Assembly (NCBI GenBank): GCA_947561395.2
Contig: OX387190.1
Coordinates: 25,910,858-25,974,857 of the forward strand
Origin: Buxus sempervirens
Taxonomy: Eukaryota; Streptophyta; Magnoliopsida; Buxales; Buxaceae
Direction: 5' to 3'
DNA length: 64,000 nt
Shown piece after piece: positions 1 to 64,000 of the stretch. The position numbers and the translations under genes were made by a program. Below the pieces are notes generated by a model. The model made no database searches. It saw only the letters and a program-made list of their open reading frames with translations, and was not told the origin of the DNA. Position 1 is the first letter of the stretch. Each line of letters begins with the position of its first letter.

Positions 1-922
1 TTGTAGTGATGTGATAGGACTTTGTGACTTTACTGATAGTTGCTATCATTATGTGTTTTAAATTAATAGACATAATCAGCAAACCCATCCTTTATTTTGT
101 TTTTGTTTTTCATTTCTTAGGTGTTTCAAGTTTTATCTTTCAAGGATCAACCAATTTCTTATAATTATTCATGGAAAAAGAAAAAAAAAAGGGAAAAACA
201 AATTTCATGGAACTCATTTTATTACTTGTTAACCAAACAGTTTTCTAGGTGAAAATTCATTCTGTTACGTGCTAACCAAACGCAATTAGAAAGACTCCAA
301 AATTGATTCGCAAAATGAGTTTTAAGAACTCATTCTCGGAATGAGTTCCTAATCCGGAATGAAAGCCAAACGAGGCCTAACTCTGTTTGAACAAATCTTA
401 ATGTCAAGGGATATTTATGTGAGTTTATTTAAATGTGCAGGCTGCCTTTTCTCAAAAGTGAGGGGATTTGAATGCTTTTGTCAGAAAATAGAAGGGGAGA
501 TTAAGTGTAATTTTCTCTTTTTTCTTTCTATAATTTTCTCATAACGATTAGCACCTGTTAAAATAGAAAATTGAGTTAGTTGTCTGGTTTGATTCAGCCA
601 TAACCTTACATACCCATTGCCATTCATTCAATTATATGTTAATTATCTACTTTTCATATAAAGATATTAGTGAATAGCACGTGCAAAACTCCACACGCAT
701 GTTAGTCTAGGTAATTATTATTCTTTTTTTTTTGGATAATCACACTAGATTATAGATCATATTAAACCCGAATAAAAGGTAATTACTATTCGAGATATCA
801 AACTATTTTAAGGAGCATTGTATGGAAAAGAAAGTGCCATTAATTGGGGCATAAAAGACTTTAAAATATCATATGGGGTCTTTGAAAAAGATAGTAATAA
901 ATGAATGTGGATCGAAGGAAGT
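1..922. other. AT-rich spacer before the LINE
   Basis: I see no gene here. The short open frame at 359-544 has no recognisable domain and looks like chance. The stretch 225-378 has features of a worn MITE: repeats of ACCAAAC and GAACTCATTC and an end that reads, on the minus strand, AGGCCTCGTTTGG, a start often seen in plant hAT-type MITEs. I could not find a matched second terminus or a target duplication, so this stays a suggestion. Confidence 0.5.
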
Positions 923-938
923 TAAAATCTCATAGTTA

Positions 939-1367
939 ATGCTTCTTTGGGATAAAGAGGGCAATAATGCTTCTTGGGCTATCAATTTTAGCTGTAATAC
1001 TCCTAGACAACAAAGACAGAAACTCAGGCACATGTTTAATGTTGATTATACCTCTAAATGTGACAAATATCTGGTTATTCCTGTTTTGTATAGAAAACCA
1101 TCAGCCAAGGATTGCAAAGGTCTAATGGAAAGAGTTTCTCAAAGACTAGCTGGCTGGAAATCACTCCTCCTCTCTCAAATGGGGCGCACCAGTCTAATTC
1201 AGTATGTTTTAAATGCTTCACCTTCTTATTTTATGTCTTGTTTCTTGCTTCCCAAGTCAATATTGAACAGACTAGATCAACTAGCAAGAATGTTCTTCTG
1301 GAAAAGAGGTGCTGATGCACAAGCCATGCCCTTGCTTTCACACTACCTTGGAGGAATGGAGGATTAA
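939..1367 (+). pseudogene. LINE reverse transcriptase, C-terminal fragment
   Basis: The frame holds the region after the RT catalytic core of plant LINEs: a KPSAKD segment, then the SQRLAGWKSLLLSQMGR block and the SYFMSCFLLP block that join the RT to the zf-RVT region. The catalytic FADD box is not present because the insertion is truncated upstream. The reading continues in a second frame from about 1358, where GGLNLKRSEF follows directly, so a small indel between about 1320 and 1358 separates this fragment from the next. Confidence 0.85.
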
Positions 1368-2218
1368 ACTTAAAGAGATCTGAATTCATGAACAAAGCTT
1401 TGCTGTTAAAAGCTGCATGGCAATTACAGACACAGCAACCTAGCCTATGGGTAAAAGTGATGACTAAGCTTTACTTTCCTAACTCATCTTTCTTAGAGGC
1501 ATCTGTAAAGGCAGGTCAATCATACGCTTGGCGCCAGCTACAGTCTCTCAAGAACCATCTAAATAAAGGTTTAATGTGGCTTATAGCTGATGGATCCAAG
1601 ATAAATCTGTATCAGGACAGGCGGCTACAAAATCAAGAATTCTTACCTCCACCAATGGATGTCTCACAATCACAGTCCAGCCAATTAACACGAGTAAGTG
1701 AACTAATCTCTCCCAATTCTCGCATTTGGAATGAACATCTAATCTCACAGATCTGGTCAAGGCCAGTAGATAAGCAGGTTTGGAGATTTACAAGCCATGG
1801 AGATTTCACTGTAGCTTCAGCATATCACATGTTCTTGGACAATCTACTGGATGATTCAGACAAGTTATGGCTTAAGATTTGGCATTTGAAAGTGCCTGCA
1901 CGGTGTAGATTCTTTTTATGGAAGTCGGTTCATAATGCCATCCCCACAGCTGATGTGATCAATAGAAGAATTCAAGGAAAGGATCCTATTTGCGTGCTAT
2001 GCAAATCTCAACGGGGGACTCTGGAACATTTGTGGCGTTTCTGTCCCTTTTCGCGCGCGGTCTGGTTACATTGCTTGGGTGGCTCAACTCAGACTCATGG
2101 ACCTGCAGACTCAATCAGAAAATGGTTTCAGTTAGTTTTTAAACATAAAACAGTTGGGATTCACATATCGTTTAACAATATTCTCTCTGATATTGCCTTG
2201 TTTGGGTGGACTTTGTGA
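1358..2218 (+). pseudogene. LINE ORF2 zf-RVT domain fragment
   Basis: The fragment contains a plant LINE zf-RVT domain. The signature WRFTSHGDFTVASAYHMF is followed by LWLKIWHLKVPARCRFFLW and by a zinc-binding cluster of the form C-X2-C...H-X4-C (CVLC near 1990, then EHLWRFC). The frame ends at a TGA at 2216-2218, where related elements usually have a tryptophan (WTLWK-type), so this reads as a nonsense mutation. The same frame continues for about 45 bases and then shifts at the T-rich run near 2265. Confidence 0.8.
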
Positions 2219-2868
2219 AAACATAGAAATAAAGTCTGCTTTGAAAATTGTAGACCCAAATATTTTTCAGGTGATCAGGAGGTTTAACACGCTCAAGCAA
2301 GAAATTCTTAACATTGATCTGAATCTATATAATCCATCTTCTTCATCAGAGATTCTTGCCTCATGGAGTTCACCTCCCACACCGTTCATCAAAATCAACT
2401 TTGATGGCGCAATTCTTCAGTCATCAAGCAAAGCGGGGATAGGTGTTATTGCTCGAGACTACAATGGAAGGTTCATAGTTGCAGTAGCTGCTATGTGTGA
2501 AGCCCAACAAGCCATCCAGACAGAAGCCTTAGCGGCACTAGAGGCGTTGAAGTTGGCTAAAGCCTATAAGTTTACTCATGTTGCGCTTGAAGGGGATTCC
2601 AAAAGTAATGATCCATTATCTCACTCAGTCGTCTAACAGTTATCCTTGGAAATTAACAGCCACAATTGATTCCATCAAGGTGTTATGGCCTTCCTTCCAC
2701 CGAGTTCAGGCGAGGCATGTTCATCGTGAAGCTAATGGAGCAGCAGATTCGTTAGCAAATTTCGCTATAGATAACTTTTCATATATGTGGGTTAATAACC
2801 CTCCGTCTTTTTTGAAAAATATCCTGTCTTGTGATGCTAGAAACGTTGTATATTTACGTAATAAATAA
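2219..2868 (+). pseudogene. LINE C-terminal RNase H domain, frameshifted
   Basis: This is the extra RNase H domain found at the C-terminus of many plant LINEs. The first acidic residue is in FIKINFDGA (near 2390-2410), the glutamate in QTEALAALEAL (near 2520) and the next acidic residue in EGDSK (near 2590). A 1-base shift near 2596-2606 moves the reading to the frame ending at 2868, which carries HVHREANGAADSLANFA with the last catalytic aspartate. The full tetrad is therefore present, but across two frames. Confidence 0.8.
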
Positions 2869-2912
2869 AAGTCTTATCTTCTCCACCAAAAAAAATAAAA
2901 ATAAAATCTCAT

Positions 2913-3914
2913 GATATATGTGAATAGTAATTGTTAGTGAAAATCTTTACAATTCGTTAATATTTATACTATTAGTAAAGCTAACCCTATAAAATATTCC
3001 CTAGGATTCTGATCTTTCCTTTTTAATGCTATAAATCGTCCATCAAAATTCTCAAAAAGATTATGCTATCCTAAAGAAAACTGCGCCTAAATTCTACACC
3101 ATCCTAGATAAAACTACCCAATGTAGGTGTGCTAAATGGGCCAGCCTAGCACAGCCCAAGCCCGTTTAGCACGGGCTGATGTGCTGTGGGCCCGACGGGC
3201 CACAGAGCTACGAAGCTCCAACTCTCCGGCTATTAAGCTTTGTCCAACAGTCAGTATCAAATTAAGCTACCGAAACCGGAGGCCATTGGATAGCACCACT
3301 GGAGTAAAATAACCCTCTGGAGCTTTTGACATCAGAAAATTTTGCCGTTCAGCAATTCAACACAAATTCCCAATCCAACAAAGACCGAACATATTGATGA
3401 CTAGTTCGCTATCTTGGATTCAAAGATGTGGAACAGTAAAAAGAGAAAGGAGCGTACCTGCTGCAAGAGGTTTTTGCAATGAAGTCGAGAAATCCACCAC
3501 TCCCAAGCTACCTTTGTAGTGCCCTAGGAAGAAGAAGAAGAAAACACGAGGCTCCCCGAGCTATCTTCGTCGAAGTCATTCGTCGTGCCCTAGGAGGAGG
3601 AAGAATAGAGTCGAAGTCGAGGAAGAGATGAAAAAATCAAGACACACGAGAGTTATATTCGTAGTGCCGCGGTGGAAAATAACTTCCGCTGAGTTTTAAC
3701 GGAAGTTATTTAGCAGAAGTTATTTTCCGCTATTTTCCATCGATTTTCCTTTAACTTGGAAAATGTTTTCTATTACTTTTTGTTTTCCTCTAAAACAAAC
3801 ATCGGGAAAATTTCAAAATTCTAGAAAATATTTTCTTTTCCCCTATGTGCTTAGAAGGAGGATAGAGATTATTCTATAAAACCTATAAAAGAGGCAATTG
3901 TGTAGAGGAAAGTA
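2913..3914. other. Spacer with remnants of small DNA elements
   Basis: No gene is supported. At 2955-3010 a TATACTATTAGTAAAG block followed by AATATTCCCT matches the blocks near 11934 and 12104 and resembles a plant Helitron 5' end. At 3120-3220 a GC-rich stretch built of GGGCC and AGCCCA motifs resembles a hAT-type terminus. The minus strand of 3440-3600 has exon-like sequence ending in a good splice donor (GCAG/GTACGC near 3456), perhaps a captured gene fragment. None has both ends visible. Confidence 0.4.
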
Positions 3915-6874
3915 GGACTGTAAAAGGAGCAGATCTTTATTCGATACTGACTGTTTTTGATTAAATTAATCCGATTTAATCGGATTTTTATCCGATTAAA
4001 TAACCGTCAGATCGGATACGGATCCAATTATCGAATCCGTTTATAATTAGATTCGGATTAGGATAAAGGTGTATCCGTCCGAATAAGATCCGGATCCGAT
4101 TAAATTGAAGGCATACATGAAATTTTTAGAGTTAGTGTGGGTGTTTAAGTATATCTGTTAGTGTCCTATATATACTAACTCTTAAGAGACCTAACCCTAA
4201 CTCATCGATTCTTTCTCTCTCAACTCCCAAGCGTAAACCTAACGTTGGATTCTCGAAACGCCTTCGTCTGTTCGCCCCTGCTTCTCTTCCAAGTCCAAGC
4301 ATCAATCATCTCTCCCAACTCCCAAGCATTAAGTTGGCAAGATCTCCTAAGTCATTGACTCCATTCATCTCTCCCAAGCATCAAGTCGGCAACGACGGCA
4401 AGATCTCCTAAGTTTGTTCGTCTCTCCCAACTCCCAAGCAATAGTTCGCCTCTCCTAAGTAATTTCTCTATTTCTCTAATATCATAATGCTTGCTGCCTA
4501 AAAGTTCTTATCATGGCTGCCAGATCTGGGAGAGGAGAGAGGTCTCTTTTCGTGTATTGTCTTTGAAAATTTAAATCGGACAAGTCAGTCCCCACCTCTC
4601 TCTAACCCTACCCTACTATTCTGTGCTTTTTCACCCTGTATAAACAAATTTTGCGTATGAAATCAAATGGATCAGATGTGCCAATACAAATAAACTTTTG
4701 TTTTTATTAAAAATAATGTAGTACAAATCTCTGTGATTCCTTTAATTCTTTTCTTCAAAAATCTTCAATTTGAGGGCTAAATTAGCTTGATCCCAAATCG
4801 GTCTTCAACCTTCCTTGACAAACTTTACAAAAGGCAGACTAAGTGGTAGATCTGGTGGATTCCACGTGTAGATCTGTACTGGATTTAATGAAAAGTCTTC
4901 AGCTTGATCTTCGGCTTTTGTGCTTGTTAAAGATCTTGGAAAACTTTGACTTTTGATGTAGATCTTTGGGCTGTAGAGCGTGTCAGAGACAGAATTCTTG
5001 AATCTTCAGAATAGCAGCGCTTTGATTCTTCAGAGCTTAAGGTCTTCAGAATAGCAGCACTTCAGTTCTTCAGGATTTAAGTCTTCAGAGCAACAAAGAT
5101 TTACTTCTTTTCTTTTGTAGCTTGATGTCTTTTTTTGAATGAAGAGAAAACCACCCTATTTATAGATGTTGGGAGGATAGGGCTCTCTAGATTTAAAACT
5201 CTTGAGAGAATTATCACAAGTTGCAGATAATTCTCTATTTTTTTGAAGAATTATCAGTATTAAGAGATAATTCACTTATTTTGAAAATTATCAAATAATA
5301 ATTCTTCATGGGACCCACAAGCAATTTATTAGTCATTTTAGAGATAAAATTGTATTGATTTTATTTAAATAATTTTATCTCTAAGTAGGGTCCATATTTT
5401 TATGAGATTTTCCCATGTGGCATTTCAAAAGTTTCTCTTCCTACACACCCAACAGCGAACACGCGCTTCTCTTTTTCTCGTTGCGTCCTCCTTTTTTGTT
5501 TTTTCTTCTTCTTTTTCTTTTATTTTTGCCTTTTTAGCTGTCTATGCTCTCCAGCGCAATTTCTATAAATCTCACCCGCTCTCGCTCGAATTTCTATAAA
5601 TCTCACCCGCTCTCGCTCGTTTCTTCCTTCTTTCTTCTTGCCTGACACTATTCGTTCTTGTTTTCTGTTTGGGTTCTTCTTTGGAGGAGCTACAGATTGG
5701 AGAAGCTACGAAGGTAGCTGAGGTAAGAAGCCTTTCTCTTTTTCTATCCTTCTGTTTCTCCGTGTGTTTGTTCTTGCTTATTGCTTCTTTCGTTTGATCT
5801 CTAGGTCTGGAGATGATTTTGTGATTTTGTGGGAAAAATCTCTGTTTTTCTTTTTTTTGATGTCCTTGTGGAAGAACGAGCATTGTGTTTGGTTGTTCAT
5901 GATGTTTTTCTTTTCCTTTCTCTGATTTTGTGATATTGCCGAATTTTGTTTCTGTTTTCCAAGCTTACAATTTTATTTTTTGGAGCTCTCTAGAAGTTTA
6001 GACTTTGGGCATGATAGAGCTTGTTTTGTCTCTGTTTTGATTTTATTTTTCACTGTTTCTTTTATTATTTTTTTTAACGGAAACCCTTGAAGGTTTTCTT
6101 TGTACAATAACAGACGAGGGAAAAAAAGAGAGAGACGTGTGAACTTCTACCTCTGCAAAGAAGGTTTTCCCTCCTCTCTCATTCTAATTTAAATCTTTTA
6201 TTTGTGAATTTCTTTGAGATCCTGATGTCTATCTAGACAAATTTTGCAATGTAATTCTGCGTTTTAATTTTGCAATCTAATTTAAATCTTTTATTTGTGA
6301 ATTTCTTTAAATTGTGGATCTGGAACTCAAATGATTGGTTTTCTTTCTTTGCAGATGTGTATTGGTAAAGACTAAAGAGAATTGCTCCATTGATGTCTCT
6401 CAAGGGACTTTTGGGTCTAGCAAGTAGCAACTACAGTAGCAGCGTTAGCATTAGACCTGTCGTGGTTAATTTTGTTTTGCAATGAGGCTACTGTTAGAGA
6501 TTAGGATTTTCAAATTAAATATATTATCCAAGTCTATCTTGTATCAAAGAAGAGGAAAACTAAAGAGCTAGCATAATTGATTTATTGTTCTTTTTTTTGC
6601 TAGGAGTTTAATTTATTAGCTTGTAAATCACACCATTTTTAAATTAGATGAAATTTAATCATGTTGTCCGAGTTATTAACAGATTCGAATATTTAATTAG
6701 ATTCGAACAAAATCGGATACAAATACAGATTTAACAATAATATTTGGATTCGGACTTGGTAGGACATGTGAAAGATCCGTTGAATAGTTAAATGAATATG
6801 GATATCCTAAATATTAATCGGATTCGAATTCGGATTCACATAGATCCGCTTCGTATTTGTTCCATTTACAGTCT
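3915..6874. mobile_element. Non-autonomous TIR DNA transposon, 2.96 kb
   Basis: The ends are imperfect inverted repeats: 3915 begins GGACTGTAAAAGGAGCAGAT and the reverse of 6874 begins AGACTGTAAATGGAACAAAT. Both subterminal regions (3940-4110 and 6660-6850) are packed with ATCCGAT/ATCGGAT words, as in hAT subterminal repeats. Direct flanking repeats TAGAGGAAAGTA (3903-3914) and TAGAGGTAAGTA (6875-6886) match at 11 of 12 bases. The TIR looks hAT-like, but a hAT duplication should be 8 bp, so the superfamily is open. No transposase frame remains. The interior has gene-like leader sequence and a solo copia-type LTR. Confidence 0.65.
4658..5454 (-). mobile_element. Solo LTR, copia-like
   Basis: Read on the minus strand the segment starts TGTTGGGTGTGTAGG and ends ATTTGATTTCA, the usual TG...CA frame, and contains a clear TATA box, CTATAAATAGGG, at about 5155-5167. 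Flanks are GCGTA (4653-4657) and GCGAA (5455-5459), a 5-bp duplication with one mismatch. Near 4980-5100, in the part transcribed after the TATA box, a CTTCAGAATAGCAGC unit is repeated. The length, about 0.8 kb, suits a copia LTR. No internal coding sequence adjoins it. The left boundary is the weaker one. Confidence 0.5.
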
Positions 6875-7640
6875 TAGAGGTAAGTATCCAAGAGATTTGA
6901 ATTGAGTCTTGTCTTTGTAAGAAGGTTTCCCCCTAGAAGAGGGACTTGCCTAATAAATTGCTTTCTTCTTCCTTGTTGCTTTTATCATTGAGACAGATAG
7001 AGAGAAAGAACTAACCTGCTGGTAATGCGTTAATGGTTCTCACGCGATTGTTAGCCTGCAAGCATATTTCGTTAGAGAGAGAGAGAGAGAGAGGGATAGG
7101 AGGGAGAGACAACCACCTGCCAGTAGAGTTTTGATCTTCAAGATGAAGCCAAAATGATACGTATGTGGTTTTTTTGGTTTGGTTCGGATTATATCACACC
7201 TAAAGCATGAACCTTACGGAGGTAATACGGTTTGTAATTTTCAAACCAAAGCTGAACCAAACCGATTTTTCTATTTGGTTCAGTCGGTTTTTGGTTAACA
7301 CCAAACCATTTGACGCCCCCACGTAGTAATAGATGCATCAACATGTGGTTCAACTGAACCGTACAAACAGATGCATCAACATGTGGTTCAACTGAACCAT
7401 TAATTCCTAACATCATTTCTGTTCATGGTGGTTTATATTTCCGGTATTGAACGCAATGATCCAACGGATTGGCTGCTCAAGAAAGTATGCAAGTAACATG
7501 GGTGAGAAATTCTCTCCCAACTAATATCGGGCTAAATACAAGTATGCAAGGTTGTATGTTCGAGTTTTGGTTTATGCATGATTATTTTATAATGATTCAG
7601 TTTTTTGTTTAATTTGGTTTACTAGAGGACTTAATCTATG
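6875..7640. other. Spacer with GA microsatellite and hAT-like palindromic words
   Basis: No gene is supported. A (GA)n tract lies at about 7074-7093. Between 7160 and 7410 there are many GGTTTGGTT / AACCAAACC words and a repeated ACATGTGGTTCAACTGAACC unit (7340-7400), typical of subterminal regions of hAT-like elements such as the one at 42848-43437. Clean termini could not be found. Confidence 0.4.
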
Positions 7641-9070
7641 CTATAAATAACTTGAGGCCCCCTTGGGAAGCATGCCAAACTAATAAAACTTTTTTGCCTA
7701 AAATAACTTTCTAATGATATTTTATCTTATATATTTATATGGGTAACTTTGTCTTTCTCGTTTTTTTTTTTTAAATTTTCAAAAGTGACCCTTAACAATC
7801 CTTATGCATTATATGTCCTAAAATTTGTATCTATATATTGCAATACTACACGTGCACCCTACTATTACTATATATAAAGCGAGGGGCATCCTCGGGGAAG
7901 CATGCATACTAACTGAATTTTTTTCCTAAAATAACCTCCTAATAACATTTTGCCTTATATTTTTATGTAGGTAACTTTTTTTTTCTCATTTTTCAATTTC
8001 CAAAAGAGATCCTCAACTATTCCTTATGTCTTACACGTCTTAAGATTTGTATCTACATGTGCACCTTGGGCTGTCACGTGAGTCGAGCTTGAGCCCTATT
8101 TTTAGGCTCATGAGCTGAGTCTAAGCCTCAAAAATAACTTGTTAAATTAATGAGCCTAAGCCGAGCTTGGGTGGGCTCAGCTCAATTAAAGCTCGGCTCA
8201 TTGAGTGTGTGCATGTTTATATATGTAACTATATTAAACATATATGTTGATATTTAACCAGTAAATTTTAACTCATAATTAGATACTTTCTATAGTTAAG
8301 AAGTTAACAAATTAAAAATGAACTCTAATTAACAACTATTTGACTTAATCAAATCATAGCTTGTATTAATTAAAAACCTAATTAACTTTTTAAGTTGTTG
8401 CTTTTTCTTGATAACGCAAGCTTTTACGTTTAGTTTTTTTGGTTTCTTTCTAAGATATTAAAAAGTTTGTTTTATTTATTTTGTCCTTCATTACTATGAT
8501 TACATAGGTATATTTTACTTTTTCTTCCTAAATGCAGGTTTTAGATCCTATTAATTCTTAATATTTGATAGAGAAAGGGCCAAATGATTACGGATAAAGA
8601 ATCCTTAGCTTATTTTATTCTTGCCTTTTTGTTATTGTCTATTGACTCTATTTTTTTTTATCGTCCATTTTTTTTTGATTTTTTGAATATTTTGGTCTAT
8701 ATATGATGCACTAGGATTTGGGACTTGATACAGTTGCGATTTAGGGACCACTTTCGAGATTTTTTTTTTCAAAAATAATTTTCTTCAGATTGAATATTTG
8801 GAAATCATACGAAAGATTGGAAATTTTTATTTTTTATAAATTCTAAACAAAATATAGGTCAAAATCATTTTGAAATGAACTTTTGTGGGCCGAGCCTGAG
8901 CTCAAGAATTTTTAATGAGCCTGAGCTAAGCTTGAACTCATAATTTTTTAGAGATCCTAAGCTGAGCTTGAGCCTTGCCCAAGGTTTATGAGCCTAAGTT
9001 GAGCTATGTAAAGCTTGGCTCAACTCAGATCATTTACAACCATATGTGCAACTTGCTAGTGTAAGTTGAA
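7640..9070. mobile_element. Two tandem Helitron-like repeats, second one interrupted
   Basis: Two related blocks follow each other: about 7640-7857 and 7858-8067. They share GGGAAGCATGC, CCTAAAATAAC, TTTTTATGTAGGTAAC-type and TTTGTATCTA words in the same order. Each ends in a CACGTGCACC or ATGTGCAACTTGCTAG block, which resembles the short hairpin plus CTAG end of plant Helitrons. The end of the second copy resumes at 9044 after the inserted TIR element. The starts are vague and no coding sequence is present. Confidence 0.35.
8068..9043. mobile_element. hAT-like non-autonomous element inserted in the Helitron-like repeat
   Basis: The left end begins GGGCTGTCACGTGAGTCGAG and the reverse of the right end ATGGTTGTAAATGATCTGAG. 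Both then run into repeated GAGCTTGAGCC / GGCTCAAGCTC words, the classic subterminal pattern of one plant hAT group. Direct repeats ATGTGCACCTT (8057-8067) and ATGTGCAACTT (9044-9054) match at 10 of 11 bases and lie exactly at the boundaries. The interior is AT-rich and non-coding. Confidence 0.6.
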
Positions 9071-9407
9071 CCAAATCACTTTGGTTTCATATTTTCTAAG
9101 CATAACTAAATCAAATTAGGAGAAGTTATTGCGTAGATGCAATATCCATTATCCATTTTAAGTAACGAATTTCTTTATTGTGTACATGCAGCATTGCACG
9201 TATCACCTACTACTTGGACTCATTAATTGGTTTTACAAGCAAACTAAAGTTTGTTGGTGTTTGATCATCTTAACCGATTGGTCCAATTTGGTTTGTAGAA
9301 TTCAAGCCCTATCAACAGGCATGAATGGATGAATGTAAGCCATTAATTTCTATTAAGGCTTTGTATCTTATAATATCAAGATATCCTATTTATTCAAAGT
9401 AGCGAAG
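9071..9407. other. Spacer
   Basis: I see no gene here. A block at about 9185-9215 (CATTGCACGTATCACCTACT) again resembles a Helitron 3' end, but its partner 5' end is not identifiable. Confidence 0.4.
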
Positions 9408-11836
9408 TGTAGACACCCCAAATTACGCTGAGAAAATGATGAAAAATTGGCCAAAATCATTCTTTCTTTTGTAACCAACATAAAAAATAAGAAAATAAAC
9501 TTGTTCTTTGTATCCGATAGAATGCATCAGATACAAATGACGTTTATTTTATCCGATGGATTTCGTCGAATACAAAGATAATTGCTTGTATTCGACCTGA
9601 GTTGTTGGATACAAGGTTTTTGCTCAAAATTAGGGTTTTCCGAAAGTTTTCACTTTTTACTGTCTTATCCCTTGTTTAAGAAGTGGAAATCTCGGAAATA
9701 ACCCTAGGTTAAGTGGGAGAATGCTAGACACTTCCTTGTGTCTACCATTAGGGTTCTCCTTAACCCTAGCTTTTGCCTGTAAATAGGAGGTCTCTCCTCA
9801 AGCAAATGGCCAAGAGTTTGAGAGCCAGAAGTTGGAGGTTGAAGAACTCCAAGTGAAGAAGGGAACCGCTGCCGCATTGCTCCCAGAAACCCAGGTAAGC
9901 CTGGAACTTCTTTATTTTTTGTTTTGTACATTCTAGGGTTAGATCTTTCTTCTACCTTTCTGTAGAATAATGGCCTACTCTTTGTGCTTGAAACCCCTTT
10001 CTTTACTCAAAGTACCTCGAGACTCCCTCTAGCCGTAAAACGTGAGAGAGATCTAGGGGAAACGAGATTGGGAATTGATCCTTAGTCTTACAACCCTCTT
10101 GAATGGCCTATGATTGTGTGAAACCCCATCCCTACTCAAAGTACCCCAAGACTATCTCAAAACCGTAAAACGTGGAGAGAGAACTAAGGGAAACGGGAAT
10201 GGGAATGGAACCCTAGTTCTAGAACCCCCATGTTCTTGATATGCTTTGAATGCTATATGTCATGATGTGTTGAGGCGATTTTTACACTTGCACATATAGC
10301 AATCGTTTTGTCGGAATCGGCTTATATTTCGGATCTATCGTATTCATTGTGATAGATTTGAAATAAATGGCCCCAAGCAGTTCTGGGACATTTCTTAATG
10401 ATTTTTAAAATGATTTAAGCAAAGCTATCTTTGAGTATTGAAGACCTCATGGTCTAACCTCTCGGTTTTGGGTTTTTTTGCTCCATTTTAGGGTTTTTGG
10501 CATATTCTCTCCAATCAAAGAGAATGGTGAGTCAAATCCGGGCCCTATTTCCTCCTGGAGGTTTTTCAATACTTTTTCAAATGATTTTGATTTAGATTGC
10601 ACGGATTTCACACACTTGATCACCGTTTTGGGTTGATTTTACTTAAAAATGGCAAAACTTGACAGCATCTGTACCCTAACTTCGGACACTCATAACTTCA
10701 TCATCCGGATGAATTTTGGAGTGATTTCAAAGTCATGTGAAAGGTGAGACTGTCTAGTTCATGTCTATAAAATTTCAGCGATTTTTATGGAGTGGATTTT
10801 TGACACCATTCAATCGAAGTTGACAGGACAGTTCAGGCCAGATTGCTGAACCTGTCACTTTGAATGAGCACCACATGCTCGATTTAAGTCCGATTTGAGT
10901 GATTTTGATTTCTGTGCTTTCCTTGATGAGTCTAATTTCAAATCCAATTGGTTTTATAATTTTTTGATTTCATTTGTGTCCTGTGTGACTGATTTACTCA
11001 GAACTGTCCTATAGCACTATTCTGTGCTGATCTGTGATCTTCTGGGCATGTTTGTGAGGTCACACAAGTCACATCTGAATGCAGTTTGGTGTGGGGCCTA
11101 TTTCGTTTGAAAGATGACACTTCATACTTCATTCATGCAAATTTTCACTGATTTATATGGAGCCAATTGTTCTAAATGAATTTCCAAAGTTGCCCACTTA
11201 TTACTTTTACCGATTTCCAACAGCAGATTTCAAAGGAGCATAACTCTTAGGATTTTAATCGGATTTATTTGAAAATCTTCCTGAGTATTCTATTTATCAT
11301 AATCTTTCAAATGGATTTGGTTTGATTCAATTTGAATTTGATTTGAATGATTTTAAGACAAATGGCTCCATCTTTTACCAAATTTTCCGGATTTGTCTTA
11401 ACTTGTTTATATTCAAGTTTTTGCTTTGATTTTCATTTTAACGGTGATGTCCCAGAAATGATACTTCCATAAAAGAAAGTCTAAGATTCATTAGACTTCT
11501 CATGTGGAGGGATCATACATGTGTTTAGTCTTTTTAAGCCCTTTTTGATTATTAGCAAGCTTTCTTTATTTTGAACATGAACAACACTTGGCAACCACCT
11601 TGTGTGGGTGAACGAGGGTGCCTAACACCTTCCCCCGTTCATAATCTAATCCCCTTACCCATCTCTGGATTTTATTTTCAGGTAGAGTTATTCTTACTCT
11701 AGTTTTGCCTTTTTTGTTTATTTTAATGATTTTTGGTGTCCATTCACACATAAAAAGAATGGTGGTGACTCTCCCATTTTATGAATCCCTGTAATGATCG
11801 GAAAGTCAATGGATTGATTTTTCCCCATGTCTCACA
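9408..11836 (+). mobile_element. Solo LTR of gypsy family A, with perfect TSD
   Basis: The sequence starts TGTAGACACCCCAAATT and ends CCCATGTCTCACA, the same termini as the LTRs of the 22.4-kb element. It is flanked by CGAAG at 9403-9407 and CGAAG at 11837-11841. It is colinear with that LTR over its whole length but clearly diverged. Preserved parts include three palindromes at a 39-bp period (9511, 9550, 9589), a TATA-like CTGTAAATAGG near 9776, a splice donor CCCAG/GTAAGC at 9894/9895, and the CACTTGGCAACCAC block near the 3' end. A single LTR between target duplications points to loss of the interior by LTR-LTR recombination. Confidence 0.93.
9510..9612. promoter_or_regulatory. Three palindromes at 39-bp period in the solo LTR
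   Basis: TATCC, TATCC and TATTC start at 9511, 9550 and 9589, exactly 39 bases apart, and each opens an inverted repeat of about 24 bases (for example TATCCGAT...ATCAGATAC). The palindrome sequence differs from the ATCCGGT...ACCGGAT form in the full-length element, but spacing and symmetry are the same. The array lies about 160 bases upstream of the TATA-like box. Confidence 0.75.
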
Positions 11837-11933
11837 CGAAGGATGATATTTTTCACCTTTTCTTCTAGAGAAAACCGATAATGGTGCAGATTTTTGTTTC
11901 TCAGTAACCCTTAATTATCGATATCTATACTAT

Positions 11934-12330
11934 TAATAAAGAGAAGAGGGGGGAATATTCCCTCTAGATTCTAGCCCCCTTTATTTTTCCAAGATTTGTC
12001 CTCCCCAAACAAAACAATCCTCCACTATTTTAAACTAACTACCTCGAGCAGTTTATCTAAGTGGGCCCACGTTTTCTACGTGCGTAGCGCGTGCAGCCCC
12101 TAGATATTATTAAAGGGAAGATGAGGGAATATTCCTTTCAAATTCTGGCCTCCCTATTTTTTTTTCTTCCAATTATTGCCCTCCCTAACTAAAACAATCC
12201 AAAAATATAACCACTCCACTACTCTTTTCACATTCAACCCCACCACTCTTTCCATATTCGAATTTAAACCCCTACTTATATGCTACAATTAAAGATGAAG
12301 ACGTGTAGTATGCACGTGCCACCTGTAGTT
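11934..12330 (+). mobile_element. Two adjacent short Helitron-like elements
   Basis: The first starts TCTATACTATTAATAAAG at 11934, close to the TC-starting 5' end of plant Helitrons, and ends near 12103 with GC-rich, hairpin-capable CGTGCGTAGCGCGTGC followed by CCCCTAG, a CTRR-type end. The second begins at once with ATATTATTAAAGGG, shares AATATTCC and TCTGGCC words with the first, and ends near 12330 with TGCACGTGCCACCTGTAG. Both are non-coding. The base after CTAG is A rather than the expected T, so the call is tentative. Confidence 0.4.
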
Positions 12331-13152
12331 AGAAAATTATTAGAACATAAAGCCACTTTTCAAGAGTTTCGATAACATTAGAAATATAGAGAAAACAGAG
12401 TCGAAGTTTGATGACTTTTTCACGAAGATATCATATATCATATTATGTTTTAGTTTATATTAACAAAATATTAGGTACAAATTAATTAGTTAACTTAGAG
12501 TATCAAAGTAAGTTATTTTGTCTTTCTCTATTTTCTTTTTAAATCTAACTTTTAAAAGAAGAAAGGTTGATCTCAAAAGAAACTTTTCTTAAAGATATTC
12601 TTCCAAAAATCTCAAAATTTGAAAAATTACAATAAAACACCTGTTTTGTGACAATAACTCATTCTAAGCCCCACAAATGAAGGCAAAACGATGCCTTAAT
12701 GCAATTTTTAAAATTCATATGGGGAAAACTCATTCCCAAATTGCAACCAAACATCCATTTTCTAATAAGAACTCATTCTATGCTTTAGAACTCATTTCAA
12801 GAAATAGAATCAGTTCTCAAAATGAACACCAAATGATACATTATTTTTTGAAAATTTATGACACTTAACCTCACTCTCTTAAATGTGAGGCTCCATAATT
12901 TAGAATAATTCTGTGTTACTGCATGATGCCAAGTGATACATATATATACATACGGCCGGAATCAATAGTTGTTTTTGTTTTAGTCTCCGTTACTCTAGTA
13001 TTAGTACCATAGCAGATATGCATTCGTCCTCATTAATATGCCTTCTTGCTGGAGGCCTCTTTGGAGAATAGTTGACTGGAAAAAAAATAAAATAAAAATT
13101 AGCAAGTTGGCAATGTAACATATAAAAAATCTATATCAACTTCCCTATACTT
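12331..13152. other. AT-rich spacer
   Basis: No gene is supported. The region 12660-12850 has repeated GAACTCATT and ACCAAAC words like those at 225-378, so both may be worn copies of one MITE family. Nothing else stands out. Confidence 0.4.
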
Positions 13153-13853
13153 GGGGGTCGTTTGGTAGAGTTTTTGGTTTCTGGTAGAATCAATAATCTA
13201 ACGTTCACTAAGATGTTTAGTAGGGTTTTTGAAAGTTTGATTTTCAAATAAAATGTTAAAATCTAGCCAAAAATCACAATCCATTTTTTATGGGTTTTTA
13301 TAGATTTTGATGGTTAAAAGAATGAAACCAAAGTAGTACGGAGCTATTCATAATGGTGGGTCCTATTTAAACAAAGGAGCTAAAATTCAAAGTATCCAAA
13401 CAAGATTTTGGATTCTGAAAATCAGAATTGAGAATTTAGTTTTTTCAAAATCCAAATTATAATTTAGAAATTTTGTCTCTTCAAAGACATCTAATAAAAT
13501 TGGAACAATATGGCCCCTGTGAAAGGATGACACGCACAAATCTAGAAATGGTCCAAAATTTTTTGCCTTAGTGTCACGATCCACTGAGATTAACCCTCTA
13601 GGGTTAATTGTTAAGAGAAGAACCTTGGGATGAACTATTAACCCATACATTCTGGGTTCAAGACCTCCTTCTATTGCTCTCTAATTTAAATGATACATGG
13701 ACTTTGCAGGTGGATTCATGTATCCGGGGGTTTACTCCCTTAGGGTGGGTCCAATTGAGGCCTTACCTAGAGTAGGTTCCCACGTTACAACCAAAAATAA
13801 ATAAATAAATAAAATTCAAAAGCTAAAAACTAGAAACCCTAGTAAACCACCCC
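13153..13853. mobile_element. hAT-like TIR element, worn
   Basis: The left end begins GGGGGTCGTTTGGTAGAG and the reverse of the right end GGGGTGGTTTACTAGGGTTT, an imperfect inverted repeat typical of plant hAT-type MITEs. The length is about 700 bp with no coding sequence. The 8 bases on either side (CTATACTT, TTAGATAA) are not an obvious duplication. Confidence 0.4.
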
Positions 13854-13886
13854 TTAGATAACTACCTTGATTACATTCTATGACAT

Positions 13887-14311
13887 TGTTTACACCCGCC
13901 GTAGCCCGGCAATAGAATTGTGTCTTACATGGCTATAAGTGTCCCTAAGATAGGGAAGTGGGGTCCATTAAGAAACCCTATTACGTAAGATTGGTTTGGA
14001 AAAAGTCTACAAGATATGGACTTTCTAAAAAGATGGAAAGTGGGGTCCCTCACTTCTTAGAAACATAGGAGGCTTGTGTAATGTGGGGTTTACCTTCTTA
14101 AGAGTGGGTCGTTGGGAGACTTTGTGATTAAGCAAAACAGCTTATAAATAGGGACATGCAGAAAAGGGAAAAAAAACTCTCGATCAACACACAATACAAC
14201 TACAATTAGCTATCCTGGTCTCCTCAAACCACCCTTTTCTCAAGCTATTCTCATAGCATGAAATAGCCTATCCTCCTGTTGCTTCCTATCGCAAAAACAC
14301 ATGAAGATCCC
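13887..14311 (+). promoter_or_regulatory. LTR- or promoter-like fragment split by the 22.4-kb element
   Basis: The stretch starts TGTTTACACCC and has a strong TATA box, CTTATAAATAGGG, at about 14140-14152, followed by leader-like sequence. The same unit resumes at 36719 after the large insertion and reaches a GGTATCA motif at about 36905, which resembles the initiator-Met-tRNA primer site of copia elements. It may be the 5' LTR of a worn copia element. The 3' boundary and any target duplication are not visible, so an ordinary promoter fragment is an alternative. Confidence 0.35.
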
Positions 14312-14401
14312 TGTAGACACCCCAAATTGCACAAACAATCATCAAAAATCATTATCTCCCGGAAAGCCAGCACAGAATTTGAAGAAAATAAATTTTTGCC
14401 T

Positions 14402-14544
14402 GTATCCGAATACTCAATCCGGATACAAGTACCCTTTCCCGTATCCGGATAGTCATACCGGATACGTGTGAGCCTTAGCGTATCCGGTACCATGTACCGG
14501 ATACCTTAAGGCCCTTTGTTATCCGGTCTGATATACCGGATACC
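14402..14544. promoter_or_regulatory. Four palindromes at exact 39-bp period in U3
   Basis: TATCC starts at 14403, 14442, 14481 and 14520, exactly 39 bases apart. Each opens a palindrome of about 25 bases of the form GTATCCGGT-n-ACCGGATAC, with about 14 unrelated bases between units. The array sits about 155 bases upstream of the TATA box. Such spacing suggests a row of dimeric factor sites or another phased structure. The function is unknown. In the 3' LTR the first palindrome has lost 13 bases. Confidence 0.85.
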
Positions 14545-14698
14545 TTAAGTTTGCTCAAAATTAGGGTTTTCCGAGAGCTTTTCACTTTTACCATCATGTC
14601 CCTCATTAAATGAGGGGAAATCGCGGAAATAACCTTAGGGTTTAGGTTGGAAGGGTTCTAGACATTAAGTTGTGTCTACCAATGACCTTAGCCCTTGC

Positions 14699-14709
14699 CT
14701 ATAAATAGG
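14699..14709 (+). promoter_or_regulatory. TATA box of the 5' LTR
   Basis: CTATAAATAGG is a near-perfect plant TATA box, and the equivalent is kept in the 3' LTR (about 34830) and in weaker form in the solo LTR (about 9776). Transcription should begin some 30 bases downstream, around 14730, close to a short reading frame that opens with ATG at 14728. Confidence 0.75.
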
Positions 14710-14811
14710 AGCATCCTCCTTGAGCAAATGAGACACAACTCTTGTTTTGAATTCTCGCAAAGAAGAACTCCAAGAGAAGAAGAAAACCGCTGTGGAATCG
14801 CCTCCAGCACT

Positions 14812-14820
14812 CAGGTAAGC
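14812..14820 (+). promoter_or_regulatory. Splice donor in the LTR leader
   Basis: CAG/GTAAGC, with the exon ending at 14814, is an excellent plant donor about 110 bases after the TATA box. It is kept at the same place in the 3' LTR and in the diverged solo LTR (9894/9895). A matching acceptor, TTATTTGCAG, ends at 19519, 35 bases before the first gag ATG. Splicing would remove a 4.7-kb leader including the primer-binding site and tandem repeats, giving a short gag-pol mRNA beside the unspliced genome. This is inference from sites alone. Confidence 0.5.
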
Positions 14821-16588
14821 CTCAACTTTTCTTTTATTTTCTGTCTTTACATTCCTAGATCTAGATCTCTTCTTCTACCTTTCTGTAGTGTAAAGCCTTG
14901 TTTGTATGTGTGGAAATCCTTCCCCGGCTCAAAGTATCTCAAGACTCCCCTAGCCGTAAAACGTGAAGGCGGATTTAGGAGAAACGAGACTGGGGATTGA
15001 CCCTAGTGCTAGAACCTATGTAGCATAAGGCCTTTTTGATTGATTGTAAACCGTTCCATATTCAAAGTACCCTTGATTATCTTAAAGAGAACAGAGAGAA
15101 ACGATAATGGAACGAAACCCTAGGCTATGCTAGAACCTATTTTATTGAATCTATATGCATGTGTATGGATCTTGCTAGGTTTTTTTTCACTTTTGCACAC
15201 ATATCACTATTTTGGCGGGATAGGCTCATATTTGGGGTTTATTGCATTTATTGTGATAAATCTCAAATAAATGGCCTCAATCAATTCTGGAATGCCTTTC
15301 GGATGATTTTGAAGTATTTGTGTTCATCTTATACGAATTTCATTTTTATCAATTTTCGGATTTGGTTTTTACTCAAAAATGGCTTAACTTGACAGCACCT
15401 GTACCCTTACTTCGGACGTCCGTAACTTCATCATCCGGATGAATTTTGGGACGATTTCAGAACCATGGGAAAGGTGAGGCTGTCTAGTTTATGCCCACCA
15501 AATTTCATAAATTTCTATCTAGCCGATTTTTGACACTTCTCTGTCGAAGTTAAGTGGACAGTTCAGGTCCAAGTACAGAACTTGTCACTTCGACGGACCG
15601 CCATGTGTTCGTTTTAAGTCCGATTCGAGTGATTTTTGTTTCTGAGTACTCCTTTATGAGTCTATTTTCAAATCCAGTTGGTTTCATAATTTTTGGATTC
15701 CATTTGAATTATTGGTAGCCGATTTACTCAGAACTGCTCATTTGCATTTTTCTGGGTAAATCTGTGATCTTCGGGGCCTGTTCGGGAGACCACCCAAGGC
15801 ACGTCCGAAGGGATTTTTGTATGAGGCTAGTTTCTCTGGAAAGATGGCCATACAGACTTCCATCACACCAAATTTCACAGATTTCTATGTAGTGGATTTT
15901 TCTAGACAATTTTCCAAAGTTGCCCACTTACCACTTTTAAAAATCCCCAGCAGCAACTTCAAAGGAGCATAACTCCTAGATTTTTCACCGGAATGAAGTG
16001 AAATTTTGCATGAAACTCTTATTTACCTTAATCTTTCAAATAGAGTTGGTTTGAATCAATTTGAAATTGGATTTGAATAATTTCAAGACAAAGGATCTTA
16101 CTTTTTACCAAAATTCCCGGATTTGCCTCAACTTGGTTTTTGCCACTTTTGCTTTGATTTCCATCTTTTGAGATATTCCAGAAGTGATATTGACATAAAA
16201 TATGATCTAAAATCCATTTAGATCTTCATATGAAAATATCATACATTGTTCCTTTTTCAAGGCTTTTTCATGATTTTTAGCAAGCTTCTTATTTTCTTTT
16301 TAGCATGAACATACACTTGGCAACCACTTCGTGTGGATGAATGGGGGTGCCTAACACCTTCCCCCGTTCATAATCTAATCCCCTTACCCATCTCTGGACT
16401 TGATTTTCAAGTAGGGTTATTTTTATCCTAGAATTTGTCTTTTGGCTATTTTTGCCTACTTTTGAAATCTTTGGTGTCCATTCTCACCCCAAAATCATGA
16501 ATGGTGGCGACTCTCCCAATTTTTGCGTTGAGCCCGTGTGTTGACGGAGGGACGATCACTCCGGTGATTTTTTCCCATGTCTCACAAC

Positions 16589-16606
16589 TGGCGATTCTGC
16601 TGGGGA
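16589..16606 (+). other. Primer-binding site
   Basis: TGGCGATTCTGCTGGGGA begins two bases after the LTR end. Its position and its TGG start fit pairing with the 3' CCA end of a tRNA. Ogre-type elements are known for a tRNA-Arg-type primer and this sequence looks of that kind, but the tRNA identity is not checked. Confidence 0.75.
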
Positions 16607-18447
16607 CTTGTGGATTTAAGCCATTTTGTGTATATTCATGCTTTTTCTTCACTTTTGAATGCTTGCTATTTTGTTTACTTTATTGGTGTATATTGGTGTA
16701 TTCTAAATCTGATTGGGATACTTTTAAATTTTACATTGATGAAGGCATGTGTGTATGCTTGGATATGCTAAGGATCATGTTTAGGGCCTTACTTTGTTGT
16801 GCATGCCTACTTGTTTTTGTTTGCCTTGTGTTAGGAGGTTCTTAGTGCTATTATTTGAGCATGAAAACATTGAGCAAAAAATGGTAAATTCAGTTGCCAT
16901 CATATGAGTTTTCAAGCATGTTTTTACCATCAAAACTCTCCTTATACCAAGTCAAGTAATTGGTAAATGTTTGGGCATTAATTTGGGGTATAAGTGATGC
17001 ACTTTTGAGCATGAGAAATCTGAAAATTTTAGCGCATATTTCTGGAGATTTTAAGCATGTTTTACCTCATTGAAACACTTTGGTATCATGTCAAGTAGTG
17101 CTAAAATTTTAGGCTCCAATTTGGGGTAGAAATGGTACACTTTGAGCATGAAAAAGAGCATGAAATCTGGGATTTTAGGGAATGCTTTTGAGTTTCAAGC
17201 ATGCTTACATGATTTAATGGTTGTTTGTACAAATGACATGTTTTGTATAACACTTTTTGGGCATGTAATATTTTTTGTGCATATTTAGTTGTTTTGGTGC
17301 TTGCTTGCTTGTATTTGGCTTCATTATTTTGTCATATATGCCTTGGCTTGAAATTGAATGCATGGCTACGAAAAAGAGTGGCAAGGGGCTGGGACGTTGT
17401 GAATGTTACCACAATTTTAAATTGCACTTGAGCACTTGAAACAATTTGCACAGCCTACCCTTTACCTATTAGGAAGTTGAACCATGAATGTGTGTAACTT
17501 GGCGCACCGAGGTCGTGACTTCGGAAAGCGAAAGTGAAAACATTTACCTTAGAATTTGGGTCAATGATGTGATGACAATGGGATCTGTGATTCGATTCCG
17601 GGCATCACTAGACTTGAGTTCTAAGTTGCCAATTAAGCCAAAACCCAAAAAACCATACGCTTGAAGGTGGAGAAACACGTTTTCAGCTAAAAGCACACAA
17701 TTGCGTTTGGGGAATTGGGTGTAAATGTGGGAAGGCCGTTTGCATGTTTTACAGGCCAAGGTATAATGTGAATATCATATGGAATGAAGGTAATACAAGG
17801 TGGCAAGGTAAAGCCATGTTCTTTTCCTAAGTTTAGGGAATTTTGCAAGTATGATGTCCAAGCCCAATTTGGGGCAAGTTTTGAAGGTCAAATTAAGGTG
17901 AACATCAATTGGGAATGAAAAAAAACTAATCTGGTGAAAAAATGAGTCAAAAAAGGCCATTTCGGCAATAACCGACAACTCAGGCCGGTTAATAACAGCT
18001 CTAATCGTATCCGGTACATATTTCCGGATACAAAGACATATGCGGATATCCGGTTAGGTTGACCGGATACAGTAAGGCATATTCTTATCCGGAATAGTAT
18101 ACCGGATACATTCAAAAAATGCACAAATTGGCTTTTCAGCCCAAATTTTCAAAATAAAATGCCTAAAACACTGTGGATAATCCTTAGGCACCCCGAAAAG
18201 AACATAAGAAATGTTCCCAAAAATACAAAATCAAAAAAAAAAAAGAGAAAAAAATACAAAAGGAAAAAAACAAAAAAAAGAATAAAATAAAATATTCTTT
18301 CAGGGTTTAACCTAAGTCTGAAACTCAAAAAGGAAACCAAGGTGTCATTTTTTTTTGACACCAACTCAACTCAAACATGTGTCAATCAAACTCTGGAACT
18401 TGAAAACTGAGAAAATTCAGCAAATTTGAAGAAGAAAAAAAAAACCT
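16607..18447 (+). other. Long non-coding 5' leader with about 150-bp repeats
   Basis: No gene is supported in this part. Units of about 150 bases starting near 16859, 17006 and 17145 share GAGCATGA, TTTCAAGCATGTTTTACC, AAGTCAAGTA and AATTTGGGGTA in the same order and are diverged tandem copies. Short frames such as 16501-16845 and 17243-17431 are hydrophobic chance frames. The long leader is typical of Tat/Ogre elements, some of which have an extra frame here. I see no such frame in this copy. Confidence 0.55.
17968..18112. promoter_or_regulatory. Four palindromes at 39-bp period in the 5' leader
   Basis: Units start at 17969, 18008, 18047 and 18086, again exactly 39 bases apart. The first is a variant (TAACCGACA...GGCCGGTTA). 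The other three are TATCCGG...CCGGATAC types. The array is far from the LTR TATA box and no antisense gene adjoins it, so it may be a remnant of a lost antisense unit or part of the leader structure. Confidence 0.75.
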
Positions 18448-19325
18448 TTGGTTGGTTATTTTTATCAATCAAATCAAAAAAAAATGAAAACCTTGGTTGG
18501 TTATTTTTATCAATCAAATCAAAAAAAGTGGGACACTTGGAAGCCCTAGAATATTCCATGAAAACCTTGGTTGGTTATTTTTATCAATCAAATCAAATAA
18601 AAAAAATGAAAACCTTTGGTTGGTTATTTTTATCAATCAAATCAAAAAAAGTGGGACACTTGGAAGCCCTAGAATATTCCAAGACACCTTTGATTGGTTA
18701 TTTTTATCAATCAAATCAAAACATTTGTGGGATACTTGGATAGAATATTCCAAGACACCTTTGGTTGGTTATTTTTATCAATCAAATCAAAACATTTGTG
18801 GGATACTTGGAAGCCCTAGAATATTCCAAGACACCTTTGGTTGGTTATTTTTATCAATCAAATCAAAACATTTGTGGGATACTTGGATAGAATATTCCAA
18901 GACACCTTTGGTTGGTTATTTTTATCAATCAAATCAAAACATTTGTGGGATACTTGGATAGAATATTCTAAGACACCTTTGGTTGGTTATTTTTATCAAT
19001 CAAATCAAAACATTTGTGGGATACTTGGAAGCCCTAGAATATTCCAAGACACCTTTGGTTGGTTATTTTTATCAATCAGATCAAAATAAAAAAAAAAAGT
19101 GGGACACTTGGAAGCCCTAGAATATTCCATGAAACCTTTGGTTGGTTATTTTTATCAATCAAATCAAAACATTTTTGGGACCCTTGGAAGATTCCATGAA
19201 AACCTTGGTTGGTTATTTTTATCAATCAAATAAAAAAAAAATGAAAACCTTGGTTGGTTATTTTTATCAATCAAATCAAAAAAAAAATTTATGGGACCCT
19301 TGGAAGCCCTAGAATATTCCAACAC
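18446..19325 (+). repeat. Minisatellite in the 5' leader, about 13 copies
   Basis: The core TTGGTTGGTTATTTTTATC followed by AATCAAATCAAA occurs about 13 times (near 18448, 18492, 18567, 18617, 18688, 18761, 18836, 18906, 18977, 19054, 19136, 19205, 19249). Full units are about 70-80 bases and include GGGATACTTGG, an optional AAGCCCTAG, AATATTCCA and AGACACC. Shorter units lack parts. The open frames across this region are products of the repeat and are not genes. Tandem repeats in untranslated parts of Ogre-like elements are known seeds of satellite DNA. Confidence 0.9.
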
Positions 19326-19554
19326 AAAATCAAAACAACAAAAAAAAAAAAACAAAAAAAAACAAAAAAACAAAAAATCAAAAAAATCTGGATTGGTGTT
19401 CACCTAACCTACTGGTTTACATATATAGGGGTGTGACTCAAGTTAAATGGAAGCTAACATGTTCTATTCATTTTTTACTCAGGTACATTTACTTTCGACC
19501 TAGGTGCACTTATTTGCAGTCATTGCTCCCGTGACCAGATCCAAAGCAAGAGCC

Positions 19555-21783
19555 ATGAATACTGAGGAGAACCAAGCCCAAGCTACCGTCCCAGCTCAGG
19601 ACTTTACTCAGCTGCAGGAGCAAGTGGCCGGTCTGGCCAAAATGCTGGGAGACTTACTGGCGGCTCAAGCCCAGCAGGCCCAAGCCCAAAATCAGACGTC
19701 GACTTCTCATCCGGCACCGCCACCTCAGGCCTATATTCCGCCTCCAGCTCAGCCCATGCCTGAGCCCATTTCTGAACCAGTCCCTGAGCCCATTCTGATC
19801 AGGGAAAATACAGTAGAGTCTGAGAAAGAGCTGGAAAAAGAAAAGGCCCGAGATGAGATGGAAAAGAAAATGCTGCTGAGGATAGAAAGAATCCAGGCAG
19901 AGCTGAAAGAGGTGAAGGGGGGAGGCAGCCATGCAGGCACCACCTTCGAGGACCTGTGCATGTACCCGGACGTCTGTCTACCGGCTAAGTTCAGGTGCCC
20001 GGATTTTGACAAGTTTGATGGCACGGGCTGCCCATTAAGCCATCTGAAACTATACTGCGGGGCCCTGTGCCAGTTTGGCCGGGACGATGGAATACTGATC
20101 CAGCTCTTCCAGAGGAGTCTGACCGGGTCAGCCCTTCGGTGGTTCGCTACAGTGGACCATGGAAGGATTAGAAGGTGGAAGGACTTGGCTGATGCTTTCT
20201 TGGACCAGTACAAGTTCAACTCTGAGATCATGCCGGACCGGTACGACATGATGAGGATGACCAAGGGGAAGGATAAACCGGTATGGCAGTACGCCAAGAG
20301 ATGGAGAGAGGCCGCCTCCCAGGTCAGGCCACCTATGCAAGAGCCGGAGATGATCTCCACATTTATGGGCACACTAGGGCAGCCATTTTACAACCATCTG
20401 GTCGGTCAGATAACCACCAACTTTGCAGCCCTGGTGCAGGTGGCTAACCGGATTGAAGAAGGGGTCAGGTCAGGACGGCTGATAGACTACTCTACTCTGA
20501 CTGGGCAGTCTGATTCCTCTGCCTCCATGGCCCAGAAGAAAGGGGCCGGGTTTAAAAAGACGGGGGCCCGAAAAGAAGGGGAGGTGAACCTGGTCCAGGC
20601 TCCTCCAGCTAAGAAGCCACTTCACGTCAACATCTCGGCACCCCAACAGGCCCAGCAGGCCCAGCAGTCGTACCAGACCCCGCTGAATGTCAACTTCTCT
20701 CCCTCTGTGCCAGCTAACACAAGGAGGACCTTTACTAAGGAGGAGCGGGATGCCTGGTTCGCAGCAAGGAAGAACCGGGTTTTCACCCCTCTACCAATAT
20801 CTCTTTCCCAACCATTGCCAATCCTGCTAAAAGGTGAATACTTGACTCTGAAGGAGCCTAACCCAAATGCCCCGAAGGGGAGAAATTTTGACACATCGGT
20901 CACCTGTGATCTCCACATGGGTGCACCGGGGCATTCTACCGATACCTGCTGGGTATTGAAGCATGCGGTCCAGGACCTGTTGGACCAGAAGGCCTTAGTG
21001 TTTAACACTGCTGCACCCGCCCCGTCCGGGAATGATATTGGGCAGAACCCTCTGCCCTACCACAATGGGGCAGGCCCATCCAACTCCATCACTGCCATAT
21101 CCACCACCAGAAGGGCCTTTGACCCATCTCAGCTTATAGCTCCTGTGGGGACTACAGTCCAGGTCCGATTCTTCCCAGAGGAGGACGAAGAGGAGATCAA
21201 CATGGTCTCCCAAGAAAATAATCTTGCTGCTGAGGACATAAGCTCCTCCTTAAACCGGGTCTCTTCTCTGATGGCCCAGATAAATACTGCAAGGCCCCCA
21301 TTGGTCTTCAATTGCAGTCCACCCACTTGTTCCCCATCCAAGCCGTCTAAGGCTCCACTGGTCATCAATCTTGACCCCACCACTGCTTCCATCACTTCTT
21401 CTGTCCCCACAAATTCCAAACTTCAACCCTTGGTTGTAAATGTGCAGCCAGCCCATGCTATCCCTAAACCGGCCCATACATCCCGGTCCAGACTCCAGCC
21501 ATTAGTGGTTAACATCCCTAAACTAGCCTATTCTGAGGCCGCTGTACCATGGAATTACAGCGAGGGAATCACGGCTACGGTTCCAATGGTCAAGGACCAG
21601 AACCAGGAGGAGGTGAACCTCATGACGAGGTCAGGGAGATGTGCAGAGGGTGAAGAGAAAGAAAAAGAGACAGAAGTAGAGAAAGAGAAAAAAGAAAATG
21701 AAGAAAAAAGAAAACAGAAAGGAAAAAATAAAGTGGGAGAAGACACCCCCAGGGTGCAGAAAATGAGGCAGCAGACCTCATAA
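19555..21783 (+). CDS. gag: Gag polyprotein
   Basis: The structural protein packages the RNA. The frame is open from 19504, but 19555 is the first ATG. The N-terminus has a glutamine-rich coiled-coil-like stretch and a proline run. The middle (about codons 165-305 of the open frame) is a Retrotrans_gag domain, with GSALRWFATV, WKDLADAFLDQY and WQYAKRWREAA blocks. A knuckle-like C-X3-H-X5-GH-X4-C motif starts at 20905. The tail is lysine/glutamate-rich. It stops at TAA 21781-21783. The protease continues in another frame, entered between 21732 and 21781, so expression needs a frameshift or this copy carries an indel. Confidence 0.88.
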   Translation: MNTEENQAQATVPAQDFTQLQEQVAGLAKMLGDLLAAQAQQAQAQNQTSTSHPAPPPQAYIPPPAQPMPEPISEPVPEPILIRENTVESEKELEKEKARDEMEKKMLLRIERIQAELKEVKGGGSHAGTTFEDLCMYPDVCLPAKFRCPDFDKFDGTGCPLSHLKLYCGALCQFGRDDGILIQLFQRSLTGSALRWFATVDHGRIRRWKDLADAFLDQYKFNSEIMPDRYDMMRMTKGKDKPVWQYAKRWREAASQVRPPMQEPEMISTFMGTLGQPFYNHLVGQITTNFAALVQVANRIEEGVRSGRLIDYSTLTGQSDSSASMAQKKGAGFKKTGARKEGEVNLVQAPPAKKPLHVNISAPQQAQQAQQSYQTPLNVNFSPSVPANTRRTFTKEERDAWFAARKNRVFTPLPISLSQPLPILLKGEYLTLKEPNPNAPKGRNFDTSVTCDLHMGAPGHSTDTCWVLKHAVQDLLDQKALVFNTAAPAPSGNDIGQNPLPYHNGAGPSNSITAISTTRRAFDPSQLIAPVGTTVQVRFFPEEDEEEINMVSQENNLAAEDISSSLNRVSSLMAQINTARPPLVFNCSPPTCSPSKPSKAPLVINLDPTTASITSSVPTNSKLQPLVVNVQPAHAIPKPAHTSRSRLQPLVVNIPKLAYSEAAVPWNYSEGITATVPMVKDQNQEEVNLMTRSGRCAEGEEKEKETEVEKEKKENEEKRKQKGKNKVGEDTPRVQKMRQQTS

Positions 21784-22577
21784 AAATAATAAAGAAAAGT
21801 GAATTCAATCTTGTGGACCAGCTAAACAAGGTCCCGGCCCAGATTTCAATACTGGGCCTTTTGCTGAATTCTGAAAAGCATAGGGATGCATTGTTAAGGG
21901 TGCTACAGAGTGCACACGTATCCCAGACCATTGATCCGGACCAGCTTGGTAAAATGGTTGGTCAAATCTTGTCACATAATGTGATAAGTTTCTCAGAGGG
22001 TGAGATCAGCCCAGGTGGGTGTTATCATGTGGACCCTTTGCACATCACTGTGCTTTGTAAGGGCTGCATGGTTGCACGGGTTTTAATTGACAACGGGTCG
22101 GCATTAAACGTTTGCCCGTTAATCACTTTTACCAAGCTGGGCCTGGACCAGTCAAGGATCAAAAGAAATGGGCGGATAGTTAGGGCTTTTGATAGCTCCA
22201 AGACCCACTCCCTAGGGGAGATTGAACTGCCGGTCACAATTGGGCCGAATATATTTAACATCACATTTGAGGTGATGGATATACCCGCAGCCTTCAATCT
22301 GCTCCTAGGAAGGCCGTGGATACATTCGGCTAGGGCAATACCATCCACGCTCCACCAGAGGGTGAAATATATAAGAGGGCAAAGGGTGATAACAGTCCTA
22401 GCCGAAAACTTGGTGCCGCCCATCGTGTCACCTGATGTACCCTTGATCAATGTGGACCTAACTGTCGACAAGATTGCATTCCACTCATTCCAATTTGAGG
22501 CGGTCAATTACATACCTGGGGGTGTGAGAAAAAGAAGGAGAAAGGGACCACTGCAGAAAAGATGGTCAAGAAAGTGA
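21783..22577 (+). CDS. pro: Aspartic protease segment of the polyprotein
   Basis: The segment cuts the polyprotein. It opens with IIKKSEFNLVDQLNK and PAQISILGLLLNSE, a block found before the protease in Tat-type elements, then carries the retropepsin active site VLIDNGSALNV (aspartate codon at 22089) and the second conserved region LLLGRPWIHS. No ATG is needed, because it should be read as a continuation of gag, but the frame differs from gag. It runs on past the domain and is overtaken by another frame at the GGGGG run 22518-22522, probably by a one-base indel. Confidence 0.85.
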   Translation, partial: KIIKKSEFNLVDQLNKVPAQISILGLLLNSEKHRDALLRVLQSAHVSQTIDPDQLGKMVGQILSHNVISFSEGEISPGGCYHVDPLHITVLCKGCMVARVLIDNGSALNVCPLITFTKLGLDQSRIKRNGRIVRAFDSSKTHSLGEIELPVTIGPNIFNITFEVMDIPAAFNLLLGRPWIHSARAIPSTLHQRVKYIRGQRVITVLAENLVPPIVSPDVPLINVDLTVDKIAFHSFQFEAVNYIPGGVRKRRRKGPLQKRWSRK

Positions 22578-23257
22578 TGGAGAAATACCACTTTCACCCA
22601 GGGAAAGGCCTGGGGATCAATCTGCAGGGGATGGTGGAGCCAATCACGGCTAAGAAACTGATCCCCAAGGTAGGGTTGGGCTTCAAGCCCAGAGGCTGGA
22701 GAAGAATAAAGCACGAAGAAGGGGAGAGCAGAAGCAAAGGAAAACTCCCGCATCTGAGGGTGAACTTCCCAAAACCCGCTTATATAATCCAAATTTCTCC
22801 TCCTATGGACCAATCAAAACCTCCCTACTACAATGTCAACCCATTTCAAAAGCCTCCTGTTTCGGCCCTCCAACCCTATAACCCTTCTCCAATACTGGGA
22901 GCAGCAGATGGGCCTGGACCACAGCCCGAGCAGCAGGTGGACTTTTCTGAGGATGTTGGTGCATTCTTCGCCATGACTGAAGGCGAAAAGACAGGGGCAG
23001 ACATGGAACTGCCGTTTATTGACTGGGCCGCAGTAAAGGTTCCAGACAAGGTCATTTCTGAATTGGGCCCCGTAGCAGAAAAGGGCAGTACCCACCCGGT
23101 GATGATGGCATCAGATGCTGGGCTTGAGGAGCAGGCTTTCCCTATTTCCCCTACTCCCCAAAATTTTGTACTGAACAATTGGGAGGAAACTCCCCTTACC
23201 TTTGAAGCAGCGTTAGTTCGGCAAACTGACGCGGCTTCCAAAAAAAAACTCCAATAG
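22523..23257 (+). CDS. G-patch-like and linker segment of the polyprotein
   Basis: In the third frame the protease is followed by KVMEKYHFHPGKGLG, a G-patch-like glycine motif found between protease and RT in Tat-type elements, and then a long acidic linker with no recognised fold. The frame ends at TAG 23255-23257 just after an eight-A run. The RT frame begins within bases. In Ogre elements an intron is known between protease and RT. I could not identify a convincing donor-acceptor pair here, so either splicing or a frame change is needed. Confidence 0.7.
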   Translation, partial: CEKKKEKGTTAEKMVKKVMEKYHFHPGKGLGINLQGMVEPITAKKLIPKVGLGFKPRGWRRIKHEEGESRSKGKLPHLRVNFPKPAYIIQISPPMDQSKPPYYNVNPFQKPPVSALQPYNPSPILGAADGPGPQPEQQVDFSEDVGAFFAMTEGEKTGADMELPFIDWAAVKVPDKVISELGPVAEKGSTHPVMMASDAGLEEQAFPISPTPQNFVLNNWEETPLTFEAALVRQTDAASKKKLQ

Positions 23258-26200
23258 TGGAATTCCATTTCCCTGAAGGTTCTAATGGGCCTTCGTCTTC
23301 AGGGGAATTATGTTTAGAAGGCCCACAAAAAACCCAAAAAGATTTTTCTATTTTTTCTAGAAAATTTAATTTTTTCAAAAAGGTCCAAACCACTTATGAA
23401 CCATATAATCAGACCGAATTGGACCAGGTTGAATATGACTTCGACCTTGAGCTCGACTTTGATCTCATGGGGGTCGAAGAAGAGACCGAGGTCGAAGAAG
23501 AAGACGTTCCAAAAGAAATTGAATACCAATTGGAACGTCATGAAAAGGGGGTCCAACCTAATATTGAGGAGACCATATCCATAAATCTTGGGACCAAGGA
23601 AGACCCAAAAATTGTGAAAATCGGGTCATGCTTGTCTGATGTGCAGAAAAATGAAATGTCACAGTTCTTGGCAGACTACAAAGATGTGTTCGCTTGGTCA
23701 TATCGGGACATGCCGGGGTTGGACACTGACATGGTGGTGCACAAGTTGCCAATTTTGCCAGGGGTTAAGCCGATTAAGCAGAAGCTGAGAAGATTGAAAC
23801 CTGAATGGACCTTGAAGGTCAAGGACGAAGTGGTCAAACAGTTCCAAGCTGGATTTTTGGCAGTCTCTACGTACCCGGAGTGGCTCGCAAACATAGTGCC
23901 AGTACCAAAGAAGGACGGAAAGGTCCGAATGTGCGTGGATTATAGAGACTTGAACAGGGCAAGCCCAAAGGACGATTTTCCGCTTCCACACATCGACATT
24001 CTGGTCGATAATACTGCGGTACATAGCCTGTTTTCCTTCATGGATGGTTTCTCAGGATATAATCAGATCAAGATGGCTAAGGAAGATCAAGAGAAAACAG
24101 CATTTATCACACCTTGGGGCACATTCCACTACACAGTCATGCCATTTGGGCTTAAGAACGCTGGGGCAACATACCAGCGGGCCATGACTGCACTATTCCA
24201 TGACATGATCCACAAGGAGATGGAGGTCTACGTGGACGATATGATTGCCAAATCATGCAAAGAGGAGGACCACTTGATCAATCTGAAGAAAGTGTTTGAT
24301 CGTCTCAGGAAGTACAGTTTACGGCTTAACCCGGCTAAATGCGTCTTTGGGGCTACATCAGGGAAGTTACTGGGGTTTATAGTGAGCCGAAGAGGAATTG
24401 AAATTGACCCGGCTAAAGCCAAGGCCATAATTGAAATGCCAGCACCCAGAACCGAGAAGGAGGTCAGGGGCTTTCTTGGAAGAATTCAGTACATAAGCCG
24501 GTTCATAGCACAGCTCACTGCTATCTGTGAACCAATTTTCAAACTTTTGAGAAAATATAACCCGACGGTCTGGAATGAGGACTGCCAACAGGCATTTAAT
24601 ACAATAAAGAGGTATTTACTGAACCCGCCGGTACTAGTGCCACCAACTCCAGGAAGACCTCTGATCCTATACTTGTCAGTGTTGGAAACGTCGATGGGAT
24701 GTGTCTTGGGGCAACATGATGAGACTGGTAGAAAAGAAAGGGCAATTTACTATCTGAGTAAAAAATTCACAGAATATGAAGCCAAATACTCACCATTGGA
24801 GAAGACTTGCTGTGCTCTAGTGTGGGCCACTCAGAGGCTAAGGCATTATTTCCTTAGTCACTCCACGCTATTGATATCCCGGATGGACCCTCTGAAATAT
24901 TTATTTGAGAAACCAGCACTGACTGGCAGGACGGCAAAGTGGCAACTGCTACTGTCCGAGTTTGACCTCACATACATCACCCAGAAGGCGATCAAGGGTC
25001 AAGCCATAGCTGATCACCTGGCTGCACATCCTCTGCCAGAATATCAACCCTTGAAGACCAACTTTCCTGATGAGGCAATTCTGTACACTGAAGAGGAGGA
25101 CAGTGAGAGTTCTTGGCAGATGTTCTTTGATGGGGCCGCCAATATGAATGGGAACGGAATAGGGGCAGTCTTGGTTAAACCAGATGGTTCACATATCCCA
25201 ATTGCAGTAAAACTGAGATTCCAGTGCACCAATAACATAGCAGAATATGAGGCATGCATAATTGGATTGCAAGCAGCCATGGATCATGGAGTAGAGGAAC
25301 TTGACGTATACGGGGATTCGAGTCTTATCATCTTCCAAACAACTGGTGAGTGGAAAACCAAGGATCACAAATTGATCCCCTATCACCAGTATTTGGAAGA
25401 AATAAGTACAAATTTCACTCGAATTTCCTTCAACTATATGCCAAGGGCCAAGAATCAGTTTGCGGATGCTCTAGCAACCTTGGCTTCAATGGTCAGCATA
25501 TCAGAAGGAGTAGACATCAGACCACTGGAAATTGAGGTCCGAGATGAACCGGCTTACTGTCTCGTTCTAGAGGGAGCACCAGAAGAAGCAGCACCATGGT
25601 TTCAGGATATCAAGAACTTTTTGAATAATCGGAGTTTGCCGGAAAATGCCACTGCTACTGAGAAGAGGACAATACAGAGATTGGCTGGTCAATTTCTGCT
25701 AAGTGGTGGACATGTGTACAAGAGGTCACATAATGACATTCTGCTAAGATGTGTTGCCAAGGCTGAATCGGAAAGGCTGATTGAGACTGTACATGGAGGA
25801 GTCTGTGGGCCCCATATGAGTGGGCACATGCTGGCTAAGAAGATCCTGAGGCTGGGATACTACTGGACGACCATGGAGCATGATTGCTGTATACATGTCA
25901 GGAGGTGCCATCAATGCCAGATATATGCAGATAACAAGCATGCACCCCCAGGCGAGCTGCACAACATGACATCACCCTGGCCCTTCTCTATGTGGGGCAT
26001 AGATGTTATTGGCATGATCTCACCTAAGGCATCGAACGGGCACAGATTCATCCTGGTGGCAATTGATTACTTCACTAAATGGGTGGAAGCAGCATCATAT
26101 GCAAATATCACAAGCAACCATGTTATTAAATTTTTGAAGCACAATATCATTTGTCGCTATGGGCTGCCAAGTGCCATAGTATCTGACAATGCTTCAAATA

Positions 26201-26844
26201 TTAAGAACAAGGACATGAAGAAAATGTGTGAGCAGTTTCAGATCACCCACCACAAGTCAGCTCCGTATAGGCCAAAGATGAATGGGGCAGTAGAAGCAGC
26301 CAACAAGAATATAAAGAAAATCATTCAGAAGATGGTAGTGAGCTACAAGGATTGGCATGAAATGCTGCCACTTGCTCTACATGCCTACAGAACCTCGATC
26401 CGGACTTCAACTGGGGCAACCCCGTACTCCCTAGTCTATGGAATGGAAGCAGTCTTGCCAGTGGAAGTAGAAATCCCATCACTCCGAGTGCTCATGGAAG
26501 CAGAACTAGAAGAAGCCGAATGGGTCCAGTCGAGACATGATCAACTTAACCTGATAGAAGAAAAGCGGTTGAAAGCGCTTTGCCATGGACAGTTGTACCA
26601 GAAGAGAATGGCCCGGGCTTACAATAAGAAAGTGAGGCCCAGAACTTTCCAAGAAGGAAACTTGGTGTTAAAGAAAATTCTACCATTTCTGGAAGATCCT
26701 CGTGGTAAGTTCAAGCCCAATTGGGAAGGCCCATATGTCATCAAGAAAGTACTGTCAGGGGGTGCACTCATCTTAGCAGAAATGGATGGGTCAGATTTTC
26801 CTGAGCCCATTAACTCTGATGCAGTAAAAAGGTATTTTCCTTGA
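23257..26844 (+). CDS. pol: Pol: RT, RNase H, second RNase H, integrase (intact)
   Basis: An unbroken 1195-codon frame that should be read as a continuation (it has no upstream ATG). RT starts near codon 171 and has CVDYRDLN, FMDGFSGYNQI, MPFGLKNA and the catalytic YVDD at codons 325-328. The usual LTR-type RNase H spans about 469-570 (GQHDETGRKERAIYYLSKKF). A second RNase H keeps the full acidic tetrad at D625, E663, D687 and D737. The integrase has an HHCC finger (H846 to C884/C887) and catalytic D916, D977, E1013 with 35 residues between the last two. There is no chromodomain and it ends KRYFP. The paired RNase H domains mark the Tat/Ogre lineage, and all catalytic residues are present. 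Confidence 0.95.
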   Translation: MEFHFPEGSNGPSSSGELCLEGPQKTQKDFSIFSRKFNFFKKVQTTYEPYNQTELDQVEYDFDLELDFDLMGVEEETEVEEEDVPKEIEYQLERHEKGVQPNIEETISINLGTKEDPKIVKIGSCLSDVQKNEMSQFLADYKDVFAWSYRDMPGLDTDMVVHKLPILPGVKPIKQKLRRLKPEWTLKVKDEVVKQFQAGFLAVSTYPEWLANIVPVPKKDGKVRMCVDYRDLNRASPKDDFPLPHIDILVDNTAVHSLFSFMDGFSGYNQIKMAKEDQEKTAFITPWGTFHYTVMPFGLKNAGATYQRAMTALFHDMIHKEMEVYVDDMIAKSCKEEDHLINLKKVFDRLRKYSLRLNPAKCVFGATSGKLLGFIVSRRGIEIDPAKAKAIIEMPAPRTEKEVRGFLGRIQYISRFIAQLTAICEPIFKLLRKYNPTVWNEDCQQAFNTIKRYLLNPPVLVPPTPGRPLILYLSVLETSMGCVLGQHDETGRKERAIYYLSKKFTEYEAKYSPLEKTCCALVWATQRLRHYFLSHSTLLISRMDPLKYLFEKPALTGRTAKWQLLLSEFDLTYITQKAIKGQAIADHLAAHPLPEYQPLKTNFPDEAILYTEEEDSESSWQMFFDGAANMNGNGIGAVLVKPDGSHIPIAVKLRFQCTNNIAEYEACIIGLQAAMDHGVEELDVYGDSSLIIFQTTGEWKTKDHKLIPYHQYLEEISTNFTRISFNYMPRAKNQFADALATLASMVSISEGVDIRPLEIEVRDEPAYCLVLEGAPEEAAPWFQDIKNFLNNRSLPENATATEKRTIQRLAGQFLLSGGHVYKRSHNDILLRCVAKAESERLIETVHGGVCGPHMSGHMLAKKILRLGYYWTTMEHDCCIHVRRCHQCQIYADNKHAPPGELHNMTSPWPFSMWGIDVIGMISPKASNGHRFILVAIDYFTKWVEAASYANITSNHVIKFLKHNIICRYGLPSAIVSDNASNIKNKDMKKMCEQFQITHHKSAPYRPKMNGAVEAANKNIKKIIQKMVVSYKDWHEMLPLALHAYRTSIRTSTGATPYSLVYGMEAVLPVEVEIPSLRVLMEAELEEAEWVQSRHDQLNLIEEKRLKALCHGQLYQKRMARAYNKKVRPRTFQEGNLVLKKILPFLEDPRGKFKPNWEGPYVIKKVLSGGALILAEMDGSDFPEPINSDAVKRYFP

Positions 26845-27579
26845 GTGAATATTTCTAGGAAATGATCCGAGGCCATTTTTCTTTACTTCCTTCAAAATTT
26901 CAATCCCTAGTCTAGCCAAGTTGAGCCGGTTCGTTTCTTTGATCAACCCAAACCGGATTTACAGTCTTAAATTTGGGCAAAACAAATTAGGGCAAAGTAA
27001 GGAAAGAAAAAGAAAAAGAGAGGAAAAGCAATGGAAATGGCAAATGAAAGCCAAGTGTGAAAAAAGATGCAAAAAAAATGCAATTTGGGGAAAAATGGTT
27101 AAATTTATCATGACTGTAAATCCGGTTGACCTATTTCCACACTTGAAAATTTTTGGGCCTTTAATACCCTTTCTTTCATAAACTGAGCCTAGCCTTTATT
27201 TCGTCCTATTTTTAAGCCCTCGGTGATCTTAGCTTGTTCATTCAAATATCAGAGTAAGATGGGTGATGACGGAACTCAGAAGCCGGCCCTAGTGAAAACC
27301 GTAACTGGCGCTAGGGGCAATATTGGCAAAAAGGCAAAAAAGGAAAAAAATAAATAAGAAAAAATGAAAGAAAATCAGAGGTTGAGTTGATCATGGGGAT
27401 CTGAGCCTTAAGCAAAGTTGGCATGAGCAGAATGAAGCCGTTTTGGCAGTTGGGGATGACTCTAAAGGTCCTAAGATGGACGGTTCTGATCCCTCAGTAT
27501 TTTCTGGACTACCCTTTTCATTATTTAACCTGGTTCTAATTCCTTTAATTATAGGTGATTAAGTGCATGGACCAAATTT

Positions 27580-27615
<36 letters not shown>

Positions 27616-27798
27616 GAAAAATTATACTTTGGCCAGTGATGAGAAATCAAATACTTTTCATAAAACCTTTGTTTTTACAAGCATCTGAGCATTCTGAGGC
27701 CAATAATATAAAAACTTTATTTTGAATTAAAACCTTTGTATTTCCACTACTGGAGTTCAATTTTGTACAAAGGTATGAAAAATGTGCAGGAAATAAAG
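26845..27798. other. Spacer between pol and the first antisense gene
   Basis: No gene is supported. Pol ends at 26844 and the first antisense gene ends at 27799, so the two are tail to tail across about 950 bases, where both transcripts must end. An (AT)n tract lies at about 27583-27611. The short frame 26921-27181 is lysine-rich and has no known domain. Confidence 0.5.
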
Positions 27799-29505
27799 CT
27801 AATCCCTATCTCCTAGCCGCTCCTCAAGCTCCCGAATCCGAGCTGCCTGAGCTGCAATGACTCCTGAAGCCCCCTCTGCAGCGGGATCACTCAAGAAGGA
27901 AATGACCTCATCTGAAAGGGCCTGCCTGATCCACATACTCCTAAGGCTGGCCAAAGTATCCTGGTACTTCTGCCGGATCATACGGACCTCAAAGCGACGG
28001 GCCTGCCTCTGCTCATCCAGCTTCTCTTCCACGGCAATACGGCGTGAGATCTGCTCCTCAAGCTGCCTCTCCAGATAAGCGCCCTGTATCCTGAGCTCCT
28101 GGGCCTCCCTTACCCATATCTGCTGAAGCCGCTTATGAGAAGCCCGCTCAGACTCTAGAATGTCCTCATAGGTGGGAGCCAAGACTACAGGAGGATCTTC
28201 GGGTACCGGGGCCTGAGTCTGTATCTGCTCCTTGATCCAGAAGAGATAATCCTTCACATGGGCTTCTGAGAAGACTGGACCATGCATGAAGCGGACATAG
28301 GACCACTCCTTCATCAACCAGGCATTCAGCTTCATAGAAAGGGGCCCAAGACGATCCTCATATCCACATGGGATGATAATCCCCTGGGTCGCACGGAACT
28401 GACGAAGGACCCGCAGAGGAAGATACAACACTGCATGCTTCAGGCCCGCTAGGATCAGAAAGTTGCGGTCACGGAAACTAATCACTGTCTCTGCATTAGG
28501 CTGATAAGTGCCAGGCCATCTCACCTGGTCATCCTGAAGCGAGCCCAAGAAAGTGAACCAGCCCTGTTTGCCCCCTGGAATATCGGGGCACCCCCTGTTG
28601 CTCATCAAGAGAGGGACTTTCAGACTCGGGAAGAAGTGTCGATTGATCTCTTCAATCTGGCTCAAATGATCAAGTAGCCAAAGCTGCAAAGAAAGAGAGA
28701 GGTGTCAGCACATTGTATAAAAAAAAAAAAAAAAAAAGCAAGAAAGGCAAAAAAAGAAAGCCAAAAAGCAAGAAAAAAAGAAAAAAAAACTTTTTACCTG
28801 CAGGATCTGGGCACATGCTAGGAAGCGTTTCGACTTCCTATTGTAGCAGTCGGTTAAGGCCTGATATATCCCAGCTAAAATCATGGGGGCCAACCTCTCC
28901 CGCTCCCTAACCTGGCATATCACAGAAATCAAGGCCAAGTCCACCTCATCATCATCCCGTGGGAAAAGCAACTGGTTGACCACTATCAGGGTCAACGCAT
29001 TGAATCGGGCCTCCTTATCTTCTCCCCTCAAAAGCTTCTCAGTCAAAAAAGCCTTAGATAGGGTCAAAAGGGTGTCAGAATCCCCCAAGTCCTTCTTCCC
29101 TATGCCCAAAAAAGTAGAAGCTTCCTTCTTGTAACTGGGCCTAAGAGGTGGATTCACCACCTTCTCATCAAACCTCAGGCCCAGGATGGTTTCCACCTCC
29201 TCAATGGTTGGGGTCATCTCATGGTTCCCAAAACGGAACAAGTTGAGATCAGGAACCCAGTGACCAATCATGGCCTCTATAATCTCCCACCTGAAGGGAA
29301 CCTTGGGAATGAGCAGGGTATGGCCTAGGTTGGTAGTACCCCATCTCCTTTCCTCATCTAGGGTCATAGAGTTAACCCACCTTGTGTAAAAGGAATCCAC
29401 AGGGTTGTACCTAGTGAGATTTGGGGGTTTTGATCTAAAAGGCTGTTTTGCAGGGGAGGCAGTGTGGACAGACAATAATGGGGCAGAAGATGATCCGGAT
29501 TCCAT
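27799..29505 (-). CDS. Antisense gene 1: DUF7745 / plant-mobile-like protein, two coding exons
   Basis: Exon 1 is 29505-28798 and exon 2 28683-27799. The donor CTGCAG/GTAAAA and acceptor TTTGCAG/CTTTGG flank a 114-base intron with long T runs. The junction is phase 0 and gives QILQ-LWLL. The protein is 530 residues. The N-terminal half has FRFGNHEMTPTIEEVETILG, the hallmark of the DUF7745/plant-mobile-like family. The C-terminal part (from about residue 404) is a charged coiled coil with EARQ/LEERL heptads. ATG 29505 was preferred to 29598 because it follows a TATA box at 29614-29624 and opens MESGSSS. Function is unknown. Extra antisense frames are known in some Tat-lineage elements. Confidence 0.8.
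28684..28797 (-). other. Intron of antisense gene 1
   Basis: On the minus strand it starts GTAAAAAG and ends CTTTGCAG, with almost continuous T runs between. It separates two coding parts that join in frame. Its base composition is sharply unlike the GC-richer exons on both sides, as expected for a plant intron. Confidence 0.8.
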
Positions 29506-29613
29506 TGGATTTGACTGGAGCAAGCTAGAACTCAAGAGGAGGAAGAAAAAGGCGAAAAAGGGGTTTTCTAAACTCAAAAACTCGTAAAAAATGCTCAAAT
29601 CCCGAGGCAGGTT

Positions 29614-29624
29614 GCATTTATAGC
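29614..29624 (-). promoter_or_regulatory. TATA box of antisense gene 1
   Basis: Minus strand GCTATAAATGC lies about 110 bases before ATG 29505 and about 12 bases after the palindrome array at 29635-29776. The order array, TATA, coding start copies the order in the LTR, which suggests a related promoter facing the other way. Confidence 0.65.
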
Positions 29625-29634
29625 ATCTTTTAAC

Positions 29635-29776
29635 ATATCCGGTAACTCAGACCGGATACAAAGGCTTTGGTAATATCCGGATAAGTATACCGGATACAAA
29701 GGATTCCATGAATATCCGGTATGACATACCGGATACAAAGACCAATCAATGTATCCGGTATGTCAGACCGGATACC
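29635..29776. promoter_or_regulatory. Four palindromes at 38-39-bp period upstream of antisense gene 1
   Basis: TATCC starts at 29636, 29674, 29713 and 29752 (spacings 38, 39 and 39). Each unit is an ATCCGGT...ACCGGATAC palindrome of about 25 bases, the same motif and spacing as in the LTR. The array is directly upstream of the antisense TATA box. Confidence 0.85.
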
Positions 29777-29997
29777 GAGAAAAATGCAAAAAAAGAGAGC
29801 TAAGGATGAAAAAATCCGAATTTTTTACCTGTTTTACCTGCTTACATGTCATAATTGCATAAAATTGAGAACAAAAGATGTGCAAGACATGATAGAATGA
29901 ATAAAAAGTTTTTTTATATATATCTGGAAGTTGTGTACAGGGATGATGATATAAATACATGAAAATGAAAAAAATCCTAATCTACTCCTATGCAGGA

Positions 29998-32649
29998 TCA
30001 TCCCCCGCGTCCTCGGCCGCGTCCACCTCTACGGCCTCGCCCCCAAAGTGCTCGGCCTCTAGAGTAGGCAAGGATCCGCTCGGCTGCATGGTGAGGATGC
30101 CGACCTACCACCTGCTGAAGATGATACTCCAAGCAATAATCCTCGAGATCTGGGGGAGGAGCAAGAGTAGAATCTGGGGAAGAAGCCTTGGGCTCAGCAG
30201 CAACCGGCCCAACTGGGTCCTCATCCAAAGCATCCTCTGCTCCCGCAGCTCCAGAAGGCCCAGCATCAGCAGCAGAGGGGCCGGGACCAGAAGTAGCTGA
30301 GTCCACAGAAAAGAGAAAAATCAGAAGACTCAAATATAAGGAAGAATAAAAGAGGAGAATTAAAAGAAGATCATACCAGGAATGTCTGCAAAAGGAGCAG
30401 GAGGATCCGGCTCGTCAAGACCAGCCGCTGGGGCATCCTCGGGATCAGCAGCCCGAGCCGGAGATGGGTCAGGAATCAGGAAATCATGCTCAAAGAAGGC
30501 GTCCTGATCATGGACCGGGCCCTGCACAAGTCAAACAAGCATATCAGAATAGCAGAAATAGGAAAATGAAAGAAAAGAAAATATAAGAAGACCAGATACC
30601 TGTCTAGCCTGGAGCTCAGAAACTAAGGCCTCCAGCTCCCTGATCCGGGCATCCCGCTGGGCCACGACCGCATCGTGCTCCGCGATCATATCATCGATCG
30701 CAGCCCGCTGGCTCTCGAACCGGTCCCTGATGGTGTTCAGCTCGTGTACCTGTCAACAAAAACAGAAGAGGATCAGAAATGCATACAGAAAGGCAGATAA
30801 AAACAGGAAGAGTACAAGACTTACAGTGTCCTCATGGATCTGGATACGAATCCTGCCGATCTCAGTCACCCCGGCACGAGTGGGTCGATCCATCAAGCAT
30901 CCGATAGACACCCTCTGGAACCACTCGTCGTAATCTCCGGCTACTGTGAGCCCCTCTGCATCCAGGAAATGATCGAACTGATCTACATCAAAACCTGGGA
31001 GGAGTGTGTCTGGACCCACAGGAGGAGGAGGGACGGGGATGCGAAGTGCGCTGGTGTGCTGGAAGTACAGGCGCTCTCCTAAGTACATCACCCTACCAAG
31101 CCTCCCGAGGAAGCACTGGTAGGGCTGACGTCGTAGATCTCTATCGAAGGCGTCCTGTACCGCCATCTCACGAGCCACCCCAACATCCACGTCATCAAAT
31201 CGGGACAGAAGGAGCTGCAAAAAAGGGAAACTGTCAGGTACAGTCCAAATACAGGGAAGGAAAAGGAAAAGATAAAAGGCTTACATCAGATCGGCGGGCA
31301 CGGTCTAAGTGCACCCGGGCAGTGCGAGGCTGGTTCCTATCAGCATCTCGAACCTGGGCCGACCATCGCAGGGCCACAGGGAAATCTGCAACCTCAGGAA
31401 CCGGAGAGGGGCGGAAGAAGGTCATATAGGTGTACATGAACACCTGGCAAAAGAAAAATCAGTCAAGAAAAGATAAAGCCTAATGAATTAAACCAGACAG
31501 ATGAATGCAATACCTGTAGAATCTGCCAGAAGAACCGGCTGCTAACTCCATCACCTCTCGGGGATGCCAGACCTCGAACTGCACGGCACAACCCGGCCAA
31601 GATGGTCCCATAAATGAGCCGACCCCATGCCAGCTGACTGGTCTGGCGGAGATCTCTCAAGGCATCCAAGAAAAGGGGGCTGACGCCGGTCGTATCCTCC
31701 GGGAAGAAGCAGCTCCCCAACATCAGCAAGAATACGTGCCGGAAGATAGGAACAAAAGCAGCATCATCCACAGCCACAGTCCTGTGTCTCCCCTCGAAAT
31801 GTCGAGCCAGACTCTCCCGCAGCCAGCTAATGGAGAGCCGGCCGCTCCGCCCATCCCAAGCAGTAGGTGGCAGGGCCTGATACCCCAGAAGGAGGCCAAT
31901 ATCCTCCGCAGAGGGTCGCTCCAAGATGATGGTCCGCCCCGTCAACGGAATACCAGTAATCATCACAAAATCGGAGGGGCGGATCCCCAGCTCCACGTCC
32001 GGCAAATGAAACGACTGCGTCTCGGGGAAATATCTCTCCATCATGGCAAAAATAAGCGGACGGTCGGCTCTGAAGGATGGGATGCTAAGAAAATGATCCA
32101 GGTGGCACCTCCCAAACTCCCGCCTGAGTGCTGGAGAAAGCGACTGAGCTAGATCACTAAATCTGCCCCAGCTACCTCGTAAGTGGGAGGAATGATAGGG
32201 AAGCGGCACATCTGCCTTGATGCACATAGAAGGGTGGCTATCCAAGCCATGGAGGAGCTCTGTATCATGCACAGAGGCCCTCAACTCCTCAGAAACCCCG
32301 GCAAGGGCTACAGCAACCCCCTCCGGAGCCGTATCTCTGGCTCTGCCTCGACCTCTACCACGGCCTCTCTCGCCCTCAGGGGCCTGATCCTGAACCCGGC
32401 CTCTGCCTCGGCCTCGACCACGAGCGGGTGCAACCACGGGCTGAATCGCAAAGGAACAAGGTGAAGATTTGTGTAGAAAGAAGAAAGAAAGAAAAATTTT
32501 TGAAAGCCTACCTCAGCAGAGCTCTCTCTGGAGTCACCTAATGGCTCAGACAAGGTGGCGCTGGAGCTCGCCTCTGTCCGAGCTCGAGAACTGGAGGGCT
32601 GATCAGCTGGGTCAACCTCCTCTCTAACTCGAGAACGACTCCTAGCCAT
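29998..32649 (-). CDS. Antisense gene 2: plant mobile domain protein, seven coding exons
   Basis: Exons: 32649-32512, 32440-31514, 31443-31285, 31214-30825, 30749-30600, 30521-30377 and 30296-29998. All six introns are GT-AG, and the joins keep one frame (phase 0 five times, phase 1 at the last), giving 735 residues. Exon 2 starts with GR repeats and then a plant mobile domain (FPETQSFHLPDVELGIRPSD, FVMITGIPLTGR). Exon 4 continues the domain, exon 5 is a coiled coil (RIRELEALVSELQARQ), exon 6 is acidic and proline-rich, and exon 7 ends in an RGG-like tail (GRGRRGGRGRGRGG). Plant mobile domains occur in host proteins of the MAIL1/MAIN type linked to silencing, and in transposons. A role here in regulating silencing or silencing escape is inference only. 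Confidence 0.85.
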
Positions 32650-33435
32650 CTACACAGGGAAGTGTTTTATGAATTTCAGTTTAAATTTATGAAATTTTGC
32701 TTTGCTTATAGTTCACGTTCAGTTTTACATGATTTTTCCAGGTCATCGTGAATCGTGTCCCGAGGTTATTTGGTATTTCTGTCCAATTAACAAGATATTC
32801 TATTGCTAAGGCACTTCCAAGTGTTGTCCTAAGATATTTCTGTAAAGTTTAATATTTTCTTAATTTGCTTTCAGGATTACCAGACGTAATCAGAAAAACA
32901 ATGTGCAGAGCAAAGTCCATTCAAGAACAAGTCATGGAGGCACCGCCTCTATTGGAAAAGTGTTAAAGTGAAAAGTCCAAGCAGGTTGAAAAAAAAAAAA
33001 AAGAACAGCATGGCATTTGCGATCCAAGGGTAGTCAGAGGCATTCATTATCAGCAGTGCAAAACCAATCAATGGACATAACCAATTGAAGAGACAGGGCA
33101 AAATTCAAATACAAATTCCTACCATGAACAATTCAATTGGGAATTGGTATGAGAACAAAAATATAGCAAGACTTACAGCAAATGAGGAATTAAAGTTTGT
33201 TCCAACAGGCAATCAGGAAACAAGCAGTATGCAATCAGAAAATTGTCAAACATGGTCAATCTCAATTCATATAGCAATTCAGTTCAAACAGGAATCATTC
33301 AGAAATTGCCAATTGATGGGTAATCCAAAGTTCTCCACTGCTAAGACAGAAATATGCAAAATTCGTCCAAGCCACAACCAAGTTGCTACCAATGTGCAAT
33401 CGGTCCACCATAAAAAAAATTTTTTTTCTGCTTAC
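32650..33435 (-). other. Probable 5'-UTR intron of antisense gene 2
   Basis: On the minus strand CTATTG/GTAAGC at 33436/33435 is a strong donor, and CTGTGTAG at 32651-32650 is an acceptor whose AG is directly followed by the ATG at 32649. The sequence between is AT-rich and non-coding, and the sequence upstream of the donor is GC-richer and leader-like. This would link the gene to the palindrome pair at 33798-33863. Inferred from sites only. Confidence 0.5.
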
Positions 33436-33797
33436 CAATAGTGCCGAACAGGGGATTGCAATGTTGGAGGAAGGATCGGCCGGAAGCAGGAAGGATGCTT
33501 GGGATGCCGAAAATCGAAGAGGACCCCCGAAGCCTGGGCAATGGCGACTGACAGTCGTTTGAAAAAAAAAAACCAGAAAAATACCGAACTAGGGCTCGGT
33601 TGCGGCAATGTGTGAAGGTCGCCGGAGTTGCAGACAGTCGCCGGCAACAATGAAAGGCGCCGGAGCTACCGGAAATGGCTGGAGAGGAAGGAGCAATCGT
33701 CGGGTGAAGGAGAAGAGGAAGATAACCGGTCTGAGTTATCGGAGAAAGAAGAAAAGAAATGAAAAGTCGCGGTCGCGCGCGACTTAAGTAAACCTGC

Positions 33798-33863
33798 GGG
33801 ATCCGGATACTCAGGCCGGATACCCGCAGACCCTTGATTATCCGGATACATTTACCGGATACC
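33798..33863. promoter_or_regulatory. Two palindromes at 39-bp period upstream of antisense gene 2
   Basis: The units start at 33800 (GATCCGG...CCGGATAC) and 33839 (TATCCGG...ACCGGATAC), again 39 bases apart. They lie upstream of the proposed leader of antisense gene 2 on the minus strand. A convincing TATA box is not visible beside them. Confidence 0.65.
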
Positions 33864-34455
33864 AAAGAAAAAAAGAAAAAAAATAGAAAAAAGCAGAAAA
33901 AAATAGAAAAAATAGAGAAAAAAAAAAGGGAAAAATAGAAAAAAAGAAGAAAAGAAAAAAAGAAAAGAAAAAAAGAAAAGAAAAAAGAAAAGAAAAAAAA
34001 AGAAAAGGAAAAAAAAAAGAGAAAAAAAGAAAAGGAAAAAAAAAGCAAACTTGTGCTACAATTTCTATTTTCTCAAAAATCCTATTTTTGTCTTGAAATC
34101 CACCTCACAGCCACGAGAGCTCTGTGGAATTTAGGACAACTTTGGGAAATGTGCCTGGTCAAAAGGATGATATCCACTCAATTTTCAACTTGGTTTGATA
34201 AAAAAATCAGTTTTTTAAAAAAAATCCTATTTTTGGGCTTAAAATCCACTTCACAGCCACAAAGGGCTCAGTGGAATTTAAGAACTCTTGGAGAGATGCC
34301 CCCTTAAAGTGAGGGCTTTTTGGCAAATCTCCACTCAAAAATGGTTTTCTACAGAAATTGAATTAAACCGAGCAAATCATGCTTAAGGGAATGCAATTTG
34401 GGCTTGTCTACTCTTTGCAGCTCACTGCTTCGCAGCTCCCGCAAAGAGGGGCAGT
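33864..34455. repeat. A-rich tract and a diverged direct duplication before the 3' LTR
   Basis: From 33866 to 34045 the strand is nearly pure purine, built of GAAAA units. The long minus-strand open frame over it is low-complexity phenylalanine/serine and not a gene. Two copies of about 150 bases follow, near 34062-34205 and 34206-34350, sharing AAATCCTATTTTTG, AAATCCAC, TCACAGCCAC, GGAATTTA and TCCACTCAA in order. Confidence 0.7.
34441..34455 (+). other. Polypurine tract
   Basis: GCAAAGAGGGGCAGT directly precedes the TGTAGACACC start of the 3' LTR. This is the primer for plus-strand DNA synthesis. The minus-strand element has the near-identical GCAAAGAGGGGTAGC at 52388-52374 before its own 3' LTR. 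Confidence 0.85.
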
Positions 34456-36718
34456 TGTAGACACCCCAAATTGCACAAACAATCATCAAAAATCATTATC
34501 TCCCGGAAAGCCAGCACAGAATTTGAAGAAAATAAATTTTTGCCTGTATCCGGATACAAGTACCCTTTCCCGTATCCGGATAGTCATACCGGATACGTGT
34601 GAGCCTTAGCGTATCCGGTACCATGTACCGGATACCTTAAGGCCCTTTGTTATCCGGTCTGATATACCATATACCTTAAGTTTGCTCAAAATTAGGGTTT
34701 TCCGAGAGCTTTTCACTTTTACCATCATGTCCCTCATTAAATGAGGGGAAATCGCGGAAATAACCTTAGGGTTTAGGTTGGAGGGGTTCTAGACATTAAG
34801 TTGTGTCTACCAATGACCTTAGCCCTTGCCTATAAATAGGAGCCTCCTCCTTGAGCAAATGAGACACAACTCTTGTTTTGAATTCTCGCAAAGAAGAACT
34901 CCAAGAGAAGAAGAAAACCGCTGTGGAATCGCCTCCAGCACTCAGGTAAGCCTCAACTTTTCTTTTATTTTCTGTCTTTACATTCCTAGATCTAGATCTC
35001 TTCTTCTACCTTTCTGTAGTGTAAAGCCTTGTTTGTATGTGTGGAAATCCTTCCCCGGCTCAAAGTATCTCAAGACTCCCCTAGCCGTAAAACGTGAAGG
35101 CGGATCTAGGAGAAACGAGACTGGGGATTGACCCTAGTGCTAGAACCTATGTAGCATAAGGCCTTTTTGATTGATTGTAAACCGTTCCATATTCAAAGTA
35201 CCCTTGATTATCTTAAAGAGAACAGAGAGAAACGATAATGGAACGAAACCCTAGGCTATGCTAGAACCTATTTTATTGAATCTATATGCATGTGTATGGA
35301 TCTTGCTAGGTTTTTTTTCACTTTTGCACACATATCACTATTTTGGCGGGATAGGCTCATATTTGGGGTTTATTGCATTTATTGTGATAAATCTCAAATA
35401 AATGGCCTCACTCAATTCTGGAATGCCTTTCGGATGATTTTGAAGTATTTGTGTTCATCTTATACGAATTTCATTTTTATCAATTTTCGGATTTGGTTTT
35501 TACTCAAAAATGGCTTAACTTGACAGCACCTGTACCCTTACTTCGGACGTCCGTAACTTCATCATCCGGATGAATTTTGGGACGATTCCAGAACCATGGG
35601 AAAGGTGAGGCTGTCTAGTTTATGTCCACCAAATTTCATGAATTTCTATCTAGCCGATTTTTGACACTTCTCTGTCGAAGTTAAGTGGACAGTTCAGGTC
35701 CAAGTACAGAACTTGTCACTTCGACGGACCGCCATGTGTTTGTTTTAAGTCCGATTCGAGTGATTTTTGTTTCTGAGTACTCCTTTATGAGTCTATTTTC
35801 AAATCCAGTTGGTTTCATAATTTTTGGATTCCATTTGAATTATTGGTAGCCGATTTACTCAGATCTGCTCATTTGCATTTTTCTGGGTAAATCTGTGATC
35901 TTCGGGGCCTGTTCGGGAGACCACCCAAGGCACGTCCGAAGGGATTTTTGTATGAGGCTAGTTTCTCTGGAAAGATGGCCATACAGACTTCCATCACACC
36001 AAATTTCACGGATTTCTATGTAGTGGATTTTTCTAGACAATTTTCCAAAGTTGCCCACTTACCACTTTTAAAAATCCCCAGCAGCAACTTCAAAGGAGCA
36101 TAACTCCTAGATTTTTCACCGGAATGAAGTGAAATTTTGCATGAAACTCTTATTTACCTTAATCTTTCAAATAGAAATGGTTTGAATCAATTTGAAATTG
36201 GATTTGAATAATTTCAAGACAAAGGATCTTACTTTTTACCAAAATTCCCGGATTTGCCTCAACTTGGTTTTTGCCACTTTTGCTTTGATTTCCATCTTTT
36301 GAGATATTCCAGAAGTGATATTGACATAAAATATGATCTAAAATCCATTTAGATCTTCATATGAAAATATCATACATTGTTCCTTTTTCAAGGCTTTTTC
36401 ATGATTTTTAGCAAGCTTCTTATTTTCTTTTTAGCATGAACATACACTTGGCAACCACTTCGTGTGGATGAATGGGGGTGCCTAACACCTTCCCCCGTTC
36501 ATAATCTAATCCCCTTACCCATCTCTGGACTTGATTTTCAAGTAGGGTTATTTTTATCCTAGAATTTGTCTTTTGGCTATTTTTGCCTACTTTTGAAATC
36601 TTTGGTGTCCATTCTCACCCCAAAATCATGAATGGTGGCGACTCTCCCAATTTTTGCGTTGAGCCCGTGTGTTGACGGAGGGACGATCACTCCGGTGATT
36701 TTTTTCCCATGTCTCACA
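34456..36718 (+). repeat. 3' LTR of the 22.4-kb element (family A)
   Basis: Colinear with the 5' LTR from TGTAGACACC to GTCTCACA. By eye there are about 14 substitutions, one extra T in the run near the 3' end and one 13-base deletion that collapses the first palindrome of the array to TATCCGGATAC. The length difference of 12 bases is fully explained by these two indels. It is followed by the target duplication ATCCC. Confidence 0.95.
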
Positions 36719-39700
36719 ATCCCCCTTACTCTTCTGGACAAAGTTAAGATACGCCCTACTCCAATTACGGCTAGGTATGATCTTTACTCCTTCAACCAAG
36801 GATAAGGGCAGTCACTATATGCACCCCGGAACCAGTAATCTTCAAGGCGGCTCCTAATCTCTTCTCTCTATACTTTGATCGCGGCTATAGGGAAATAGGC
36901 GGTAGGTATCAAGATATTGTTGGTTTTTTTTACCTTTTATTTTATTCTCATCACTATCCATCCTTGAAACAGCCGTCACCCCACAATGCCCTCAATTTCT
37001 GTAGATTCTCCATCAAACGGCCACCAGCAACGTGGCCATCGTCTATGTTGTTAAAAAATTAGGAGAAGAACCTTGGAGGACAAACCACACTCCTCTTAGC
37101 AATCGCCGGATCAGAAGTCTCCAAATCTACAAGCGGCTAGATCGTATCCAAATCGCAACGCATCCGATTTGGCGCGCGATCGGCGCCAGGGTCAAAAGTT
37201 TCCGACTCCTTGCATCAGTGCAGATGCTGGCACATCCGCGCACTCACGCGTCCCAGAGCCAAGCCGAAAATGATGGGAACAGTTATACAGAAAGTCTAGA
37301 AACATTTTCAAGATAGAAAATTGGCCTTGATTATTAAGGAGTTTTGAATCACCTAGCACAGCATTTTCCCTTTGATGGACGGCAATCCATGACTGCCAAG
37401 GGAATAATTTGTCCAGTATTCTAAGAGATGCTTGATCCAAGAAGAAGCTTAATTAATTTTGGTCTTCTATAGATCTTATTTAGCCAAATTGATGGTTTGC
37501 CTATGGAATGCAAAGAAGATGTGCTAAAATTTTCTTACGGAATGCTATTTAAGAGTTAGATAACCTTGCTGAAGAGAGATTCTAAGATTGCCAATATTAA
37601 GCTATTCGGATAGGTGCTAACACACATCTGGTCATTTAATCAATATTTAAGATCAGGATACAGCTATTAGATCTCCGGATGCTAACAAAGCAACAAAAAA
37701 AAAAATTTTACATACAAATCTTGACTTGGTGTGTAACATACTCATACCTCCAACCAACAGAAAAAGAGAAAGGGGTGGGTGTGTGGTGATGGGAGTGCTG
37801 TGGCGGGGATGATGGATATCTCCAAACACTTTCTTCTCCACCGAACTTCCTTCTCCACCAGAACCCAAGTGAACTTCCTTGTATCTATTGAAATTCCTTA
37901 TTTTGAGGCTTATAGGTGCAAATGGCTTGCTTCTTTCTAAGATACATACCCACAACTCAAGTGAGGAAGAAACGCATTTAGCTTGCTGAAGAAAGTGAGG
38001 AAGCAATCTCTTTATATTTCTGTACATGAACATGTGCTAAAATGGAACGAAATCTTTTACCATGCTTGTCTGAATTGGCATCTGCAATGGTCGTGAGATG
38101 TTGTCATGTAGAGCATCTCATGACCCGTCTTTTTTGGTTGTTATAAATGTATCAAGTGGGCCCCACACGAAAAAATAGTTGCCGTGATATTCTCTACAAG
38201 GTAGCATCTCATGGCCACATCAGGGAGAAATTCAAAGAAACATAGCAGACGATTTTGATTCAAACCTCGTTAGTCATTTTTTTTATGAAAGGAGGACTGT
38301 AACATGTTTCTCAAATGCTTACTGAGTTGCAGTCAACACCTGCAGAAGAAGCAACCCTTTTTGCGAGAAGGGACGCTTAACGAAAACATTTCTTCTGGAG
38401 CCAAAATTCGATAATAGAGCATAGAAGAGCGCAACAATCCAAGAATGATTCATCAATGATAAAATTTTCCACTTTAAGCTACGGGGACAGGTGTCAACAC
38501 ACAACTGCCTACAACTATTTACAAAGGGATGCTTAATCCACAGAAGAGCACAGCAATCCTAGGACAGGTGCTAACACACAACTGGATACAGTTATTTAGT
38601 TAACATACATAGCTGAAAAAAAAATGCCACGTAACCCAATTTGGTTAAATGAAAAAACAAAAGTGCCATGGCCTCAGCTAATCGTCAGATCTGAAACAAT
38701 TGCAAGCATTGATTTCAATGGTGCTGGCAAGGGTGGGTTACTTTCAATGTTATGTCTCAAAAACCGCCCTGTTTTTAGAAGCTAAAATTTTTCATAGAGA
38801 ATCGTTCTTAAAATTTTTTGATGGCATTTTTGTAACTTTTTGTTTGATTCATCAAATTATTTGTGGTCCATTGCCAACAGCCACCACCATTATTTGTGGG
38901 GTCGACAATTTGAAAAGTCTTGGAGAGGAAAAAGTCATGGAAGAAGGATAAGTCTTTAGAAAAAGAAGGCAAAGTAATCTTTTAGACTGACTGAAGGAGT
39001 GAAAGGACTAAGAGAGAGCACATGCTAAGAAAAAGAGAAGAACAAGGAGGGAATTAAGGGGAAAATAGCAGCAAAAGTGGTCGTCCAAAACTGACTGAGA
39101 AAGGGAAGACTGTTGTTGACACGGCAAGAGCTTCAAATCCAGGTGGTTTAGTCATTTCCTTTTCATCCAAATGCTATAAAATTATTTTCCTTTGCATTTT
39201 ATATCTTCTCATGCAGGTATAGCCTTAGTATCAGAATGGCTCTTTTATAATCTGAAATTTCATAAAAAAAAAAAATCATAACATCCTGAATTGTTGGTTG
39301 AATTAACCCATACATGTCCTTAGTGGTTTAACGCCAAGCACCTCATTTAATTTCTATCTTATTAAGTTGCTTACAAGGCATGATTTTTACTGATCAGACC
39401 CTTGGAACAACCATTCTGAGTAAATTTTTTGGGTGTCATCAGCAACCCCTCTCTTGAGATTACCTGAACTAATTTAATTCATTTGTTTATGAACCTGAGT
39501 TGCAGAAAGCAGTGGCAACTTTCTTTTCTCCAGTTTGTTAATTTATTTCTAGTTTATTCATTTGATGTCCTTGCTATTGAGCCACCAAAGTGGATGCTTT
39601 TGATTTTTAAGGGATAAGTTTTGGAGCAAGAATGCATGAGACAATGAATTAAAGAAAGAGAGTAAAAAGAAAAAAGGAAAAAAGGTAAAAACAAAATTAA

Positions 39701-40224
39701 ATTTTTTTTTTTGATTGAAATGATAGAAATTTTGTGGCCAAACATGTCACTATTTTGTTTCTTTTGGTTTTCTAGCTTTTCATTTAGATTGGACCTTATT
39801 TAATTTGGATCTTATATACATGTATATTTTTTTAAATATTTGTAAGTTTCATCATGTGTACAGTTGACTTTGTTTTTACTTTATTCCATGTAGGATGTAG
39901 CATAGCAATCCCTCATTCCTCCGATTCCTTTGTACATATGAAATGATAAAAAGTGAAACCAAAAAATAAAATAAAATAAAATAAAAGGAAAAATAAGAGA
40001 GCACATTATATGCCAAATCCAATCCATAGATGGGAACTTGCCATGCAGAATGACCCGAGGTGTTCACAGACTTCCTTGGGTCATAAGCGGGTCACTTAAG
40101 CAATCTTTGTATAGACTAGTTTGGAAAAGATGATTGCCTACACCCTTAAACCGATAGGCAGCGGCTACTCCGAAAGAACCATAAACCACATCGGACTAAG
40201 CCGGCCGAGGCACGAAAGTAGGGT
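36719..40224. other. Spacer without a supported gene
   Basis: The first part (to about 36915) continues the LTR-like fragment interrupted by the large insertion and ends near a GGTATCAAGA motif. The frame 37032-37316 has no domain I recognise. A GGTGCTAACACACA-type motif recurs near 37613, 38490 and 38568 beside GGATACAG/ACTATTTA words, a loosely repeated unit of unknown origin. 38034-38230 has inverted GAGATG / CATCTC words. Otherwise AT-rich and unremarkable. Confidence 0.4.
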
Positions 40225-40505
40225 GTGCACAACAACCACAACCAATTTCCTCATCCATCTCCACTATCATCACTACTACAACCACCACCACCATCACTAA
40301 CATCTCCTCCTCCACCACCAACTCCCCAACCTAACATCATCACCACCATCATTAACTCTACCACCACAATCACAAGCACAACCACAATCACAACCACCTC
40401 CTTGTCCAGCCCCACTACAACCACCACCACCATTACTGTGACTATCATCACCACCATTACCATCACCTCCACCGCTATCACCACCAACACCTCTTCCACC
40501 ATTCA
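40225..40505. repeat. CCA/ATC trinucleotide microsatellite, left part
   Basis: Nearly pure ACC/ATC triplets on the plus strand, with open frames in several phases and both directions that are products of the repeat. The tract continues at 42737-42846 and again at 43438-43490. The three parts are one array split by two insertions. Confidence 0.9.
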
Positions 40506-42736
40506 TGTAATGCCCCGGATCCGTGTTTTTCATTAAAGATATAACACGTCTCACAGAGATTTAGGTAAGGATCTCAATAACGGTGATCGCTGGATAATCA
40601 CACAATTTATATCACATCAGAGTGCACAAATAAAATTCTCATCCAAGCAATCTATAAAATCTTCAAATACATCAAATGGTTCTAATTTACTACCTTATTA
40701 CAATTCCCACAATTTCAATTGAACAGAGTTTAAGACTAAATAACCTACGAGTCTAAGGATTGTAGTAATAATCCTCCTCCCTATAGGTGTCAGTCGGATC
40801 TACCCAATAGGCGCCTCACCACGAAGATCTGAAAAACAAAACAACAACGAGGGATGAGATACGAATATCTCAGCGAGTGACACATGCATGCAGAAATAGT
40901 TAACACAGTTATAAGACATGCTTCGATAAATAACCAAACATTTAAACAACATATTTCCGATAACAACACAAAAGGGGTCAATGTCATGCATATTGTTACA
41001 TTGATTAATTTACATGCCAAGTAGACACTCCACACCTCCATGTACACAGTTTCGGCCTACTCAGGGTATCGGACACTCTGAAATGACGGCCTACTCAGGG
41101 TATCGTCATCCAATGCCGGCCTACTCCGGGTATCGGCACTGACAACCAGGCCTACTCAGGGTATTTGGCTGCTCTACACTGGTCGTGGCAACACACAAGG
41201 CCATGCAATTACACCAATAAACACATACCATCACATTACTAAGTTTAACAAGGATCCATGGGAAGCTAAACCCAAAACCGATAAATAACCAAATAAAACT
41301 CCGCATTTGGTACACACAAATCACAAGTTGTTCCAACCAGAACAGTAATTCCTCACAAGTGTTCCAACCAGAACATCAACTCACACAAGTGTTCCAACCA
41401 GAACATCAACTCACAAGTAAATAATATTTACAACACATTTCAAAAATTGCCATTAAGAAAAACGGGATTTAATAAAATCTCAACCAAGTACAGTGTTTAA
41501 CCAAAAAGAACTAAAATAGAATCTCCTAGTGTTTGGTATCCCGAACATCACCTACAATTAGCCCTACATTTGCCTTGGAAGCTCCTAAGAATTTCCAGAA
41601 TTTAGCTTTAATATTCTCATAGGTAATATTGTCTCTAGAGTCCTAAACAAGTAATTTGTTAAGTGCTTGAAACCTTCTATCATCAAAATCCAACTTGGTT
41701 TACTCAAACATGTAATTCGGCAAAGAAAAGGGACCATGCGCTCACCTCCTGCGCTAGGCGCGATGTGGGCGGATAGTCGATGGTCTAAAATTTTGGGTAT
41801 GCGCCTACTCGATATCAAGTGAGCGCGAGGTGAGCGGGAAGTGGGCGTGAAGTGGGTGCGAAATGGGCGCATTGGGTTTTAGTGCGCGCGAGCTAAGCGC
41901 CAAGTGGGCGGGAGCTTGGCGGGTAGTGTAATTTAACCTTGCGCCTACTACCCAAAGTGGGCGCAAGTGAGCGCCAAGTGGGCGGATACCCCCTGTATTT
42001 TTCAAGTCTCTGTTAAATGCAGATCTCCAACTCTGGCCGAACTTTTTCGGTCTGTAACCATTCCTTTAGTCTCCTAATATCCCCAGAACACATTCAAACT
42101 AGTTTTGGAATTAATCTAACACACTTTTTATTTATCCCCATTCAGTTCTAAAGAAACAATCCCTTGGACTATCTTCGTCCAGAAAACCAATGAAACTCAT
42201 TCCACAACCATATGCATTCGAAATAAAACTACGAATAATACAAACCCAGGTTTTAAAACAGTGCCACTCAGCTTTATACGCTTCCAAGTCTTGGCAACAG
42301 CAACCCCCGAAGAGCGATCCCCAACCAACAGTTCGATCGTCTGGTTGCTATAGTCGCCCAGATGTTCCTTTGAAGGAAAAGCCCTTCTGCACTTCTCGAT
42401 CACAACCACCAACCGGCAGGAACCTCCCCAACTCTTCTCTCCCAAAGAACTTCCACAACTCTTCTCTCCCAAAGAAACCTAAGAAATCGCCGCAGCCGCA
42501 ATCGCCAATCGCCAATCCTCAGTATATGCGTATTAAGAGCAAAACCCCAAAACCTAATTTCCTTAAAGTATAAATACCTTCCGTAAATAAAGTTGCTGCT
42601 CGACGAACTTTGAAATCTTTGATCTGGTGTGTGCTCGACCACCGAAACTCCTACATCCACACACCTTATTAGTTTAATTATCATTATTATTATTTATTTT
42701 TCCCATAAAATCATGAAAAATTATCGGAGTTTTACA
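40506..42736 (+). mobile_element. Solo LTR of family E, with perfect TSD
   Basis: Starts TGTAATGCCCCGGATCCG and ends CGGAGTTTTACA. ATTCA flanks it at 40501-40505 and 42737-42741. A TATA box GTATAAATACC at about 42567 sets the plus orientation. Four GGCCTACTCAGGGTATCGG-type repeats lie at about 41054-41165, three GTTCCAACCAGAAC repeats at about 41330-41405, and a GCGC-rich patch of GGGCGC/GAGCGC words at 41740-41990. It inserted into the CCA microsatellite. The family has a second copy at 47469-49895 in the other orientation. Confidence 0.92.
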
Positions 42737-42847
42737 ATTCACCACCACCATCTCCAACACCACCACCAACATTACCTCTACAACCACCACCGCTGCTACT
42801 GCAGCCAACACCACCACTCCATTTATCACCACTACCACCACCATTTG
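42737..42847. repeat. CCA microsatellite, middle part
   Basis: ACC/ATC triplets between the family E solo LTR and the hAT-like element. Together with 40225-40505 and 43438-43490 it formed one array before the insertions. Confidence 0.85.
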
Positions 42848-43437
42848 TAGGAGTGGAAGTTTGGTTCGGGTTGACCTAAATCCAAATCAAACTGAGGTAT
42901 ATGTGTACCAATCCAAAACCAAACTAAACTGATTGAGAACTGACTATCCCAACTCGAACACCGACCCCCCAAAAAATTATAAAATTAAACCCTAAACCCA
43001 AACCAACTAACCCAACCTAACTTTCACTTGGTTCAGTTTTGTTGGGGTAGGCCAATTTCACCTATTTTAATCAATAAATATAAAAATAATAAATTGTAAC
43101 TATAATTTACTTTCAATCATTTGTTCATTAATACCATGTATGTGCCATATAGTATATATTATAAATTTATAATAATAGACAATATTAATTACATAAATAG
43201 CTGCTACATATATCTTGTACCGTATGTATTCAGTTCATGTTGGAATCTAATATATGCAAGTCTGGTTTTGATTCTATTCAGTTTAATCAAGCCTTCAATC
43301 CAAACTAGCCGAACTAATTTGGCTTATTATTTTTGGAAATAAAAGTAAACCGAAAGTAATAGAACCCAAACCAAACCAACTAAAGTCTGTTTGGGTCGGT
43401 CGGTTTTCGGTTTTATCCAACCCAAGTTGCAACCCCT
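42848..43437. mobile_element. hAT-like non-autonomous element in the microsatellite
   Basis: The left end TAGGAGTGGAAGTTTGGTTC and the reversed right end TAAGGGGTTGCAACTTGGGT form an imperfect inverted repeat of a common plant hAT MITE type. Subterminal ACCAAACC / GGTTTGGGT words repeat. Flanks ACCATTTG and ACCATTAC share their first six bases, compatible with a worn 8-bp duplication. No coding sequence. Confidence 0.55.
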
Positions 43438-45451
43438 TACCATTACAACCACAACCATCACCATCACCGTCAATATCACCATCTACTATAACCGGCTAAT
43501 ACAACTATTATAATTACACCGCGTTTTTAAAACTTTACCAAGCACTTTTTTACTGATTTTTAAAATCATAATTTATTTTACCTAAATGTTTCCAAAGTTT
43601 TTTTTTCCTTTACTTGTTTCCAAAAACCTAAGAACAATTTAAAAAGTTTTTGGTTTTCAAATTATTTTAAGGAAAGAACGTTACTTAACAACCTTTGAAG
43701 CTTGGAATATGTAACTTGTCTATTTAGTAGTTTTCTTCCTTTTTTTGCAATTAGTTTTTGAGTTAGTACCATTTCCATCTAATATACATGCTAGTGCTCA
43801 TCCCTTTTCTACAGTACTTATTTACTTAATTTTTAAAAATAAAAGAAAAGTTGCCTATGTATTTATACGTATATAAGGCATATAGACTTTTTGTCCGCTA
43901 TCTATATAAACTGTAATTATTAATTAAATAATATAAACATTAATGATTAACCTTAAATTTAGCTTGTTATATGTTCAGAAACTTCATTTGTGAATTATTA
44001 AACATTAATAATTCTTAAGCATAGTTAGCCCTTTTAATAATAACATATATATAGATATATTTTGAACTCAACTCTAAAAACTTTATTTACAAAATAAAAA
44101 TAATATACAAATCATTTAAATTTTCTTATTATTGTTTTTAAATAGTTAGTGCTTTTAATAACAACGAATCATTATTATTGACAATGATTAAAAAAAGATA
44201 AATGTTGTTTTAAATGAAAATAATGTAAAATTAAACATTTGATAGGATTCTAGAAAAAGGCTCCTATTTTCTTCCTCTTCGTCTTGTTTTATTAGATAAA
44301 TATCATGATAATGAACATAAATATATCATATGATTAATTGACTAATTTTATTAGGCATGTCTTTATTCTTGTATATTTTTTTTTATAAAAATCATATTAA
44401 TAAAAAGCAGTTTTCCTTTCTCTCTAAGATAAATTATTAAAAATAAAATATTTTTCGTTTTTTTAATGATTCGTTGTACTTAATTGGGTCACTAAATAAA
44501 GTTACTTTTTTTTTTCGAGAATCCCATTGGGCTCTAAATAGAAATAGGTTTTTCTTAAAGATTGAGGATTCATCTTAATTAGGACTCTACATGAATTTAT
44601 CTTAAATATATTGGATATTCTTAATTTCAGGTGTATTTATCATCAATATTAATTAAAAATATGCATATGTTTATGTTTATGTTATCATCAATATTAATTA
44701 ATTTTCATAATTCAAATTATTAAAAATCTTTCAGTTAGATAAGTATTAGAGAGTTAGCACTTTTGAAATTAAAGGTTATAAAAGAGGATATTTTAGGTAT
44801 GTAAAAATAAAAAAACACTTTAGGTAGTTGAAGTTCATGCTTTAATGGTAGTATAGATATAGATTTATACTTATCTACGTAAAGGATTTTAATAAAAATA
44901 TAAAAGTAAATTATATTTTCCTTCTCTAATACTTATCTACTTAAAAAGAATTTTAATAAAACCCAAGCACAATTATAAAAAACTAAGAATAAATAACTAT
45001 TCTTTTTTATTAGTGTAATATTCTAATATTACGTTAATATTAATGTAATATTCTGATATTAAGTTACTATTAAAATATCCTAATTTAATGACCAAAATTA
45101 GATTATCTAATAAAATCAAAATAAGGTTATCTATCCTATATATAACGATAATAGGCTCTTTAGGAAGCTTGCCAACTATCCTGTGCCTAGGGGTGGCAAT
45201 TTAGTGGGTTGGGTCGGGCTTAAGAGCACATATAAGCACTCTAGGGCTTGCCCAAGCTTGGCCCGACCCTGATTTTGGGCTTGGAAATTATGCCCAAGCT
45301 CGGCTCTACTTGGTCCAATTTTGTTACAAATTATTATTTTTTTTAATCATGAAACAAAAAAAAAAGGCATTTTGAGGCTTTGGTTAAATCTCAAAAGAAT
45401 ACAATGAGGCCGCATGTTCATTAAAGAGGAAAAAAAACTTTTGGAGAGAGC
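43438..45451. other. AT-rich spacer with a hAT-like terminus
   Basis: No gene is supported. 43438-43490 is the last piece of the CCA microsatellite. 43500-45150 is strongly AT-rich with TAATATT repeats near 45010-45070. At 45188 a typical hAT-type end starts (TAGGGGTGGCAATTTAGTGG), followed by GGGCTT/AAGCCC words. Its other end is not in view and may lie beyond the minus-strand element inserted at 45452. Confidence 0.45.
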
Positions 45452-45644
45452 TGTGCGTACCTAAAAATTCTAGATCGCACTTAGGGCGCACGTTGGATCG
45501 TGCATGCTTCAGGACTTTCAGAGTCGCCACTGCCTGAGAAGTGCAGGCAGACACAAGGATTGTCTATCTAGGTCTAAGTCTGGTCTGCGGCTTATTAGAG
45601 ATCTAGATAAGTCCTCGGTTATGTCCGGGAAAGTCCGAAGACAC

Positions 45645-48600
45645 TGTGCGCACATCGCACCGGCGAGGGCGCACGGAAAAGCGCGTGTGAGCCTCCTAAA
45701 GAAGTAAAACGGAAAAAGGGAGTCGCCATTGCCTGACGGGGTGCAGGCAGACACCTGGGTGCCTGAGCTTGTCTAATTTGGTCTGCGGCTTGAGATTCTA
45801 AGTAAGGTCTCATTTACGGTCCTGGGAAGTCCATAGACACCCCGGTCCGCCCCGTCAAGTGATGGGTCCCATGGGTCTTCCTGGTTACGAGTCAACTCAA
45901 TTCTAAACTCACCTGATTCCTAAGCCAGCATGCTTGCTTTATTGGGTCTGGAGGGACCACCTGAGTGGTGTGGGTCCCTTTATTTGATTTTATCTTCGTT
46001 TTATTAAGTGATCTTAGTATGCTTGTATGGGCCTCGTTGGAAGGCCCACAGTGAATCCTATGGAACTGAGGTAATCCAAGTCTTTTGGGATTGGGGGAGA
46101 GGGAGAAGGCTTAGGGTGCTGCCTTCTCTCCTCTAGGCCATGTTCAAGAGTAAAACAGGGACCTAAGTTCCCTGTTTTGGTTGCTCAAAATCTGCATCCA
46201 ATTCTCCCTGTAAAGAGAACAATAGAGAGGCCTGGGAGGCCAAGCTCAACCCATTTTCGGCCAAACCACATGTAATCCATCAACAAACAGCAAGTTGATC
46301 CTACTAAACAAATTTCATGGGTCATAAAACATGTAGGGATAATAAGTGGAAATAGCATATATGCAAGTGTGTGCTCAAGTGCACATGCTCCCTAAGGTGC
46401 CAACATGAAAGAGCCCTTACGAGGAGGAAATTAACCCGCTCTCTAACGGGGTATATGTGAGATAAACTCGGGGCATTTGGGGTGAGGGAACATGCTGGAA
46501 CAACAGATGTTCAAGCAGGAACATGGCATACTAAAGATGCCAAACAGTAGCTAAATGATAGGGGGAAGGGATCCTAAAATAGAACTTAAAAAAAAAGTCT
46601 TAAAAGTGCATGAACATAACTCCTCATCCTCCTATGGGGGTATCCATGCCATCCCCCTTACCATGGGGCTAGCTTCCCTTGATGAGAACACCAATGACAC
46701 GAAGAACATGCTATAACAATAAAGCAACATTTCGTATGCACAAACTTACTCAAATATATCCGAACATGCTTTCATTTACATATGATGGACAAAATAAAGA
46801 GAGGAACTTCACCTTGGGGTTCAAAGACCCTGGAGATGTGTGATTGAGGCTTCTCGAAGCAAAGGGGATGGCTGGAGCTCCTTCCTTCAACACCAACAGC
46901 ACCTCTTGCCTTCCTTAAAATTCTTAAGTGTGAAAGAAGAGAGTGGAGAGGGGTTTGAAAGCTTGGGTATAGGAGAAGGAGGCTATTCGGAGGTTTAGGG
47001 GGCAGAGAAGAAGGGTAAGCAATAGTAGAAAACTGACCCCCCCCCCCCCCTGTTTCTACTGTTCGGATTTTCTATTTATAGAAAACTGGGACAAAACCGC
47101 ATACACAGAGCAGTTTGGTTGAAAATGAACAGTAACCGCAGGTTATGTGCGGTTTTGGCCCCGTCTTTTCAGCATTTAATAGGGGGACAAATTGGTCAGG
47201 CGCAGTCTGACACGCCATGCAACCGTACTGTAAGTACAATTACATTTCGCGCGCTGCTTGCTCTGATTGGCTCGCGCGGGCGGTGGCCGAAAAATCAACC
47301 ACACACCCTATGTGGTTGCGGCAAATCTTTCAAATTTGCCTTTTTCTCTTCCATTTTTTGGTTGAGTTGACTGCTGAGGCAACTCAGCCGCCCATTCGGA
47401 CGAATTAGACTTCCCCAATTTTTACTATTTCACATTTATCTTAATTAGTTTAATTAAGATATTTTAACTGTAAGACCCTGATTTTTTTGTGAGGTTGTCC
47501 ATTATTTTTTTATTATTTCTGTTGATATACATAAAACTGTGTTTATCAGGTGTTTAGTGTGGTTTGAGGGCTTAGCCCATGCTCGTATGTACAGGCGTTA
47601 TATAGCCATTTTTTCGGAAAAATGTTTAGTATTATCGTATGATTATTATTGTAGTATGGTGTCTACGTATTAATTAATTTAATTAATATGTCGATGCCGC
47701 GAGTATGTGGGGTTTTAGTGGGCGAGCGCGCATCGGATAAGAGAAAAAAGGGAAATGCATCCAACGGCGTATGTCTCGTGGGGTAAAAATTACCGAAGGG
47801 GGAAAGTAGGGTTTGGGTTGTAGGGATACGCGTAACTTGCGTAAGTTACGGAGGAAATCTTCGTTGGAGTTAGAGCTGTGGCGACTGCGGCGGAAATGGC
47901 GATTGGGGTTATTCTCAGGAAGAGAAAGAGTCTGAGGGACTACTAGAAGCTCATTTGAGTTGGATTCAGGCGGGTTTTCTCTGTCATGAGCAGTGAATAG
48001 TTCGACTAACATTTAGGCTACCATTTCGTCTTCGCGCATTCGGGATCGTGATCGTGATCGGCCGATTTCGAGGAAGACTATCATTCTGGGATTTATCGCG
48101 CACACTGTGAGTGGCATTGTTTTACCACCGAGGTTTCGGATTTATTCGTATATACATTGAATGATATCATGGTATTGAATTGCATTAATGTTGAGGTTTT
48201 CTGGGCAACACAGTTACGAAGGGTTTTAGTTACGGAGGGTTTTGGTTTTGCACAGTGAAATTGGGGATAACTGGGAAGTCATTTAGATTAAATTCAAATT
48301 TGGTTTGGATGTATCCTGGGAATATTAGGAGGCCATATAAGTGGTCACAGACTGAAAAATTATAGCCAGAGTTGGATTTCCAGCATTAACAGAGACTTGG
48401 AAATCGAAGTGGGTTACCGCCTAGCTGGCGCTTACCTAGCGCCCACCTAGGAGGTGAGCGCCAAGAAAAACAGACCCGGCGCCTAGCTAGCGCCCACCTC
48501 GCGCCTAGCTGGCGCCTACCTCCAATTCTCGCGCTTATCTCGCGCTTTTCTCCCGCCCGTCTGGCGCTTAGCTAGCGCCCACTCGTCCACGGGTGAGCGC

Positions 48601-49979
48601 AAGCTAATGTAAATCAAGGGGACCTACCGCCCACCTGGCGCCCACCTCGGGAAGTGAGCGCCCAATGGTTTTTCATGCAGAATCCTAAAATTTCAGAAGA
48701 GCCAAGGGTGTTCTGGATAATAGGGGTTCTTCGACCATTCAACCAACAAATAGAATTCGACATTAGAGGTAATAAATATTGCTGGTAAGAACAATGTAGA
48801 TAGGTACTAGTTTTAGTACAAGCTTATGAGGTAAGTGTGGAGAAATATTTCGAGGATGCTCGGGATGTTCACATATTAGGGCTTTATTCTAGTCCTCTTG
48901 AAACATGCATTGCTTGGTACCTGATTTGGTTTATTGAACTCGGTTTGATGACAAGTTTTGAATGAGGTTGTAATTATTATTTATTTGATTTCTTGTGTTA
49001 GTTTCTGTTCTGGTTGGAACACTTGTGAGTTTCTGTTCTAGTTGGAACACTTGTGTGTGAGTTGATGTTCTGGTTGGAACCACGGGTGATGTGTACTAAT
49101 GCAGAATTTTAAACAGTTAATCATCGGTTTGGGTTTAGCTTCCCATGGATCCTTGTTAAGCTTAGTAATGTGATGGTATGTGTTTGTTGGTGTAATTGCA
49201 TGGCCACGTGTGTTGCCACGACCAGTGTAGAGCAGCCAGATACCCTGAGTAGGCCTGGTTGTCAGTGCCGATACCCGGAGTAGGCCGGCACTGGATGACG
49301 ATACCCTAAGTAGGCCGTCATTTCAGAGTTTCCGATACCCTGAGTAGGCCGGGAACTGTGTACATGGAGGTGTGGAGTGTCTACTTGGCATGTAAATTAG
49401 ATCAATGTAACCATATGCATGGCATTGACCTGGTTTGAGTTGTTATCGAAATTTACGTTGTTATTATCATTGGTTATTTGTCGAAGCATGTCTTATAACT
49501 GTGTTAACTATTTTATGCATGCATGTGTCACTCGCTGGGATATTCGTATCTCATTCCCTCGTTGTTACTTGTTTTTCAGATACTCGAGGTGAGGTGCCTA
49601 CAGGGGTAGATCCGGCTGATACATATAGGGAGGAGGATTATTACTACCGACCTTAGTCCCGCAGGTTGTTCGGTCTTAAACTGTTAAGTTGAATTTTGAG
49701 GATTGTAATAAGATAGTAAACTTGGGACCATTTGATGATTTCATAACTTGCCTGGATAGAAATGTTGAATTGTGCACTCTGACATGAGAAAAAAAGGCGG
49801 GTGATTATCCAGCGATCACCATCATTGAGATCCTTAACTAACCCCTAGGAGACGTGTTATATCTTTAATGAAGAACACGGATCCGGGGCGTTACATTAAC
49901 TTTGCCCCTTCAGGGTTTGACCCTTCAGCTAGGGTTTTCATATTCAGCAATTCTGGGGTGCAAAAATGAGGTGCTGACA
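45645..49979 (-). mobile_element. Family B solo LTR nested in the 3' LTR
   Basis: Read on the minus strand it starts TGTCAGCACCTCATTTTTGC and ends GATGTGCGCACA. Flanks are GACAC (45640-45644) and AACAC (49980-49984), a 5-bp duplication with one mismatch. Without the family E insertion it is about 1.9 kb. It has a TATA box TCTATAAATAG near 47071-47081 on the minus strand, a C14 run just beyond at 47037-47050, and two AACCGC palindromes 39 bases apart (47095, 47134). Confidence 0.8.
47469..49895 (-). mobile_element. Family E solo LTR nested in the nested LTR
   Basis: On the minus strand it starts TGTAACGCCCCGGATCCG and ends CAGGGTCTTACA. TTAAC flanks it at 47464-47468 and 49896-49900, a perfect duplication. 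It matches the solo LTR at 40506-42736 in inverse orientation, including the GATACCCTGAGTAGGCC repeats (49240-49350), the GGTTGGAACACTTGTG repeats (49010-49080) and the GCGCCCACCT-rich patch (48420-48665). This is the youngest layer of a three-level nest. Confidence 0.92.
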
Positions 49980-52373
49980 AACACCCCGGCCTGCCCCGTC
50001 GGTCTGACGGGTCCCTCGGGTCTCCTTGGTTTTTGAGTCAATTTCACCTTTCCTAGACCAGTATGCCACTTTTTGGTCTGGTGGGGCCCTCTGGAGGTGT
50101 GGGTACCTTTTATTTTATTTTTATCTTTTATTTAGGCTAGGTGTGTCGGATACGAGTCCCATTGGAAGACCAGTGGATTGCCAAGGTTGGGCTTGAGCCC
50201 AGCAGGGTTATTGGGTAACCCTTTTGGTTTATATTATTTACTAATTAAATATGTAAAGGGCTTGGTGGGCTTGGATTAGGCTCGATACCGATATGCCCAT
50301 GGGCTTGTGCCCGTTTGTTGAAACCAGGCCTAGTGCGGGCAAGTCAATGGTGGGCCCAGGGGCGTCTTGGTGGGCCCATCTAGGCCCACAGTCCATAAAA
50401 GGGCTAAAAATAACTTATTAGCTCAGGTTAGGCTGGTTCGGGTCGGATCTGGTCCAACCGGGCCCAAAAAAAAATCAATTTTTTTAGCTATTTTTAAATG
50501 TGACTGCACTTACTATGTGGTTTGACTTGAACTGCATATGTACTGCGGTTCGAACCAGACCGCATATCAAGTGCGGTCATGACCAAACCGCACTAAGTAT
50601 GCGGTTTTCGTCCGAATTTGCTATTTTGAGTTGATTTCACCGGGGATCATTCCGGCTATCTTCTTGGGAGGTCCGGCGACATCCATTGAGGTTTGCAGCA
50701 TTTCTATAGTAGTGTAAATGCCTCCAATTTCCTTCAAATCCTCCTTTTGTCCGGTGCTTTGATATGGAATAAGATTCCATTCTTCTTCATTGCGTTAAGT
50801 CACCTTCCGGTTGTGCAACAAGAGAAAGGAAAGAGGGAATAGGATAGGGTTACATTAGAGATTCTAAAGAGGTCAAATCCCTTTTGCATTAGCAAATGAA
50901 ATCAATCAAATATGTTAGTTCTCATATTCTCTTTCTTTTGCTTGTTTTACTAATCCACTCTCTTCCTTTTTCATAAAGAGACATTCATTTGTACGGGAGG
51001 ACTCCAACAAAAGTGAAGCAAACGAGTTAGTAGCAGGGTATTTGAATAAGAGGAGTTCAAAGTTGTTTAAATAAGAAAATTCACATATATGTTGAAGAAG
51101 AAGTTGCTAGAAGAGTTACCACACTATTACTTCTTTGATTTGGTGATGTCGTGATTCTCCGAGAATTTCGGCAACGTTTCCGCACTCCGGTGAATTTCCA
51201 AGAACGGAATGAAAAGGGATTCCTCACTCTTGAATTGAAAGGGATGAAATGTGAAGGGGAATGGTGCAATCCAAGGGTATTTTGGGTTTTGGTTTTGAGT
51301 GGGACAGAGTTTGGGCAGGGGTTGGACATGGGAAAGTCAAGGAAGGAGAGGGAGAGGGCTTAAGGGGGCCAGCCTCTCTTGAGTGGAGATCAAGGAGGAA
51401 GAGAGAATGGAGAGGGTGAGTGAAGTGGGAGAGAGCAAAAGGGGTAGAAGGGAGGGGTGTGTTGTGTTTGGAATGGGCCCCCCCCCCCCCCCCCCCTCTC
51501 CTTTTATAGTTAAAAAAATGAACCAAAAATAAATTTTAGTTACATTTTGTGTCTAAATTTTAATTTCATAAACAAGGTAACTAAAATTTAATTCTCTCAT
51601 TCTTATCCTTCCAACACATCACCCTTATCCACACCTTCCATGTGTGGTTGTTATTTTTTGTTTTATTTTTATTTATTTTAATTTTTAGATTCTTTAGGTT
51701 TTATTATTATTTTATTCTTAAGATTTTTTTTGTCAAAAACGCATATGTGTTTTCTATTTTCCATTTTATTTTTGATTTAATTTAATTATTAGATATTTAC
51801 AAAATATTATTATTTTATTCTTAGATTTTTATTTTTTGTCCTTTCTTCAATCTTGTCACCTGTGCAGATTTTCCGAGATTTTTGACTGCTCATAACTTTC
51901 TCATTTGATATCCGATTTCAGCAAACTTAGTGGCTTTGGAATCAGATTGAAATTTTCTATCTATTGACCTAGAGTTTGGCAGCAAATTCAGGCTTTTTAG
52001 CAGAAGTGCAAAGTCGCGTCCCAGAGCCAGTTTTGCTCATATCTCCTTATCCGGGACTCCGATTCCAGTAAACTCGGTTGCATTGGAGTCGTGTCGATGT
52101 ACTCTTTCTGCTGATGTCCAATTGAGCAGCTAATTTAGAGTTTTGCATAAAGCCGATTTATGCTATTTCCATATTTGACTAGCCCATAACTTCTTTATTT
52201 GGACTCCGATTTGAGCGAACTCAGTTGTTTTAGAATCTTATCAAAGTCCTCTTTCCAATGGTATAAAGTTTGGTGGTTAATTTGTACCCGATCAAAAAGT
52301 CAACTTTTTGACCCCTTCAGGGTTTGACTTTTTATTTTCTTCATTTCAGGGGTGAAAAAATCAAGTGTCTACA

Positions 52374-53498
52374 GCTACCCCTCTTTGCCGGAGTCACCTT
52401 GGGGGATGAACGGCAAAGAAGAGAAAGAACCTTATTTTTGCTCCTTGCATTTCTGTCGACATGGTCGACGAACTCAATCCTTGAATTGTTTGCAGTGAAA
52501 AGGAAGTGTCAGAAGTCTGGTATCACTTCCTAGTTTTGGAATCCCTATACCCTCTCTCGGGTTTGAATAGGGTAGCCTTTTGTTTTTGAAAAGATAGGTA
52601 AGATTAGATCTGACCTCATCAGCCTGTTTCGGCGTTGATGCAAGGTACTCGAAAATGTTATTTTCTTCTTGTTTGTTCCATTAAAGTTTTTAATGACTTC
52701 AGCTTTGATTTCTTCTGCTTCTTTAAGTTTAGGATTTTTTTTTTTGGGTTAGGCCAATGTTAGGGATTTGGGGGTGAAGGTTGGGAGGATAGGAGGAGGC
52801 TCTTGCGCTGCTGCCCATCATCTCGGAGACCACACCTACTCTAGCCTATGCTATTTACAAAAGTGGGAAATCAAAATGTACAAATGAGGCAATTTTGCCC
52901 TTTATTCCCTTGCTTTTTTTTCTTTTTTTTCCCTGGAAAAGCTTGTTGCTTCTTCTTGCCAGGTTCTTTCTTTGTTGAGGCATAAAGCTTTTTTCCAATT
53001 CATTGGGGATTTGGCAGGAGCTCTTTCTTGGACATTGGCACAGTCCGTTTGAGATATGACTCTGTTGGGAATTGATGTGATGGTCAAGTAACTCCGTGGG
53101 GATTGGAGAGAACATGTTTTGATCCTTCTTTGTTGAGTAGACTGACTCCTTGAGGATTATTGTGATGTCTCCCTTTGCTTTTTGAAGCTCCGCTAGGGAT
53201 ATCTTGGGAAGATATCTCATGCTTTGAGGCATTCTTGGATATTCTCCTTTCCTTGGGAAGGCGCTTTCGCTAGGGATTCAGAAGAAAGGACGCCCACTCC
53301 CCTTCTCAGAGTGTTCTTTCTTTGCTTGAGGCCAGGAATGCCCATTTTAGTATTCAGAGCACATGCACTAGGTTAAAAAGAAATATTAAGGCTCAAAAGT
53401 GACTTAACTAGGGGAAATTTTTTTTAGGGTATTTGAAGGGACTTACAGTCTTGGGAGAATCAAGGATGGCCTCTCTTCATTTCCCAATTGGAATGATC
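52374..53498 (-). other. Polypurine tract and 3' untranslated region of the minus-strand element
   Basis: The polypurine tract GCAAAGAGGGGTAGC is at 52388-52374 (minus strand). The rest, up to the end of the integrase frame, has no recognised gene. The frame 53232-52855 is lysine-rich with no known domain. I see no copy of the antisense genes or the 39-bp arrays in this short interval, unlike the plus-strand element. Confidence 0.6.
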
Positions 53499-54632
53499 TT
53501 AAGCATGATAAACTGCATCTGCATTTATCGGCTTAGGAAAAATAGTTCTGTCCATCTCTTGTAGGATCAAAGCTCCTCTGGACAGAACTTTGTGAACCAC
53601 GTATGGTCCTTCATAGTTTGGTTTGAACTTTCCTCTGTTGTCTTCTTGGTGGGGGAATATTTTCTTCATAACAAGGTCTCCCACCTTGAAGCACCATGGT
53701 ATTACTTTCTAATTGTAAGCTCATGCTATTCTTTGCTGATAGAGTTGGCCATGACATAGAGCTTTGATTCTTTTTTCATCCAATAACTGTAACTGGTCAA
53801 ACCTTGATTCTTCCCATTCGACATCATCAATCTCTGCTTCCTTAAGAATTCTGAGCGAGGGGATCTACACTTCTATAGGAAGAATTGCCTCCATTCCGTA
53901 CACAAGGGAGAAAGGCGTTGCTCCAGTCGACGTTCTGATTGAGGTCCAGTATGCATGCAAGGCATAGGGCAATTTCTCATGCCAATCCCTGTAGGTAACT
54001 ACCATCTTCTCAAGTATCTTCTTTAAGTTCTTGTTTGCAGCCTCTACTGCTCCGTTCATCTTGGGTCCATATGCTGTGGAATTCAGATGTCTGATTTTCA
54101 AATCTTCACACATCTTGTCCATGTCCTTGTTATTCAAATTCTTGGCATTGTCTATGATAAGCGCTTTAGGTACACCATAGCGACAGACAATATTATTCCT
54201 GATGAATTTCAGTACATGTGACCCCTTGACATCTGCAAAGGACATGGCCTCTACCCACTTGGTAAAGTAGTCTATTGCAACCAGGATGAATCGATGCCCA
54301 TTTGATGCCTTCGGATGAATTTCCCCAATCATGTCAATTCCCCAGATGGCGAAAGGCCAAGGTGAAGTCATCGAGTACAGAGTGTTGGGTGGTGTGTGGA
54401 TATTATCAGCATAAATCTGGCACAACTGGCATTTCCTGACATGGATATGACAATCAGACTCCATAGTCAACCAGTAGTAGCCCATTCTCAAAATTTTCCT
54501 GGCTAGCATGTGCCCGCTCATATGTGCGCCACATTGTCCTCCATGGACTTCATCAATCAGCTGGTGTGCTTCTTCTTCTGTTACACATAGCAGCAGTGAA
54601 TCATTATAGGACTTCTTGTATAGCTTACCCCC
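53499..54632 (-). pseudogene. Integrase of the minus-strand element (3' part of pol)
   Basis: It resumes at GKLYKKSYND after the solo LTR. It has the HHCC finger (HGGQCGAHMSGHML ... CQLCQIY), the DDE core (WGIDMIG, IIDNAKN, NGAVEAANKN) and the C-terminal block GKFKPNYEGPYVVHKVLS. Stops interrupt it: TAG just after LPIEV near 53868, and TGA and TAG near 53715-53735. The end reads NADAVYHA where the intact element has SDAVKRYFP, so the C-terminus has drifted. No protein is expected. Confidence 0.88.
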
Positions 54633-57053
54633 TGTGAGACATGAAAATGTCATCTCGGATGACTTTCGATATCGTCACACGGGGATCAATAAAAGTTAAG
54701 AGTCGCCACCATCCATCTTAAGGTGTGAATGAACACCAAAGGGTTCATAGAAGCCAAAAGAGTTAAAGTAGCTCTAAGATAAGGAAAAATCCAGAGATCA
54801 GGTAAGGGGAATTATTTATGAGCGGGGGAAGGTGTTAGGCACCCCCACGCATCCGTCTAGGACGGTTGCCACATGCTTGCTCATATTAAGAATTGTTTGC
54901 TAATGAAAAGTAAGCAAAGAGATGCTTACAATAAGCACAATGTATGTGATTATTCCACATGAGCAATCCAATGACATGGAACTCTCTTCGTGGATACATC
55001 ACTTCTAAAACTTCATGAGTGAATGGAAATCAAAGTAAAAATGAAGAAAAGTCAAGCCAAGATAAATCTGGAAAATTTAGACTAAAAGAGCTTCAAAGCT
55101 TCGATTAACCATAACTCCTTCAATTTAAATCCAAATCCATTGAAACCAAAGCCATTTGAAAACTGGTATATAGTAGAGTATATAGTAAAAAATTCAGCTC
55201 AATCCAACTTAAAATGAGAGAGAAATCCACATCTGAAATTTGCTGTTATAACTCAGGAAAAGCGATGAGTAGGCATTTTCAAAGTCCTATTCGTGGAGTT
55301 TGGCTCAATAAAAATCCATGAACATTGATATGGAGGAAGTGTGTGGTGCCATCTTTCCAAAGAAATAAGCCTCACCCCAAACTCTATCCGGATGTGGCTT
55401 GTGTGCTCTCTTGAACAGGCCTAGAAGATCACAGATTAGCTCTGGACTATGCCAGCGAGCAGCTCTAAGTCCATCAAGCACACAAGCCTCAAATCAAATT
55501 GAAATTTGCTGAAACCAGTTGGAAATGAAAATAGACCTCTTAAGGAAAACTCAGAAACTAGAATCACTCAAAACGGATTAAAATTGAGCAAATGGTGCAC
55601 CATCAAAGTGGCAAGTTCAGCAATCTGGGCTAAATTGACTTATAGACTTTGAACAGATGGTGTCAAAAATTGGCTCCATAAAAGCAAACGAAATTTTCCA
55701 GATATAAACTAGACATACTCATCTATCACATATCTTTGGAATCACTCAAAAATTCATCCGGAGGATGAAGTTATAAGCATTCTAAGACAGGCCATAGATG
55801 CTGCCCTGTTTTAAAGTTTTCTTGAATAGAAAGCCAAAACGGTGCATGTGTGCATGTGAATTCGACCAAAACACTTAGAAATCAATCAAAATCATCTCAT
55901 GAAGTTCTAAAATTCATTTTTGAAGCTAATGATTTCAGATTTCCCGTATTACCATGGAAATCCAAGATCTAGCTTACTTGATGAAAATTGGTGAAAAGTG
56001 TGTGAATATGTGGAAATCCATTTCCTAGGAGAAGGATGGAATCCATTGCTATTGAGAGCAAGGATTCACATATTTCTCCGGCAACAAGTGCAAAAACATC
56101 AGAAAAAAAAACATCCATAGGTTCAAAATAACCACATTGCATGTTCTTCATCACTTGTAGGTTCTAAGCCTAGAGGATCCATTCCTTCTTCTCTTTCCCA
56201 AGGCTCTCTCTTCATGTTTTACGGCTAGAGAGGATTCCTAGGTACTTTGGAAGAGGTTTGGGGCTTCAAAAATGCACAAAATGGCCTTACACTACAGAAA
56301 GGTAGAAGATGAGAATTGGGATGTAAAGAGGATGCTGGAAATGAAATGGAGCTTTACCTTTGGTAGCTTGAACACTTGAGGCAGCAATCCAGCAGAGTTT
56401 TCCTTCTTCTTGCAGGGCTTCCAAGCTTCAAATTATCAGCCATTTGCAAGAGGAGGGCCCATCTATTTATAGGCCAAGCCAAGGGTAGAAAGGTCCCAAG
56501 GGTAGGCCTAAAAGCTCTTCTAGATTATTCCAATTCTCCTCCAAGGCTTGAATTGGAGTAATTCAGCAAGTTTCGGAGGATGAAATAGGGAGTTCAAGTC
56601 CCTGAGAGAGAGGTAATATGCATAAATAAGGCTCAGAAATCGAGTCATTTCGCAAATCCCCGAAACAGCCAAAACCGTATACTCAGTGCGGTTTCTACAG
56701 AACCGTCACTATATGTGCGGTTTCTATGCAAATTTATCTCAACCGCACATACAGGGCAGTTTCAATTCAGTTATGCTCGTCATGATTGCTGTCGACGTGT
56801 CCCAACGGCTGAAGCTTCCGGAAGCCACGTGGCAACCCGCGCGATAAGCATGAATATCAACCGTGCTGTGTATACGGTTACAACCGCACATACAGAGCGA
56901 TTGAGACCAAAATAACAAAAACCGCTCATTCAGTACGGTTCGCACCATTTTTGAGAGTTTTTGAGTTTTTGACAAATGTCAATGCTTAAATAAGGCATTT
57001 AATGTTCTTTTTGAGAGTTCTCTTATATTGAGGTGCAATTTGGGGTGTCTACA
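54633..57053 (-). mobile_element. Solo LTR of family A inside the integrase region, with TSD
   Basis: On the minus strand it runs from TGTAGACACCCCAAATTGCA to ACATTTTCATGTCTCACA. CCCCC flanks it at 54628-54632 and 57054-57058. Removing it joins LAGQFFLSGG to GKLYKKSYND in frame. It keeps the family A plan: AACCG...CGGTT palindromes near 56673-56940, a TATA box CCTATAAATAG near 56462-56472, a splice donor AAAG/GTAAAG near 56358, and the GGCAACC block near the 3' end. Palindrome spacing is irregular here (28, 40, then 23 and 38). Confidence 0.92.
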
Positions 57054-58748
57054 CCCCCACTAAGAAAGAACTGTCCTGCCAGCTTCTGAATCGTGCACTT
57101 CTCAGCTGCCGTGGCATTTTCTAGCAAAGTCCTGTCTTTCAGGTATCTCATTATATCTGCATACCAGGGTTCCCCTTTTGGCGTGCTTTTCTCAACACGA
57201 AAGCAGTAGACAAGATGACGCCGCACCTCTATCTCCAGCGGTTGCACTCAGGTGTCATTAGTGATAGTTGCCATAGATGCCAACGTTGCTAAGGCATCTG
57301 CGAACTGATTCCTGTCTCGTGGCATATAGTCAAATGTCACATTTTCAAACTGTTCTTCTAATTCTTTGATCAGTTCCTGATATGGCACCAACTTTGTATC
57401 TCTAGTCCTCCAATCTCCCGTTACTTGATAGATAATCAAGCTAGAATCACCAAACACTTTCAACTCTTGTACATTCATTTCGATAGCGGCTCGCAAGCCT
57501 AACACACACGCTTCGATTCCATCGAACAAGAGCTTTGCCGCTATGGGGTGATGGACTCCTTCTGGGGATATGATTACGGCTCCAATTCCTTTTCCATTGA
57601 TGTTAACGGCCCCATCGAAGAACATTTGCCATCCGGTTTCCTCTTCTGCTGATTCTGCACACATTACATCTTCATCTGGCAACCCGGTGAGAGGTGGCTG
57701 GTAGTCTAGTACAGGATGTTATACCAAGTGGTCTGCTACTGCCTATCCCTTTATTGCCTTCATCGTGGTGTAGACAATGTCATACTGAGACAAGATGACC
57801 TGCCACTTGGCTACCCTTCCAGTAGATATTGGCTTTTCAAAGTTGTACTTCAGAGGATCCGTACTTGAAATTAGGAAGACGGTGTGGCTGAGCAGATAAT
57901 GCCGTAGCTTCTGAGCTGCCCAAACCAACGTGCAACACGTTTTTTCAAGCAATGTATATCTCACTTCATAATTAGTGAATTTCTTGCTCAGATAATAAAT
58001 TGCTTGTTCCTTTCTTCCTGTATCATCATGTTGTCCTAGGACGCATCTGACCGCTGTCTCTGTGACTGACAAGTACATGATCAAGGGTCGTCCTGGTACC
58101 CGGGGGAACCAAAGTCGGTGGACTTATCAGATATGCCTTGATCTTGTCGAATGCCTCTTGACAATCTTCATTCCAGACCACTGGGTTATCCTTCTTCAGT
58201 AATTTGAATATTGGTTCACACACAGGAGTCATTTGTGCTATGAATCGACTGATATACTGTAATCTACCAAGGAAACCTCTCACTTCTTTCTCTGTTGATG
58301 GGGTAGGCATTTCCAGAATTGCCTTTACTTTGATCGGGTCAACTTCGATTCCTCGTTTCCCAATGATGAATCCAAGCAGCTTCCCTAAAGTAACTCCGAA
58401 TACGCACTTATTCGGATTCAACCTGAGCTTGCATTCTCTAAGCCTGTTGAACACCTTTCCAAGGTTTACCAAGTGACTTTCTTCTTCTTTTGACTTTGCA
58501 ATCATGTCATCCACGTATACTTCCATCTCCTTATGCATCATATCGTGGAATAGCAAAGTCATTGCCCTTTGGTATGTAGCGCTCGCATTCTTTAATCCGA
58601 ATGGCATTACATGATAGCAATACGTGCCCCAATGTGTAATAAAAGACGTCTTCTCCATATCTTCAGGTGCCATTCTTATTTGGTTGTATCCGGAAAATCC
58701 GTCCATGAATGAGAACATTGAATGCGTCGCCGTATTGTCTACTAATAC
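57054..58748 (-). pseudogene. RT (3' part), RNase H and second RNase H of the minus-strand element
   Basis: From VDNTATHSMFSFMDGFSGYN the RT continues with YVDD (codons at 58517-58506) and then VRGFLGRLQYISRFIAQM. A frameshift at the CCCGGGGG stretch near 58090-58103 leads to the RNase H (GQHDDTGRKEQAIYYLSKKF). Two stops follow near 57740 and 57720. The second RNase H (WQMFFDGAVNINGKGIGAV ... GDSSLIIYQ ... QFADALATLA) ends at TGA near 57248, after which VQPLEIEVRR and the start of the integrase linker run to 57054. Confidence 0.88.
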
Positions 58749-61700
58749 TGTGTGCATGGTTGCACGGGTGGGCGTGCCTCCTAAAGGGTAGAAAGGTAAT
58801 TTGGAGTCGCCATTGCCTGATGGGGTGTAGGCAAACACCTGGGTGCCTAGGTTTTTCTACTAGGCTGGTCTGCGGCTTGAGATTCTAAGCAAGGTCTCAG
58901 TTACGGTCCGGGGAAGTCCGTAGACACCCCGGTCCGCCCCGTCAAATGACAGGTCCCATGGGTTTTCCTGATTTGAGTCAACTTTTGGTCTTTCACTCAC
59001 CTGATTCCTAATCCAGCATTCAAATTTGGTTAAGTCTGGCTGGACCGCCAAAGTGGTGTGGGTCCCTTTACTTGATTTTATCTTCTTGGCTTAAAGTGAT
59101 GTGAGTCGGATTGGGCGGGCCTCGTTGGAAGGCCCGCGGATTCCTTTGTGGGCTTGGTTAAGCCCACATACCCCCTAGTAGGCCTCAGTCTTGCCTGAGA
59201 GGCCCTTCGGGCTTTGGTTCAATGAATCAATTTTATTTAAATTTCAAGTTGGAGATTAAATTTGATTTCCATGCAAAAGTGAGTCTGGATTGATTTACAG
59301 GCCCTTGGGCGGGCCCCACGATGGATGCCAAGTTGGTTGAGTTATCTTGCTTAATCCATGCCAAAATGGTCCAGGCTTTGGGCTTGGGGCCCTTTACCTG
59401 GGCTTGGGCTTGAAAGCCCAAGACTTCATTAGTTAGGATTTCGGAACCCTAATCTTTGTTGGGTTCAATGGGCTTAGTGGGCCCGACAGGCCTTGCCCTG
59501 GGTCTCGGCCAAACCATGCCTAAATCTAAACCGACATGCTTCAAGTTCAGGCTCTTGGTGGGCCGCATTGGGTTAGGCCCATTCAATCAATTTATTACCT
59601 TTATTTAGCAAAAGTAGGTTTGTCGGGCTTAATGGGCCCCTTTGGAAGGCCCACTGGAAATCAAATTGGACCGTGTCAATCCATGGCCCATCTTGGGCCT
59701 CCGGTTGACCTGGAAACCCTACTGGTCTACTTGGTTTAGCTAAAAGGATTGCAAAAATGAGTTAAGAAGCTGAAAATCAACAAAATGGAGCCTCTGTAAT
59801 GTAGCCGACCTGAGTTGTCGGCTACACACAGAGAAGCCTGTATCCGACCTTAAGCATCGGTTACACACAGAGACACTTGTATCCGATCCGGTTTGTCGGT
59901 TACAAAAGAAACTCTGTTGATCCGACCTGAGTTGTCGGATCAGCTAAAAGATGCCATTTTTTGGATCTCTGCAATGGGCTTGGGTTTATGGGCTTCTTGG
60001 GGTGTTCCAGTGATTGTGTGGGCCCCTATGTGGGCCCACAGTGGTGCAAACAAGACTAAACTAAAAGTGAACTACATAAAAACATCTGAAAATTAACAAC
60101 CACTCTCGGCATGGGATCTATAAAAACGCAAGCATGCATGTGGTGTGTGCACTAGGCAAGGTGGCATAGACTTCACATGACCCAAAATAGTAGTTAAATT
60201 GACACAAGACCCTAGTAAAAAAAACTCACCTAAATAGCAAATAAGATGATACTCATGCCATCCTAAGGTAGTAGCATATATGCCTTAAATTGGAGTTAGA
60301 TTATGAGGAATCTTATGCATGCTAGGCAATCCAACCCTATCATGCATGGATAACACATAAAGATAAGAAAAGAACAAAATTCCACAGACCTTGAAACATG
60401 CTCATGCTCACACAAAACCATGCATGCTAACCCTATCATGCTCACACAAAACCATTTATCTATCTTAGAGGGAAAACCACAAACGAAGGGGATAAAGGGC
60501 CAACTCAATAACAATAACAGTGATTTTTGAGTGCTTAAGAGCCAACTCAAAATTCACCCCTCTTCTCCCTATGGTTCAATCGAAATGCCCACCTCAACTT
60601 GGAAGGATTACACCCTTGTAGTGGTGTGTAAAAAAGTGAAGAAAATGGGGAGGAAAATAGTAGCAATCATCCCCCAACAGCAAACACACAATGCACATAA
60701 AATTTTATGTGCTCCAAATCACACCATGCTCATATATGTGAAATAAAGTAGTACAAAGAGCTCACCTTGGGATTATGGATGTGTCTAAGATGTTCTTCAC
60801 CTCATTTTGGATCAGAAGTACACTTGAGCAGCACCTCCGTTGCTCCAATGGCACCTTCAAGGACTCCTTTGGGGGTTTGCAATGAAGGAGAAGAGAGTGG
60901 ACAAAAGCTTGGGCAAGGCTTGGATAAAGTTGAAGGCTTGGAGGTGTAGAAAGAAAGGGAGAAAAAGGAGGGGGGGGGGGGGGGGGTGGGGGTTCGGACA
61001 AGGCTAGAAGAGTGGAGAAATGAAGGGGGCAGCTTGCTTCCTCTTTGGAGCATCCCACCCCCTCCCCTTTTATAGGCCAGCCTTGATGGTTAAGAAAGAC
61101 CAATCTTTAATTATTTTTACCAAAAGTGACTTTTTTATTGTTATTTTTTACTTGTGACTTATTATTTTCTACTTAATGGATAAGAAAGGCTCTTTTGTTA
61201 ATATTTTTAAGAAAGACCCTTTTTATTATTATTTTCGTTTGCTTAAGGGTTAAGAAAGGAGGACGTCCATGTGGCGCAGTTTGCCACATGGACAGATTAT
61301 TTTTGACCTAGCGCTACTCATAACTCTCTCATTTGAACTCCGATTCTAGCAAACTCAGTTGCGTTGGAACCGGGTTGACATCCTCTATCCACCGAGCTAG
61401 AGTTTAGCATCAAATTCTAGTTTTTTAGCAGAAGCGCCGAGTCGTGTCTCTGAGCCAATTTTGCTCATATCTCCTTATCCGGGACTCCGATTCCAGCAAA
61501 CTCAATTGCGTTGGAGTCATGTCGAAATGCTCTTTCTGCTGGTATCAAATTGTGTAGTTGATCTGGGGTTTAGCAGAAAGTCGATTTCTGCTTTTATCAG
61601 ATTTGACCAGTCCATAACTTCTTTGTTCGGACTCTGTTTTGAGCAAACTCAGTTTTGTTAGAGTCATATCGGAATCCTCTTTCCAATGGTGAGAAGTATA

Positions 61701-61812
61701 GTGACTGATTTGCACCAGATAAAAAGTCAACTTTTTGACTTTCTCAAGTTTGACTTTTCAGTTAAAATTTCATTTTCTGCATTTTGGTAGGTGCAAAAAT
61801 GAGGTACTTACA
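58749..61812 (-). mobile_element. Family B solo LTR inside the RT region, with perfect TSD
   Basis: On the minus strand it starts TGTAAGTACCTCATTTTTGC and ends CCATGCACACA. AATAC flanks it at 58744-58748 and 61813-61817. Removing it restores PHIDVLVDNTATHS in the RT. It carries three copies of a 147-base unit (61351, 61498, 61645), a TATA box CCTATAAAAGGGG near 61067-61079, a G17 run at 60970-60986, a splice donor CCAAG/GTGAGC near 60764, and four palindromes at exactly 39 bases (59802, 59841, 59880, 59919). Confidence 0.93.
59801..59942. promoter_or_regulatory. Four palindromes at exact 39-bp period in the family B LTR
   Basis: Units start at 59802, 59841, 59880 and 59919. The arms differ (TAGCCGAC...GTCGGCTA; TATCCGAC...; GATCCGAC...GTCGGATC), yet each is self-complementary and the spacing is constant. 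Here the array is far downstream of the TATA box in LTR orientation, unlike family A, so it need not be a core promoter part. Confidence 0.8.
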
Positions 61813-62159
61813 AATACATCGATGTGTGGCAATGGAAAGTTGTCTTTCTGGCTTGCCTTGTTCAGATCCCTGTAGTCAACGTACATCCTGACCCTTCCAT
61901 CTTTCTTGAGAACTGGTACGATGTTTGCTAACCATTCTAGGTAATCTGTAACTTTCAAGAATCTGGCATTAAATTGCTTGGTGACCTCTTCTTTGATCTT
62001 CAGGGCCCATTCCGGCTTCATGCGTCTGAGTTTTTGCTTCATTGGTGTGGCCTCAGACTTTATTGGTAACCGATGCATAACTAAGTCCGTGTTTAACCCA
62101 GGAATATCCTCATATGACCATGCAACCACGTCAATGTAAGTTTTTAGAAAATCAATCAT
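61813..62159 (-). pseudogene. RT, N-terminal part, of the minus-strand element
   Basis: It contains KTYIDVVAWSYEDIPGLN, PMKQKLRRMKPEWALKIK, WLANIVPVLKKDGRVRM and YVDYRDLNKASQKDNFPLPH, the first RT blocks, and matches the intact pol of the plus-strand element nearly block by block. It breaks off at the inserted solo LTR (61812). Confidence 0.88.
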
Positions 62160-63084
62160 CTGTGTTTTCAGTCATTGAGACAGCTTTTTACCAATTTGAA
62201 GAATTCTTGGTTGTGCTGTTTCACCTATGTCGATTGGTTCAATTTCCTCACTATTAGCCTAGAGACCCTTTTCATGTCTTTCCAAAGCCAATTGGATTTC
62301 TGGCGGAGTCTCCCATGATTCATCATTATCCTCAAGTTCAAAAGACTCATTGGGGGATAATTTCTGAATCTTCAGGTTGTGATGGGCAAGTGTCGCAATC
62401 TAATTCTTGCTCAGTACTGTGCACCAGCTCATGCTTTTCTTGAATTTCTTTTTGTTCTTTTTGTTTGATCATGGCAGCCTGATTATCTATCTCGTGCTCC
62501 GCATCTTTCGGGTGTGCGTCGAGATTGATATCGAGGTTGCGAAATTGAGTTTGCTTGTTTGTACAATTATTAACAAAAACAAGCAAGTACTCAAAAGATT
62601 TTATGCATTCATTGAAGAGTTGAGTCATATCTACAACGGAGATTTCACAAGTAGAAGAAACCCCCTTTGGCAGATCAGCCTTGCTGGTGGCAAAAGGCGT
62701 CGAGCTCCAGTTCTGTAGTGGGCAGCTTTCCTAGTTGATGGCGGTCACTTCCTCTATCCTTCCAACTTGTACCATGCTGACATCACTGTCTGATGAGATG
62801 TAAACGAGATTATGAGCCTTACCCTTTTCTGGCCTGTTTGAATGGTGGTGCTCCGGTGCCCAATTGCCATATGTTTCATGATAAATCATCTCAGGAATTG
62901 GTCCTAGCACTTTTGGCATCTGACAAAACATCTGGTTCAACCCATTTCGCGTCCCAGAGTGCAGAATGTAAGGAGGAGGTGGAGGAGATTTTTGCCTTGG
63001 GGTGGGCTCTCTTGAACCGCCTTGGCTCTCCATCATGCATATGTACATAGCTGAATCTTCTTCCTTTTCTCCTGGTATGGTAAC
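62160..63084 (-). pseudogene. Polyprotein linker between protease and RT, minus-strand element
   Basis: Two open pieces, 63084-62731 and 62628-62347, carry acidic, proline-rich linker sequence (KEEDSAMYICMM, PRQKSPPPPPYIL, glutamate/glutamine-rich stretches) at the position of the linker upstream of RT in the plus-strand element. No fold is recognised. Stops and frame changes separate the pieces. It is cut at 63085 by an LTR in the opposite orientation. Confidence 0.55.
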
Positions 63085-64000
63085 TGTAAGCACCTTACTT
63101 TTGCACCCCTGGAATTGCTGAAAATGAAAACCCTGGCAGAAAGTCAAACCCCGAGGGGACAAAAAGTTGACTTTTTTATCAAGAGAAATTTGGCCACCTT
63201 GCTTTATATCATTGGATAGAGAATCCCAACACTGTTCCAATGCAACTGAGTTTGTAGGAATCGGAGTCTGAATGAGGGTTCTGCGGGCGGTCAAACTTGG
63301 GCGGAGCCAAAAGTTGACTTTCTGCTAAAATCCGATCCAGATACCTTGCTCTATGTCACTGGATAGAGAATCTCGACACGATTCCAACGCAACTGAGTTT
63401 GCAGGAATCGGAGTTCAGATGAGGGTTCTGCGAGCGGTCAAACTTGAGTGGAGGCAAAAGTTGACTTTTTGCTAAAATCCGATCCAAGTGCTTACATCTA
63501 TATCATTGGATAGAGAATCCCGACACGGTTCCAACGCAACTGAGTTTGCAGGAATCGGAGTCCGGATGAGGGTTCTGTGGGCGGTCAAACTTGAGCGGAG
63601 CCAAAAGTTGACTTTCTGCTAAAATCCAATCCAGAGGCCTACCCCTAGGTCATGGGATAGAGGGCTCCGATACGATTCTAACGCAACTGAGTTTGCCCAA
63701 ATCGGAGCCCGGATAAAGAAAATATGAGCTGACAAAATTCTCGAGCAGCAAAACCGGCAAACTGCGCACATGGCAGAGAGCTGCACACGTGGCAAGTGGC
63801 GCAGGAAAATATCTCGGGGATCAAATCCATAAATATCCAAACATTCAAAATATCCCAGGGACTAAATCTGTAAAAATCCAAGAATATCGGATTAAATTGA
63901 AAATAACAAGGGACTATATCCTAAAATTCGGATTTTCCGACCAAACGAGCGGCCGCATTAATTGATTTTTAATCATTTGGTCGCTCGCGCGAACGTGGCA
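63085..64000 (+). mobile_element. Family B LTR, 5' end only (runs off the window)
   Basis: It starts TGTAAGCACCTTACTTTTGC, matching the reversed start of the family B LTR at 61812, and follows GTAAC (63080-63084), which should recur after its far end. It holds four copies of a unit starting at AAAGTTGAC (GTTGAC at 63166, 63313, 63460 and 63607), exactly 147 bases apart, each with CAACGCAACTGAGTTTGC. Whether it is a solo LTR or the edge of a whole element cannot be told from this window. Confidence 0.8.

Follow-up and report, generated by a model that had tools for sequence, protein, structure and literature searches.

Repeated palindromic motifs (RM), mostly with a CGG-CCG core, have been described in the LTRs of Sireviruses (Bousios 2010, PMC2829016). 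In the text of that paper drawn on here, many copies precede the TATA box within the LTR, and more are found in front of an extra gene, ENV; the motif varies from element to element, is mostly shorter than the one reported below and is described without a fixed period. Motif arrays also occur in VANDAL21, where they are bound by the element's own VANC21 protein (Hosaka 2017, PMC5735166). As presented there, the arrays occupy non-coding parts and places next to the genes of the element, consist of a 9-base motif in one orientation, undergo tandem-repeat turnover and form targets that differ between related elements. Ogre/Tat elements contain extra ORFs with a plant mobile domain (PMD; 57% of Ogre elements; Neumann 2019, PMC6317226), and Retand elements carry antisense TRP28 ORFs between pol and the 3'LTR, with tandem repeats in that region (Vicient 2025, PMC11963269). 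The string 'palindrom' is absent from the main text of PMC6317226 and was met in PMC11963269 only within a cited title, and we found no paper combining a retrotransposon, a palindromic motif and a plant mobile domain. The PMD proteins MAIN and MAIL1 have been tied to the 'DOWN' promoter motif in Arabidopsis, with direct DNA contact unproven in the parts of these accounts used here (PMC9899485, PMC7156037).

The window analysed here, a stretch of 64,000 nucleotides from Buxus sempervirens (contig OX387190.1), contains a retrotransposon that combines features of these systems. As in Sireviruses, CGG-CCG palindromes are clustered in its LTR, ahead of the TATA box, and further palindromes (arrays 3 and 4) lie upstream of extra genes between pol and the 3'LTR. 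Sireviruses, however, are Ty1/copia elements with ENV as the extra gene, whereas the focal element belongs to Ty3/gypsy, has antisense PMD genes and spaces its palindromes at a step of 39 bases. With VANDAL21 it shares motif arrays that lie in non-coding regions and diverge between related elements. VANDALs are DNA transposons and the focal element is a retrotransposon; its units are palindromes, its proteins belong to other families and its arrays are candidate binding sites, whereas binding by VANC21 has been demonstrated. The closest known systems are the Sirevirus LTR palindromes and the VANDAL/VANC motif arrays; here, related families keep the step and change the motif.

The element and its palindrome arrays

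The carrier of the arrays is a Ty3/gypsy retrotransposon, with RT and RNase H ahead of the integrase in pol. A Pfam match to a second RNase H-like domain, RVT_3 (633–751), lies between RNase H (448–578) and the integrase (918–1015), as in the Tat clade (Ogre/Retand), whose Ty3/gypsy members likewise carry extra genes. Each antisense gene has one frame with the plant mobile domain (PF10536), an extra-ORF domain of the Ogre lineage. In antisense gene 1 the first frame matches PMD/DUF7745; the second matched nothing in Pfam and, judged by eye, resembles a coiled coil. The extra genes resemble those of Retand in being antisense and in lying between pol and the 3'LTR, but Transposase_28 (PF04195) is absent from the Pfam matches of the three antisense frames scanned. 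Nor did Pfam place these frames in the VANC family, two matching only PMD or DUF7745 and the third nothing. Searches of solved structures gave 0 and 5 matches, the five being weak (E 0.13 or worse).

Table 1. Features of the focal element and palindrome arrays in the window
Feature	Position	Strand	Remarks
5'LTR	14312..16587	+	Aligned extent; 98.77% identity with 34456–36719 over 2277 columns
3'LTR	34456..36719	+	Aligned extent
LTR TATA box TATAAATAGG	14700..14709	+	Putative; about 157 bases past array 1
gag open frame	19504..21783	+	PF03732
pol open frame	23230..26844	+	RT, RNase H, RVT_3, integrase, in that order
Antisense gene 1	27799..29505	-	Probably two exons; predicted start codon 29505
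TATA box of antisense gene 1	29616..29622	-	Putative; 13 bases from the closest palindrome, at the edge of array 3
Antisense gene 2 (PMD protein)	31463..32649	-	Predicted start codon 32649 and predicted intron
Array 1	14403..14543	+	Four palindromes, 5'LTR; centres 14414/14453/14492/14531
Array 2	17969..18109	+	Four palindromes, leader; centres 17980/18019/18058/18097
Array 3	29636..29775	-	Four palindromes; centres 29647/29685/29724/29763; steps 38, 39, 39
Array 4	33800..33862	-	Two palindromes; centres 33811/33850
3'LTR copy of array 1 (fifth array)	34545..34674	+	Centres 34584/34623/34662
Array in LTR family B (LTR start 9408)	9511..9611	+	Three units at step 39; half-site TATCCGAT or a variant of it
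Array in third LTR-like sequence, C	59802..59942	-	Four units at step 39; half-site TAnCCGAC or a variant of it; LTR orientation tentative

Each unit consists of 8-base arms, mostly TATCCGGT/ACCGGATA, around a 7-base middle, with a spacer of about 16 bases to its neighbour; in the 14 units of arrays 1–4 the arms pair at 6 to 8 of 8 positions. The initial annotation described four arrays of near-strict period, upstream of the LTR promoter and of both antisense genes. The four arrays are real and their unit starts were placed correctly, but the fifth, in the 3'LTR, had been overlooked; its first unit (34545) lacks the left arm through a 13-base deletion and its last has two right-arm changes. 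Arrays 1 and 3 do lie upstream of putative TATA boxes (14700 and 29622). Array 2, by contrast, is in the leader between the 5'LTR and gag, where an obvious promoter is absent, and the assignment is weaker for array 4, which lies about 1.15 kb upstream of the start codon predicted for antisense gene 2; a pattern search near this array and gene found no TATA box. The idea of a shared module with a near-strict step is nonetheless supported by the anatomy and by the positions of the LTR and antisense gene 1 TATA boxes. The first unit of array 2 has TAACCG arms, so that units are not uniform even inside one element.

Constancy of the 39-base step

Among the 15 intervals between neighbouring units in the window, 14 are of 39 bases and one is of 38 (29647 to 29685), which bears out the period originally described. 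These intervals come from arrays 1–4 and from the arrays at 9522/9561/9600 and 59813/59852/59891/59930, the 3'LTR copy not being recounted. More than one element has this step, contrary to what had been supposed: it is kept, with changed half-sites, in the two further LTR-like sequences B and C. The spacers differ, as had been noted, with identities of 38, 33 and 46% within arrays 1–3 and of 50 and 48% within the arrays of the other two families. Tandem duplication with similar spacers was rejected as an account of arrays 1–3 on these values.

A motif-free search for palindrome triples at equal spacing, whatever their sequence (periods 15–120), found 15 triple starts in the window, ten at period 39 and five at 28, 71, 78 and 112; one of the ten (18058) relies on a fifth position without the motif. 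No triple at 39 occurred in 200 block-wise Markov shuffles (mean 0.7 over all periods) or in twelve arbitrary 10-kb genome pieces, which gave 27 starts at other periods, most of them (24) from just two loci. The pair pattern also matched, by chance, 36 stretches of viral_contigs and at least 120 of genome_contigs; among the matches listed, 1.21 Mb of prokaryotic and viral sequence, there were 17 triples at other periods and none at 38–40. Searched with pol, viral_contigs yielded no relative, and a protein search for relatives elsewhere gave 0 of 362 candidates scored. L025, a different palindrome array of this genome, shows that a fixed step does not arise by itself: its triples are at 40, 42, 43, 45 and 47.

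Across the 676 Mb genome, TATCCGG pairs number 16,406/16,663, whereas the pattern reversed as a control gives 20/16. Of 100 places listed, 95 are in the 39 register (69 with gap 15 and 26 with gap 28) and five in the 38 register. Periods 23–37 account for only 26/23 places and periods 41–55 for 1768/1596; 98 of the 100 listed for the latter share one length, gap 29 (16+13), which is what an extra half-site within the next unit yields at step 39 in the letters of L013, and the other two fit arithmetically in the 38 and 36 registers. TATCCGA pairs number 4,609/4,610, against 48/52 for the reversed pattern, and 91 of 100 places listed are at exactly 39, scored on the neighbour-unit gap with the 7-base middle left out. 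Their within-array steps (n = 17) are 39 in twelve cases and 78 in two, with 64, 77 and 143 also found. The asymmetric arm variant TAACCGG-N9-CCGGATA occurs at 297/248 places (control 0/2).

In comparisons of copies, the letters change while array length is nearly kept. Among LTR copies of the family, the two with greater divergence vary more in spacers and middles than in the downstream LTR, and length is nearly kept. Between the focal LTR and L002, 676/707 downstream flank positions are identical, compared with 56/64 in arms, 30/48 in spacers and 18/28 in middles, with array length unchanged. In the close copies L005 and L010 spacers change no faster (45/47 each, with flanks at 693/707 and 695/707), and in LTR B the arms (34/48) are no better conserved than the flanks (482/691); we count both against a regulatory reading. 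LTR A and LTR B differ in pairwise alignment by exactly one 39-base gap. Free drift of the period in other copies was looked for and is absent, with the exceptions of the TATCCGA steps of 64, 77 and 143 and of one unit in L001, whose 10-base middle lengthens the step to 42; next to it a unit has recently been duplicated, and the spacers there are identical. This duplication is also the one exception to the dissimilar spacers that speak against plain tandem duplication. The irregular steps, with the TAACCG arms that open array 2, also count against a regulatory reading.

The five-array layout is common to five of the six multi-array copies listed. In the stretch of these copies there are six TATCCGA site starts, none of them inside the five TATCCGG copies, and at least two TATCCGA clusters have similar offsets (4291 then 708; 824). 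Among 8447 candidates for other PMD-bearing families, 117 were scored.

Explanations for the arrays

In our view, the arrays are best read as regulatory sites for a dimeric protein whose neighbouring dimers touch; to the core of this reading, action at the level of DNA, we assign a probability of roughly 70%. The observed basis is the anatomy, the step, the TATA-adjacent arrays 1 and 3, the half-sites particular to each family and the nearly constant length. A sequence-specific protein would bind each palindrome as a dimer, and adjacent dimers may be in contact, which would hold the centre-to-centre distance at 39 while leaving the spacer letters free. The arrays would act on the element's own promoters, those of the LTR (gag-pol) and of the antisense genes, as a common switch. 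As 39 bases make about 3.7 helical turns, there is no simple same-face model; helical phasing was rejected, and the lack of a whole number of turns counts against regulatory sites. Small-RNA phasing was likewise rejected, 39 being a multiple of neither 21 nor 24.

The reader of the same array could instead be a protein of the host, either a transcription factor or a chromatin protein, with the element no more than the supplier of sites; we regard this as possible though rather unlikely. GGATA/TATCC and RCCGAC, which we take to resemble known plant factor sites, count in favour of a host reader. So do the Sirevirus clusters of CGG-CCG palindromes, which precede both the LTR TATA box and ENV (PMC2829016, in the text drawn on here); their presence in Ty1/copia elements unrelated to this one points to a widespread host reader. 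A single host factor, however, would not require related families to have different half-sites or TATCCGA pairs to be missing from the five TATCCGG copies. Alternatively, the palindromes could form hairpins in the RNA of the element and serve there, for instance, to generate small RNAs or to signal packaging or stability. A full-length sense transcript would include arrays 2, 3 and 4 and the 3'LTR copy. The six folds computed all exceed shuffled sequences in stability by a wide margin (z -6.1 to -10.3; 0/200 shuffles each), but stable folding is expected of every palindrome array, which leaves the z-score without discriminating power. Small RNAs do pile up on LTR palindromes of maize Sireviruses (Bousios 2016, as described in PMC10760457), which favours hairpins; yet the predicted folds partly pair arms across units rather than forming one hairpin per unit, arrays 1 and 3 are outside the transcripts of the two promoters that they precede, and a hairpin has no need of a fixed 39-base step. 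We consider a role as RNA improbable.

Hardly more probable is a functionless repeat that perpetuates itself, its 39-base units being duplicated, lost and swapped by recombination or template switching in identical arms so that the step is self-kept. The single 39-base gap between LTR A and LTR B and the duplication in L001 fit such turnover, and the L002 array interior, far from the focal one despite downstream flanks 96% identical, counts for unit exchange. Turnover would nevertheless leave unexplained the placing of arrays 1 and 3 beside TATA boxes, the layout shared by five copies and the largely symmetric arms across families with different half-sites, and, as the L025 array at 40–47 indicates, it need not fix the step.

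Returning to regulatory sites read by a dimeric protein, the most likely factor would be an antisense PMD protein of the element or a complex containing one. We rate this reading at somewhat below even odds. That both antisense genes have a PMD frame counts for it; Sireviruses carry similar CGG-CCG palindromes with no PMD gene mentioned in the parts of PMC2829016 used here, and this counts against it, as does the unproven DNA contact of MAIN and MAIL1. With a factor coded by the element, each family would carry a half-site matched to that factor, much as VANC proteins go with VANDAL motif arrays; TATCCGA-type elements would change all their arrays together. Only tentatively do we propose the fullest version, in which the antisense PMD proteins are element-specific regulators that line up as adjoining dimers along a ruler of 39 bases and switch gag-pol together with their own genes, the half-sites TATCCGG, TATCCGA and TAnCCGAC having co-evolved with them.

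Significance for plant mobile domain proteins

A step of 39 bases maintained over some twenty thousand pairs while half-sites change is an unusually clean spacing constraint in transposon regulatory DNA. DNA contact by PMD proteins is left open in the consulted portions of PMC9899485 and PMC7156037, and a site that is defined, repeated and particular to a family, and that lies next to PMD genes, offers a direct test of it. If the proposal is true, the plant mobile domain would gain a defined DNA target, and retrotransposons would gain a counterpart of VANC-type self-recognition.

Host element and palindrome arrays

The arrays are carried by a long Ty3/gypsy element, apparently of Tat type, whose LTRs are 98.77% identical. 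It encodes a gag frame and a pol frame; the pol domains run RT, RNase H, second RNase H-like domain, integrase. Two opposite-strand genes are placed between pol and the 3′ LTR. One frame in each matches the plant mobile domain (PMD; Pfam PF10536, E = 1.8e-13 and 1.4e-13); in antisense gene 1 this frame also matches DUF7745 (E = 6.3e-18), and the second frame of that gene has no Pfam match. The element type and the PMD genes suggest a plant genome. We note that pairs of PMD genes spaced by ~3.4 kb, their open frames ~575 and ~590 codons long, also occur at several places in the genome, for example G000:C3:45640023 and 45643445 (among 117 scored of 8447 candidates).

Positions of arrays and other repeats in the window
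Feature	Position	Strand	Remarks
5′ LTR	14312-16587
3′ LTR	34456-36719
Array 1	14403-14543		5′ LTR
Array 2	17969-18109		leader
Array 3	29636-29775		5′ of antisense gene 1
Array 4	33800-33862		5′ of antisense gene 2
3′ LTR copy of array 1	34545-34674		partly decayed
LTR B array (other LTR family)	9511-9611		LTR start 9408; three units, TATCCGAT and variants
Array C (third LTR-like sequence)	59802-59942		four units, TAnCCGAC and variants
TATA box TATAAATAGG	14700
TATA box TATAAATG	29622	-
Units with middle AACTCAG/CTGAGTT or near form	14414, 17980, 29647, 33811, 9600, 59813, 59930		end units
Palindrome of different sequence	18136		exactly 39 from last array 2 unit
Weak palindrome	~33723-33745		CTGAGTT middle
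Leader tandem repeats	18441-19326		71 and 76 bases; unit includes another palindrome, CTTGGAA...TTCCAAG
LTR-like insertion carrying array C	58856-61770		splits a minus-strand RT gene
TATA boxes of that insertion	60119; 61074	+; -	either orientation possible
Palindrome triples, step 28	50526-50610		also at L024 2933, another piece of the genome (CCCGTAnTTnAAnTACGGG)
Inverted repeat arms	40505-41422; 48988-49896		~0.9 kb, 86% alike, separated by ~7.6 kb; probable terminal-inverted-repeat or fold-back element

In each unit two mirrored 8-base arms enclose a 7-base middle, mostly as TATCCGGT-N7-ACCGGATA, and the mirror often extends by one or two bases. The palindrome coordinates in the initial annotation are correct, and the period is, as it claimed, constant to within one base: across the focal arrays, LTR B and array C, 14 of 15 neighbouring centre-to-centre intervals are 39 bases and the remaining one is 38. 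A motif-free scan for any three equally spaced palindromes, whatever their sequence, at periods of 15 to 120 gave 15 starts in the window, ten of them at period 39. No start at 39 was found in 200 shuffles of the window or in twelve 10-kb pieces taken arbitrarily from this genome (27 at other periods), and none at 38-40 in 1.21 Mb of prokaryotic and viral loci.

The palindrome beyond array 2 has a similar counterpart at 38 in L009, a further piece of the genome, and could be due to chance. Array 4 may formerly have had four units, one since lost, because the weak palindrome lies 77 bases from its nearest unit. The AACTCAG/CTGAGTT middle, or a near form of it, is common to the end units of many arrays, also across the three families, and absent from most inner units; the end units could serve a special function or be the older ones.

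Conservation of the step

Comparison of the focal LTR with L002, a more diverged copy, gave identities of 676/707 in the flank 3′ of the array, 30/48 in spacers, 18/28 in middles and 56/64 in arms; the region upstream of the array could not be compared, as the LTR start is missing from this piece. The array contains 36 differences and no length changes, and the flank 31 differences and three length changes. The corresponding identities are 598/680, 30/48, 20/28 and 60/64 for L001, also more diverged, and 485/489 (part of the flank only, as the piece begins upstream of the LTR), 43/48, 26/28 and 63/64 for the further copy L013. In these comparisons the spacer letters differ more than the downstream LTR and the length is nearly constant; the spacer change perhaps reflects exchange of whole units. 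Against this, no contrast between spacers and flank is seen in the close copies L005 and L010, which have one single-base gap in the array; the arms of LTR B are no more similar than its flanks; and L001 includes a step of 42 (below).

All five intervals in LTR B and array C are 39, with other half-sites. LTR B is ~70% identical to the focal LTR 3′ of the array (482/691), the array position is the same in both, and the gap that aligns four units with three is exactly 39 bases. Judged from these sequences, the step is more durable than the half-site across families, and units seem to be gained and lost as wholes. A fixed step is not automatic, since triples in another palindrome array of this genome, L025, are spaced at 40, 42, 43, 45 and 47. 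That array (G000:C3:3000001-3010000, 1205-2120) has a different palindrome, GTCTnAAA...TTTnAGAC, with steps of 40 to 47; a related form with step 40 occurs in the piece L018 (2744-2850), ~1.2 kb beyond the array in the leader of an element copy.

Genome-wide counts and array layout

Throughout the 676 Mb genome, with counts given per strand and one pair able to match both, CCGGATAC-N{0,30}-TATCCGG is matched 16,406 and 16,663 times, compared with 20 and 16 times for the reversed pattern. Among 100 matches listed, here and below the first places along one chromosome and not a random sample, the gap between half-sites is 15 in 69 and 28 in 26, both the 39 register, and five are in the 38 register. 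With the full palindrome in front, periods 23-37 gave 26 and 23 places genome-wide and periods 41-55 gave 1768 and 1596. For the latter, 98 among 100 matches listed have the single length expected when the step is 39 and the following unit carries an additional TATCCGG 13 bases inward, as is seen in the letters of L013; by arithmetic only, the other two fit this arrangement in the 38 and 36 registers. The pattern TCGGATAC-N{0,30}-TATCCGA occurs 4,609 and 4,610 times, and its reverse 48 and 52 times. Among 100 listed, 91 are at exactly 39, one at 40 and one at 41, and seven have a short gap of 5, which is something else; the 17 within-array steps among the matches listed comprise 39 in 12 and 78 in two, with 64, 77 and 143 also present.

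Of the 31 distinct combinations of interval and spacer in the loci examined, 28 are at 39, two at 38 and one at 77, a tally of 7-base middles only that misses a unit of L001 with a 10-base middle (step 42), beside a recent unit duplication. Apart from this unit and the few TATCCGA steps of 64, 77 and 143, other copies show no free drift of the period.

The first 4.54 Mb of C1, a sequence of this genome, contains 32 TATCCGG arrays among the matches listed, 25 of which form five copies of five arrays in the same order, at distances of 3618-3797, 11185-11875, 4049-4475 and 692-1231 (3566, 11667, 4164 and 734 in the focal element). A sixth copy has four arrays in reverse order, with no match at the array 3 place among those listed, and three arrays are single. 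The five-array copies contain none of the six starts of TATCCGA sites listed in this stretch. Some TATCCGA sites occur at offsets like those of the TATCCGG layout (12294032, then +4291, then +708; 12095525, then +824), and these positions suggest that the half-site changed in all arrays of a family together.

Placement and candidate readers

The initial annotation placed the arrays upstream of the LTR promoter and both antisense genes. This holds for array 1, ~157 bases 5′ of its TATA box, and for array 3, which ends 13 bases before its TATA box and ~130 before the probable start of translation in antisense gene 1. The case is weaker for array 4, ~1.15 kb 5′ of the probable antisense gene 2 start codon, where a pattern search found no TATA box; a leader intron would bridge this distance. 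Array 2, in the leader, has no obvious promoter. Pure repeat turnover would leave this placement unexplained and is in our view unlikely. The fixed step with free spacer letters, the family-specific yet largely symmetric arms and the placement at promoters are more consistent with DNA sites for a dimeric protein, neighbouring dimers of which would be in contact. Action of the arrays as RNA hairpins is less likely, given the fold predictions and the positions of arrays 1 and 3.

The nearest known systems, from the available text of both sources, are the CGG-CCG palindromes in Sirevirus LTRs and 5′ of ENV (PMC2829016) and the VANC-bound arrays of VANDAL elements (PMC5735166). The focal arrays may work in a similar manner to these, but they fall outside both kinds, having neither a Ty1/copia carrier nor, in the three antisense frames scanned, a VANC protein, and we found no description of such arrays in PMD-bearing Ty3 elements in the available open-access literature searched. 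The presence of CGG-CCG palindromes in unrelated Sireviruses points to a host factor as the reader, which we consider nearly as likely as the PMD proteins. The half-site follows the element family and PMD genes are among the genes flanked by arrays, and for these reasons we rank the PMD proteins encoded by the element first among the candidates for the dimeric factor that would bind these sites.
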